Below are positions 1-64,000 of a stretch of 64,000 bases of DNA, piece after piece. Position 1 is the first letter of the stretch. Each line of letters opens with the position of its first letter. Source of the stretch: Cephalotus follicularis. Taxonomy: Eukaryota > Streptophyta > Magnoliopsida > Oxalidales > Cephalotaceae. The position numbers were made by a program, and so were the translations under genes. The notes under the pieces were generated by a model. It saw nothing but the letters and a program-made list of their open reading frames with translations, made no database searches and was not told the DNA's origin. The stretch is taken from NCBI GenBank assembly GCA_001972305.1, contig BDDD01000712.1:1-64000 (forward strand), given 5' to 3'.

Positions 1-137
1 ATTTCACATTATACATTAGCATTGATTAACTCAAAAGGAGTTTATCGATAAGAATTGTTTATGATTGACGGTAACTATTAAAAAACTATTTAAGGTGAAT
101 ATAAGATGGATCACAAAATATCAAAACGAGCATATAC

Positions 138-1274
138 CAGGAGGAGCATAACCGGTTGTTCCTCTTACTCCAATAAAGCTTGATTCATGTGTGCAGCATC
201 CTCGCCATGTTGTGAAAGGAATTTCGCTAACCCAAAATCACCTACATGTGCAGTCATTTCATCATCGAGAAGAATATTACTTGGTTTGAGGTCACAGTGA
301 ACTACTGGTGTTTCACAATGATGATGGATATATTGTAGTGCACAAGCAATATCAATAGCAATTGTAAGTCTTTGAAGAAAATCCAGATTCCTTGGTGCTT
401 CATCAACTTCATTTATTCCAACGGTTGGATGCAACCAGTCCTCCAAGCTCCCATTAACCATGTATTCATAAACCAAAGCCTTGAAATCATTGCCATGATA
501 ATCAACACTTGAGCATGCTGTCAGTACCTTGACAAGATTACGATGTCGAAGGGTTTTAAAAGCCTCGCATTCTGCCATGAAACTCCGGGAAGCTCCGTGA
601 CGCAAAAGGTTAAGCACTTTTACAGCAATAATAGTTCCCCTTTGTCAAGATTTCCTTTGTACACAGTCCCATTGCTACCAACACCAATCAAATTAGAGGA
701 AGAGAATCCACTCGATGGTTGTTCTGAATATTGATGATAGCAAGGTTGGTGCAACTTGATATATTTCCAGGAATTTCCCCACTAATTGAATTCTTGGTAA
801 GTGTAATGTTTCCAATCTACTCAAGTGACCAATCTCTGAAGGGATTTCCCCACTAAACGAATTATTGGCCAAGTATAATGTTTCCAATCTACGCAAGTGG
901 CCAATCTCTGAAGGGATTTCATCACTAAAGCTATTGTTATTGAGATTCAATAACCTTAGAAAGCTTAGATTGCCAATGTGAGGTGAGATGGAACCTGAGA
1001 GTTGTGAGGAGTTTAGCACCAACTTGGTGACCCTCAGGTGACGGCGACCACATGTAACACCATACCATTGACACAAATTGATGGTATCATTCCAGGAATT
1101 CAAAACCCCAAGTGGGTCTGTGGTTATTTTGGCTTTGAATTGAAGCAGAGCTAGTTGATCCGTGCCATTCCTATTAACGTTAACGTTAGAGGAGAATGAG
1201 CTAAACAACATGAGAAGAAGAAGAAGAATAGCATGGATCCGAAACAGACATAAATTTGTAGGAGACATCCTCAT
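138..1274 (-). pseudogene. LRR receptor-like kinase (LRR-XII, EFR/Xa21-like), internally deleted
   Basis: Read from 1274 downward, the start gives a signal peptide with a Leu-rich core, an LRRNT_2 cap (TDQLALLQFKAKI, then NLCQWYGVTC) and three plant-type LRRs (LNNNSFSDEIPSEIGHL and similar). A frameshift near 790-810 moves a fourth LRR (NSISGEIPGNISSC) to another frame. The sequence then jumps straight to a kinase N-lobe (glycine loop IGVGSNGTVYKG), so most LRRs, the transmembrane helix and the juxtamembrane part are missing. A one-base loss near 630 breaks the frame before AVKVLN. The kinase keeps [12 protein letters not shown] (a non-RD type catalytic loop, as in EFR/Xa21) and DFGLAKF. Another frameshift near 175 precedes [11 protein letters not shown], and a possible splice donor (CTG|GTATATG, 138/137) follows at the place where this family usually has an intron. 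The rest would lie outside the window. Family members are plasma-membrane immune receptors; this copy should make no functional one. Confidence 0.88.
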
Positions 1275-2366
1275 GTTGACAAAACTTTGAAAGAAACTTT
1301 CGTGTGGTACTATTTAGCTGCTACTCTTATCATCATATACCCTATACTTATATGAGTTTTGATGACTGATCACATGCAGCTATAAAAGATCACACGCAGC
1401 TATAAAAGCTGATAACAGTTAAAGAACACAATTTATCTCACTATTTGGCTGTTTGAAAAAGTTAAAGAACTCTGTTTTTAAGTTTTTTGTGTTTTTTTAA
1501 AGTGTTTTAGCTCTTTTTTGTCTTTAAATTTTGAAGTGTTTTAGCTCTCTCTCTCTATATGTGTGTGTTTATATATTTTTTATCAGAAATAAATTATTAT
1601 AATATAATATGATATATAGTAAAGGTATTATGAGATTTATATTTAGATTACTATAATATTTTATGTTGAACCAAATATTGGAATAAAACATTCATGTGAA
1701 TCAACATTATTAAACTAAACAGAAATGTGAGAATGACATTTATAAAAATAAGATGTTTGAGAATGTGATTCCATTCTCATAAAAAATGTTATCCTATCCA
1801 AATGTACTTTACGTGTAAAAAAAAAAACTATTAACAGTAATTGTATATCAATTTTATTTTTTTTATTTCACTTATTAAATAGCATATGATATGTTATGCA
1901 TAGTTATATGTTACTAATAAAATTATTGACGTATAACATAACACTTAGATTATCGAATATCTTTTTATTTTAAAAAAATCTCTTAATATTATTATTCAAA
2001 CCAATTCTCTTTTATGAAAACTCCCATAAAAAAATATTTTTACTAAAAATATAAACCCTACAAACAATCATTTATTGATTCACCAGCATTGACTTTAAAG
2101 CACTTGAAGATGTTTGAACAGATGTTAAGAGGTTATAAGGTTGCAGATTGAGTATCAAATAAATTTAAAACTATCGTTAGAGATGATGTGTTATATATCG
2201 AGCGTATATCCAATAATATATAAAGGATGTATTATTTAACTAATAAAATTAAGTAAAATGAAGAGGTTTATACACGTTTAACGATGTTGTGATGATATGC
2301 TTGTATTCACTTTAGTTGCTAGTAAGGAGATCATATGTGTTATCGATATGAGTTTAGTAAAAGATA

Positions 2367-2612
2367 GATGATTTAAATTTCTACAGAGATAGAATCACTA
2401 AGACTTGGTAGTTACCCAAAAAGAAAAAAGAATGTTATTAAATGCACTTGACAGATAGGAAGAAAGATACAATGATAAATGGATGATTTAAATTTCTACA
2501 GAGATAGAATCACTAAGAGTTGGTAGTTCATGTAACTTACCCAAAAAGAAAAAAAAGAATGTTATTAAATGCATTTGAGCAGACAGGAAGAAAGATAAAA
2601 ATAAATTTGAGA
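2367..2612. repeat. Local tandem duplication, two diverged copies of ~115-130 bp
   Basis: A block starting GATGATTTAAATTTC at 2367 is repeated from 2482. Both copies share the ACAGAGATAGAATCACTAAG stretch, a lysine-codon-like A-rich run and GTTATTAAATGCA. Copy 2 carries a short insertion (TCATGTAACT) and other small changes. No coding potential is visible. Confidence 0.8.
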
Positions 2613-2693
2613 GAGCAGAAAAAGATACAATAAATTTGGATGGTGAATAAATTTGATTGTATCTATGCAAGTCTATATATTTACAATACAAAC

Positions 2694-3035
2694 ACCATCA
2701 ATGGCGTAGTAGTTGACTCCAAAATGCTCAATTATCTCAACCAAATCAAGTTAGAATCCCAAAGCTATTAAATGCATTATAATGTAATTTACAAAGTTAC
2801 ATGTCACATGTGTCTATTCACGTGATTTTTTTTTTAAAAAAAATTTCATTCTCTAACAAAATACAATGACCATCAATGGTGTAGTAGCTTACTGCAAAAT
2901 ACTCAGTTATCTCAACCAAATCAAGTTAGAATCCAAAGCCATGTAATGCATTTTAATGTAATTTACAAAGTTACATGTCACATGTGTAAATTCACGTTAT
3001 TTTTTTTAAAAAATTTTTTCATTCCGTAACAATTA
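2694..3035. repeat. Local tandem duplication, two copies of ~170 bp
   Basis: The segment starting ACCATCAATGG at 2694 recurs from 2869. Shared landmarks in the same order are TTATCTCAACCAAATCAAG, TAATTTACAAAGTTACATG and a poly-T tract after TTCACGT. It directly follows another local duplication, so this stretch has undergone repeated slippage or unequal exchange. Confidence 0.8.
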
Positions 3036-5420
3036 ATAAAGGAGTTCAATTAAGAAAAAGTTAAAATTGAAATGCGGTGGTGTTGTATTTATAGTAAACC
3101 CCCACATCTATTTCAATCCTATCACTCTTTCCCTACATTTTCTAGAAATGTCCACTCTGCCAACCAAACCCAAAACAACACAATTATCAATCTACCACAT
3201 TCTGTTTTTCTTGACAGCCAACAAAGAAAACAATTTCCGATTCGAGCCAATTAGAATTTAATAGCTGTCATTATGGCTGTTGAGGGTGTTGGGTGAAGAA
3301 TTAATGTCAGCATTATTACTTGCTAAATTGATTGACTACAATCATACGGTAATTTTTATCATTGAATTTGAAAGTGTGATATAAACCATATACCATAGGT
3401 ATAATAATAAACTCTTTTTCCAAATATTATGATTAATGCTATTAATTACCATAAATAATGTGATATCATAAATATATCATAATTGATTTTTAAAATATTA
3501 TTTATATTTTTTTAAGTACCGTGTTTTGAATTTTAATAAAATAAATATTAATGATATTTTAATAATTTATTTATAATAAATATACTTGTAATGTTACCCC
3601 ACTTCAAAATATTATCGGATTATTATTCGATCTCTACTCCTCTAGAAGGAGGATTAGATGCGGACAAGTGTAATAAATATTTAATTTTATAATATTGTGA
3701 TGCGTTCTGACTATTATAAAATGTATTCTGTACTTAGGGTGTGATTAGTTTGGTAATAAGTGTTGTGTTGTGTAGTGTTGTGATTGTCCTGATTAGGAGT
3801 GATAAAACGGGTAACGAATACGTGTTTGAATTCAGATCTATTGAGTTCGGATTCAACAAATATCGGATACAAAAGTATCGGTAATTAAACGGATACTTTT
3901 TTAAAAATCTTAATCCAACCTATTTTTTAAACGAGTAAACAAATTTTTTTTAAAAATCCTTAACAAAATTCTAAAATATAGTATAAAAAACAATTTTTTA
4001 TTTAAACTCATAAAATAAAACATAATACTCAAAATATATTATAGTACATAACAAAAAAAAAAAAAAACAATTTGAATTGGTTAAACCGGTAATGAGTTTG
4101 GATTCAACAAGTAACGAGTCTAATGAGTTTAGATTTAATAGGTAAAAAAACATCTGTATTTAGATGGATACTTTTTATTAATCCAAACTCATTTATTTAG
4201 ATATATTTCGTCGAATCAAACGGGTAAATACTCTTTTTTTTGGGTTCTAGCCGTGATTGAAAGTAGTGAGAATACAACGTGTTTAGTAAATAAATTTATA
4301 TAATAATATATGCATTTTTTTTAAATTACTACGTACAATAAGTCTTATATTCTTCTTTATTTATATATTATGAAGATTATAAGATTTTATATCTATAACC
4401 ATGAAAATAAAAATAAAAACTCTTTTTTTTCTTTCTAAAGCAAACAAAAAAAAAAACTAAAGATGACGTAATGACTAGTGATAGATTAATTATGCAATTT
4501 ATTGTGCGTTTTTTGTTTTGATATTTGTATCTTGTTTTATATCATATTGAAATTAGAGTTAATTATGGTGTTAATTAGCTTCTATATTAGATAGTTGTCT
4601 TGTTAGTATTCAAGTAATTGGAATTATAGATTGTGCGATATCTATAAAAATTAAATGAAAGAAAATGTTAGTTATTGAAGACAAATTCTACACTACTTGC
4701 AATTACTTGACCAGATGTAACATGTTTTTAGAAAAATATAGTACTTGTTATAAGAATTTAACCTTGTTTTTTTCGATTAATTAGATTCAATATAGGGGTT
4801 ACTTGTATGTTAAATTGATAAAAAATAGAGTAAATTTTACATTTTTATTATTATCATTAATTCTTGTAAATTTTAATTGAGAATTAAAGCTTGTATATTT
4901 ATTTTTTATTACATGAAACAACTAAAAATAATTTCAAGTATGATAATATGTATGAGAAATAAATAATATTGTAATAATAAAATAATAAAAAATTTAGAGA
5001 ATATGTATGAGAATATTGTAATAATAATATTGGTGATGGGATCATCAAACCATGATTTTAAGGGAGGGTTATTGTCTTTGCTTGTGTTCACGTTGCTCTT
5101 CCAACTTATTTATTAATACATGTACCATTAAATTCAAATGCAAACGTCATAAGGATCAAGGAAGCTGATATTTCGTACGATTTTACCATATACAAGCTAA
5201 AATTTTGTGGTTGTTTGATTGTTGATTTACACTATTTGTACCAAAGAAGGCGACAAAATCAAGGGATCAAATAAGGAAAGCAAAGCTACATTCTTCATGG
5301 CCTATATATGCAATATTTGAAAATTTTTACACTTGAACATGATGTGTTCAACTTAAAATGGGGACACTAAAACAAGGCAAGCATACTTTTAGAATTTCAG
5401 ATCGACTTTAGCGCCGTTTG
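3036..5420. other. AT-rich intergenic DNA, no gene seen
   Basis: Only short shadow ORFs occur here. The block around 3790-4240 has repeated short phrases (ACGGGTAA, GAGTTTGGATTCAACAA and close variants) that suggest an old non-autonomous transposon. I could not define its ends or target duplication. The interval 1275-2366, upstream of the receptor kinase, is likewise AT-rich with no gene. Confidence 0.5.
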
Positions 5421-5852
5421 GTATTGTGGTTGGGTTGCCCAAACTGTGTTTGGGGCCCAACCACACGTTAAAAAGTTGTTTGGTAAAGAAACTTAAAAAT
5501 GCGGTGAATAGAAAGTGATTTTAGGTTTTGTATTATGCGGCCGTGATTTTTGACTTTAACAAAAAAGACTGGTTGGCTCAAACACAATTAACGTTCGCTC
5601 TCTCTCACCTCTCAGCTCTCTCTCGCTCTCTCTCGCGATCTCAGGCTCTCTCTCTCGAATCTCTCTCTCGATCTCGATTGAAGAACAAAAAAGCGTTCAA
5701 TCTCTCTCTCGCTGCCGAGCAAATCCTTCTTCTTTCTCTCTCTCTATCCTTCTCCTTCTCTCACTGCCGAGTAAATCCTCCTTCTCTCCAGCAATCTAAA
5801 AACCAATAATTCCGTTTATAAAAAGATTTTCCCATTTTGTTGTCACTAGCGC

Positions 5853-5859
5853 TAGGGTT
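5853..5859 (+). promoter_or_regulatory. telo-box (TAGGGTT) in the RPS29 leader/promoter
   Basis: TAGGGTT lies about 40 bp upstream of the RPS29 start codon, after a CT-rich stretch (5597-5790). Telo-boxes and pyrimidine-rich leaders are well-known features of plant ribosomal protein genes. The transcription start itself cannot be placed from the sequence. Confidence 0.55.
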
Positions 5860-5896
5860 ATATATCTCCAAGATTTTGCAGAGCCGCAACGCAAAG

Positions 5897-7382
5897 ATGG
5901 GTCACTCAAACGTATGGAACTCGCATCCCAAGAACTATGGCCCTGGCACTCGCTCCTGGTCAGTGTTTCTTTCCTCTCTTTGTTCTACTTGTTATTTTTA
6001 ATATCAAATTTCAGATTTGATGATCATATTTATTGTTTTAAGATCTAACTTGAAGTATTATTTGCCTTATCTTGCATGCTACCTTTTTCTTGATTCTTGG
6101 TTTATAGTTGTTGCCCTTTTTTTACCATCTGTCATTACATGAGTTTTAATAATAAATGATTACTTATGTGTGGGAATTGTGGATACATTGATTTATGATG
6201 TCTATGTACACTCTATTTTGTTTTTTTGCATACATAAACAGTTTATGTAGTGTTGATTCAATGTTTTTGTTGCCCATTTGATTTTAAAATTGATATTTCA
6301 GACATTGTTAATAATGCTTTGTTTCTTCAACATTTTAACAAATTTCCTTTCATTTTTTCCCCTCTTATTGATTTGCTATAACTGGATATAATTCCCCTAA
6401 ATGGCGATTCGTTTATTTTGATGACATTTATGCTCCATCTTTTAAATGCTTTAAAGGGTTGTGAAGTCATTATGCACCAACGTCGTTCCTTCACTATTAT
6501 GGTCTAACACGGATTAACTGAAAGGGTAAATATTTTATGGAGCTATGTACTTGGTTCTAATAGCTGGTGGATGGCATTTCTAATATGCTCCTCTTGCATG
6601 TGTTCTCTTAGTTGGATTGTTCAAATATACCGATGCATAGGTATTTTTATGCATGCATCTTTGTATTTTCATTTTTCATGGCGTGTTGGAGGGCTACTGT
6701 TTAATACGGATCTGTGGGCTGGTGTATGTTAGATGCAAATGCTATTTCAGATGTTTAAGTTTTATTAGTGATTGGTATTTGTCTTAGAGACGACTATTTT
6801 ACCTATCATTGTTTATTTATATTGACACTTACCTTTTCCTCTGTATATCAGCCGTGTTTGTACCCTCATGGGATAATCAGAAAGTATGGGCTCATGTGTT
6901 GCAGGCAGTGCTCCCGCAGCAATGCCAAGGAAATTGGCTTCATTAAGGTTTGTTTTTATATTTTTTAAGAATTTACTTCAGCATATTTCATATATTATTA
7001 CTATGTTGAGCATGGAAAGCGAAGATTAATTGAACGTCTTGCAGAGATTAAGTTCGTCTGCTATATTCTTTAGTTCATAGCTAATAATTATATGCATATT
7101 TTTAAACTTAACAGGGCTCCATAAAGAAAGTTTAAGAAGACTAGGGTGGAATTAGGGTGTCATTTTTTTAACACAAAAATCAGCATTTTAAGATCAATTT
7201 GGAATAATTTTTCATCGTCAGATTTTTTAAGAAATAATAAGAGTTGCCCAAAAAACTTGTCTGCATCTTATTACAACCATATTGTTGAACTAGATGAATA
7301 ATTTGGGTTTTCCATGTTCAGTGTTATGCTTAATATTCACTACTTATTGGCTCACATTATTGTTCTTTTACAGTACCGTTGA
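5897..7382 (+). pseudogene. RPS29: 40S ribosomal protein S29 (uS14), three exons, 4-base deletion
   Basis: Exon 1 (5897-5958) encodes [20 protein letters not shown] and ends at a GT donor. Exon 2 (6852-6947) follows a CAG acceptor and encodes CRVC, then in another frame [15 protein letters not shown] and [10 protein letters not shown]. Exon 3 (7374-7382) gives Tyr-Arg-stop. The joined exons total 167 bases, whereas the usual 56-residue protein plus stop needs 171. Right after CRVC four bases are missing (TGT-AC-CCT), so the unaltered frame hits TAA a few codons on. The usual CRQCF also reads CRQCS. In the family the four cysteines bind one zinc and the protein sits in the head of the small subunit near mRNA. 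Retained introns point to a duplicated gene copy, not a retrocopy. A sequencing error at the deletion is the main alternative. Confidence 0.85.
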
Positions 7383-8274
7383 AGGGAATAGGCCGTGATG
7401 TCAAGCTCCCAGGCAGTGGATGGAGCTTATTTAAAGAATTAGATTTCCTTTATATTTCTTAAATGATTTCCGTTTACCACCAGCCTGAACAGTTTCACCA
7501 TTTTGAACTTTATATGAACCATCCTTTTCTTCAAGATCATTTGTTTTCAAGATTTGTGTGTTTGTTGGTGTGTGCTGAACATCCAACTTTTTAATTAACC
7601 TTCTGAATTGGTTTCCTTTAGATCTTTTTAATGTCTTCATTAATTGTTTATGTGTGTGTGTGCCATGATGTGTGTGTGTGTGAGAGAGAGTATTCGATGA
7701 TGATTGATAAGAAGATTAATAATCGTTGTTGTTCCCTGCTGCGGATATTATGATTATTGCATCAGGTGCTTCTTAAGAGTCAAGATAGCTAATTCCTCCC
7801 ATAACAGGCTGATTCCTTCCATTACAAATGAACTCATACTGTGACACTATAAATTCCCAATAATGATTTTTATGTTTTCTGTGGTGTGTGGTGTGAATCA
7901 ATCTGAGAAAAGGTCTTTAGACTTAGAAGTTAGAACCATCTGGGAGCTGAAAAGTGGTTAAAGGTTAAATAGGTATCATCATGTCATATAATGTTGTCAA
8001 TTGGAATGGCAAAATAAAATCGTGTAATAATAAATGTTTGCGGTTTCATGCCTCTGCACATTTGATAGGTTAGTTGTCGCATAGATCTCTGCTACACAGT
8101 ATCCAGATATAGGAAAAATGTTTCCAGTGTTTCCTCCAAAACGACTACCCTCAACCATATATTTAAGTAGTACTTATCTTTATATATATCTTTTGGTTGG
8201 AGCACTATGCATGCAATCTTTGGGGTGTTTTTATTGAAAACAAATTTGTATGAGCATGTCATTCAAACATTCCG
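7383..8274. other. 3' flank of RPS29, nothing recognised
   Basis: The stretch probably holds the 3' untranslated region of the RPS29 copy and spacer DNA, with a GT/GA microsatellite near 7650-7690. The small ORFs on either strand have no features I recognise. Confidence 0.4.
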
Positions 8275-8795
8275 ATGGATCCTGAACTCATTCGACAACT
8301 AAGTCTACAAGCAATCAAAAACTTTCCTACAGAACTGATAGAAATGGTAGCAAACAGTGAGTCAGACTCATTGTCCCTCACACGCGTGAGGTATTGTGCC
8401 CCGTGGGATATACTACTTGGAAGGTTTCATAAATGAATGGTGGCAATGACTGGGGATGCCATGCATGTAATGGGTCCATTTCTAGGACAAGGTGGCTCTG
8501 CCATGTTGAGGATGCCATTGTTCTTGCCAGATGCTTAGTACATACCTTAAAACAAGTTGAATCAACAGTTGAGAGTGGAAGGCAAACCATCGTAATTAGT
8601 AAAGTTGGAGAAGCATTGGATCAATATGTCAAATAAAGGAGGATGAGATTGTTGCAGTTGTCTACACAAACTTATCTTGTTGGTTCACTAATCCAAACTT
8701 CATCATCTCTCGTGAAATTTGGATGTATTATTTTAATGATTTTTCTTTTTAACAACCCAATTGCTCATACTCGATATAATTGTGGCCAACTATGA
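8275..8795 (+). pseudogene. MO1-like FAD-dependent monooxygenase, 3' part
   Basis: From 8275 one frame gives DPELIRQLSLQAIKNFPTE, then LRYRAPWDILLG-like RVRYCAPWDILLGRFHK, a stop at 8434, and VTGDAMHVMGP-like MTGDAMHVMGPFLGQGG, the conserved GD...P motif that contacts FAD in group A aromatic-type hydroxylases. A one-base shift near 8510 moves the reading frame to EDAIVLARCLVHTL and KVGEALDQYVK. A second stop follows at 8634, and a typical hydrophobic C-terminal tail ends at TGA 8793-8795. Only about the last 170 residues are present; the N-terminal FAD-binding part is not seen upstream. Plant relatives are called MO1 or salicylate-hydroxylase-like / zeaxanthin-epoxidase-like. Two stops and a frameshift make it non-functional. 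Confidence 0.8.
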
Positions 8796-9399
8796 TAATA
8801 TGTTGTAGTTTAGCTCGTATTAGGGGAGGCAATTGTGGTGGTACTGTAAAAGTTCAAACAGTTAAATTTAACACATTTGGCATGTGATAATAAAACCGAC
8901 ATGTTTAGAATGGCTTTCTCCGAATGTTCTGTCCTTAGTAAATAATAGGTTCATTTAAGAAATCTTTACATATGTATTGAAATAGAAAGTACAAACATTT
9001 TTATTATACATTTAAAAGATTTAATACAGTAAACAATAAAGTCTCCATAGCTTTGATATGTAGAGACATATATACATGGTAGGTAGCGTAATGAATATTT
9101 GTTTTGTTGATAAAAAAATCTAATTTATATATTTTTTAATCAATTTCTCCAATATAAAAAAATGATATGAATCCGTCTCTGACATAAATGATGTAAGTTG
9201 ATAAGAATTTTTATGAATTTTAATATTTGACAAAGAAAAGTAATAAATAATCTAAATTCACAATTTAAAGGACAAAAATTATGGATAATATGAATTTTAT
9301 TTAGGTTTGTTACCAATAACTAATCAAAATAAACATTTATAATTTCATGTCCATTTCAGTTATTTAAAATGTCCACAGCAGTTCCAAAAATATATTTAC

Positions 9400-9560
9400 C
9401 AAACACATATTCACTGCAGAAGCACTTTTATATTGAATTTACCAAACGCTTTCAGCTTCCTCACAGCGCTTTTGACAAAAGTACTTTTACTAAAAATACT
9501 TTTAAAAAGCACTTTTACGAAACACACAGCATTACCAAACAGACCTTCTGTTTCCATGTT
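9400..9560. mobile_element. Probable MITE remnant (TTACCAAAC / AGCACTTTT type)
   Basis: Repeated short words TTACCAAA, AAAGTACTTTTA, AGCACTTTTA and the closing ACCAAACAGACC resemble a common class of plant hAT-like MITE. I could not establish complete inverted ends or a target duplication. The neighbouring 8796-9400 is AT-rich with nothing recognisable. Confidence 0.35.
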
Positions 9561-9714
9561 GAAAGTCTAGTGATGCCATAAAAGTCCACAAGGCATGCTT
9601 TAAGGAGTTTTTGCCTCAAATATCACATTTTAAAAAACTTATTCCCACTCTACCATACTTTACAAACTATTTCCCACGTTATCACTCCAAACCTCAATTT
9701 TCACTCCAAACCTG

Positions 9715-10980
9715 CCATTTTTTTCTCTCCCTCTCTCTTCCATAATTTCTCTCTCCCTCTCACTTACTCTCTCTCTCTCTCTCTCTCGTTGTTTCTCCTC
9801 TCTCCCTCTTTTTTTTATCTCTCTCTCCCTCTTTTTACTTCTCTCCCACTGCATTATTTTTTTTCTCCCATTTTCTTCTCTCTCCCCCTTTTTCCTTCTC
9901 TCCCGTTCCATTCTTTTTTTTCCCCATTTTCTTCTCTCTCTCTGTGTCCTTCTCTCCCTTTTTTCCCCATTTTTTTCCCATTTTCTTCTCTCTCCTGCGT
10001 CTTCTCTCCCGTGTACCCGAGCTCTCCATCCTCTACATGCTTCCCGCATGTGTCCCGCATGTGTCGTCCTTTGCCGTGCATGCCAAGCTCTCCATCCTCT
10101 GCATGCTTCCCGAGCATGCAACGCATGCAAGCCTTCCTCTGCTATGAACGCCATGCTCCGTAAAGCACTTAGCTCTCTTCACCATGCGCCCTGGCGTCCG
10201 AGGACATGCATCTGAGGATACAATAGTGTAGTGTATTGTAGCTTCCTTGCATGTGAGCTCTCCTCTGCCATTCATGGCATATAGCGCCGAGGATGAACCT
10301 CTATGCGTCCTGACCATAGCATAATACTGAGCACTGTCCAGTGCATGCATCCCTTGTATGCCATGACGCCGACCCCATTATACCAAATTTTGTCTAGGCC
10401 AAATCCCTTGTGGCATGCATGCATGCATGCACTGGACAGAGAGTAAGTGAGAGGGATAGAAAAAAAAAGAGGGAGAGAGAAATTGCGGGAAAGATAGAGA
10501 GTAAGTGAGAGGGAGAGAAAAAAAAAGAGGGAGAGAGAAATTGCGGGAAAGATAGAGAGTAAGTGAGAGGGAGAGAAAAAAAAAGAGGGAGAGAGAGAAA
10601 TTGCGGGAGAGAGAGAGTAAGTGAGAGGGAGAGAAAAAAAAAAGGAAGAGAGAAATTGCGAGAGAGAGAGAGAGAGAGTAAGTGAGAGGGAGAGAAAAAA
10701 AAAGGGAAGAGAGAATTTGCGGGAGAGAGAGAAGACGCAGGAGAGAGAAGAAAATGGGAAAAAAATGGGGGAAAAAAAGGGAGAGAAGGACAGAGAGAGA
10801 GAGATGACAAAGGAGAGAGAAGAAAATGGGGAAAAAAAAGAATGGAACGGGAGAGAAGGAAAAAGAGGGAGAAAGAAGAAAATGGGAGAAAAAAAATAAT
10901 GCAGTGGGAGAGAAGTAAAAAGAGGGAGAGAGAGAGAGTAAGTGAGAGAGAGATAAAAAAAAGAGGGAGAGAGGAGAAAC

Positions 10981-11020
<40 letters not shown>

Positions 11021-11114
11021 AGTGAGAGAGAGATAGAAAAAAGAGGGAGAGAGGAGAGAGGGAGAGAGAGAGATACAAAAAAAGAGGGAGAGAGGAGAAA
11101 CAACGAGAGAGAGA
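9715..11114. repeat. Large CT/GA fold-back with long inverted arms
   Basis: The pyrimidine-rich arm (about 9770-10018) is the reverse complement of the purine-rich arm (about 10727-11095). Words match in inverted order through non-simple landmarks: CTGCGTCTTCTC with GAGAAGACGCAG, CCCGTTCCATTC with GAATGGAACGGG, CCACTGCATTATT with AATAATGCAGTGG, and CTCGTTGTTTCTCC with GGAGAAACAACGAG. The spacer is more GC-rich and has repeated GCATGC words. The right arm is cut off at 11119 by a gypsy LTR. ORFs here are low-complexity artefacts. It may be a fold-back transposon. Confidence 0.75.
10442..10735. repeat. 58-bp purine-rich tandem repeat, ~5 copies
   Basis: Units begin AGTAAGTGAGAGGGAGAG and contain GAGAAATTGCGGGA. 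Starts fall near 10442, 10500, 10557, 10616 and 10677. The repeat adjoins the right fold-back arm and has no counterpart of equal length in the left arm, so it may have expanded after the fold-back formed. Confidence 0.75.
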
Positions 11115-11119
11115 GTAAG

Positions 11120-12958
11120 TGTGACGACCGAATTCCCTTTGGTACTATTCATGCATACATCGTACCGTATTGTACCATACTAAACTGTATAGTATTGAGG
11201 TATTCTTATATCTATTGATATTGTATTGATTATATGCATGTATAGTCGGGATTTTGGGCCGAGTTTCGGAGAGTTGACCGAATTGACTATTTAAGTCAAT
11301 TTTCTCTCTTTTCTCTCATTATTCTCATTTCCTCTCCTCTCTCTATCTTTTCTCTCTCTCTCTCCCTCTTGCTGGCAGCCTCCACCTTCCTCTCTTACAG
11401 CTGGAATTGCATCTCCATCAACAAGAGCAGTGATTTCAAGTTGTGGCTTACCAATTGAACAAGAAAGTAGCGATTTTTGGGCGATTTCTACCGATCAATT
11501 GAGTGGAAGCTCAACTTTTGAAGCTTCAGTGATAGGTAGGACTTCTTTACTGAATTGCCTACTGCTTTATTGATTGATTGACTGAATTGAATGATTGAAT
11601 TGAATGATTGAGTGATTGAATTGAGGTTTTTGGGTTTATAGCAAACCCTTGACCTAATTGTTAAATTGAATGATTGAATTGTATTTGGAAGGTTGTAACT
11701 AGTCTTACTAACCTCAAATGATTGATTGTATACTTTGGTTTTCAAAGAATGTCTTTTAATTGGATTTTGGTATGAGATTGGCCCATTTTCTACCAGAAAA
11801 ATCGACACTGCCAAGAAAGACGTCGACCATTGTATTGATACATCGATCGATTGCTTGAGTCGTGAGTGTTGTTGCGAGCCTAAGTCGGTACGATGGACGC
11901 ACGTTCCCATTTCTCCATTAGACACCACCACTTATTGGCTTTACCCAATATTGTATTGACTTGATTGATTGATCGATTGTATTGTATGGATCCTATAGAG
12001 CGACCTTATGATTCGTTTCGGCATGTTAGGGCGTTGACTTTGTCCACCTATTCCGTCGATCGTTTCATTTATTGTACTGTATTGACCCGCTGACGAGCGG
12101 TATTGATTGTTGCTCCCTTTATGGTAGAGCTTACCGATTGTTGCTCCCTGACGGTCGAGCTTACCGATTGCTCCCTTTTTGGTTGAGCTTACTGTATTGA
12201 CCCAGCCATAGGCTGGAAGATCTATGAGTTCCAGACCTGATCAATCTGGAAATCGTAGATAGATCTCCCACCCTTTTTGAAGGACTACCTTCCGTGGGAT
12301 TGATCATCACTGACAGATTGACATTGTATTGACCCGGTCGCATGCTTTATAGGATATTGATTGATTGATTTGGTGTTTCATACACCACCACTGAGTGTCT
12401 GCCATTGATTGATTGTCATAGATCCTATCCGTATGCTCTGTTGGGCCATTGTCATACGGATAGTCTGATCGCCAATTGTACATGTACATTTTCCATGTCA
12501 TGCATTGATATTGTACACCGCACATTGTTATTGTCACCGATATTGCACATTGTACATGCATACATGCTGCATGGGGTTTCTGCTTAGCCAGTGTGGCTAA
12601 CCCCATCCTTCGGGCTGGGGCTGTGTTGTACCTTTGTGTGCTGCATAGGTAGGGCAGCAGGTAGCAGTGGACAGAAGGACTGAGAACCATTGACCGCATG
12701 ACTGCTTGGACACCGAGGAGTTGGTTATGATATATTGGAGTGTATTGTATTGAAAGATTGTTAATGTATTGAAAAGACTTGTATTGTAAAGGAATTGTAT
12801 CGTATGTATGGATCAGTGTATTGTTTCTTCCGCAACTGATATATATATTGCAAAGTTTTAAGTTTTTCCGTATTTTATATTGCTAGTTCCAACCATTGTA
12901 TTGTATTTTGGACTGAGCGTAATGCCACGTGTTCCCCCTGCGGGCGCGGGGTGTTACA
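11120..12958 (+). mobile_element. LTR of gypsy family A (copy 1, followed by primer site)
   Basis: It starts TGTGACGACCGAATTCCC and ends GCGGGGTGTTACA. A tRNA-Met primer-binding site follows directly, which makes it a 5' LTR on the plus strand. Landmarks recur in order in the second copy at 23639: GCATGTATAGTCGGGA, TTTCGGAGA, TTGATCAT, CACCACTGAGTGTCTGCCATTG and TAATGCCACGTGT. The copy is shorter than its relative, mainly because the motif array near 11800 has three units against thirteen. The left flank GTAAG does not match the right flank of the second LTR. Confidence 0.88.
11800..11850. repeat. TCGA-core motif array, 3 units (gypsy A copy 1)
   Basis: ATCGAC, CGTCGAC and CATCGATCG have core cytosines at 11803, 11824 and 11844, spaced 21 and 20 bp. 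It is the short counterpart of the thirteen-unit array in the second family A LTR at 24355. Confidence 0.65.
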
Positions 12959-12961
12959 TTA

Positions 12962-12974
12962 TGGTATCAGAGAC
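12962..12974 (+). other. Primer-binding site (initiator tRNA-Met)
   Basis: TGGTATCAGAGA lies three bases after the LTR end. It matches the usual TGGTATCAGAGC complement of the tRNA-iMet 3' end except for the last base. About 100 bp of gypsy A leader follow before unrelated Tat-type sequence begins near 13080. Confidence 0.85.
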
Positions 12975-13070
12975 ATTGGTTGGCCTGCTAGCTAAGTATA
13001 TATAAATGCGTTGATTGAGATTGACTGAATGGATTTGCATGATATATGTTCTTACTTGTTCATGCTATTG

Positions 13071-13634
13071 TTATTGGAAAAGAGATTGATATTGGAACTC
13101 CTTGAACAATCCAATGGTGGGCACCGCCCCCGCTTCAAGGCACCGCACGAGGAACCCCACGATAAACCCCCAGGACTGAGCTTGCAGCATGGAGGGGTGG
13201 ATCTTGTAATGCCTGAGGATAGTGATAGCGAATGGAGGCAGGGGGAGCCTCAGTCCGTGCTCCAAGGCTTCCTGGAACACCACGAAATGCCCCGGCTGGC
13301 TCACGGTAGCGGACCGGGGGTTAGCTGGGATCTCCAAGTCCAGCCCGCCAGGGATGGCATACTCCTTGGCCAACTGTGCCAGTTTGTGTTGGCGCATGGT
13401 GGACTCTTCAAAGTCTGCCCGGAAGACTTGGACTCCGGCCCCGGTGGCCTCAAAGTTGGGATTCCCAGCGGCGGAGGCCCCCATCTCCACCTCCATATCT
13501 AGGGGGCGGACAGCCACTATTACTCCCGTGGACGCACGGGCGACCGCTTTAGGGACCCTGAGGAGTTTTTTTGTTTGCTTCGTTCTCGCCATAGGGTTGC
13601 CAGAGAGAGAGGACAAGGAGCACGAGGTGGTCAT
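13071..13634 (-). CDS. Antisense extra ORF of a Tat-type gypsy element (Transposase_28-like)
   Basis: This 187-residue reading frame opens with MTTSCSLSSLSGNPM. It contains HFVVFQEALEHGLRLPLPPF and QSWGFIVGFLVRCLEAG, the pattern of the family misnamed 'transposase (putative), gypsy type' (PF04195). Tat-lineage gypsy elements are known to carry such extra ORFs in antisense, between pol and the 3' LTR. Here the ORF lies antisense to, and upstream of, two minisatellites and a plus-strand LTR, which fits that layout. The protein's role is unknown. The 3' end of the frame (QYQSLFQ) runs to the junction with gypsy A leader DNA, so the C-terminus is probably truncated. The TATA-like and CT-rich sequence around 13735-13760 may be its promoter. 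The overlapping plus-strand ORFs are shadows. Confidence 0.7.
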   Translation of the reverse strand: MTTSCSLSSLSGNPMARTKQTKKLLRVPKAVARASTGVIVAVRPLDMEVEMGASAAGNPNFEATGAGVQVFRADFEESTMRQHKLAQLAKEYAIPGGLDLEIPANPRSATVSQPGHFVVFQEALEHGLRLPLPPFAITILRHYKIHPSMLQAQSWGFIVGFLVRCLEAGAVPTIGLFKEFQYQSLFQ

Positions 13635-13907
13635 GGATGGTTTAAAAAGGAGAAGGGGTGAACAGAGATGGGCTCACCTTAGTTCTTGCGTTAGAGGGAA
13701 GATGAAGGTTGAAGGTTCGAAGGTCAAAAGCTTTTTCTTTCTCTCTCTATAGCTCTTAGGGTTTGAGAATGCGTAAAGAGAACCCTTGGAGAAGGAAGGG
13801 GTATTTAAAGGCCCCTAGGGTGAATCTGGACCATGGATCCCATGGACCATCAAGGGTGGAGATCCCCCTGTCAGTTCGGGAGTGGTTAACGAGGGGTCAT
13901 GCACTGG

Positions 13908-14055
13908 CATCAAAACGTCAAGCATTTAAGGTCTTGAAGGGACACGCGCAGGGATCGAGACGTTAAGCATTTAAGGTCTCGAAGGGACACGCGCAGGCAT
14001 CGAGACGTCAAGCATTTAAGGTCTCGAAGGGACTTGCGCAGGCATCGAAGCGTCA
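13908..14055. repeat. 45-bp minisatellite, ~3-4 copies
   Basis: Units carry GACACGCGCAGGCATCGAGA and TCAAGCATTTAAGGTCTCG. The array lies between the antisense ORF and a larger minisatellite. Hypervariable tandem repeats in the 3' untranslated region are a known feature of Tat/Ogre retrotransposons. Confidence 0.85.
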
Positions 14056-14211
14056 GGCATCCGAAATTAACGATGCGATGATGAGCATTAAGTGAAGAGG
14101 GGTGGCTCAAGGCAACACCTGTCACACCCTACTTCGTTGATGGTTGGGGTGGTTTGCTAGACTTGGACCTAGTTCACCCAACATAGGAACCTAGCGAGGT
14201 CCCTCACGCCA

Positions 14212-15020
14212 TCCCAGGAGGGGTCCTCAGCCCCGTCTGCTCCCCTCACCTGGTCAGCCCAGGCAGGTTCTGCACGCCGGCCCAGGAGGGGTCCCCAGCT
14301 CGGTCTCTCCCCTTCACCTCGTCAGCCCAGGTAGGCTCAGCACGCCAGCCCAGGAGGGGTCCTCAGCCCGGTCTGCTCCCCTCACCTGGTCAGCCCAGGC
14401 AGGTTCCGCACGCCAGCCCAGGAGGGGTCCCTAACCCTGTCTTCTCTCTCCACCTGGTCAGCCCAGGCAGGTTCTGCATGCCGGCCCAGGAGGGGTCCCC
14501 AGCCTGGTTTCCTCCCCTTCACCTGGTCATCCCAGGTAGGCTCAGCACGCTAGCCCAGGAGGGGTCCTCAGCCCGATCTGCTCCCCTCACCTGGTTAGTC
14601 CAGGCAGGTTCTGCACGCCAGCCCATGAGGGGTCCTCAGTCCGGTCTCCTCCCTTCACCTGGTCAGTCCAGGCAGGTTCTGCACGCCAGCCCAGGAGGGG
14701 TCCCCAGCCCGGTCTCCTCCCTTCACCTGGTCAGTCCAGGCAGGTTCTGCACGCTGGCCCAAGAGGGGTCCCCAGCCCGGTCTCCTCCCTTTCACCTGGT
14801 CAGCCCAGGTAGGCTCAGCACGCCAGCCTAGGAGGGGTCCTCAGCCCGGTCTGCTCCCCTCACCTGGTCAACCTAGGTAGGTTCTGCACGCCAGCCCAAG
14901 AGGGGTCCCCAGCCCGGTCTCCTCCCTTCACCTGGTCAGCCCAGGCAGGCTCCGCACACCAGCCCAGGAGGGGCCCCCAGCCTGGTCTCTCCCCTTCACC
15001 TGGTCAGCCCAGGCAAGTTC
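14212..15020. repeat. 68-bp GC-rich minisatellite, ~12 copies
   Basis: Units read CCCAGGAGGGGTCC, CAGCCCGGTCT, TCACCTGGTCAGCCCAGGCA and GTTCTGCACGCCAG, with small variants (GCAAGT, AGGCTCAG). The array is far more GC-rich than the surroundings. It sits directly upstream of the Tat-type LTR, so it is best read as that element's 3'-UTR satellite. A 117-residue ORF over it is an artefact of the repeat. Confidence 0.9.
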
Positions 15021-15127
15021 CGCTAGTCGACCCGCGGGAGATCTTCCCCCGGGGAACAATCCCGGTCCCGTTTCTTCAACTCTGCTCCCCCTCCTCTGCC
15101 GCGTCCAGAGAAGCAGGACCAGGGGGG

Positions 15128-15778
15128 TGTATGATATGGGGAAAAATCCCTTATAAGCCTAATGACACGTGTCAGGAGAGGAGGACAACAGCTGTCCTCC
15201 CAGGGAATGAGAACATGGGGTATACGTCTTGTCATCAATCAAGGAAAAGGTCTCCCAGACAGTCTGACACACCACACAGGCCAGGAAGCCAGTCTTGCAC
15301 GCCCGTGCAGCCACACAAATAGGCTGACACCCCGTCACATCAATGTGAGGAAAGAGACTGACAAGCCGCCATAGCCCTCAAATCCATTAATGGGCTTGCG
15401 GCTATGGACACCAAATGGGGAGGAGACCAAGGGAAATGTTAGGGCCACTGACGTCTTCTCCCTAGGGGCAGCCAACTCCCGATGGGATGCTCATCAATCA
15501 CAGACATTCCTATAAATACTAGTTCAACAGTCAATACAAAGGTCAGCCATTTTTCTAGCACATAAAGAACCTTATTACTCTCTGTACAACTACTAACTTG
15601 AGCGTCGGAGTGTCCCCGGGAGTACCACCTCCTGGACCTTCTACCTTTCTCTCTTGCTTGTGCAGGGATCATCAGCTATCACTAAACACCCTTTCTCGGA
15701 CAGATTCCCGCGTCTCCTCTAAACAAACTAAGCCGTTACACGTGGGGTACTGTTGACGGAAGGATTTCTGCATCAACA
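15128..15778 (+). mobile_element. LTR of a Tat-type gypsy element
   Basis: It starts TGTATGATATGGGG after a G-run polypurine tract (15121-15127) and ends TTTCTGCATCAACA. A TATA box (TATAAATACT, 15511) is followed by ACTTGAGCGTCGGAGTGTCC, a stretch typical of Tat-lineage U5 regions. The right border abuts hAT sequence. With the antisense ORF and minisatellites it forms the 3' end of a Tat element; its coding part is absent here. Confidence 0.75.
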
Positions 15779-16961
15779 ATTTCATAAGTAGAATTCCACC
15801 TATGTGTCACAGTGTGTACCAAATTTTTATATTTCAAACAACATTCGTTACAAAGATGTTTAAATGCTTGTTTTCTTGCACCCGATTGTCCTATAAAAGT
15901 AATAATATTTGTAATTTTATCGACTTATTCTGCAACAAAAAGTAAACCATCTTGAACAATAAAATTAATAATACGACATACACATCTAACATGAAATAAT
16001 TTACCACTTAATATGGGATCAAAAATTAATTTTAATTGTCTAACAACAGAATCATTATTAGTAGCATTATCTAAACTAATAGAATTTTTTTTTCTCAATT
16101 CGAAACTCACGAGTAGTTTCTATTATAGAGGTACCTATATTATGGCCGGTGTGAGGATAATCCAAATTTTTAAATGCAATAATTCTTTTTTGTAATAACC
16201 AGTTTTCATCAATATAATGTGCAGTTATACAAATAAAAATTTTTCTCGTGCTTGTGCTCCAAACAACAGATTGTAAAAGAATAAATTAATTTAGCCTTGT
16301 GTTCGTCAAAAATAATAAGACAATCACTTTTAAAGGTAGTTCTTGAATATAATTTAGCTTGAGGATTAAGTGCTTTATGTACTAGATCACGGGAAAAAAC
16401 TGAGTCAACATGAGAAAATAGTAATTCATTACCTATAATATAATAAACTAATTTTCTTCTATAATTTTCATCGGTTAATCTGAAATTAAGTAATTTATTA
16501 TCACCACTAACCTGGGTAAATTGGAGTTGGGTTTGGCCCGAACCTTTAACACCATGTTGTTCCAAGCTTTTTACTAAATGCCTCTTGTAAGTTCCCGTGC
16601 CACCCGCACTTGTATAAGCATAATCCTTAGTGTTACATACCTTGCAAAAGAAACTTGTCTTTCCATTCCCGACTTCTCTAATCTTCGTGTGCTTCCATAT
16701 GCTGGATTTTTGTTTCCCCCCTTTGGTAGGATCGTTCTTCTCGGATTGTAGAGATGTTCCACCAATCACAGCATCCGATGGTGTATCTTCATCCAAGTCA
16801 AAAAATGTATCACCAGGTGGAGGAGGTTGTTCCATCATGTGGGCCATTTCCTCATCGTCAGAAGGAAGTTCTACATCCGCCAAGTTGAACGCAATGGTGG
16901 ATGTAAAACCCACCTTCTCGGTCTTCCTTGCTTGTTTCCTTGCTCTTGATGTTGAATCCAT
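15779..16961 (-). pseudogene. hAT transposase (BED finger, RICESLEEPER-like), N-terminal part
   Basis: The first 250 codons are open from 16961. An acidic leader (residues 30-80) is followed by a BED zinc finger (SSIWKHTKI, FFCKVCNTKDYAYTSAGG, TYKRHLV, about residues 85-130), then KGSGQTQLQF and LVHKALNPQAKLYSRTT. A frameshift near 16230 precedes a further stretch at 16110-15925 with SISLDNATNNDSVVRQLKL (the conserved Asp-Asn region) and ILSGKLFHVRC. The tail to 15779 continues as KITNIITFIGQSGARK and ends at the LTR junction, so the hAT dimerisation domain is missing. BED transposases bind their own ends through the finger; this copy cannot be active. Confidence 0.85.
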
Positions 16962-17169
16962 TGTAATTAAAAGATAAGAGTTACAAGAATGAGAGCTTTG
17001 TAATGTATGGAATTGCTTGATTTTGATCTATTTTTGTATTTGAAGTGTTGTGTAAGTAGCTTGAGTTGCTTTGAAAGAATTGAGAATTGTCTTGCTTGAT
17101 CATCGAGTAAGATACCTCACGTTTGCTTATAAAGACATGCTCCAACAGATCTATTTTTAAAAATCAGAC

Positions 17170-17300
17170 CTAATCCAGTCGGCTAGATTTCCTTGGCAGT
17201 CGGCTGGAGTGGACAGTGTGTATTTCAAAATATAGCCGTTGGTGTAGCAGTCGACTGGTTGATCTGGACAGTCGGCTGTTTCATCTTGGCAGTCGGCTGG
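17170..17300. repeat. CAGTCG(G/A)CTG motif array upstream of the hAT TATA
   Basis: Core cytosines of CAGTCGGCTG-like words fall at 17180, 17201, 17252, 17273 and 17294; four are spaced 21 bp or form 21-bp pairs. The array begins about 45 bp upstream of the minus-strand TATA near 17133. The same word recurs in a gypsy solo LTR (26758-28075) and a copia solo LTR (60851-61348). Confidence 0.65.
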
Positions 17301-17535
17301 TATGGGCCAAATGCGGTTCTTGCAGTCCAGTTCTTGCAGTTTGGTTCATACACTCCTATGCGGTCCGGGCTGAGCCGGTTCTTCGGTTCCTAAATCCTTT
17401 AACCGGCCCGGACCACTCTCAAGGTCCGGTTCGGCTCCGGTCCTGCCATGTGGCAAGTGGTCTAGGCCGGTCCAAGGACCTTGCGGGCCGGTCCTGACCG
17501 GTTCACGGGTTGGCCCGGACCACTTGCAACCCTAG

Positions 17536-19359
17536 GTGAGGATATGGGTTGAGGGGAAACATGGTGAGTCCTACTCGAAGCTGCCAAAATATTTGTCTTT
17601 GTTAAAGTCTAAAAACCCAGGTAGCATAGGGGTAATTGAGACAAATGCTATATATGGTAGACATAAACCAATCTTCAAAAGGGTTTTCATTTATGTTAGT
17701 GCAATGAAGAAAGGGTTTTTAGAAGACTATAGGCCCTTTATTGGAGTGGATGGTTGCCACTTAAAGGGTCTCTATGGTGGGATACTCCTTGCTACAGTTT
17801 CAGTTGATGCAAATAATGGCTTGTTTCCACAAGCCCTTGTGGAGGTTGAGGGGGAGACCTATATCAACCGGTGCTTCTTTTTCAAGAACTTAGATGCCTC
17901 AATTGGAACTTCCTCTACATATATACCATGGACCATAATGTCAAACAGATCCAAGGTAACAAATGACTTAATTTTAAAATTTTAAATTACTCCATATATT
18001 TTTATGATTTGCTGACTATTTTTCTAATGTTTATGCAGGGGTTAATTGATGTTGTGAGAGATATTATGCCTGGTACTAAGCACAGGTTTTGTGCCAGGCA
18101 TATGTATGCCAATTTCAAGCAGAAATTCCCTAGTTTGATGATGAGGATAGACTTTTGGAGCATTGTCAGAGCATACAAACAGTTTGATTAGGAGCAAGCA
18201 ATGAAGGAAATGAAGGGACATAATGAAGAAGCATACACTTTTTTGATGGGGAAGCCAACTTCATACAGGTGTAGACGCCTGCACCATCCCATTGCTAAGA
18301 GTGATCACATCACCAAAAACATGAGTGAATCATTTAATCATTAGGTCGGGTAGGTGAGAGATCAACCTTTGTAGACCATGCTAGACAACATCAGGATGAA
18401 GATCATGGTTAGAATCGAGAACAGATATACTAAGGGATTGAAGTGGTTGCAAGAGGGGAAGAAAGTCACTCCATTTGTTTAGAGAAGGATAAACAAGGTT
18501 GTCAAGGATGCCAGGTTTTGCCAATTGCTTCTGGCCAGTTCAGATGAGTACCAAGTAGTGGAGGGAGGGAGGCAATATGCCCTAAACATAGCAAACAAAC
18601 ATTGTAGCTGTGAGGAGTGAACCATAAATGGCTTGCCTTGTAGGCAGGTTGTTTCCTGCATCCCTAGAGCAAGGGCCAGGTTAGAGGATTTACGTGATGA
18701 GTTCTTCAGCATCAAGAAGTATCTGAAGACTTATGAAAATATCATTCACCCATTGCCTGAAGAGAGTTTGGATGCAGCTGATGACCTGGACAAGCTTTAC
18801 CCTCAAACTCATAAAAGGTTAGCTGGGAGGCCAAGAAGGGATAGAAGGAGAGAACCAAATGAAGGAGAGAGACAGAAAAGGTCATCTACTGCCAAGTGTT
18901 ACACTTGCCACCAGTTTGGGCATAATATGAGGGGTTGTCAAAGGGATACCAGGCCAAACAAGGTAAATCATACTAAATTGATACTTTGAATTGTAATACT
19001 GTTGTATTACATTCATCTTCACAAAACAAACACTAATTATTTGTTCTTACTGTATTGTGTAGAGATCATTTGGTGGTGGTGGTGCACCTAGAGCTTCTAT
19101 TGCATCGAGAGCTGCTACTGCACTTGGAACTGCTAATGCTTCTACAAGGACAAGGCCCAAGAAAAGTAGTGGACATGCATCTACATCTGCTACTGCTTCT
19201 GCAACTAATGATGCCACTGCCTTTATTGGTTCAACAACTGGAGCTACCACTGCTTCTACTTCTACTGGATGTGCAAGTGGTGGTTCTGGTGGTGGTGCTC
19301 CTGGTGCTTCTGTTGGGGGTTATGCTACAGCTATGAGGAAGGATGGAGTAGATCTATAG
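17536..19359 (+). pseudogene. MULE (Mutator-like) transposase
   Basis: Exon 1 (17536-17955) carries the start of the MULE domain: KKGFLEDYRPFIGVDGCHLK (first catalytic Asp) and SVDANNGLFPQAL. Exon 2 (18039-18962) gives DVVRDIMPGTKHRFCARH, a SWIM finger remnant (HCSCEE, stop, GLPCRQVVSCI) and a CCHC knuckle (KCYTCHQFGHNMRGC). Exon 3 (19063-19359) is a Gly/Ala/Ser/Thr-rich tail ending at TAG. Splice signals GTAACA/ATGCAG and GTAAAT/GTGTAG fit. In-frame stops (near 18189, 18343, 18371, 18480, 18618) and MSNRSK in place of the usual SDRQK, which loses the second Asp, show it is dead. The N-terminus is missing because hAT DNA replaces it. Confidence 0.88.
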
Positions 19360-19752
19360 TGGAGAATACTGGTGGCTCCTACAAATTTCAGCGGGAGAAC
19401 AACTAGAGATAGGGCAACCCAGTAGTTGTAGATATAGGGCAACCCTAGCTTGATGTGATTTTTTTTGAAACACTAAAGCTTATCTGCAATTGTCTTTTTT
19501 TTTTTTTGTGGTGTAGACCTTAGTGTTTTGGTTAAAAACATGTGGTGCATTGGTTCTTTTTGTTATGTGTCTGATACTTTATTGCTTTTGCTTTGATGTA
19601 AGGGTTGGCATGGATTGTTTTTTTGTTGGCATATGTGTTCCAAATATCAGATGCTGTGTATTTGACTATATATTGGAATGGAAATAAATTGTGGGTTCAA
19701 TTATTAGTGTTTAAGTTTGCAATTGAATGGTGTTTAAAGTGATGCTAGTGGT
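19360..19752. other. 3' flank of the MULE transposase
   Basis: A T-rich non-coding stretch with no ORF. It probably holds the transposase 3' untranslated region, since the GRF-finger gene follows on the opposite strand in the usual MULE layout. Confidence 0.4.
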
Positions 19753-19908
19753 TGTCATGTGTGAGTGTGTTTATTTTGACTATTGGGTGTGGTTATTTGG
19801 AATTAAAATGAGCACAAAATATAGCAGACACAATTTCCATTACATTGAAAATCAAAGGTTCATTACATAGATAGTGCTTCAACAGATTCTCTAATGCTTA
19901 AAAATAAG

Positions 19909-20277
19909 TCATAACACTAGCACAAGCACAGCAAAAACATTACACAAGATGCTTGTAAGCATCATCACATTAAGGATCCCTATATCACTCTCAATTCCAC
20001 TAATCCTTCTAAGCAGCATGTGAATTTCTTCTCTCAATACATTTGTATTCACTTTATCCCCATAGATTTCATCATACTCAATAGGTTCCCTTTTATGTAC
20101 TTCACCCTCACCAGTAAGTATGCACCAACCGAACCACCCACACTTGCGATCCTCACAGAAATAATACAACTTGTTTCGATTCTCATCTGACTCTAAGATC
20201 TTAACCGCAGTTCGTTTTTCACATAGGCATCTCTTGTTCAAATATCTCAGCTCATCATTGACACTTGCATAAGACAT
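19909..20277 (-). CDS. GRF-type zinc-finger protein with C-terminal membrane segment, MULE-associated
   Basis: The ORF encodes 122 residues from ATG 20277. Cys17, Cys19, Cys41 and Cys46 with the CGWFGW stretch form a GRF zinc finger (CLCEKRTAV, YYFCEDRKCGWFGWC). A predicted coiled coil follows (NTNVLREEIHMLLRRISGIE, about residues 77-97), then a hydrophobic tail (LTSILCNVFAVLVLVL, about 107-122) that could span a membrane. GRF fingers bind single-stranded or structured nucleic acid in other proteins. Small plant proteins with this finger-coil-tail layout are often found beside MULE transposases, and the opposite-strand position behind the MULE gene agrees. It is open throughout; whether it is expressed is unknown. 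Confidence 0.72.
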   Translation of the reverse strand: MSYASVNDELRYLNKRCLCEKRTAVKILESDENRNKLYYFCEDRKCGWFGWCILTGEGEVHKREPIEYDEIYGDKVNTNVLREEIHMLLRRISGIESDIGILNVMMLTSILCNVFAVLVLVL

Positions 20278-20908
20278 TTTTTCTGGTTGAAAAATTCACA
20301 AACATTTCATCGAACACGTTAGGCTTATTTGAATTTTTTTTTCCTTCACATCAACGTGCAACCTACCCAAACTCAACAAATCTTGCAGGCAAGCATATGT
20401 GATCAAATGATAGAGAAACATAAAGCAAAAAATGTGCAACATAAATCTCTGAAGCATATTCGAATCTAACATCCCAAAATTAGGGTAAAAGAAATCCAAT
20501 GACAAGTTTATCCTAAAAAAGAAGAAGAAGAAGAACAAGGTTGATAGAGCATACCTGAGTTTAGGTTTAAGAGAATCTTGGCCAAAAACACGATTGTAAT
20601 AGTCCTAGAAGCATATATGAGAGAGAGGCAAGAGGGGGTTAACTCATGTTGCAAAAGTGAGCTTGCTAATGGGTTTTTTTAATGTTTAATGACGTGGCCC
20701 GTGTTCTTTCTACAAGGGTAATCCGGGTTATTTCTAAATGTTTAATAACATGGCCTGATAATTTTTTAACGGCAGACTCACAGACGGGGTTATGTGTTAC
20801 ACGCGACCAAACGTTAGGAGATATTTAATAAATTTGAAACTAGAGAGGGGTTTTTAATAGCGTGTTTAATATATATGCTTATCATAGTATATAAATTATA
20901 CACTTTTC

Positions 20909-21200
20909 GCTTTAATAATTGGACCTACGGATCGTATTTCATCAATCCAATCATTGAATTAAATGCTTTACATGTATAGATCTAGCTAGCCGAATTTCAA
21001 ATTAATTGAAAATATATAACTATTTCATATTTTCTTAAAAAATTCAACTGTTTTATAATTTTCTCATTTAATATAAAAACATAACTTATTCGATGAATAA
21101 TCTAGAGATATCCAAATAACTTAAAAATTGACATAAATACTTTATATAAGTAGAAAATCTAATCCAACAGTTGTATTGATGAAATATGATCCGTTGGTCC
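20909..21200. mobile_element. MITE copy 1 (~290 bp, inverted ends)
   Basis: The left end CTACGGATCGTATTTCATCAAT is mirrored by ATTGATGAAATATGATCCG at the right end. The body is AT-rich without coding potential. The right terminus is cut at the duplication joint at 21200, so its last bases are missing compared with copy 2. Confidence 0.7.
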
Positions 21201-21338
21201 TGTCATGTGTAAGTATGTTTACTTTGACAGTTGGGTGTGGTTATTTGGAGTTAAAATGAGCAAAAAAGATGGCAAACACAATTTCCATTGTATTGAAAAT
21301 CAAAGGTTCATTACAGTGATAGTGCTTCAACAAATTCT

Positions 21339-21754
21339 CTAATGCTTAAAAATAAGTCCTAACACTAACACAAGCACAACAAAAACATTACACAAGATGC
21401 TTGTAAGCATCATCACTTTAAGGATCCCTATATCACTCTCAATTCCACTAATCCTTCTAAGCATCATTTGAATTTCTTCTCTCAATACATTTGTATTCAC
21501 TTTGTCCCCACAGTTTTCATCATACTCAATAGGTTCCCTTTTATGTACTTCACCCTCACCAGTAGGCATGCACCAACCCAACCACCCACCACCCACCACC
21601 CACACTTGCGATCCTCACAGCAATAGTACAACTTGTTTTGATTCTTATCCGACTCTAAGATCTTAATCGCAGCTCGTTTTCCACATAGGCATCTCTTGTT
21701 CAAATATTTCAGCTCATCATTGACACTTGCATAAGACATTTTTTCTGGTTGCAA
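21339..21754 (-). pseudogene. GRF-type zinc-finger protein, second copy, frameshifted
   Basis: This is the tandem duplicate of the ORF at 19909. It starts at ATG 21754 with the same MSYASVNDEL and zinc-finger cysteines (CLCGKRAAI, YYCCEDRKCGW). Expansion of a CCACCCA-type microsatellite (about 21580-21600) adds 14 bases and shifts the frame within the finger's last part. The downstream coil and hydrophobic tail (SILCNVFVVLVLVLGLIF) lie in another frame. One copy has thus decayed while the other stayed open. Confidence 0.8.
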
Positions 21755-22434
21755 AATTCATACAGACATTTCATCAAACACGGTAGGCATATTTGAATTT
21801 TTTCATTCACATCAACATGTATCCTATCCAAACTCAACAAATCTTGCAGGCAAGCATATGTGATCAAACGATAGAGAAACATAAAGCAAAAAACGTGCAA
21901 CACAAATCTTTGAAGCATATTCGAATCTAACATCCCAAAATTATGGTAAAAGAAATCAAATGACAAGTTTATCCTAAAAAAAAGAAGAACAAGGTTGATA
22001 GAGCATACATGAGTTTAGGTTTAAAAGAATCTTGACCAAAAACACGATTTTAATACTCCTAGCAGCATATCTAAGAGAGAGGCAAGATGGGGTTAACTCA
22101 TGTTGCAAAAGTGAGCTTGCTAATGGGTTTTTTTAATGTTTAATGACGTGGCCTGTGTTCTTTCTACAAGGGTAATCTGGGTTATTTCTAAATGTTTAAT
22201 AACATGGCCTGATAATTTTTTAATGGCGTACTCACAGACGGGGTTATGTGTTACACACGACCAAACGTTATGAGGTATTTAATAAATTTGAAACTAGAGA
22301 AGGGTATTTAATAACGTGTGTAAACCTCATGGGGGTCCGTGTAATTTACCTAACGGATATTCCTCTCTCTCTCTATATATATATATATGAGAAAGTGAAT
22401 ATGCTTATCATAGTATATAAATTATACACTTTTC

Positions 22435-22743
22435 ATTTTAATAACTAGACTTACGGATCATATTTCATCAATCAAATAATTGAATTAAATATTTTACATG
22501 TATAGACCTAGCAAGCCGAATTTCAAATTAATTGAAAATATATAACTATTTCATATTTTCTTAAAAAAATCAATTGTTTTATAATTTTATTATTTAGTAT
22601 AAAAGAATAATTTATTTGATGAATAATATATAGATATCCAAATGGCTTAAAAATTGATATGAATACTTTATATAAGTAGAATATCTAATCTAACAGTTGT
22701 ATTGATGAAATATGATCCGTTGGTCCGGTTATTAAAGTAAAAT
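22435..22743. mobile_element. MITE copy 2 (~310 bp, inverted ends)
   Basis: TTTTAATAACTAGACTTACG begins the left end and CGTTGGTCCGGTTATTAAAG the right, an imperfect inverted repeat of more than 35 bp. The right border coincides with the resumption of gypsy A coding sequence at 22745, so this end may also mark the edge of the whole MULE-related insertion. Confidence 0.65.
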
Positions 22744-22744
22744 A

Positions 22745-23620
22745 TCCCAGTGGTTTGCGAGTTCGGAGATGTTTTTCCTTAGGATTTGACTTATTTACCG
22801 CCTAACAAAGAGATAGAATTTGTGATCTACCTGATACCAGGAACTGCACCGATTTCCCGAGCATCGTACCGAATGGCACCGATAGAATTGAAAGAGTTAA
22901 AGATACAGTTACAGAATCTTCTAGACAAAGGTTTTATAAGATCTAGTGCTTCACCCTGTGGAGCACCTATTCTTTTTGTCAAGAAGAAAGATGGATCGCT
23001 CCGTATGTGTATTGACTATCGACAGCTCAATAAAGTTACATTGAAGAATAAGTACCCTCTACCGCATATTGATGAGTTGTTTGATCAGCTTAGAGGAGCG
23101 ACAATATTTTCTAAGCTCGACTTGAGATCGGGCTACCATCCGTTGAAAGTCAGACAGGAGGATATTCCAAAGACTCCTTTCAGATCGCGATATGGCCATT
23201 ATGTGTTTCTAGTTATGCCTTTTGGTGTGACTAATGCTCCTGCAGCTTTCATGGAACTTTTGAGGTATTGGATCGGATCGACCGACTTGCTTATAGGCTT
23301 GCTTTGCCTCCAGCCTTGTCGGGAGTGCATGAGGTGTTCCACGTTTCTTAGTTGAGGAGATATGTTCGAGACCCCTCACAGATCATTGAGTGTAGTCAGA
23401 TTCAACTAGAACCTGACTTGTCTTTTATCGAGACTCCTATACAGATTGTTGACAGACAGATCAGAGTATTGAGGAACAAGACCATTCCTTTGGTTAGTGT
23501 TCTATGGTAGTATCACGGTTCAATGGAGTGCACCTAGGAGCGCAAGGATGATATGAGAGAAAGATATCCCTTGCTATTTAATTGATTGATCAAGTGACTG
23601 ATGAATCTGGGGACCAGATT
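22745..23620 (+). pseudogene. Gypsy family A pol remnant (RT fused to integrase end)
   Basis: The frame opens with PVVCEFGDVF, then [60 protein letters not shown] and [17 protein letters not shown]. These are RT motifs up to just before the YVDD site. At about 23262 the sequence jumps to the extreme C-terminus of integrase, read in a different frame as [24 protein letters not shown] and IRVLRNKTIPLV. So the RT active site, RNase H and most of integrase are deleted. Stops occur near 23354 and 23508. The style is that of Tekay/Del chromoviruses. A purine tract AAGGAGGGGAGAA just before 23639 is the polypurine primer. Confidence 0.88.
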
Positions 23621-23869
23621 CTTTTAAGGAGGGGAGAATGTAACGACTCGAATGCTCTTTCTCTACTATTGAACACTGTTCATGCATATACTATACCGTA
23701 TTGTATTGTATTGTATTGAACTGTATTGTACCGTATTGATATGATGTATTCCTATACCTATTGTTATTGTATTGATTATATGCATGTATAGTCGGGAATT
23801 TTGGGCTGAGTTTCGGAGAATTGGCCGAATTGACTATATAAGTCAATTCTCTTGTCTTTTCCTCTCATT

Positions 23870-23902
<33 letters not shown>

Positions 23903-24354
23903 ACCCTTCTCTTCCTCTCCCTAGCTGAGCAACTTTGCTCCATCCCCCTGGCAGCTCTTGGACTGGTTCTTCTTCAACAAATAACAACTGCAAGTGGTGG
24001 CTTCTCTCCTTGAACAAGACAACAGCTAGTTCTTGGGGGTTTCAGCAGATTGTTGATTGGAACCTCAACTTTTGAAGCTCCAATTATAGGCAGGACTTCT
24101 ATACTGGTATTGCCTATTGCTTAATTTATTTAATTGCGTGATTGATTGAATGATTGAATGATTGTATCGCATTGAAATGTGAAACTAGGGTTTTTATTGA
24201 TTCCCTTGATCATGCTGATCTAGGAAGATTGAAACTGATATTGGAAGGTTGTAACAAGTCATACTAACCTTAAAAGACCAATTTTAACCATTGGTTTTCA
24301 AAGAATGGGTATTAAATGGATTTTGACTTGAGATTTGCTGGTTTTCTGCACAAA

Positions 24355-24720
24355 AATCGACGCTGCCCAGCAAAGACATCGATCCCCAGCCCATGGAAAT
24401 CGATATCTTTCGCTTTAGAGTGCAGCATCCTTGATTCCGCAGCAAAGACAAAGACATCGATGTCTTTGAAAGACATCGACATCTTTGCCTTGAGATGTCT
24501 TATCCCCAGAGACGACATCGATGTTGAACATCGATGCGCATTCCTAGGCTATTTTTATTGAAACGCGTCGACGCCTTTGTCCAAAGACATCGACGTCTTC
24601 GACCAGAACTCTACAGATACAGAGAAAGACATCGATGTCTTGCAAAGACGTCGATGTCCTTCTACAGTTTTAAAGGAATGCCCTGATACGCATCGATGTC
24701 TTTGGCCAAGGACATCGATG
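24355..24720. repeat. ACATCGATGT motif array, 13 units (gypsy A copy 2)
   Basis: Core cytosines of ATCGAT/ATCGAC words lie at 24358, 24380, 24401, 24458, 24477, 24519, 24532, 24569, 24591, 24633, 24652, 24694 and 24716. Gaps are 22, 21, 57, 19, 42, 13, 37, 22, 42, 19, 42 and 22, so most are near 21 or 42. DNA between the words differs. The array lies about 500 bp after the TATA-like box of this LTR. Confidence 0.75.
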
Positions 24721-25352
24721 CCTTTCAGGCTGAATGAAACTTTTAGCTGTTTTAAAGTTAGTTTTCAACTCCTTTTCACATTGCCGCTTGACCGGAGCCT
24801 CACTTGAGGTATTCAAGCATTTGAAACACAGTTTTACATGGTTTTCAAAGATTGAATTGATAAATTGATAAAGTGATAAGTTGAGCCATAGGCGATGACC
24901 CAGTGACTTTCTTTGACCGGATATATGTTCTTTCCTATCTCGTTATCTAATTGTCACCGTCTATTGGCTATTGATTGATTGATTAATTGATTGAGTCATA
25001 AGTGTTGTGAGTCTAAGTTTGGAACGTTGGACGCACATTCCCATTTCTCCATTAGACATCACCACTTATCGACATTGTATTGACATTGTACTGACATATT
25101 GATTGTATTGTATGGATCCTATAGAGCGACCTTATGTGACACCCCGTGTCACATTTACGAAGCTGATTTGCAAAACACGTGAGCGTAGAAATTTCGTGAG
25201 TGGCATTTTAGTAATTAAAATTATTGTTGTTCTTATTATAATAATATTATTAGTTAGAAAAAAAAAAGAAAAAAAAGGGGACACTAGGCGTCTCTACAAG
25301 GCGACTGGCACCTTAACAAAAAAAAATAAAACAAAGGCACGTGCGCATAGCG

Positions 25353-28243
25353 TGTCACACCCCGTTATTACATTCACGTACAATGGACCAGCATATGTGG
25401 TGATATCAGAAATAAGCATAATATTCCAGCACAATTCATAATTAAATGGCGGAAGCATTCGATAAGCCGGCATATATATATTACAAACCGTCCGCACGCA
25501 TCCCATACTACGTGCGGTTAAAACCAATAATATCCTTAATTAAGAGGAAACACAACACAACGAGGTATGAACCGTTCAAATACAAATCTCATTAAAACAT
25601 CATAATTAATCAACCTTAAATCAAAATAAGAAGCTCTCCAAGCTTCAGCAGCAGTCTCCAATAGTCCTTGCTTAATCTGAAATGGTAGGGTTTAGCCGTT
25701 GTCCTCACTTGGCTAAGTAGAATGATAATGTATGATAAGGAGTATATGAATGCAACATGTATGACAGTTTATATCAAAATAACATTTGAATGGGCCAATA
25801 TATAAGCAATCATGCCAAGTGGCCATAAACAATCCATATGCAAGAATACCGCACAAGGGTACAATCAATCAGTCCAGTAGTTTGTCCGAAGACCAGTATT
25901 GGGCTCAAGACGCCGGTAACCCCTAGCCTACGTCGAGCTACCTAGCTATTACCCCAACTCCGCTGATGATAGGAGGCAAACAGTACCACCGGCATTTAGC
26001 GGGTAGCAACAATCAGTTCTGCAATGCAGACAGTGGGTGGATGCCCTAGCCAACTCCTGGCACGTAGGACCGCCTCCATAGTCAGTGATGTCTCCTATCA
26101 CTCGACTACGGCAGTAACATAGACAATCAATTCAATCAGTGCAATCCAATGTAATATTACATATGTATATAATATGCAATATGAAAATTGTTTTCTTTAG
26201 AAATGTTTACAATTCAGTAATCGTACCTCTCATACGAGAAACGATCTCAGTAACAGTAGTGGTTTCCAATTCGGAAACAAAACAGTAGGCAGTAAAATAG
26301 TAGGTGATAAATCAGTAGCTTCTTGTAAATGATAGAACCAAAACAGTAGGTACCTCTCATATAGGAGGAAAATCAGAAGTTCCATTTAACAATAAGTGTT
26401 CTTTTAAAAAGGATAGTAAATATCAAATTTTGGGTTCAAGTCCCATAAATGGTTTTCAATCTTTAAACTATCAGTAGTAGTGGTGTTAATAGCACCAAAC
26501 AGTATATACACTAACATAAGTAGTATATGCAGCAACATTAAATCAAAACAGTAGTTCTTGTAAAATGGTAATTTTCATTGAAGGTGGTATTTAAACCATA
26601 ATTTTGTGCATAACTCGTTCGATCGATGCAATACCAGTAATAAAGATGTTAAATAACATCAAACAGTGTGTACTATCTGGTGGTAACATGTACAATTCAA
26701 TAACAATATCAAACAGTAACAATTCAATCAATGTATGAATTTCCTGCCCAGAACAGTCGACTGCCATCAAGAACCAGTCGACTGTTGGGTTGAGTAGTCG
26801 ACTGCTTTGGGTGGCAGTCGAATGCCTCTGCCCAGAAAATGCAGAAATGGCAAGTCATGAAATGTCAATTCAATTCCCAATCAATTCAATACATGCAATT
26901 ATGCAGAAAATAAACATACATAATATGCATACTCATATCTTCCATGACATATCATTACCCCTACCTCAATTCGCTATCCCAAGATCAATTGAATATGATA
27001 TTTCTCTTTGAGTTCCAAGTCACTTTCACCGATCACTCTTTCAATTCCAGTAGTGTTGATCTATGCATGTTTGTTTGTGAACATATGCATCAATAACAGT
27101 AGGTTTCAATAACCTTAACACTAGCTTAATCACTAGCTCATTGGGTTTGTCATTACTTTTACCATTTCACCACTTTTCCTTTTGAACTCTATGTCAACAA
27201 TTATTAAATCTCGAATTCATTGATTTTATCTTGTTTGACAGTAGATATATACATGAAATCAGTATGTATATATATTCTAATCAATTATAATCATTATCTA
27301 GTTACATCAAGAATTACTAGAACTCTTAAGTCTCTAGTTCCATTTAAAACACTCTTCATATTCCAAATAATTTACTCAATCCATCTACTGATTTGCATGT
27401 TTCAACAGTAGGTATATACATATTTAGGAATCATTAAACATATCCTAGCATTAACAACAATTATAATTCATTCTAGAGGCTATATCACCAATTCCACTTG
27501 ATTTCATTATTACTTCCCATTTCAATTCTAAAGATTGTTATTCTAATCCATTAACAGTAGATATACAAAATTCCTAGTCACATTTTATCAACATAACAAC
27601 AAGAATTTCGGATCAAAGACTTACCAAGAGTCTAAAGCCTCAAAGTCCTCCCTTTTGAGCTTTCTAACACATCCAATGCAAGCCCTCAATAATCCTTAGC
27701 AATTCCTCACTCCTCTCTGTGTTTCTAACACTCATAACACCATTCACTCAGCTGATAAAAGCCTTGAATTCACCAGATTTCCTACCTACTCACATGCACT
27801 CACATTCCACTCTTTCTTTCCACCTACATTGCTTGTCCTCTTTCACTTTCCCCTCATAATTTATCAATTTATGGTTGTAGGTATGCAGAGAACATGCAAA
27901 CACTCCACTTTTGCATGTTCTGGCAGGTGGTGAGACACAAGTGCCATTCCCACCTGTCATTCTTGTCTTGCACATGCCAGGAGATCTGTCCAGGCAAAAC
28001 CAGTCGACTGGCTTTAGTGGGCAGTCGACTGCCTTCATCACGTGGCAAACAGTCGACTGTTGCCCTGTGGCAGTCGGCTGTTTGGCCTAAATTAGGGTTT
28101 CTAATCTTTGATACATCACCAATTGCACATTTAATCATCCCCAATAATTACCAATCATAGAAATTAGCACAATTGGATAAATAACTCAATTAAAATATAT
28201 ATTAAATTTCAAATTTGGATCAATTGAAGTTGCGGTTATTACA
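25353..28243 (-). mobile_element. Solo LTR C (gypsy type, 2.9 kb), nested in solo LTR B
   Basis: The ends are TGTCACACCCCG and GGTTATTACA, with an exact TAGCG duplication on both sides (25348-25352 and 28244-28248). Read on the minus strand it starts TGTAATAACCGCAACTTC, the same first ten bases as solo LTR D (36648-38441), so it is probably in minus orientation. A splice-donor-like GGTAAGTC on the minus strand follows a likely transcript start region near 27640. No coding sequence was seen. Confidence 0.8.
26750..28085. repeat. CAGTCGACTG motif clusters in solo LTR C
   Basis: Cluster 1 has core cytosines at 26758, 26779, 26799 and 26819 (gaps 21, 20, 20). Cluster 2 has them at 28005, 28026, 28054 and 28075 (gaps 21, 28, 21). 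The stretch between the clusters has no such words. The words match those in the hAT (17180) and the copia solo LTR (60851). Confidence 0.7.
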
Positions 28244-30420
28244 TAGCGCCCGTGCCATTGATGAAATAGAGAGAGACAAGAGATGAGACAGAGAGATCGG
28301 GAGAGAGATGCAGAGAGCGGGAGAGATGTCGGACCGGCGACCGGGAAGAGGCGGCGAGCATCCCTACAGCTTCTCCACCACCGGTAACCCCCTCCTTCTC
28401 CTTCTCTCTCCTCTTTTATTCTTTTCTTCCCCCTACGTCTTGGCCTCTGCCATCGTCGTCCGCCACTTTTGGCATCGCGGATGGGTGCGGTCATGGTCTA
28501 GAAGACCACCTCTTCCCATTTCGATGGCTGTTGAGGCGTCATTTGGCCAAAACCGGCCGGATTCTAGCGGTTGAGTCAACTAATGAGTTGACTCGCTGCC
28601 GCCTCTGCCGCCACTTTTGGCGGTGATTCCCGGCGAGTCTCGGTCACCAACGCGTAGACCGGACCTTGTGGAGGCCAGGGGTAGTGAGACCGGAGCAATG
28701 GCGTCTCGGCCGGAGCTCTGGCGCGGCGGCAGCCGCCGATTCTTGGCTAGTCTTGGGCGGAGACGTGTAGACCAGGTCGTTTTGTAACTTATTTGTGAAG
28801 TGGCTATATTTGTTGGATGGCCGATGAGTTGACTCAGTGAGTCAACTCACTGCCGGCGGTGGCTGCCTAATTCCGGGCGAGTCACAGTGAGTTTCGATCA
28901 GTAATGTGTTGACCAGCAATTATGGAGGCTCGATTTTGGGTGTCATCAGAACTTTGGCACGTTGTCCGGAGTTCCGATTACGATAGATTATGTTTCCTAT
29001 GAATACGTCGTAACGATACGTGCTATGTTAATGCAGCGTGAAGGATGGTAGAGTTTCGAAACGATGACGAGAACCGATGACCTGTTCAAAGCTTAACGGG
29101 GTTAGTCCGTGGAAGTATCGGCTATGATATTGTGAGTAGAACATCTCTTTCCTTTATTTTATTTGATTTTGAAATTCGTTAATGATTGCTATGTGTCATT
29201 ATTGTGATTCGTAACTATCATTTGATTTCTTGATAATTTGATTTGGAATTGATTCCCATACTTGTTAATGGCCTTTGTTGCTTGATTTTATCATACGATG
29301 TGGCTTGTTATATGATTCCATAATGGTTTCTTGGAATCCTTTATTTACATTCTCGATTGAACTCTGATAGGACTTGTTAATTGTCTGTTGTGCAATTGAG
29401 TCTATAATCGCTTGCTTTGGACCTTTTATTGAAATCGATTCCTTAATCGCTTGCGTTGAGCCCTCTATTGATATTCCGATTGAATGCTCATATTGATAGG
29501 ACACGTTTGTTTTTCGGTAATCCTTTGAGTATTCTCGTTTGAACTTCTACTTTGATATGAGACCTTGTGATTATATATTCATTTCACCTCGTGACATCGT
29601 ATCCGCATTGGCTCCTACGGGTGTATATATTGTTTCTATTGCTACTGTTATATTCATTCTAACTCCGTATCGTCTTGTTCAAGTTTTGTTGTGAGCTATG
29701 TGCTCTTTTGTGGTTCTATCATGAGATGGCTATTGAGGGCCGGATTTGTTGAGTTTGATTTGTTTCCGCATTCTTATATTTGAGTTTTGTTGTTGATGCC
29801 TTTGAGCAATTCTTTATTTGAGAGTCATGTTGTTTTCATATGTGATCTTGGTTGGGATTTGTATCTCGGTTGTCTTCTATTAACGTATTCATGATTGTGA
29901 TGCGATTCCGAGCGGTTATGTGCTCGATGCTCTTGGTGACTTGGTCGCCTTCTCACACTTGTGACATTGTGACTTGTTATGTTATACCGTGTTATACTCT
30001 GATGCTGGGTACCGGTATTATGGTTCTTCTAGTCCAAGGAGAGGTACATGTTCAACGCTCAATTCTACTTAGCAGGCCCATTGGTCTATGATGGGGTGTT
30101 AGGTAGGAACTGCCCCCGGATTCCATATCTGGATCTGCAGCATACTATTGTCTATGATGGTATGCTGAGTGTGAGTGCAACAGAGCTACTCCATTACCCT
30201 CCTTTTGGACTGTGTTTGGTTACTGATGTATATATATATTGCACGCGGTCCCTCGGATGAGGTTGAGTGTGCGTGCGGGTTTTTCGACGATGGTTGGGTC
30301 CGTGCACTGATCATGCCGGCCCCTCGTTCGAGGCAGAGGTAGGCACTCTACACCGGTGTATGATGGATGATGATCACATCCTGTAGCCTTACCTAGTATT
30401 ATTGCTGCAGCGGTTATGTT

Positions 30421-30513
30421 ATGACGCCATGTGATTTGGCGGGGATATGATATGACGCCATGTGATTTGGCGGGGATATGATATGACGCCATGTGATTTG
30501 GCGGGGATATGAG
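30421..30513. repeat. 31-bp tandem repeat, 3 copies
   Basis: Three near-identical units of ATGACGCCATGTGATTTGGC plus GGGGATATGAT follow one another within solo LTR B. The identity of the copies suggests a recent slippage event. Confidence 0.9.
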
Positions 30514-32823
30514 ACAGTGATAGGATTGGTACCAGCATCCCCTTATATTTGTTGTTTATGATTCTTTGGGCACATATTACATTCTTGATATTGATATTGT
30601 CATGATCGTAACTTTTAGCTTGATATGCAGATACTCCATATTGTTGTGACCTTCATTTATTTGATTATGGTCTTGAGTATGATATTTGTTCAGCGGACTT
30701 CCTTTTTGAGTCTCTGGCTATTTCATTGGAGTCTTGCTATTGTGCCTTGCATGATTCACTTTATCTTATTGATTCTATGTTCTGTGTATAGTTGACTTTG
30801 AGCGTTCTTTTATGGAGCCATGATAGTATTACATTCTCTTTAATCACTGATTCTACCCTATGTATGTTTATATTCTTGATCATTGAGATTGTCCTATGGA
30901 TTCATATGCTAATTGTATTGTTGAGTTCAAGCGGTTCTTTTATGTATCGAGATCTCTTTCTCAGATTTGTTTTATACTTGTGATTCTTATTTACATCGTG
31001 GACTTCATTTATACTTTGGATTTCGTTTACACATCGAGATCTTGATATCCCTTTGTGATTTCGATATTCCTTTGTGATCTCGATATCCCTTTCTGGTCTC
31101 GATGTCCTTTGTGAATCACGATTTGTTATACTATCCTTTTGGATCTTGATTTCATTTATTGCTGTAGATTACATTACATTCTACTTTGAGCTTGTGTTGT
31201 TTCTTCCTTGATTCGATATACATTATGGGAGATGTTTTCTTTGGTTCTACTCACTTAGTCATTTGGATTAACCCCCTCTCTTTTCTTTTCCTTCCAGATA
31301 GAGGTTAGATGGTGGACCACGGAGGCAGGGCATGCTACTAGGGTTTCAACGCATGCATAGCATAACTACATCAACATTTAATTTAGCATTTACTTATGTT
31401 TCTATATAATGGTTTTTCTTTTATGGTTTTGCTTTTAAATGGCTGAGCCATTACATATTTGTTTTGCATGTTTGGGTAAAATGGTTGAGGCTGAGCCCAA
31501 CCTATGTTTACTGCTTTAAAAATTGTGGTTTACTGAGGGCTGAGCCCATTTTAAAACTGTTGATTCCTCCTTCGGGAGTGTGTATATAAACTGTGTTTTT
31601 CTTTACAGGGGGCATAGTCCTATAAACGGATACTACATGCCCGATTTTCATAAAAATTCAAGAATTAAATTTTTTTTCAAAGTTTTGGAAACGTTTAACT
31701 TTTTGATTTCCTAGTTTAAAGTGAGTTTTATAGAAACCATGTGGTGACTTCCGAAAGGAAGTTGTCATGTGGAACGTCATATCCGTTCTCAGTAGGATAT
31801 CGGTTGTTTTAAGGAATGGGTGTGACACCTTATGATTCGTGTCGGCATGTTAGGTTGTTGACTCTGTCCACCTATTCTGTCGATCGTTTAATTTATTGTA
31901 TTGTATTGACCTGCTGATGAACAGTACTGTAATGATTGATGATTGTTGCTCCCTTGAGGGACGTAGCTCCCTGACGGTATAGTAGCTCCCTTGGTTGTAG
32001 ATCATCGAGATGGTATTGACCCACCATAGGCTGGAAGATCTACGAGTTCCAGACCTGATTAGTCTGAGAACAGTAGATAGATCTCCCACCCTTTTTGAAG
32101 GACTACCTTCCGTGGGATTGATCATTACCATTGACTGACATTGTATTGACCCGAGGTCTCATGCTCTATAAAATATGATTGATTGATTGGGTGTTTTATA
32201 CACCACCACTAAGTGTCTGCCATTGATTGATTGTTATAGATCTTATTCATATGCTCTGTTATGGGCCAGTGTCATATGGATGGTCAGATCGCCAATTGTA
32301 TTCATGCATTTGCCATATCATGCATTGATAACGTACACTGCACATTGATATTGCATAGATTGTCACCGATATTGCACATTGTACATGCATACATGCTGAA
32401 TGAGGTTTCTGCTTAGCCTTGTGGCTAACCCTATCCTTCGGGGTGGGGCTGTGTTGTACATTTTGTGAGCGGCATAGGTAAGGCAGCAGGTAGCAGTGGA
32501 CAAAAGGATTGAAGATTCGGTGCGACCGCATGATCGTTATGGATCTGACAGAGTTCATCTTGTAATATTGTATTGAAGAGTTTAATAAATGTATTGAAAT
32601 GAAATGCTTGGCATAGTATTATAACAGAATTTGTACTGTACTGTATTGCATGGATGGTTTATTGCAATGTTTACAAGAGAACTGTATTATATCTTCCGCA
32701 TAATGCCATGTATTGTAAAGTTTTAACTTTTCCACATTTTTATATTGCTAGTCTCGACCATTGTATTGTATTTTGGATTGAGAGTAATGCCACGTGTCTG
32801 TCCTTCGGGCGCGGGGTGTTACA

Positions 32824-35800
32824 TAATGTTAGAAGAATTTGGGTTCCAAAAGGAACTTTTACAACTAACCTAAAAGGACCCAAAGTTGTTTGGGTACCAA
32901 AAGCATCAACATGATTTTGATTCCTTGTAGGAGCACTTGAATGCCAAAACCAATCAATGGTATATGGATAGTGGCTGCTCCAAACATATGACGGCTAACA
33001 AGAATCAATTAATTACCCTATATCTAAAAGATAGAGGACTTGTAACTTTTAGAGACAATGCAAAAGGGATGATTGAAGGAGTTGGCACCATAGGTAAAAA
33101 TTCCTCAACATCTATTGATAATGTCTTGTTTGTTAAAGGACTCAAACATAACCTTCTTAGCATAAGTCAATTGTGTGATAAAGGTTATAGAGTTACATTC
33201 GAAAAGACAAATTGCATTGTAGTAAATGTTTTAGATAATTCAATCAAGTTCATTGGTTATAGGCAAGACAATGTTTATGTTGTTAATATAAAAGATCTTG
33301 ACATTCAAAATGTTAAATGTCTTGTTTCTATGAACAATGATAATAGTTGGTTATCGCATAGGAGATTAGGACATGCTAGTATGAATACTATTTCTAAAAT
33401 TTTGAAATATGATCTTGTTAATGGCCTTCCCAAAATTTCTTTTGAAAAAGATAAAATTTGTGATGCTTGTCAAATGGGAAAGCAAACTAGATCATCCTTT
33501 AAAAGTAAAAATGTTATCTCCACAACTATGCCATTAGAACTATGACACATGGACTTGTTTGGACCATCTATAACTAGAAGCCGTGGTGGAAAAAATTTTC
33601 CTTTAGTAATGGTTGATGATTTTTCAAGGTTTACTTGAACTTTATTCTTGACAAATAAAAGTGATGCTTTTAATGAGTTTAAGATTTTTTGTAAAAAAGT
33701 TCAAAATGAAAAGAACTCTACCATTAAAACTATTAGAAGTGATCATGGTAGAGAATTTGAAAATGTTGATTTTGAAACTTTTTGTAACGAAAATGGTTTT
33801 AGTCACAATTTTTCAACCCCTAGAACTCCTGAACAAAATGGAATTGTAGAGAGAAAAAATCGTCCTTTGCAAGAAATGGCTAGAACTATGTTGTGTGAAA
33901 ATTCTTTACCGAAATATTTTTTGGCTGAGGCCGTAAATACTGCGTGTTATGTGTTAAATCATATAACAATAAGGCCGATTCTCAAAAAGACTCCATATGC
34001 ATTATGGAGGCAGAGAAAGCCTAACATTAGTTACTTCGATCATTTGGATGCAAGTGTTTCGTACATAACAATGGCAAGGACAACCTCGGTAAGTTCAACG
34101 CTAAAGCTGATGAAGGTATTTTTCTTGGATACGCCAATTCTAGAAAGGCTAATAGAATTTTCAATATGAAAAGATTAGTTGTTGAAGTATCTGTGCATGT
34201 CATATTTGATGAATCGAATGTTTTTATTTCTACTCAAATTGATGATGATGTTGTTGATTTTCTTCAAGAAAAAGTTAATGATATTTCTTTGAGTGATAGT
34301 CTACCTTTAGATAATGTTGAAGGAACATCTTCACAATCTTTAGATGTTAATATCCCCCAAGTTAGAAATAGGAATCTTATTAGAGACCATCCTATTGATG
34401 CTATCATATGTAACCCTTCAACAGGTGTAACTACTAGGTCCTCATACAATGCTTGTAACTATTTAGCTTTTCTTTCACAAATAGAGCCTAAAAATATAAA
34501 TGAGGCCGAAAATGATGAATTTTGGATTATAGCTATGCAAGAAGAGCTAAATCAGTTTAAAGGCAATAATGTGTGGGAACTAGTAGCTAGACCTAATGAT
34601 CATTCTGTTATTGGAACTAAATGGGTAGTTAGAAATAAAATGGATGATCAAGGCATAGTAGTTAGAAATAAGGCTAGATTAGTTGCTAAAGGATATTCAC
34701 AAGAAGAAGGAATAGATTTTGATGAGACGTATGCTCCCGTAGCTAGACTAGAATCCATTCGCATGTTACTTGCATTTGCATCTCATAAGAATTTTACTTT
34801 ATATCAAATGGATGTTAAAAGTGCATTTTTAAATGGATTTATAAAAGAAGAAGTTTTTGTTGAACAACCCCCTGGTTTTATTGATTCTTTTTATCCTGAT
34901 CATGTTTTTAAATTGCGAAAAGCTTTGTATGGTTTAAAACAAGCTCCACGAGCTTGGTTTGAAAGATTGAGCAATTTTTTAATTTTAAATGATTTTAAAC
35001 GTGGTTTCGTTGATATTACTTTGTTTACAAAGAAAAATAATGATGATATTTTGATTGTTCAAATTTATGTGGATGACATTGTGTTTGGTTCTACGATTGA
35101 ATTGATGTGTCAGAATTTTGCTAAGTTGATGCAAGATGAGTTCAAAATGAGTATGATGGGAGAACTCAGTTTCTTCCTTGGACTTCAAATTAGACAACTC
35201 AAAGACGAAATCTTCATCAGTCAATCCAAGTATGTGAGGGATTTACTCAAACGCTTTGGATTGGAGAATGCAAAACCTAGCAAGACACCGATGAGTACTT
35301 CGACAAAGCTTGATAAGGATGAGAAAGGTAAATCTGTTGATCAAAAGCTTTATAGAAGGATGATATGTTCTTTGTTGTATCTTACTGCCAGTAGACCTGA
35401 CATATTGTTTGTTGTGTGTTTATGTGCACGTTTTCAGTTTGACCCTAAAGAGTCAACATTTATTTGCTGCTAAACGAATTTTTAAGTATTTTGCATATAC
35501 GCCTACACTAGGCTTATGGTATCCTAGGGATTATAATTTTGAATTGCATAACTATTCTGATGCCTATTTCAGCAGATACAAGGATGATAGAAAGAGCACA
35601 AGTGGTTCTTGTCAATTCTTAGGTAGCATGTTAGTATCATGGTTTAGTAAAAAGCAGAACTCTGTTGCACTTTCCACTACCGAGGCTGAATACATTGCAG
35701 ATGGAAGTTGTTGTGCCCATGCATTTTGGATGAAACAACAATTAGTGGATTATGGGTATAGATTTTGTAAAATTCCAATTAAATGTGATAACACTAGTAG

Positions 35801-36012
35801 TATTTGTTTGTCAAAGAATCTTTTTTCATCATTCTAGGACAAAGCATATATATATTAGACATCATTTTATTAGAGATCACATAGAAAAAGAAGATGTCAC
35901 TCTCACATACATTCCCACACAAGAACAAATTGCATATATTTTCACCAAACCTCTTGATGAAAATACATTCTCACATCTTAGGAGAGAACTAGGTTTATGT
36001 GAAATAGAATAA
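32824..36012 (+). pseudogene. SIRE-type copia gag-pol (3' part), several stops
   Basis: It starts mid-gene at RRIWVPKGTF, directly after the gypsy A LTR. In order: protease (QWYMDSGCSKHM, about 32955), GAG-pre-integrase zinc site (WLSHRRLGHASMN, CDACQMGK), integrase core (MDLFGP, IRSDHGREF, PEQNGIVERKNR), a frameshift near 34030, RT (34166-35473) with [27 protein letters not shown] and the [10 protein letters not shown] active site, and RNase H (STTEAEYIADGSCCAH, KHIYIRHHFI) ending at 36012. Stops interrupt at about 33543 and 33637, and a frameshift near 35470. The gag and 5' LTR are absent. A 3' tail with repeated GGGGGAGTGT purine tracts (36061-36190, and 36384-36397 as the polypurine tract) follows. 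Confidence 0.9.
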
Positions 36013-36647
36013 TTTCATATGCGTTTGTGTTATTGATGATTCCCTTTTGATGATTTCCAAAAAGGGGGAGTGTGCTTAATATTATGTCTGATTAAGGGGG
36101 AGTGTGAAAAAGGGGAGTATGTATTTCTTGAATGTTTGTTTAAATCTTTATATGTTTGATTAAGGGTATGTTTGATTAAGGGGGAGTTTTGTTTTGTTTT
36201 TGATGTTTTTGAGTTTCTAAATATTTAGAGTTTTATCATATTAAGGGTATTGGTATTTTATGCATAGGTTGTATTTACATTTTTTGTGTTACTTCTTGCA
36301 CAAGTTATATGCTTATGTGTTTTACTTTCTAATTTAAGTTTATATACTTTACACCCTTTTATTGTAAATGTTTTGTCATCATCAAAAAGGGAGAGATTGT
36401 TGACATTTATATGTTACAATCCTTGTTTTGATGATTACAAAACACCTAATGTGTTTGTTTGATGTGACGGAATCATTATCCAAGTTAACTTGTATTGTAA
36501 GAAAGCTAAAACTTTCATATCATAACTATTGGCGTCAACGACTATGATATAGGAGTCAACGTGCTGGGCTCGCATACATGTTCTGGGTTAGCAAGATGAT
36601 TTACGTCAATGCTATTCATTATCCATGTCAACGTGATGGGAACTTAC

Positions 36648-38441
36648 TGTAACGCCCCCGATCCGAGTTCACTTTATGCTCAAAGCGAGCTACGAAGATT
36701 CAGTGCGTTACGTGGGGGTGAAGCCTTTAATCCTTTAACAATCTCACTAATTGCTAATATTTATCCAATTTCTCATAATCTCATATATTGTTTGCAACTT
36801 TTGATACTAAACTTTAAAATGTCATATTCTCATCATAAACCATGACGATCATAGTCAATATCATCATGATACATTTCATAGCGGAAAAATATTAAATTAT
36901 TACATCAAAAGTAGTTTATACAAAATATTAATGTATAACATAATTTCCTTTCCAAAACTTCTTTTATGAACTTCCTTTAAAGCTCGAAATATCTTCGTTC
37001 ATCCATTCCCTAGAAAATTTTATTTAAAAAAAAAACAAAAGATTGAAAAGAATGAGCTTAAATAACCCAGTAAGGGTTTCAAAACAAACATTTCATCACA
37101 TTCATTCTTTTCTATTCATATCTCCTGAAACAGAACATTTCATTTCTTTTTTTGATCATATCTCAGGAATCAGAACATTTCATAAATAACTAAGGGGTTG
37201 TATAAACTTAAATAACCAAACTCAAACCTTTTGCTTCACCGGGGCATTGTGCACTCTCCGATTACTATCCTTACATGACATGCATGTCCGTGAGCACTCT
37301 CCGCTCATTTAATCCTTTTCGGATTAATCTCCTTTGGATCACAATCCAGGAGTTGTTCATCTTAGTTTATTAACTTTTTATAAAAAATCATTTCTTAATA
37401 CGAGTGATAAGCTCAAGGTATCCAAAAAAATAAATTCGTACAACATTCGTAAAACTGAATTTACATAGAGCAACATAAAAACAGTAAAATTATAGTAGAC
37501 ATTTCAACAATTTCAGAATGATAAAATCAAAATTTTCACTAAGAAATAACAACAGAATATGAGCAGTAATTTTTAACATATAATTTCATAAAAAATTGGT
37601 AGAATTTTGAAATACATAAAACATAATAATTTGTTGCATAATTTCCAGAAATAACATAAATACTTTGTCATAAAAAAAATATAGAATAAAATACTTTGGA
37701 AAAGTGACTAGGAATCATTACTTTGCTTTAATCTCCTTCTCTCCTTTTCTACACTGAAGTAATTTCTACACTAAAATATCAACAAAATTCTCCTGCTTCT
37801 CTCTTTTTCTTTCACTTTTTCTCAGTAAATTTTGGCAAAAGTCACCTCCGTATTTATAGGAGAGGAACATTAGTCTGTAAGATTTTACTCGTGAGTCACC
37901 GTTTACGCCGCCCATGTGTTAAAATTCTCTTCCTCAGATTAAACGATACTTTGCCTCTTTTATCTTAAAATAATAACGCTTGGTAAAATATCTCAATTCC
38001 TTCATCCGGTTGATGACAAGTGTCCAAAATTAATATAATTAACTCACAAAATGACAAAAAACGAGGTAAGCGTCGGCGCTTTCAGGCTTTGTTCTTTAAA
38101 GAGCGTCGACGCTTTAACCTCAAAGCGCTGCCGCTTTTACACTAAGCGTCACCGGTTGAGCACATTTAACAAAGGAAATAAGGCTTAAAAGCGTCGCCGC
38201 TTTCTCCACAGCGCTATAACAAACCGTCGACGCTTCGGTTAATAAGTTTGGTGTGTTTTGGGGTACAAAAAATTAGTCGACGCTTTGTATATACTGAAGA
38301 CTAACCATCAACGCTTTAAAATTAGATAGTCGACACTTTCAACGCTACAAAACACAAAACATACGCACAACACACCATACAACACTTAGAACAACCATAT
38401 TTTCATAAACAATAACTTCAACAAAAATTCTGGTTATTACA
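36648..38441 (-). mobile_element. Solo LTR D (gypsy type, 1.79 kb)
   Basis: The ends are TGTAACGCCCCCGATCC and TCTGGTTATTACA. Flanks are CTTAC on the left and CTTAT on the right, an almost exact 5-bp duplication. On the minus strand a TATA box (CCTATAAATACGG) lies near 37850, so the LTR is in minus orientation. It starts with the same TGTAATAACC as solo LTR C. Confidence 0.8.
38068..38340. repeat. GCGTCGACGCTT motif array in solo LTR D
   Basis: Words GCGTCGGCGCTT, GCGTCGACGCTT, GCGCTGCCGCTT, GCGTCGCCGC and relatives have core positions near 38074, 38107, 38129, 38150, 38195, 38215, 38228, 38278, 38309 and 38331. Gaps of 20-22 are mixed with about 33 and 45-50, so phasing is weaker than in the other arrays. 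It lies about 220 bp upstream of the minus-strand TATA. Confidence 0.6.
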
Positions 38442-39499
38442 CTTATGATTTACGTCAACGTCATGAGGAAAGACGTCAACATCAAAAGGTGATGGAGACT
38501 TGAGCGTCAACGCAGAAAACAAGTGGAGCCAACACCTTGTCTATAGACGTCAACGTCATTTCAAGACGTCAACGAACTGGTGCACATTTGGGACAGTAAG
38601 TTTGGACATTAACGCGAAGATATTATGGAGTCAACTCAAATGATATTAGCGTCAATGCTATGGATGTGCGTCTGAAGAAAGTCCTGAAGTATTAAAGCAA
38701 AGAACCACATGAGTTAACGCATAAGGGGATAGACGTCAACACCATTCGTAAACGTCAACGCCAATGATAGCTAAACACAGAATCTGCAAATTTTGAAGGT
38801 GCTGAAATGGTGATTCTTTCCCTGAATAGCTTCAACGGCTCTCTGATGAGTCCCTAAACTCTAGCAACGGCTACATTCAGATGAAGACTATAAATAGAGG
38901 CTCAATCCATGAAGAAATCATCAAGCAAGAAAGAGCAAGCCAAACAACAAAGAAAAGCATTCTAGTCTTCATATTTTTCAAGAGTTCTTGTGCTATCTTC
39001 AAGACTTTCTTTTTTTATCCTTATATTTGTTATACATCAGCCTTTATAGAGGTTACAGATATACAACAAACACTTCAAATACTTTTTGTGTACCCAAGGT
39101 CATTATTACCTTTCTCAAAGTTAGGATTTGGCTTCAAAAATCCGAGTTAGAATTTAGCTCGCAAAAATTCAAGTTTGGATTCATCTTGTAAAAATCCAGA
39201 ATCGCTGTTTGTGATCGGGAGATTACACTCTACTGGAACCTCAAGTTGCGGCTTGGGAGAGTGGACGTAGGCACGGTTTGTCGAACAACTATAAACTTGT
39301 TTGCATCTCTCTTCCCTTACTCTTTTAATTTTTTGCAAGCTATTTTTGTTTTTACCCACTTGCACTGATACGACGAACAAGCCTAGAACCTATCGCTGAT
39401 GAGAGCCTGATTCAAAAAATGGTTACGTTTGACTGTAAATATGTATAACAAAATTTCTTCGACAATACGAAAAACAATTTAATAAAAAATTGTGACATA

Positions 39500-39640
39500 A
39501 TAAATTTCCTTACTAACACTGGGAACATCGGTATCCTGCTTCCGTGTGTTGAACTCCATGTCATCTGACTCAGGACACGTAGAACCGAAAGCTGTTGTGG
39601 AAGCTCCAGCAATAGAGGAACGTGTCACCCTACTTGGCAT
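39500..39640 (-). pseudogene. Possible start of a second CACTA ORF
   Basis: On the minus strand, downstream of the TNP2-like remnant, ATG 39640 opens MPSRVTRSSIAGASTTAFGS, an N-terminus style often seen in the second gene of plant CACTA elements. It stays open only briefly and then meets the copia LTR border. I cannot confirm the assignment. Confidence 0.3.
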
Positions 39641-39789
39641 CTCTGCAAGAACTCACCATATTTAAAATCAATACAAATTCTATATAGTCGTTCTACTATA
39701 TATTATCAAATTATAATGTTATGCAAAATTAGAAGATTAGAAATACTATTACAAACATCCTTTACTACATATACTACACTATTAACTTA

Positions 39790-40801
39790 CAGTTTAATCT
39801 TTGTTAGCAATATCCATGTCGTCTTGACTATCAAAATCATATTCAATCACTTTGTCCTCCTCAACTGTGTCAGAATCCTCCTCTTCCCATTCATCTTCCT
39901 CATCATCCGTGTTGTCATGGTCTGATGTAGAATCCCTTATTCCAACATTTAGAGGCAATACTACCTCCTCCCCTTCCCTATCTCCTCGAAGGGAATCATC
40001 ACTTTCAAAACTTACATCTTCTACAAATGACCATAGTGGCCTACTATCGACATCTTCTTGCAATGTCAAAACCATACCCAAATTGCCGCCATCTTCTTCT
40101 TCATAATCTGGAAGGGTATAAGCATTCCTCTGTTTCATTTTTATCACTATAACCCACCCACTGTACCAACGATTGTTTGAAATGCTAGGTGCATAGAACA
40201 CTTGCACAACTTGACTTGCCAGCATGAACAACTCGTAAGTACGGAGTTATTTTTTTGGTTCAAACGAAAAATCCCAAACTCATCTACTCTAGTACCTGTC
40301 TTTGAAACGTCAACCCAATCACACTTGAATAAAAAACCTATGTTGTCTTTTCTACATAAACCAAGCTCTACAATGTCAACTAAGGCTCCGTAGAAGTCAC
40401 TACAACTATCATTCCAATTGCTCCCTTTTATCATGACACCTCAATTTTGAGTTATTGAGGTCATCGATGCATCTTTGGTGTGAAACTTATACCCGTTGAG
40501 GACATACGCCTTCCACGATCTTACTTTTGTACCAAGTTCACTTGCTAAATTTCGTACATGGGCATCAACCCCCTCGTCATTCTTAACCTATTAAGTGTGC
40601 AATGTACACACATGAAATGAAATGCATAGGAAAGTCAACATCAACAATTAAAAAGCTAATACGAAATTGATAGACGCTTTGTTGACTGAGTGTGCATTAC
40701 CTACACGGCCTTGAAACCATTTGACTAAGTGTGTATCGCATTTTTCTTCAATTTGTTTGGGGGTAATATTAGGTTTTAATTCACTAAGTAGTTTTTCGCA
40801 C
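39790..40801 (-). pseudogene. CACTA (En/Spm) TNP2-type transposase, 3' exons (DUF4216 region)
   Basis: Exon at 40801 downward: CEKLLSELKPNITPKQIEEK then CDTHLVKWFQGRV, ended by a GTAATG donor near 40700. After an AATAG acceptor (about 40590) comes VKNDEGVDAHVRNLASELG, WKAYVLNGYKFHT, a stop near 40450, then the DUF4216 core CSDFYGALVDIVELGL and FLFKCDWVDVSKTG. A frameshift near 40235 leads to MLASQVVQVFYAP and an acidic tail (EEEDGGN, DDEEDEWEEED). The 5' exons lie beyond a retrotransposon at 51526-52490. TNP2-like proteins cut CACTA ends; this copy carries stops and frameshifts. Confidence 0.82.
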
Positions 40802-40805
40802 TCAC

Positions 40806-43028
40806 TGTTGGGAATGGTAGTCCATCCCCTAGTGGTGAATCCGGACTAAGGTGCTTAAAGGACCAAACCAAAATTTTCTGGTTTATAAAACAGTGGAAGC
40901 ATATCCTCTAAACACCAAAGAACAAGTCCAATTCATGAAATGCAGGTCACAAGGATCACCACATCATAAGCATAATTGAATTGGTATCACTTATACATGA
41001 AAAAGTGATACACTACATGGCAACATAGAGGGAGACAAGGAGTTCATACCGTATGGTGATGGCTCATTCGTTCTTTGCCGGTTGCGCAGACTCCCTCGGT
41101 GTTCTCCTCCAAGTCGATCTCCTACTGCTCCGAGCAACAGGTTTCTCAAGCCAGCAACAGAGAGGGAGAAAAACAGCCTTTGTTATCTCTCTCTATGAAT
41201 GTCGAATGCTACACTCTCTCACTATGCTCACAAAGGATGCATTGATGTTGACAAAGATTGCCAATAACAATCCACCCTAGGTTTGCTCCAAGCTTGATGA
41301 AGAAATCAGAGAAGGGATTGCTCTGTGTGTGTATCTCGTTTAGCCTCTCAATATCACCCAGCAAAAATGACTCTTACTTATGCCAGCCAAATTCTATCTC
41401 TCTCAGACATCGTATCCACTCCTCCAACAAGTGATCATGCCCCTTCCTCTAAGGAATCATGAAACCACGATCCCAACTTGCTCCCCATCATGCACAGGTG
41501 GGAGAAAAACGCTGGGAGTGGGAGAGTGAAGACTTGCGCACCTTGTGTGTTTGATTATGGCACCTACGTTGTGCACTAAATGTCGACGCTTTGACATAGT
41601 TTAGCGTTAACGCTTACACCAAGGGCGTTGACGCTTAAAACACATAGGCATATTCACATGTCTACAATGAGTCCAACTCATTCTTGTATGACACATGTTT
41701 ACTTCTCCAAGAAGTTAACCACTACGTCATATAAATAGGTCATACCCATTAAAATGATGTTGCATGTCCCTTTAGAATATTGATTAAGTAAGATCAAATA
41801 AATGTGTCTTCAAAAATTGTAAGATCCACCCAACCGATATTTGATTCTATAAATTTCACCAAGACTTAAATATGACATATTTATGAAGAAATCATTATCG
41901 GGTAGGGACCCTTCAAAATCTCGGTTAGAATCGGTGGTGTTTATAAATTATCGAAATGCCCTTAGGGTTCGGTTATGCCACTCTAAATAGTCTCAGACTT
42001 ATTTGAATGCTCCCGGACTAATATCCAATATTATCCAGCTGAAAAATTAATCTAATTAATTTTCTCATAATATATTACATACCTCCGTAATGCGAGACTT
42101 TCTAAGTTGTCGGTTTACGTGTACTATAATCCTTTGTCATACTTGGCCATGATTGACGTCTAGGGTAATGATACGTGTCAGCCCTATATAATACCTCAAT
42201 GCCTGAAATATCTGATCATTACTAGGACCATTGGTAGACTCTTCGGAAATCTAATTTCCAGTCCACCTCAACATTGGTCAAGCATTTCATAAGTTAAAAG
42301 TACAATCAGACCATAATAGGGCCAATCATCTTCGCTCAAGTATGACAATCCCATATTGCGCACTCGCTTATATTCATATAGATTCAATCATACCCAAAGA
42401 CCACCCGATTGCCAGCCCTACGCAAGAACTGGGTACAGTGGAGATCAAACAATAACCGTCTCCACACAACATAGAGTAGTCGCTCAAGTCTACGGATCAG
42501 ATGAGTTTGAAATCTCGCTAAGTGATTAGCACTTATACACAACCGCAACAAGTAGGAGTCACTACTGACACGAGAATAGCGACTATCCAAATAGTGTCTC
42601 CTAGTCAGGTCTAGTTCAGTGTGCACACTCCCAGCGCGCACCCCGTATTTGCCCTAGTGTTGCAACAACGATGGTAGTGAGACAATCCATCCTCCAATTC
42701 CAAAAGCAGGCAACATACGTGCAAGTCTATGCAGTTCACTAATGCCTACAAAGTGAACCTATGACTTGGAACTAATTTGACATAAGGAATAAGGTAGCCA
42801 ATCTCATTGCCTCCATGTTTGGCATCCAACCTTATGTTAAGGCATCACAAGTGTAAGTAAGGAAATATTAAACTACTTCAAGTATGTGATAAAACACAAG
42901 TGATATTGCCATAAATAATATAAACAAAATAACACATGTCATATATCTGGAAAAAGACTGTTTATATACATAGATATGTTCGATACAAAAAACCTAACCG
43001 ATGGCTTGTCGGGCCACCCTATCTAACA
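40806..43028 (-). repeat. 3' LTR of the Tork-type copia
   Basis: It has TG...CA ends (TGTTGGGAATGG and CCTATCTAACA) and is 2,223 bp long. It matches the 5' LTR across its length with scattered substitutions. It lacks one 21-bp motif unit and a 45-bp block that the 5' LTR has (see 50005-50130). ORFs over it are not genes. Confidence 0.9.
41580..41640. repeat. GCGTCGACGCTT motif array, 3 units (Tork 3' LTR)
   Basis: Cores lie at 41584, 41608 and 41629 (gaps 24 and 21). It is the contracted version of the six-unit array in the 5' LTR of the same insertion. Confidence 0.7.
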
Positions 43029-43044
43029 ATCTCCCACTTGACCC

Positions 43045-46000
43045 TCAAGCCATGAACTCCTATAGCCTAGAGCCATCATCCCACGATGATGCTCCAAAGC
43101 CTTGGTGCCCATTGCCTTGGTTAGTGGATCTGTTGTGTTCTCCTCTGAGGAGACCTCTCAAGCTGAATATCTCCCCTACCAACAATCTCCCGGATCAAAT
43201 GATAGCACCGCTCAATATATTTGGATCGCTAGTGAGACCGTGGTTCCTTGGCTTGTGCTACAGCCCCATTATTGTCACAGTATATTACAACCGGACTGCT
43301 AATGGAAGGAACAACTCTGAGTTCAGTAAAGAACTTGCGAATCCATACACCCTCCTTGGCGGCATCTGAGGCTGCTATATACTCGGCTTCTGTAATAGAA
43401 TCTGTTATAGTCCTTTGCTTTGAACTGCGCCAGCTCACAACTCCTCCATTGAGTACAAAAACATTTCCGGAGACAGATTTGTGATCATCAAGATGACTGT
43501 CAAAACTGGAGTCTGTGTAGCCCTCGAATTTTAACTCACTATCCTTTCAATAGATCAAGAAGATATCCTAAGTCCTTCTAAGGTAACTCAGAGTCCCCTT
43601 GACCACTTCGCAGTGCTTCTCACTAGGATCAGACTGAAATCGGATTGCCATTCCCAAGGCATGCGCGACATCAGACCTAGTACATATCATGGCATACATA
43701 ATCGACCATACTGCCGAAGCATATGGTATCCGAATCATGCATGCTCTCTCTTCATAAGTCTGTGGAGACATCTTTCGAGAAAGATGAATTTCTTCACCTA
43801 TTGGCAATAGCCCTCTCTTGGAATTCTCCATGCTAAACCTTTTCAGCACCTTCCTGATATACTGGCTTTGGGAAAGCCCAAGCAACTTATTGGATCTATC
43901 CCTGAAGATCCTAATACCCAGTATATATGTGGCTTCTCCCAAATCTTTCGTGGAAAAGTTATTAGTTAGCCATATTTTTGCAGATTGTAACATCTCTACG
44001 TCATTCCCAATGAGTAGGATGTCATCTACATATAACACTAAGAAAATGATACTAAGTCCCTCTTGCTTTCGATAAACAAAGGGCTCATCTACATTTTTAA
44101 TAAAGTCAAAAGCTTTGACTGCTTCATCAAAACGTAGATTCAAGCTACGTGATGCTTGCTTTAGTCCATAGATGGACCATTCGAGCTTGCACACCATGTG
44201 TGGATGCTCGACAGATGTAAACCCCTCAAGTTGGGAGATATAAATGTCCTCTTCAAGATGCCCGTTTAAAAATGCCGTCTTGGCATCAATTTGCCATATC
44301 TCATAATCATAATGAGCGGCAATCTCAAGTAAAATCTGAATGGATTTGAGCATGGTGACAGGTGAGAATGTCTCAGTATAGTCAACACCATATCGCTGTC
44401 TATAACCTTTCGCCACTAATCGAGCTTTATATGTCTCGATCTTTCCATCTGCGTTCATCTTCTTCTTGAAGATCCATTTGCAGCAATTAGCCACTATGCC
44501 TTCGGGTGCTTCAACCAAATTCCAAACCTGGTTAGAGTACATGGAATCCATTTCATATTTCATGGCTCCCAGCCATGCCTCAGATTCAGTACCCTGCACC
44601 GCCTCCTGATAGCAGGTAGGCTCGTCGTCTTCAACAACGTTGATCTCATCATTACCATCAATGAGGAAACAATACCTCTCAAGTGCTAATGGGATCCAGC
44701 CAGATATCATCAAAGGAGCTCTGCCTAACTGAGATCCATTCTTAGCTTGAGATTCAATCTCAACTGTGTCTGTTGAAGGTCCAACCCCCAACTCTTCCAT
44801 TTTCTACGTGGTCTCCACTTGTGGTTTTTCCTTGAGTTCCACCTGACTCCCATTATTTCCTTCAAGAAGGTATTCCTTCTCTAGGAACACAGTATTTCGC
44901 GAAACAAATATCCTTTGTTAGCTAGGATGGTAGAAGTAGTATCCTTTAGTTTCTTTCAGATACCCCACAAACCTGCACCGGTCTGACCGTGTATCCAGCT
45001 TATATACGTCAAGCCTCTTGACATAAGCCGGACAACCCCAAACCTTTAAATGGCTTAGGCTGGATTTCCTCCCTGACCATACCTGGTAAGGAGTGGAGGG
45101 CACAGATTTTGAAGGAATCTGATTCAAGATGTAGGCAGCTATTTCTAGGGCATATCCCCAGAGATAGGTAGGAAGGTTAGTGAAAGATATCATTGATCAA
45201 ACCATGTCTAACAAGGTCCGATTCCTCCTTTCGATCACACCATTATGTTGTGGTGTTCCAGGAGGTATCCACTAAGATAGAATTTCGTTATCTCTAAGAT
45301 AACCTAGGAATTCAGTTGATAGGCACTCGCCACCTCGGTCCGACCGAAGTATTTTAATTGACTTACCTGTCTGCTTTTCTACTTCAAGTCTAAACTCCTT
45401 AAATTTCTCAAAGGATTCTGACTTGTGTCTCATCAGAGACACATAACCAAACCTAGATAAATCATCGATAAAGGTTATGAAGTAGACATAACCCCCTCAT
45501 GCACAGACCAACATAGGACCACATACATCGGTATGGACTAACCCCAGTAAGTCCATTGTCCTTTCTCCTTCACCAGAGAAAGGAGATTTGGTCATCTTTC
45601 CCAACAAACAGGATTCACACATGTTGGATAGGACTCCAAGTCCCGGATATCTAGAAGATCATCCTTAACCAACTGTGAAAGTCTAGCATCACTAAGATGA
45701 CCAAGTATAGGTTTTATTTAGCTCAGTTTCTCTTGGTCTTTTCTTATTACTTTGCTCTACGGATAGGACTTTAGATTGCACAGTATTTAAGAAAAATAAT
45801 CCATAATCGATAATGCCCTTACCGACACAAACATTGTTAGAAAATACAAACATCTAATGTCTTGAAATTTGAGCTATAAGCCCAAATAACATAATTAGGA
45901 AACCCTTATAATATTCCTAACAACGTTAGAAAAACAATAACAAGGATTAATCGTCAAAACACAACCATTACATAAAGTAACATCAGAAATCCCTACAGCT

Positions 46001-47129
46001 TCAATGATGATCCTAGATCCATCCCCAAGCCGTAAGTCCAAGTCTCCAACTCCAAGCTTCCTAACTTTTCTTAGTTCCTGCAATGAATTGCAAAGGTTAG
46101 TTCCACGTCCAGTATCCAATACAAATGAAGAACTACTATTCAAAGCTAGAATAAGTTCAATCATGAACATACCTGACGTACTCGTACCATGCGCAGTATC
46201 AGAAGAGACTCCAGGACCAGTAACTTGACAATCCTTCTTCCAGTGTCTAACCTTGCCACATTGTAAGCATGCACCCTCAACCGCCAGCTGCTTCATACGA
46301 TTCTTAGCAAAGCTTCCACTAGCTCCAAGCTTTCCCTTCTTATTCTTACTCTTTTTCTTACCCTTGCCTTTTGTGTTGAAAGGCTCGAGCACGCCCTTCC
46401 CTTTAGAGGAAGACGAGGCACTGCCCTTTTCTTGGGCAGACCTAGAAGAAGGAAGAAGTAGGGAGTGGGTCTTTGACTTCCCAAAGCAAAAATCGGCCTC
46501 AACCGTCCTCAACAAGCAATTAACTAAAGAAGAGTTACTTCTATATTGTTCATATGAAAGTTCACTAAGAACTGTGAGAACGACTTAGGAAGGGACGTAA
46601 GAATAAGATCCACGTAGATATCGTGGTCCATGACAAACCCCAATTGAGCCAGCTGCTCAATCATGTCTATCATCTTTAATCAATGATCATGGACTGAAGC
46701 TCCCTCTGGCATCTGTGCCTTGAAGAGTCTGTGTGAAAGATTGAACCTCTGAGTCCTAGACTCAGCCCCATACATCTCCTGAAGATGGAGTAGTATAGCA
46801 GATATGGTTTCCATCTTCTCATGTTGACGCTGCAGCTCCGGTGTCATTCCCAGAAAGGCAAGACATCGAGCTTGCTCGTCATCTTCTAGCCACATGGCTA
46901 GACGCTCTGACTCTTCTGGCGTAGGATCTGCACCCAGTGCAGGAGGCCCCCCAGTCAACACATAGGCCAACTTATTGGCCATCAGGACAATCTTGAGGTT
47001 GCGATACCAATTGTAAAAATTAGGGCCCTCTAACTTGTTTGTCTCAAGAATGCGGGACATTGAATATTGAAAAGCCATTTTAGTGCTTATGGTTCCTCCC
47101 ACTATTCTAATCGTATCCCATAGCCCCAT
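43045..47129 (-). pseudogene. Tork-type copia gag-pol polyprotein, broken
   Basis: Gag starts near 47129 (KLEGPNFYNWYRNLKIVLMA, EMYGAESRTQRFNLSHRLF), breaks at a stop near 46680, and continues to a CCHC knuckle (CLQCGKVRHWKKDC, about 46270). Protease reads FVLDTGRGTNLC (about 46130) in place of the usual DSGC. Integrase between 45890 and 45200 is scattered over frames with stops; its end LPTYLWGYALEIAAYILNQI is open at 45193-44918. RT is long and open (44800-43568): [37 protein letters not shown] and LYVDDILLIGN. RNase H follows (TEAEYIAASDAAKEGVW, CDNNGAVAQAKEPRSH). The family assembles virus-like particles and copies its RNA in the cytoplasm; stops in gag and integrase block that here. Confidence 0.9.
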
Positions 47130-48173
47130 TTGGAACTCAAGAAGTCCAACTTCCTAGTGGGGATTGGAATCCATCGCAATAATATTATGGCCTCAGCTAA
47201 GGCATGACAAACAATATTATATCTAATGGGTAGCCTATCTTGCCAATTTGCATCCAATACAAGATCCAATCATAAAATTCGGCCTTAGATTCAAGAAGGC
47301 CTTAGCTAGGGCATAACAAACCATTACAATCATGATAAGTCAAACACCCACAATTTTCATTGGAATGCACTAGTTTTAACACCCACACGTACACGTGTCC
47401 AAGTGCTTAAACATAGCCACCCTTTGCGGTGCCCAAGACCGACGTTGACATAGTGTCCCACAGGTTACCAGCCTCAGTTAGGGCATGACAAACTAATAAC
47501 CCAAGTACACCACTCAACAAAAATCGTGGAAGGCCATGGGGAACCACTCCATGGGTTCCTACATTTAGACTTATTATTTAGATGAAGGAATTTACGGTCT
47601 CAAATTTTAATTACCAAGCCTTTAATTAATTCATTGGTGTCATTACCCAATTCAAATTAATTACGACTTTGCATGCATGACATGTATTTAGACTATCCAT
47701 CTTATGCACCTTGGATTTATTTCAAAAATAAATCAATGGAATGGCAAGGACATCACTATAAGTAATGACTCGAACCCAAGGTCACTACTTGGTCTTCCTA
47801 GGTGCTACGATTAAATCAATCTATTACATTTCTAACCATGCATACATGGCCTTCAATGGTCTTGAACATCGTTTCTCTCCTCGTCTATCTCTCCTTGCAA
47901 GGACTTCATTTACAAAAGAATTTTACATTTTCAAAAGAAAATTACATACAATTTTTTTTCAAGGAGAAAATACATAAGAGAAAAATAAATAGTGCACGCA
48001 GGCACCATATTACAGACCATTTAATAAAAGATAAATTAAATCATCCACAAAAGAAAACCAAAGCTAGATCTTGTCCTTATAGACCATCCATTGTGCATAA
48101 GATTATTAAAGGACATATCTAATATTACTTCAAAACAATACACAAATGCTTCTAATAACCAATTATAAAATTT

Positions 48174-48532
48174 AGGGTTAAATCCATTTTTGCCCCCTGA
48201 ACTTTACACGTTGTGTCTCGCTGGCCCCTGAACTTTTGTTCGTGTCAAAGTTGCCCCTAAACTCTTCTTCGTTCATCACCGTCAAATTTTCTGTCCAAAA
48301 CCACCATTAAGTGACACGTGACAGGCAAATAGCGAGGGCCTTACCGTTGACCGTCGCCATGCCCTCGCCATTTTGCCTGCCACGTGTCACTTAACGGTGA
48401 TTTTGGACGAATGACGAAAGGCAACAGTGATGAACAGAGAAGAGTTTGGGAGCAACTTTCACACGAAAAAAAAGTTTAGGGACCAATGAGACACAACGTG
48501 TAAAGTTCAGGGGGCAAAATGGACTTATCCCT
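48174..48532. mobile_element. MITE, 359 bp, very long inverted ends
   Basis: AGGGTTAAATCCATTTTTGC at the left end is mirrored by GCAAAATGGACTTATCCCT at the right end, and pairing continues inward (TGACACGTGAC/CCACGTGTCAC, GCGAGGGC/GCCCTCGC). The element is close to a full hairpin. The exact 7-bp duplication AAAATTT flanks it (48167-48173, 48533-48539). The length of the duplication leaves the superfamily open (hAT or Mutator-like). Confidence 0.9.
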
Positions 48533-48657
48533 AAAATTTAATATCAGAGGTTGTTTATAGGTCAAACTCTCACTAAATCAAGCAATGATTAATTATCCTT
48601 TAAGTGCCTTAATGAAAAAATTCCAAAATTTAGCCAAAGTATAATTTATTGTTTTAG

Positions 48658-48945
48658 GCATCGACGCTTCATGCCTAAGCGTCGACAGTTTGCCACAAAC
48701 CGTCAATGCTCAATACTTCATTCAATGCTTAGGTAAGAGCCAACGCTTACTAAAAACATCAACGCTTAAACCTATAGCGTCGACGTTTTAAACAAAACCA
48801 TCGACGCTTAGTGCCTAAGCGTCGACAGTTTTCCACATACCGTCAACGCTTAACACAACCTTTAACGGTAAAATACAAGTCACCTGGATAAGCGTCAACA
48901 TTTTAACCAAAAGCATTGACGCTTAAACTTGCTGTTCATCGACAC
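48658..48945. repeat. GCGTCGACGCTT motif array, at least 10 units at ~21 bp
   Basis: Core positions 48662, 48683, 48704, 48723, 48741, 48760, 48781, 48802, 48823 and 48844 have nine successive gaps of 18-21 bp (21, 21, 19, 18, 19, 21, 21, 21, 21). Further words lie near 48896, 48917 and 48940. The first and last thirds share a larger duplicated block (AAGCGTCGACAGTT); the middle intervals differ in sequence. Confidence 0.8.
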
Positions 48946-49208
48946 CATGCCAAAAACAAAAGTTTTCCAGGGATTGGACTTAGGCAATCCAATTATCTAC
49001 ATTATGCAAACACTAGGATACCTTAGACCGCAATATGCAAGTTTCCAAAACAAGTCCAAATCAGATGCACTATGCAATTCACATACTTTTCAACTAAGTC
49101 ATACAATTGCACTACATGATGAGTTTAACCATACAAACATATCCACCAATTAAAGTTTCAATCAATCATTATCTTAAGCATCAACATTAAACTATGAATG
49201 ATGTGGTT

Positions 49209-49221
49209 GGCTCTGATACCA
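49209..49221 (-). other. Primer-binding site of the Tork-type copia (tRNA-Met)
   Basis: The reverse complement reads TGGTATCAGAGCC, a full match to the usual initiator tRNA-Met primer site. It lies one base inside the 5' LTR border. Confidence 0.92.
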
Positions 49222-49222
49222 C

Positions 49223-51520
49223 TATTGGGAATGGTAGTCCATCCCTTAGTAGAGAATCCGGAATAAGGTGCTTAAAGGACCAAACAAAAATTTTATGGTA
49301 TATAAAACAACAGAAGCATATCCTCTAACCACCAAAGAACAAGTCCAATTCATGAAATGCAAGTCACAAGGATCACCACATCATAAGCATAATTGAATTG
49401 GTATCACTCATACATGCAAAAGTGATACACTACATGGAAACATAGAGGGGGACAAGGAGTTCATACCGTATGGTGATGGCTCCTTCATTCTTTTCTGGTT
49501 CAAGCTTGCATAGACTCCTTCGGTGTTCTCCTCTAAGTAGATCTCCTACTGCTCCGAGCAACAGGTTTCTCAAGCCAGCAACAAACGGGGGAAAAAATAG
49601 CCTTTGTTCTCTCTCTCTCTATGAATGTCGAACACTACACTCTCTCACTATGCTCACAAAGGATGCATTGATGTTGACAAAGATTGTCAATAACAATCCA
49701 CCCTAGGTTTGCTCCAAGCTTGGTGAAAAAATCAGAGAAGGGATTGCTCTATGTGTGTATCTCATTCAGCCTCTCTATATTGCCCAGCAAAAATGACTCT
49801 TACTTATGCCAGCAAAATTCACTCTCTCTTGGACATCGTATCCACTCCTCCAACAAGTGATTATGCCCCTTCCTCTAAGGAATCATGAAACCATGATCCC
49901 AACATGCTCCCCATCATGCATAGATGGGAGAAAAACACTGGGATTGGGAGAGAGAAGATGTGAACACGTTTTGTGTCCGATTAGCGAACCCACGTTGTGC
50001 ACTAATCGTCGAAACTTTCTGCAAAAGCGTCGACACTTTGACATAGTTTAGCGTTAACACTTACACCAAGGGCGTTGACGCTTAAGCAGGGTTTGGCGTC
50101 GACGCTTTCTCCAAGAGCATCGAAGCTGAAAACACATGGACATATTCACATATCTACAATGAGTCCAACTCATTCTTGTATGAGACATGTTTACTTCTCC
50201 AAGAAGTTAGCCACTACATCATATAAATAGGTCCTACCCATTCAAATGATGTTGCTAGTCCCTTTGGAATATTGATTCAGTAATATCAAACAAATGTGTC
50301 TCCACAAATTCTAAGATCCACCCAACCGATATTTGATTTTATAAATTTCACCAAGAATTAAATATGTCCAACATATTTATGAAGAAATCATTATCGTTCA
50401 GGGACCTTTTAAAATCTTGGTTAGAATCGGTGGTGTTTATAAATTATCAAAATACCCCTAGGGTTCGGTTATGCCACTCTAAATAGTCCCAGACTTATTT
50501 GAAAACTCCCGGACTAATATCCAATATTATCCAGATGAAAAATTAATCTAATCAATTTTCTCATAATTTATTACACACCTCCATAACGTGAGACTTTCTA
50601 AGTTGTCCATTTGCGTGTACTATAATCCTTTGTCATACCTGGCCCCGATTGAGGTCTAGGGTAAGGATACGTGTCAACCCTAGATAATACATCAATTCCT
50701 AAAATATCTGATCATTACTAGGATCTTTGGTAGACTCTCCAAAAATCTAATTTCTAGTCCACCTTAACCTTTGCCAATGATTTCATAAGTCCAAAGTACA
50801 ATCAGACCATAATAGGGCCGATCACCTTCGCTCAGGTGTGACAATCCCATATTGCGCACTTGCTTATATTCATATAGATTAGATCATACCCAAAGACCAC
50901 CCGATTGCCAGCCCTGCACAAGAACTAGGTAAGGTGGAGATCAAAGCATAACCGTCTCCATACAACATAGAGCAGTTGCTCAAGTCTAAGGATCAGACGA
51001 GTTCGAAAACTCGCTAAGCGACTAGCACTTATACACAACCGCAACAAGTAGGAGTCACTACTGACATGAAAATAGTGACTATCCAAATAGTGTCTCGTAT
51101 GCGAATCCAGTTCAGTTTACACGCTCCCAGCGCGCACCCCGTATTTGCCCTAGTGTCACAACACTGATGGTCATGAGAGAATCCATCCTCCAATTCTAAA
51201 AGCAGGCAACATACACGCAAGTCTATCCGGTTCACTAATGCCCACAAAGTGAACCTATGACTTGGAACTAATTTGACATAAGGAAGGTAGCCAATCTCTC
51301 TACCTCCATGCTTGGCATCCAACTTTATATCAGGGCATGACAAGTGTAAGTAGGTAATTATTATACAACTTCAATTATGTGATAAAACACAAGTGATATT
51401 TCCATAAATAATATAAGCAAAATAGCACATGTCATATATCTGGAAAAAGATTGTTTATATACATAGATAGGTTTGATACAAAAACCTAACCGATGGCTTG
51501 TCGGGTCACCCTATCTAACA
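49223..51520 (-). repeat. 5' LTR of the Tork-type copia
   Basis: It is 2,298 bp long. Its outer end is ATCTAACA; its inner end reads TATTGGGAATGG, so the terminal TG has mutated to TA relative to the 3' LTR. It aligns with 40806-43028 throughout. Confidence 0.9.
50005..50130. repeat. GCGTCGACGCTT motif array, 6 units (Tork 5' LTR)
   Basis: Cores lie at 50010, 50031, 50055, 50076, 50100 and 50121, with gaps 21, 24, 21, 24 and 21. Compared with the other LTR it has one extra 21-bp unit at the start and two extra units (45 bp) at the end. Confidence 0.75.
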
Positions 51521-51525
51521 CTCAC

Positions 51526-52490
51526 TACAACAAAGAATACAAGTGAGATACGTTCAAATTGGACAGTTTGTATAAATAAAGTACAAACTTAGTACAACAT
51601 ATAAATATATATATACTTACTCTACCAGAGGCCTGACTTCATCGCAATTCAAAAGGATGTACAAATATGCAGGGTCGTACTCACTGCCTGTCATATCTCT
51701 TTTATCTGTCTTTTCCAGTGGTTTACCCCGATGAGTAAATATGGATAGCAATTCGTTACTTGCAGCGGCGACCGCATCGCAGTTTCGATCAGGTCTTTTC
51801 AACCTTGTCAGGATATCAGGTTCGAAACAATGTGAACAAAACATTGTCAACTCGCGAACAACGTATGCCTTGGCAACTGACCCTTCCACACGAGCTTTGT
51901 TCTTAACCATCTTTTTAAGAGCGTATAACTCTTTACAATTAAATAATATCTAATTACAATGCATGACACAGAGATGAACATTCTCAGAAAGAGAAATCAT
52001 AAGTAACTGCACCTCTCAATTAGATACATCCACGTATTCTGAACCGGCCCACATACTTTTACTTCGTAAGCTAAGTGGACGAGAAGATGTTCCATTGAAT
52101 CAAAAAAAGATGAAGGAAATATCTTCTATATTTTACAAATTGTTTGAACAATGTTACTCTGGAGCAAGTCCATCTTCGTAGCACTGTTCGATATTGAGCA
52201 TATATTTCGAAAAAACTCACTGACCTCTGTAAATATGACAATGATCTTTCTCGGCAAGAACTCATACAATGCAATCAAAAGAAGCCTTTGCATGAAAACA
52301 TGACAACCATGGCTCTTGAAACCCAAAACCTTACACTCTAAAACATTCACACACCGAGATATGTTTGCAGCGTAGCCATCCATAAACTTAATCTTCGTCA
52401 TCCATTCATATACTTGTTTGACCTGTTCACTGAATATTTTGCTGGCGGCATGTTTAGCATAAAAATATGTTATTTTTAAGAATCTATTTG
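51526..52490 (-). pseudogene. CACTA (En/Spm) TNP2-type transposase, 5' exons (DUF4218 region)
   Basis: From about 52490 downward: HAASKIFSEQVKQVYEW, then DUF4218 motifs MDGYAANISRCVNV, GFKSHGCHVFMQRLLLIAL and FFRNICS, a stop near 52128, and DSMEHLLVHLAYEVKV followed by GPVQNTWMYLIER. An intron (GTGCAG to TTGTAAAG, about 52015-51935) precedes ELYALKKMVKNKARVEGSVA, REL TMFCSHCFEP and LYILLNCDEVRPLV. A GTAAGT donor near 51625 begins the intron whose acceptor TTGTTGTAG ends just before the Tork insertion. The gene resumes at 40801. The N-terminal DDE domain is absent. Confidence 0.82.
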
Positions 52491-52609
52491 TTATATTTTT
52501 ATTCTTGGATCAGATTACTTGGGTTTTTTTTATTTGATTTGCATGTACAAGAGTAAAACATCAAAGTGCAGCAAAAATTGGTTCAAACTAGCGAAAATTG
52601 CAGTATAAA

Positions 52610-52704
52610 GCGTCGACGGTATTATTGAAAGCATCGACGCTTAAATTTAAAGTGCTGATGGGCTATTTTTAAGCGTTCACGCTTTAAGTTTGCATGCTCG
52701 ACAC
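52610..52704. repeat. Orphan GCGTCGACGCTT motif array, 5 units at 21 bp
   Basis: Cores at 52614, 52635, 52656, 52677 and 52699 have gaps 21, 21, 21 and 22. The array lies between the CACTA remnant and a copia LTR. Its last words (GCTCGACACCAT) resemble the end of the Tork leader array (CATCGACACCAT, 48940), so it may be a remnant of a related element; no LTR border was found for it. Confidence 0.7.
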
Positions 52705-52707
52705 CAT

Positions 52708-55151
52708 TGTTAGAGTAGGGGTATCCCTGCATGCCACGAGGTGGCTCTGCATAAATATATATGTATATATGAGATGCACTCCTTAACTGGAGATATCTCT
52801 TTAAGCCACGGGGCGGCTGCATGTGTGTATATTACACTCTCTATTTATACAATCTGAATTCCTTTTCGTGTTTTATAGTGCATATTCAATCAACAATGGC
52901 AACCCGCTATATGTATATCCCAAACCATCTTAAATGGATCGGGTGATCACCATGTCATCCGAGCACACATATAGTGCCCTGTCGTACGAGGGGTTGGATC
53001 TCATGCCTGAGAGGTTATGAGAATGAGATCCTTACTCCCTTATGACAGAACATTCCAAGTCATAGGTTCACTTTCTTAGGGCAATAGATTAACTGCAAAG
53101 ACTTGCCGTATTATGCCTGCTCCTGGGTTTAGTGGAGGTTGGATTATCTCATTACCATTTGGATTTATCCTAAAGCATAATGCAGGGTTGTTGCTAAGGA
53201 GCATGAGACTGAATAGACCCACCATAGGAAACCTATTTGGAAAGTCATACCTATGTCAATAGGATTCCTATAGTCTCGGTAGTGTATAGTCTATGGTGAC
53301 TAGTAAACCATTCGTGGAGCTACGTTGTATCGTTAGACCTGAGCGGCTGGCATGCATTGTGTTGTAACTGCTTGGATTTGATTTTCGCCTTCCCTAGCAC
53401 TAGTCACGTACTGGAAAAAGGATTGTCTTTGGGCCTTGTGGGAGCTTCAATGAGATGTATGGGCGAGTTCGCAATAAGGGATCGTCACACCCGTATGAAG
53501 GGTGAACGACTCTATATTATTTATCTCCATTGAGATCATAAAACCTTGATCAGGTATAGGCAGACTTGAAATGGTGTTTCCGGGGATGTTTGCCAAAAGT
53601 CTCAATGAGTACGTGAATTTATAGTTATCGCGACTTTACCTAGGGGTGACATTATTCTGAACCCTAGGTCGCGGTCGGAGCTAAGTATGATGTAGGATAC
53701 ATGACACATATGCCGATGACTGGATAAAGTACTAGTTTAACCGGATGTCGACTTATAGACGTAGTTAATTCTACGAATCCGTTGGGTGATGCGATTCATA
53801 CCAGGGTCATTCTGATAGTCAGGGACTATCAGAGTGGTCGTACCAGAACTACTGGGATGTTCTGGGAAATTTATAGTCGTACCGGATTCAAACTAGGCTC
53901 TCAGGTCCCACCTAATTATTGGAAAAGTGATGCATGCTACACAAATTCTAGTTTGGCAGAAAATCTAGTTTTAACTAGTATATATTAATTTGACATTAGT
54001 GGTTTATTTATTTATTTCATTCCACCGTATTGTCATTTTGATATATAAAGAGAAACCACAGTGGGAGTATGTTTAACAAACGATGTGCAGGGCACATACT
54101 TTAAACTAAAGAGAGATATTATATATTAATATATAATAAAGAAAGAGATATTGATTTTGACTAAGTCAAAATCCACACATATGAAAAACCAACCCGTTTT
54201 TCAAGGGGTATTGGCGCACGGGCAACGCGCTTGGGAGAGAAACGAACGCGTAGCGTGCGCAGCACCTGGATGGAGTGATCTCGGCCGGAGAAGATGACGC
54301 GACGACATCGGTGGCCAGGGAAAGAGGCCGGCTTTCATCCACAGTAAGCCTCTTCTCCTTCTCTCCCCATTTTCTCTTCTCTTCTCTCTCTCTCTCTCTC
54401 TCTATTTTTTGGCTCGACGCTTTGTGCATCTCCCACTGTCGGTGCCTCTTCCGCCGCCGACAATCACCGTAGGTGGAGCCAAGCTTTGGCTCTACCCATC
54501 TTGACCCTAGATTAGGCTTTTCCCGGCGTTTTCCGTTTGATTTGTGGCCGGATACGATGTTCTGAGTCGACTCTGTGCGCCGTGACTTGGCGTTTCAGCC
54601 CGAGTCACGACGACTCTCAGCCACCGGTATGTTTGTTGGGGTCTTGCCATTCACATATGTCACCGTTGGTCAATTACGCGTTGACCGAGTTGCACTGAGT
54701 CCCAACTCAGTGAGTTGTCGCCGCTATTCGCCGTCTTCCGGGGCGCTTCTCAGCGCGTCTCCTCCAGAAATGAGCTGAGAAGATTTTTTGGAGTTCGTTG
54801 GTGTCTTGGTTGAAGTTTTCGTGGACTGGCCGAAAACTGGCAGTAGAGCCGGTAACGGGAAGTTGCTTCAGCAAGCGTGTAGCGGCAAAGTTATGGAGCC
54901 GCCAATGTTGGTATGGTTCCTAATCTTATGTTTTTTATTGTTTACCGAATTGGTTTCGGTTAATTGGATGTATGCTTGTCTTTACGGTTTGTTCAATTGA
55001 ATATTAAACGGGGATCCTAGGCGCATAGATTTTGGTAGTAAGATGTAATTGTGAACCTTGACTTGCAGTCTTGGTGTTTTTGAAAAATTAAAGTTATACA
55101 CACTTGCATCCTAGACCCAAAATCGACCGGGACCCTTCCCGGGTTCCAACA
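52708..55151 (+). mobile_element. 5' LTR of copia element T2
   Basis: It starts TGTTAGAGTAGGGGTATCC and ends CGGGTTCCAACA; length 2,444 bp. It recurs at 60284 with close similarity through its whole length. Landmarks are ATCTCTTTAAGCC, GATCGGGTGATCACCATG and CTCGGCCGGAGAAGA. A CT-rich tract lies at about 54355-54410. ORFs over the LTR are not genes. Confidence 0.9.
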
Positions 55152-55153
55152 AG

Positions 55154-55165
55154 TAGTATCAGAGC
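55154..55165 (+). other. Primer-binding site of copia T2 (mutated)
   Basis: TAGTATCAGAGC lies two bases after the 5' LTR and differs from the usual TGGTATCAGAGC by one base. The leader to about 56620 is AT-rich and has no ORF of note. Confidence 0.8.
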
Positions 55166-56620
55166 GATCCATTTTAATATCAATTGGACTTCGATTTCAA
55201 TTTTTGGTGACTATTTTGGAATGATTAAAGTAGCTGAGATTCTAATTTAATTCCCTTCCCATTGTTGTTTTATAAAATTAAGTTTTTCTTAAACCGAGGG
55301 AAACTAGATTTTAAATAATTTAGTGGGAGTTTTATTGGAATATCGGCAATCTTGGGATTATTTCGATTGGTCATCAGAAATTGAAATTGCTTGTGTTTAT
55401 TTAAATTGTATTGTGGATATAGATTTAAAAGTCATATGCATGATGGCAGGCAATGGGATTGAACCTAGCTTTTGGCTCCTTTTGTGGATGGTTTAAATTT
55501 GCTTTATTATCATGTACTTTCTTTGGTCTATAATATGGTAGCCTGCGAGCACCATTTTCCTTATTTGTGTAATTTTCTCTCTCCCTCTAATTGTATTATA
55601 TTCTTTATTTTTTAAATGTATTTTTGTTTAAATTTCATTTTTGTAAATAAAAGAAGAGAAGAATCGCAAAAGAGCTTGTAGAGGGAGATCAAGGAAATTG
55701 CAAGACCAAGTGAAGGCTATGTATGCATGGTGCTTTTTGTAATAAAGTAGTTTTGAATAGTTCACCTAGGAGATCGAGGGATCACATACGCTCGTGTGAT
55801 CTCTCATAGATTTAAATCCTAGGCAGGCCATTTTTATTTCTATGTGGATCATAGGATGCATGAGATGGATGTTTACTTTTTGCAAACAATCCAAACACGC
55901 AAGCATAATAAACCGTTCCAAATGGATTGGAATATTAAAATTGATTTAATAAGCGGCTTTGGTAATTTAAAATTTGATGAGACCACAAATTCCTCCAATT
56001 GTGAAATAATAAGTCCATAAGGGGTGGGACACAAGGGTGTTCCATCGTTGGCCTTCCATGCCTTCGTTTACTAGTATGGATATATTGGAGATAGCACTGC
56101 CTCAGCAGAGGTCCCCCATATGACATGTCTACTAAATTTCAGTGTTGGGGTAGGACTGGAAGGAAATAACTAAGTTTTGGTGTTCTGATTAGCCTCCTAG
56201 TGGATATCAAAACTGGTTCATTTCTTTGAGAGTTGTGGGTATGGACTTATACTGAGTTCATACTATTAGCGCCGCCATAGTGGTGGATTGTATGGGTCGG
56301 GAGGCCGAATGATGTATCGGATCTTGCATTTCAAAGGCGAGGCCCAGGTGTAAATTGGCCTTTAAAGCCTACCTATTTGGTATTATGGTTTGTCCTGCCC
56401 CCAGCGGAGACCATAATATGCAAAATAGATTCCGATCCCCACTAGGAAGCGGGTGCTTCCCGAATTCCACATGGAGGTGTGGGATACGATTAGAATAGTG
56501 GGTGGAGCCATAATTACTAAAGACCAAGAATTATGGTAATAAGATGAAATTGAATAATCTACTAAACTACTCTCTTGTTTCTTCTAATAGGTTGTTAGAT
56601 AACATATTCTATTTACTCAA

Positions 56621-59600
56621 ATGGCAGAAAACACTATAATTTGGCATGTTTTATATTTTCGTAAGCTAAACAATCCACGTTCTTTGAATGGTTACTCATG
56701 GTACTCACGAGCATGAGAGTTGCTCATGTTATGACTGAGATACCCCCTCACAAGGCCATGATGGCTAAGTGGTGGGACGACAATCATAGACCTCAATACA
56801 TGGCGAGTGTTACCTTGATGCCAAACTGGCAAACGCTATGTATTTCTTCACAGACCTTATGTGCCGTGTTGATACAACTTAAGGAGTTGTTTGGCACACA
56901 GTCGGAGACTGATAAGGTAGTTTTGGACCAGTCTGGATCAAAACAATATGTGATACCTATTTATTCTTCTGGAACAACCTCAAGGAGAGGTGGATCAAGA
57001 GGATCCAGTTCCAAGGGCAAGGAGCCCATAAGGAAGAAAGAAAAGGAACCACTTCACGTGGTTTGGGGATGCCATTCATAAGAGGATTAAATAGCTTATT
57101 AAGGAGGAATCCTGCTTCTGTGTGGGAAGTCAGGATACTGGAAGAGAAATTGTGAAAAATTTCTTGCTTCCATTGCAGATGGTGCCTCGGGGTAGGTACC
57201 GTCATATTTTTCATATTCCGCTTAGCTTACAATGTAAGTTCAATTTGGGTTTTGGACTCAGGTTGTGAGACTAACATTTGTAACTCTTTACAGGATGCTA
57301 AGAGGAGCTAGGCAGCTGGGAGCTAAGGATGCAATGGACCTATGACATGAAGATCGAGGATCTATTTTTATGTTGTAGGATATTTTGATTTGTATGTATA
57401 AAGCAATGTGGCTTTTGTATATAGACTAAACTCTTGTAAACGTTGTAAAGAACTTTTGTTCTAAACTTTGATAAGCATATCAAATGTATATTTTATAAAG
57501 CTAAGAGCTTTTTGTTTATTAGATGTGAATAGTGGCTATTATTTTCTGGTTGTGTATCAGTTGGCACTGATTAACTAGATAATGGGTTTTAAGTCTTAAA
57601 TACTAATCAAACAATAGCACCAGCTATTGAGCAAGGAATTAATGATAAAAGACTATAAGAAATTTGATATAAATCCTTGACAACCTTTTGCATTGTTGAT
57701 TAGGTTATTCTAGCGAGGCTAGATAAACATGCTTGGTTAAGGATGGACTTTTGGAAATCCAGGACGGGGAGTCCCTTCCAACGTGTACATCATGTTTACT
57801 TGGTGTAATGACCAAATCTTTTTTTCTCCAAGACTGGAGAGAAGGTAGTGGACATATTGTAATATATTCACACTGACATTTGTGGTATAATGTCAGACAA
57901 TGCACGTGAAGGTTTTCACTACTTCATTACCTGTGATTCGTCACGGTTTCGGTAAGTGTTTCGGGTGAAACACAAATCTGAATCTTTTGAAAGAGTTAAG
58001 AGATTTAGATATGAAGTAGAAATGCAAACGGGTAAACCCATTAAAGCATTACGCTCTGATCGGGAAAGCGAATACCTGTCTGCAGAATTCTTGGGTTATC
58101 TGAGAGATAACGGAATTCTCTCGCAATCGATCCTTTATGGAACACCATACTGTGATGATTTTTCCAAACAGCGGGAATTGACATTCGTGAATATGTCAGA
58201 TCCATTATGTCTTTTATTCATCTTCTTATCTCCTTTTGGGATTACGCGTTGCAGCGGCAACGTAGATCATAATCCGGATTCCTATGAAATTCGTCCCCTC
58301 CATATCTTTCAAGATATTAAATAGGAGGAAACCCAGCATAAACCAAGATGGTTAATGGCTGTCCGGCTTACATAAGAAGGCTGAAACCTTCTAAGCTAAA
58401 GGCACGAACGGATCATTGCCAGTTTTGTTGGATATCCTAAGAAGTGCTTAGGATTTCATTTCAACCATCCTAGCAAACAAATGGTATTTGTTTCACGTAC
58501 TACAAAATTCCAAGAGGGAATACTTGTTTACAGGAAGCAGTGGGAGTAAGGTATAACTAAGTGAGTTACTACGAGGTGAAAGCCCACAGGACGATGAGGA
58601 ATTAGAGGTGGAACCTTCTAAAGACAAGATTTGGGAAAAGGATCCCAACCTGAAAAGGGATCTCAGTAAGGTACTCCTCGTGAGAGGAGATGAGGTAAGG
58701 CTTTAACAGCGTCTGAGAAATGTGGGTTTCTCACAAAAGGCACTGATAAATCTAAAGTCATCGATGATGACGAGCCTGTCAGCTACAAGGGAAACAGTGA
58801 AGAGCACTGATTTTCTAGGCATGACCGGGAGTCATGAAATCCGAAATGGACGCCATATACGTCAACCGAGTATATAACTTGGTTAATGCTCCCATAGGGG
58901 GGTTGCCCAATGGTTGCATATAAATTTTCAAGTGGAAGATAGGCGTTAATGGAAAAGGTTACAACCTTTAAATCGTAATGATTAAGTCCATTTGGATAAT
59001 GCTTGTAATTGCCACTCATTATGGATATAACAAATGGTATAAGGATGTCAAGATGACCTTGAAAAAGGACTATCTTGAAGAGGACATTCGAATGTCCCAA
59101 ACCTGAGGGGTTTACATCCAAGGAACATTACCACAGAGTGTGTGCAAGCTCCTAAAGTTTGTGTATGACCTTATGCAAGCATCCCGTAGCTGAAACATCT
59201 GTTTTTGATTTTATCAAAAACGATGCTATGCCTTATGTCTACCGAAAATAGGATATCCCAGATATCACTTTCTTGGTAATATACATAGATAACATTCTAC
59301 ACATTGGTAATGTTGTAGGTATGTTATAGTACAATTAACCAAGAACTTCTCCAAAAGGATTTGGGAGAGACTTCCTACGTTTTGAGAGTGAAGATCTAAA
59401 GAGTAGATCAAGTAGGTTGTTTGGACTTTCCCAAAGCCAATTCATTAGCAGGATGCTGATATAGTATGGACTTCTGAATTCCACGTTTGGCTTACTACCT
59501 ATTGACTTATTGCCAATTAGCCAAGGAATTCATCTTTCCAAGAGGATGTTGAAAGAGACGTCAGAGGAAAGTGTTGCATGAGTAGACAACCTTAAGCTTC

Positions 59601-60240
59601 GGCTATAAGCTACATCATGCAATATCATACTTTGTACTAGGCCTGACATCGTACAAGCCTAAGGGTTTGGCTAGTCGATTATCAGTCCAACCCCTGTGAG
59701 AGGCACTGGGAATTGTCAAAGAGATCTGAGAGTGACTCAGGATTTCTTCTTGACATCTGGAGAAGATAGTGAATTGAATAAGAGTTTTGTTAACTCTGAT
59801 TTCATCTGTGATCTAGATGATCACGATATCGTATCATGATATGTGATTATCCTACACGAATGTGCTGTGTAAGTTGGAGGAGTCTACAATAGTGGGATAC
59901 TGTTGACTCAACCATGAATAAGAGTATGTTATAACCTATGATACCGAAAAGTTGCTGTTTGGTAGCGGAAGTTCATTGTGGAACTTTATGTAGTTCCATC
60001 TATCGTTCATCCAGTTGTGTAGAGTGACGACGATAGGGGGCCTTTGCACAGGCTATGGAACCCAGTCTCATTACCGCTCTAAACTTAAGCAACGGTATCA
60101 TTATATTGTATGATTCATGATATTGTATACAGAGGAAACATTATCCTAGAGAGATTTGCGACGTGAGCAAATTTTGGCAGAGCCATTGACCAATGCCATG
60201 AGCATTAGTACTACTTGAGCGATAGCAGAAGTGCGATTGG
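56621..60240 (+). pseudogene. Copia T2 gag-pol, heavily decayed
   Basis: ATG 56621 opens NNPRSLNGYSWYSRA and soon stops; gag continues in another frame (56698-57081). A zinc knuckle near 57110 reads CFLCGKSGYWKRNC, with Tyr where the ligand His should be. Protease WVLDSGCETNICNSLQ lies at about 57250. Integrase fragments follow (DARLTCLVKDGLLEIQ-like words near 57710, IHTDICG, ALRSDRESEYLSAEFLGYLR at about 58050-58110). RT remnants: DAIYVNRVYNLV, GYNKWYKDVKM, and a broken YxDD region near 59280. RNase H is barely recognisable. Frameshifts and stops occur throughout, so this is older than its LTR similarity alone would suggest, or it was replicated in trans. Confidence 0.8.
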
Positions 60241-60267
60241 CTTAGGCTAAAGGTCTTCGTGGCTTGA

Positions 60268-60283
60268 GGGCCAAGTGGGAGAT
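60268..60283 (+). other. Polypurine tract of copia T2
   Basis: GGGCCAAGTGGGAGAT lies directly before the 3' LTR start at 60284, the usual place for plus-strand priming. Confidence 0.8.
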
Positions 60284-60681
60284 TGTTAGAGTAGGGGTGT
60301 CCCTGCTTGCCACTAGGTGACTCTGCATAAATATATATGTATGTATGAAATGCACTCCTTAACTGGAGATATCTCTTTAAGCCGCGGGGTGGCTGCATGT
60401 GTGTATATTACACTCTCTATTTATACAATCTGAATTCCTTTTCGTGTTTTATAGTGCATATTCAATCAACAATGGCAACCCGCTATATGTATATCCCAAA
60501 CCATCTTAAATGGATCGGGTGATCACCATGTCATCCGAGTACACATATAGTGCCCTGTCGTACGAGGGGTTGGATCTCATGCCTGAGAGGTTATGAGAAT
60601 GATATCCTTACTCCCTTCTGATAGAACGTTCCAAGTCATAGGTTTACTTTCTTAGGGCAATAGATGAACCGCAAAGACTTG

Positions 60682-61950
60682 TGTTAGCCTTTGCCATCCC
60701 GGTTAATTACGTTTACATATGTTATTTTGATGATTAACAAACATAGATTACTTGTATGCATAATTCTTTAAGTTATAACTTCATATACTCACTTGATTTT
60801 ATGTCCAAAGTTGTGCCAAGAACATTTATGCAGATACAGGCCAATCCAGCCGACTGGTGAGCAATCCAGTCGACTGCCCAAGGTTAAGTAGTCGACTCCC
60901 AGAGAATGTAGTCGACTGTTTCTTCAACCAAACTCAGAATCTGCAGGAACACCAATCCAGTCGACTACCACAGGGGTCCAGTCAACTGCCAGGCAAATCC
61001 AGTCGACTGCCACAGGGCATCAGTCGGCTGCCATGGGTACAAAATCAGGCAGTAGCTTCTATATCTTTTCAACACCCAATCCAGCCGACTGAAGCAGGGC
61101 ACCAGTCGACTGCCAGAGGATCCAGTCGACTGCCAGGGAATCCAGTCGACTGTTTTCAATTGTGCAAAATCAGGCAGTAGCTTTTGTAATCTCCAAATTC
61201 AGCTCAACAGCCGACTGGAACAGAGCATCCAGTCGACTGCCCGCCAGACCAGTCGACTGCCTACAGGATCCAGCCGACTGCCCACTCCCAACGGCTATAT
61301 TCAAATGTACGCGCCATCAAACCAGCCGACTACCGTACAAATCCAGCCGACTGGATTTGTAAAAGACAGTTAAAAATAGATCCGTTGGAGGCTCAACTAT
61401 AAGAGGAAAATTAGAGCTCTTGCACAAGTGATCAAGCATTCAAGTCTCATATTCTCTCAAGTTATCTCAAGTACTATACCAAGCTTTCAAACAATCAAAA
61501 GAGATCAATCCAAAGCAATCCTACACATTACAAAGCTTTATTCTTACATTTCATATACACTTGTAGCTTTGTTTAAAGTGAGCTAAAATTGTAAAACAAA
61601 TTCCTACGAATTTTTAACATTCAAACTACTACTTTCACACATACAAGAGAGGCTGTCTCTTGTATTGCTCGGTTGGAGCAAAGTTGTAATTCGCTTGGTT
61701 GGAGCGAAAGTTGTTGGAGCTCGATTGGAGTTCCAAGCCAGGATTGGGGCATACCTAGTGAATACTCAAGGGGAGGCCTTGGGGAGTGGACGTAGGCGGT
61801 TTGCCGAACCACTATATATCCGTTTGCAATCTCTAAACCCTACACTCTTTACATTTCCGTAATTGTGTGTTTGTGTTTATTGAATTATTTTGTGGTATAA
61901 TCGCTAGTAATTTTTATAAGTCTATTCACCCCCCCTCTAGACTTCCTACA
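60682..61950 (+). mobile_element. Solo LTR (SIRE-like copia, 1.27 kb) inside the T2 3' LTR
   Basis: The ends are TGTTAGCCTTTGCCATCC and CTCTAGACTTCCTACA. Flanks ACTTG and ACTCG form a 5-bp duplication with one change. A TATA-like box (ACTATAAGAGGA) lies at about 61397. The CACCCCCCCTCTAGACTTCC end is typical of SIRE-lineage copia LTRs. No internal region remains. More than a third of the LTR is a motif array. Confidence 0.82.
60846..61353. repeat. CAGTCGACTG motif array, 18 units phased at 20-22 bp
   Basis: Core cytosines lie at 60851, 60871, 60893, 60913, 60962, 60983, 61004, 61025, 61086, 61107, 61127, 61147, 61212, 61234, 61254, 61275, 61327 and 61348. Thirteen of seventeen gaps are 20-22 bp; the others are 49, 61, 65 and 52. 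Between the words the sequence varies, apart from a twice-used CAAAATCAGGCAGTAGCTT. The array ends about 50 bp upstream of the TATA-like box. Confidence 0.88.
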
Positions 61951-64000
61951 ACTCGTCGTATCATGCTTGCTCCCGGGTTTAGTGGAGGATGGATTATCTC
62001 ATTACCATTTGGATTTATCCTAAAGCATAATGCGGGGTTCGTGCTAAGGAGCATGAGACTGAACAGACCCACCATAGGAAACCTATTTGGAAAGTCATAC
62101 CTATGTCAATAGGATTCCTATAGTCTCTGTACTGTATAGTCTATGGTGACTAGTAAACCATTCGTGGAGCTACGTTGTATCGTTAGACCTGAGCAGCTGG
62201 CATGCAATGTGTTGTAACTGCTTGGCTTTGATTTTCGCCTTCCCCAGCACTAGCCACGTGCTGGCAAAAGGGTTTTCTTTGGGCCTTGTGGGAGCTTCAT
62301 TGAGATGTATGGGCGAGTTCGCAATAAGGGATCGTCACGCCCGTATGAAAGGTGATCGACTCTATATTATTTATGTTCGTTGAGATCATAAAACCCTGAT
62401 CAGGTATAGGCAGACTGGAAACGGGGTTTCCGGGGATGTTTTCCCAAAGTCTCAATGCGTACTTGAATCTATAGTTATCGCGACTTTACCTAGGGGTGAC
62501 ATTATTCCGAACCCTAGGTCGTGATCGGAGATAAGTATGATGTAGGATACGTGACACATATCCCGATGACTGGATAAAGTACTGGTTTAACCGGATATCG
62601 ACTTATAGACGTAGTTAATTCTACGGATCCGGGGGGTGATGGGATTCACACCGGGGTCATTCTGATAGCGGGGGCTATCAGGGTGATCGTACCATAACTA
62701 CTGGGATGTTCTGGGAAATTTATAGTCGTACTGGATTCAAACCGGGCTTTTGGGTCCCACCTAATTATTGGAAAAGCGATGCATGCTACACACATGCTAG
62801 ATTTTCAGAAAATGTAGTTTTAACTAGTATATATTAATTTGACATTAGTGGTTTATTTATTTATTTTATTTACCACCATATTGTCATTTTGATATATTAA
62901 GAGAAACCACAGTGGGAGTATGTTTAACATACGATATGGGGGGCACGTACTTTAAACTAAAGAGAGATATTATATATTAATATATAATAGAGAAAGAGAT
63001 ATTGATTTTGACTAAGTCAAAATCCACACATATGAAAAACCAACCCATTTGTCACGGGTCTTGGCGCACGGGCAACGCACTTAGGAGAGAAACGCACGCG
63101 TAGCGTGCACAGCGCCTGGATGGCGCGATCTCGGCCGGAGAAGACGACGTGGTGACGTCAGTGGCCGGGGAAAGAGGCCGGCTTTTATCCACGGTAAGCC
63201 TCTTCTCCTTCTCTCCCCGTTTTCTCTTCTCTCTCTCTCTCTCTGTTTTTTGGCCCGACGCTTTGTGCGTCTCCCACTGTCGGCTCCTCTTCCGCCGTCG
63301 ACAGTCATCGTAGGTGGTGCCAAGCTTTGGCTCTACCCACCTTGACCCTAGATTAGGCTTTTCCCAGTGTTTTCCGTTCATTTTGTGGCCGGATGCGTTG
63401 TTCTGAGTTGACTCTACCGAGTCGACTCACTGTGTGCCGTGACTTGGCGTTTCAGCCCACGTCACGGCGAGTCTCAGCTACCGGTGCGTTTGTTGGGGTG
63501 TTGCCATTCATATATGTCACCGCCAGTCAATGACACGTTGACCGAGTTGCACTGAGTCCGAACTCAGTGAGTCGCCACCGCTGTTCGCGCCTTCCGGGGC
63601 GCTTCTTGGCACCTCTCCTCTAGAAATGGGCTGAGCAGATTTTTTGGAGTCCGTTGGTGTCTTGGTTGAAGTTTTCATGGACTAGCCAAAAACCGGCAGT
63701 GGAGCCAGTAACCGGCAGTTGCTTCGACAAGCGTGTAGCGGCAAAGTGATGGAGCCGCCAACGTTGGTATGGTATCTAATCTTATGTTTTTTATTGTTTA
63801 CCGAATTGGTTTCGGTTAAGTGGATGTATGGTTGTCTTTACGGTTTGTTCGATTCAATATTAAACAGGGATCCTAGGCGCATAGATTTTGTTAGTAAGAT
63901 GTAATTTTGAACCTTGACTTGTAGTCTTTGTGTTTTTGAAAAATTAAAATTATACACACTTGCATCCTAGACCCAAAATCGACCGGGACCCTTCCCGGGA

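Follow-up and report, generated by a model that had tools for sequence, protein, structure and literature searches.

The 64,000-nucleotide stretch of contig BDDD01000712.1 from Cephalotus follicularis analysed here (hereinafter, the window) contains arrays of short, mostly dyad-symmetric words in transposons of several classes. These arrays are likely to be clustered cis-regulatory sites of the same kind as the RM boxes of Sireviruses, and such modules appear to move between transposons. The words typically have a CpG-containing TCGA centre and in most carriers are placed about 21 bp, i.e., two helix turns, apart. Several LTRs have the array before their TATA box, and other arrays are situated in a leader or a presumed intron; their length changes by whole units. 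Most likely, the words would be bound by a host dimeric or multimeric DNA-binding protein that may alter the transcription or silencing of the element. Should arrays of this kind indeed be spread over the gypsy, Angela and DNA transposons of a single genome, their words could serve as bait in the search for this protein, and a hAT-like element described below illustrates how a transposon of one class can be equipped with the promoter of another, array included. Until now, RM-type arrays have been reported, in the parts of the original description available, as a Sirevirus trait (PMC2829016).

Word enrichment and spacing in the window

The window contains 29 TCGA pairs at 19-22 bp, whereas 100 dinucleotide shuffles average 1.48 such pairs (sd 1.18) and never exceed 5. 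In this analysis, TCGA was compared with 13/15 other palindromic 4-mers, TCAA and TTGA, and in a later test with all 256 four-mers; with microsatellites masked, CGAC, GTCG and TCGA are the top of the 256 at this distance. Among the 64 palindromic 6-mers, GTCGAC comes first (8 pairs versus 0.08 expected), and CCGG pairs are also elevated at 19-22 bp (7 versus 0.7 shuffled) but are few. The 29 TCGA pairs originate from gypsy A2 (6), the Sirevirus-type LTR S2 (5), gypsy C (4), the internal leader of an Angela element (3), gypsy A1, element E, the Angela 5'LTR and a CACTA stretch (2 each, one of the two CACTA pairs being its word array), and unrelated simple repeats (3); the hAT-like element, gypsy D and the Sirevirus S1 do not contribute. 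Removal of the arrays of gypsy A2, S2, gypsy C and Angela leaves 9 pairs. In the word list, 46 of the 72 gaps shorter than 60 bp are 19-22 bp long, with the mode at 21, and the 24 gaps longer than 24 bp are in phase with 10.5 bp (R 0.39, p 0.027) but not with 21 bp (R 0.10), a post hoc and borderline result.

Words of the kinds named in the earlier note are present at all nine sites that it listed, and its claim that a DNA transposon shares words with copia and gypsy-type LTRs is borne out by a cross-carrier test. Here, words drawn from another carrier (at least 8 of 10 positions matching) were counted against shuffles, with p 0.005 as the floor of the test: hAT has 5, gypsy C 9, gypsy D 5, the Angela 5'LTR 4, the Angela leader 7 and the CACTA stretch 3, versus 0.1-0.7 shuffled (p 0.005 each). 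The controls give zero in four of six tests, and 2 (p 0.045) and 1 (p 0.48) in the Angela2 5'LTR. At a match of 7/10, and set against the minimum of eight copies per element expected of an RM box, S2 has 18 words, S1 13, gypsy A2 12, gypsy D 9, gypsy C 8 and Angela 6 + 9; the counts are smaller for hAT (5 words), E (4 TCGA), the CACTA stretch (3) and gypsy A1. The proposed ~21-bp phase applies to most carriers but not to gypsy D and gypsy A1, which have no 19-22 bp pair of other-carrier words, and is weak in the Angela 5'LTR, with one such pair. A de novo 6-mer pair test is significant (p 0.005) for S2, hAT, gypsy A2 and the larger part of S1, and gives no support for gypsy D (p 0.29), the Angela LTR (p 0.10) and the smaller S1 part (p 0.22).

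The words CAGTCGACTG, GCGTCGACGC and ACATCGATGT are dyad-symmetric palindromes, in contrast to the S1 words with their TCAA centre; the array core is TCGA with variable arms, without the CGG-CCG signature. In gypsy A2, gypsy D, Angela and S1, the CpG observed/expected ratio of the arrays is 1.26-1.68 and that of the remaining LTR sequence 0.48-0.94; in S2 (0.63 versus 0.57) and gypsy C (0.70-0.73 versus ~0.55), the ratio is barely increased. Palindromes of this kind could instead work at the RNA level, as folds that feed either the production of small RNAs and silencing or RNA processing, and not as DNA sites for a protein. Compared to shuffles, the arrays of S2 (z -7.4), gypsy A2 (z -10.1), the Angela leader (z -7.2) and gypsy C (z -4.2 and -6.5) indeed fold well, whereas three non-array LTR stretches do not (z -0.7, 0.2 and 1.7), and palindrome clusters of maize Sireviruses show excess small RNAs (Bousios 2016, as cited in the available part of PMC10760457). 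However, good folding is expected of any array of perfect palindromes, the arrays of D, S1, hAT and the Angela LTR reach only z -1.8 to -2.2, the centre of the S1 word is non-palindromic, and an RNA signal requires neither two-turn spacing nor placement before the TATA box, so that we consider this explanation improbable.

Another possibility is neutral growth of minisatellites, in which the arrays are slippage products of short units devoid of function. Some spacers within an array are alike in four of ten cases (S2, p 0.005; gypsy A2, p 0.000; Angela LTR, p 0.005; Angela leader, p 0.03), so that simple duplication of units contributed to array growth, and whole-unit indels distinguish the two Angela LTRs. 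In the other six arrays, however, even the most similar spacers match no more closely than expected by chance, and slippage alone would account neither for one word being present in different elements nor for the preference for one core; this neutral scenario is highly improbable. The best spacer pair of gypsy A2 consists of neighbours 13 bp apart.

A Sirevirus-type promoter in a hAT-like element

The hAT-like element, for which one end is recognised (TAGGGTTGCAAG; a partner end and an 8-bp TSD were looked for and not found), lies on the minus strand and includes an N-terminal ORF (16212..16961), a Sirevirus-LTR-like promoter (16985..17310) with an array, a AACGGCTATATT motif, a TATA region and a leader, and a terminal plus subterminal region (17310..17534) with the end TAGGGTTGCAAGTGG. 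The ORF contains a putative BED-like pattern; it has no match in Pfam, NCBIfam, PDB or a protein-database search, and the fold model is uninformative (mean pLDDT 35.7). The array consists of five words (17176, 17197, 17248, 17269 and 17290), four of which read TCGG and only one TCGA, a correction to the earlier note.

A blastn comparison aligns this promoter with positions 61250-61545 in S2 (70.5% over 302 bp, E 1e-20), and the alignment of ~300 bp takes in the array, the TATA region and the leader. With the words removed, the similarity is still at z 26 against shuffles, compared to z -1.5 to 0.3 for five other elements; the similarity of hAT to S1 alone (z 3.0) is within the null range. The promoter of the hAT-like element is homologous to a Sirevirus-type LTR. 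S2 and S1 share promoter-leader sequence (z 5.2; three colinear blast segments), which implies that this type of promoter is resident in Sireviruses. Thus, the hAT-like element probably took its promoter from a Sirevirus-type LTR, a direction of capture that we infer. Because the alignment with S2 runs through the array, TATA region and leader, the hAT-like array is not independent, and convergence is ruled out in this case. An intact solo-LTR insertion is not supported either, given that only the segment from array to leader aligns and hAT-like terminal sequence lies directly upstream. Between S2 and hAT, identity is 36/40 in the words versus 41/65 in the spacers (Fisher p 0.003; one array pair, with words chosen by consensus match, which inflates their identity), and accordingly the words seem to be better kept than the spacers.

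Carriers among LTR elements and a CACTA-type stretch

The solo LTR S2 (60682..61950, plus strand; TGTTAGCC..CCTACA, TSD ACTTG/ACTCG), which sits inserted in the Angela2 LTR, is assigned to the Sireviruses by its polyC signal near 61925 and by U5 similarity. Its CAGYCGACTG array (60847..61353, plus strand) of 18 words ends ~45 bp upstream of CTATAAG. The 3'LTR of S1 (36397..39365, plus strand; TATA at 38888), split by gypsy D, is recognised as a Sirevirus by three AGGGGGAG tracts located upstream; a polyC signal was searched for in this LTR and not found. The ACGTCAACGT words of S1 (36532-36634 and 38452-38761, plus strand) are directional, with TCAA in 12 of the 13 and TTAA in one. With TTGA in 0 of the 13, a derivation by decay from TCGA is ruled out, and these words form a class of their own. 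Scans of viral contigs for the array and for the Sirevirus RT yielded no confirmed match.

The gypsy-type solo LTR D (36648..38441, minus strand; TGTAATAACC..GGCGTTACA, with CTATAAATA at 37858) is inserted inside the S1 array and carries unphased GCGTCGACGC words (38070-38336, minus strand). In S1, S2 and D, the array precedes the TATA box, with offsets from the LTR start of 135-569/697, 164-670/715 and 107-373/585, respectively; a clear TATA was not found for gypsy A and gypsy C. The 5'LTR of gypsy A1 (11120..12958, plus strand), followed by the PBS TGGTATCAGAG, contains four TCGA sites (11802-11850, plus strand) but only one word at 7/10, i.e., a weak array. The 3'LTR of gypsy A2 (23639..32823, plus strand; split by E) has an array of ACATCGATGT words at 24354-24721 (plus strand), with a polypurine tract and an ORF for a Ty3-type RT (22783-23355) upstream. 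Element E (25135..31827, no strand assigned; TSD CCTTA) has a TCTCGATATCC TCGA array (31034-31114) with a 19-bp period and holds gypsy C (25353..28243, minus strand), a solo LTR, as in the earlier note, with the TSD TAGCG and two CAGTCGACTG clusters (28001-28080 and 26754-26824, minus strand).

The Angela/BARE-like copia element has a 5'LTR (49226..51520, minus strand; TSD GTGAG in element sense) with six words (50006-50126, minus strand), a 3'LTR (40806-43031) with three, and a leader array (48658..48849, minus strand) of nine GCGTCGACGC-type words. Its LTR array is located late, spanning offsets 1395-1515 of 2296; the leader array follows farther downstream. Comparison of the two LTRs reveals only two gaps of at least 10 bp, 21 and 45 bp long and both within the array, and differences are about 4 times as frequent at CpG sites as at other sites. 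Gain and loss of tandem repeats is also described for the VANC arrays of VANDAL elements (in the available part of PMC5735166), which raises the question of whether the words are targets of an anti-silencing protein encoded by a transposon. This is very unlikely: the carriers belong to different classes, 25 ORF queries against Pfam (part of the ORFs, with no VANC-named query) give no match suggestive of such a protein, and the VANC21 motif is non-palindromic and arrayed one way (same source).

A CACTA-type array absent from the earlier note (52610..52682, minus strand) includes three GCGTCGACGC-type words, two with TCGA, and adjoins the DUF4218 exon in a presumed intron; the transposon domains are DUF4218 (51617-51949) and DUF4216 (40147-40440). 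A single array block common to gypsy D, Angela and this intron has no support from spacers (p 0.11-0.97), in a test that also misses the S2-hAT pair.

Exchange, convergence and published relatives

Movement of promoter modules from one transposon to another accounts at least in part for the presence of the same words in unrelated elements. The main competing possibility is that unrelated transposons evolved the words independently, with one family of host factors serving as an exploitable activator or escape route. The words are shared and the spacers mostly are not: of 45 pairs of different arrays, among which two pairs are from within one family, 3 reach p <= 0.01, and in a second spacer test 1 of 8 pairs does (S2-gypsy C, p 0.007). 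Six carriers assumed to be independent (without hAT, S1 and E) fall into three arm classes with p 0.0009, and five carriers with p 0.012, both post hoc; as a precedent, heat-response elements arose repeatedly in COPIA LTRs of Brassicaceae (PMC5059998, in the part available). However, the hAT case is one of descent, S2 and gypsy C have in common a 31-bp unit with 28 identities, and the arm classes vary by carrier, so that a single factor would have to accept several. Furthermore, the spacer test misses the homologous S2-hAT pair (p 0.56), and its negative outcome therefore does not prove independence. Convergence as the general explanation is thus possible but unlikely. Of the two readings in the earlier note, exchange of cassettes is demonstrated for one pair, hAT-like/S2, and no pair demonstrates convergence on a host factor; for the remaining shared words, the two are indistinguishable here. 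It is rather doubtful that the TCGA-core palindromes of gypsy, Sirevirus, Angela-type copia, hAT-like and CACTA-type elements form a small set that serves as a common access code to host transcription, read by one host protein family, gained by both capture and convergence, and passed among selfish elements.

The earlier note knew of no name for such a system, but palindromic RM boxes upstream of TATA in Sirevirus LTRs are published (PMC2829016). In the available text of that study, these are many-copy palindromes that form CpG islands in the upstream LTR part, stop a short distance before the TATA box and also occur outside LTRs, upstream of env; they are described as restricted to Sireviruses and missing from classic copia, with CGG-CCG in 12 of 13, and Bousios and colleagues found no single factor for them. 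A TCGA centre is seen in two of the published RM words (Vitis CGGTCGACCG, Tnd-1 ACAATCGATTGT), the Tnd-1 word likewise being without CGG-CCG. The present arrays resemble, as far as that text goes, RM boxes in being mostly palindromic and, in some of the carriers, in having many copies and in lying upstream in the LTR and ending near TATA, and differ in that their carriers include gypsy-type and Angela LTRs, a hAT-like element and a CACTA-type intron, and that the TCGA words mostly lack CGG-CCG and are often ~21 bp apart. Placement in the upstream LTR half before TATA is seen in S1, S2, D and the hAT-like promoter but not in Angela, and the host is a Sirevirus for S1 and S2 but not for Angela, gypsy A, C, D, E, hAT-like and CACTA-type.

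Other relatives, each compared from the available part of its source, are more distant in kind. The maize palindrome CACCGGACNNNGTCCGGTG (Martin et al. 2023, PMC10760457) likewise occurs both in a superfamily of retrotransposons, copia, and in a class of DNA transposons, the Helitrons, but is treated there as RNA structure, with no phased array or promoter capture described. The COPIA heat-response clusters also gained transcription factor sites repeatedly in LTRs, partly via proto-site duplication, but with a known factor (HSFA2), a different motif and only copia families (PMC5059998). The VANC arrays share dense short non-coding motifs with tandem gain and loss, but the binder is element-encoded and the motif, YAGTATTAY, directional and confined to a single family (PMC5735166). 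In the literature searched (titles and abstracts, mostly of open-access papers and not of bioRxiv preprints), we found no TCGA-core arrays common to gypsy, copia and hAT/CACTA. Compared to the published systems, the new features are the TCGA core, the gypsy-type, Angela and CACTA-type carriers, and the captured array-promoter module.

Words, sharing and spacing

The short words with a TCGA or TCAA core that the earlier note named are present at all nine sites it listed. TCGA pairs at 19-22 bp number 29, against 1.48 ± 1.18 (maximum 5) in 100 dinucleotide shuffles. Once microsatellites are masked, the three top-ranked of all 256 four-mers for such pairs are CGAC, GTCG and TCGA, in that order, and in the unmasked ranking just GAGA, AGAG and TCTC stand above them. 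A motif-free search for runs of four or more 8-mers, spaced 18-24 bp and allowing no more than one mismatch, identifies seven chains in the window after removal of those of low complexity. Five are of the CAGTCGAC type, four in the solo LTR S2 (60682..61950) and one in gypsy C, another solo LTR (25353..28243); the others are CAACGCTT in the leader array of the copia element Angela (48658..48849) and CCTTTGTG, which lies in the TCGA array of element E (25135..31827). This search detects no chain in the hAT-like element (promoter 16985..17310, minus strand), gypsy A (5'LTR A1, 11120..12958; 3'LTR A2, 23639..32823), gypsy D (solo LTR, 36648..38441), the Sirevirus S1 (3'LTR 36397..39365) or the Angela LTR (5'LTR 49226..51520; 3'LTR 40806-43031). 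Words in these regions are sparser, more variable or less evenly placed. A 45-bp repeat at 13906-14060 is unrelated to the arrays, yet yields TCGA pairs 21 and 24 bp apart on its own, so that a simple scan would pick it up falsely.

Each carrier was searched with a word from another carrier, except gypsy A1, for which the word of its own family was used (14 region-word tests, 200 shuffles each, floor p 0.005). The floor is reached by the hAT-like promoter (5 words, 3 phased pairs), gypsy C (9 and 5), the Angela leader (7 and 4), the Angela 5'LTR (4 and 1) and a CACTA stretch with an array at 52610..52682 on the minus strand (3 and 1), as well as by gypsy D, with 5 words and zero phased pairs, and the larger part of the S1 LTR, with 3 words and zero phased pairs with the tested word. 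Gypsy A1 contains one word (p 0.77). Among the controls, a MULE-like stretch, S1 pol and positions 1-9000 (two words tried) contain zero words, and the 5'LTR of Angela2, a second Angela-type element, contains 2 (p 0.045) and 1 (p 0.48). These comparisons bear out the claim that the same words occur in several transposon classes, and sharing across carriers is firm.

The 21-bp phase is also firm in most, though not all, carriers. When 6-mer pairs 19-22 bp apart are counted de novo, p is 0.005 in S2, hAT, gypsy A2 and the larger part of S1, and 0.10, 0.22 and 0.29 in the Angela LTR, the smaller S1 part and gypsy D, respectively. The phasing of about 21 bp described earlier holds for most carriers but not for gypsy D and gypsy A1, which are without phase in the carrier tests, so that this observation is confirmed in part. 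At gaps below 60 bp, 46 of 72 are 19-22 bp (words matching each family consensus at 7/10 or more, two overlapping weak hits kept). The 24 gaps above 24 bp, for which the weak hAT hit at 17207 was dropped, a few long gaps were merged or omitted and gypsy A1 was added, follow a period of 10.5 bp (p 0.027) but show none of 21 bp (p 0.80); this post hoc result is compatible with sites on one helix face.

A promoter common to S2 and the hAT-like element

S2 is called Sirevirus-type on account of a polyC signal close to the end of its LTR and a U5 similar to that of S1 (94 bp, 77%, E 6e-13). The segment 16985-17278 of the hAT-like element aligns inverted to 61250-61545 of S2 (70.5% over 302 bp). Four words stay in register in this alignment, which also retains the AACGGCTATATT motif, a TTAAAAATAGATC stretch, a TATA region and the leader to ~25 bp before the ATG. 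With all words removed, the promoter-leader of the hAT-like element reaches a score of 96 with S2 (shuffles 20.2 ± 2.9, z 26). For gypsy D, Angela, gypsy C, gypsy A2 and the MULE-like stretch, z is -1.5 to 0.3, and for S1 it is 3.0, within the null maximum. S1 and S2 themselves have promoter-leader sequence in common (z 5.2), so this promoter type belongs to Sireviruses. Capture of a Sirevirus-type promoter by the hAT-like element would be the simpler direction.

A hAT identity of this element is weakly suggested. One end, TAGGGTTGCAAG, was found and no partner end; the N-terminal ORF (16212..16961) has a putative BED-like pattern and gives no match in profile, PDB or protein-database searches.

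Relation to RM boxes and turnover

Among published kinds, the Sirevirus RM box comes closest. PMC2829016 describes it as palindromes in at least 8 copies, upstream of TATA and forming CpG islands; the same paper reports these boxes missing from classic copia elements and a single binding factor as not found. According to PMC10760457, one maize palindrome is common to copia and Helitron elements. The window arrays differ from the RM box in the TCGA core and the non-Sirevirus carriers, and go beyond it in that an array-promoter module is common to a Sirevirus-type LTR and a DNA transposon. We take them to be a variant of the RM-box kind. The analysis shows the words, their sharing, the spacing in most carriers, the promoter homology and, for S1, S2, gypsy D and the hAT-like promoter, the position relative to TATA. 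The arrays would be clusters of putative binding sites; a protein, probably of the host, may bind the words, and binding could alter transcription or silencing. The CAGCCGAC variant includes the DRE/CRT core RCCGAC, and S1 words include the W-box core TTGAC. PMC12786077 cites a case in which WRKY activates a copia LTR of Arabidopsis.

In the S2-hAT alignment, identity is 36/40 in words, inflated because words were chosen by consensus, versus 41/65 in spacers (p 0.003) and 138/186 in the rest (p 0.04). Spacers of different arrays are similar at p <= 0.01 in 3 of 45 pairs (S2-gypsy C, hAT-Angela LTR and gypsy A2-Angela LTR). A best-pair spacer test is positive in one of 8 pairs, S2-gypsy C (p 0.007), which have in common a 31-bp unit with 28 identities; it misses the S2-hAT pair (p 0.56) and is thus unable to exclude descent for other pairs. 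Within arrays, some spacers are alike in 4 of 10 (S2, gypsy A2, Angela LTR, Angela leader). The two Angela LTRs are identical at 2009 of 2217 aligned sites, with differences at 45/144 CpG and 163/2073 other sites, and the only two gaps of at least 10 bp (21 and 45 bp) are both within the array. The two LTRs of this copy contain 3 (41580-41634) and 6 words (50006-50126), so array length changes after, or during, insertion.

Classification and nesting of the elements

The window is plant-type, transposon-dense DNA. Besides LTR retrotransposons it holds a CACTA-type piece, the hAT-like piece, a fragment of an LRR gene and a MULE-like ORF (E 0.096 to Pfam MULE, under the Pfam cut-off). S1 has an RT ORF (34031-35473) and three AGGGGGAG tracts. 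Gypsy A is classed by a Ty3-type RT ORF with an RVT_1 match, along with a polypurine tract, found immediately upstream; C, D and E are labelled gypsy only from their gypsy-like end sequences. The label 'Angela/BARE-like' is based on motif resemblance plus an RVT_2 match. The CACTA-type transposon (minus strand; DUF4218, E 1.2e-9; DUF4216, E 1.4e-5, under cut-off) contains Angela, with a TSD, and is followed by Angela2.

Gypsy A2, which adjoins S1, contains E (TSD CCTTA), which in turn contains C (TSD TAGCG); gypsy D is inserted inside the S1 LTR array (TSD CTTAC/CTTAT) and S2 in the Angela2 3'LTR (TSD ACTTG/ACTCG). Three insertions are thus nested in LTRs (36648-38441 in 36397-39365, 25135-31827 in 23639-32823, and 60682-61950 in the Angela2 LTR), too few to decide whether arrays attract insertions; that of gypsy D lies inside the S1 word array itself. 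An inverted repeat of ~385 bp (80%) at 48166-48540, within the Angela leader and adjoining its array, is possibly a foldback or MITE insertion. Other repeats are a tandem pair of ~1.45 kb direct copies, 91% identical (19753-22732); a long CT/GA-rich inverted repeat (9719-11042; 83% over 326 bp), each arm of which shows periods of 54-58 bp; and a GC-rich minisatellite (14197-15023) of ~12 copies of a 68-bp unit with open frames on the plus strand.
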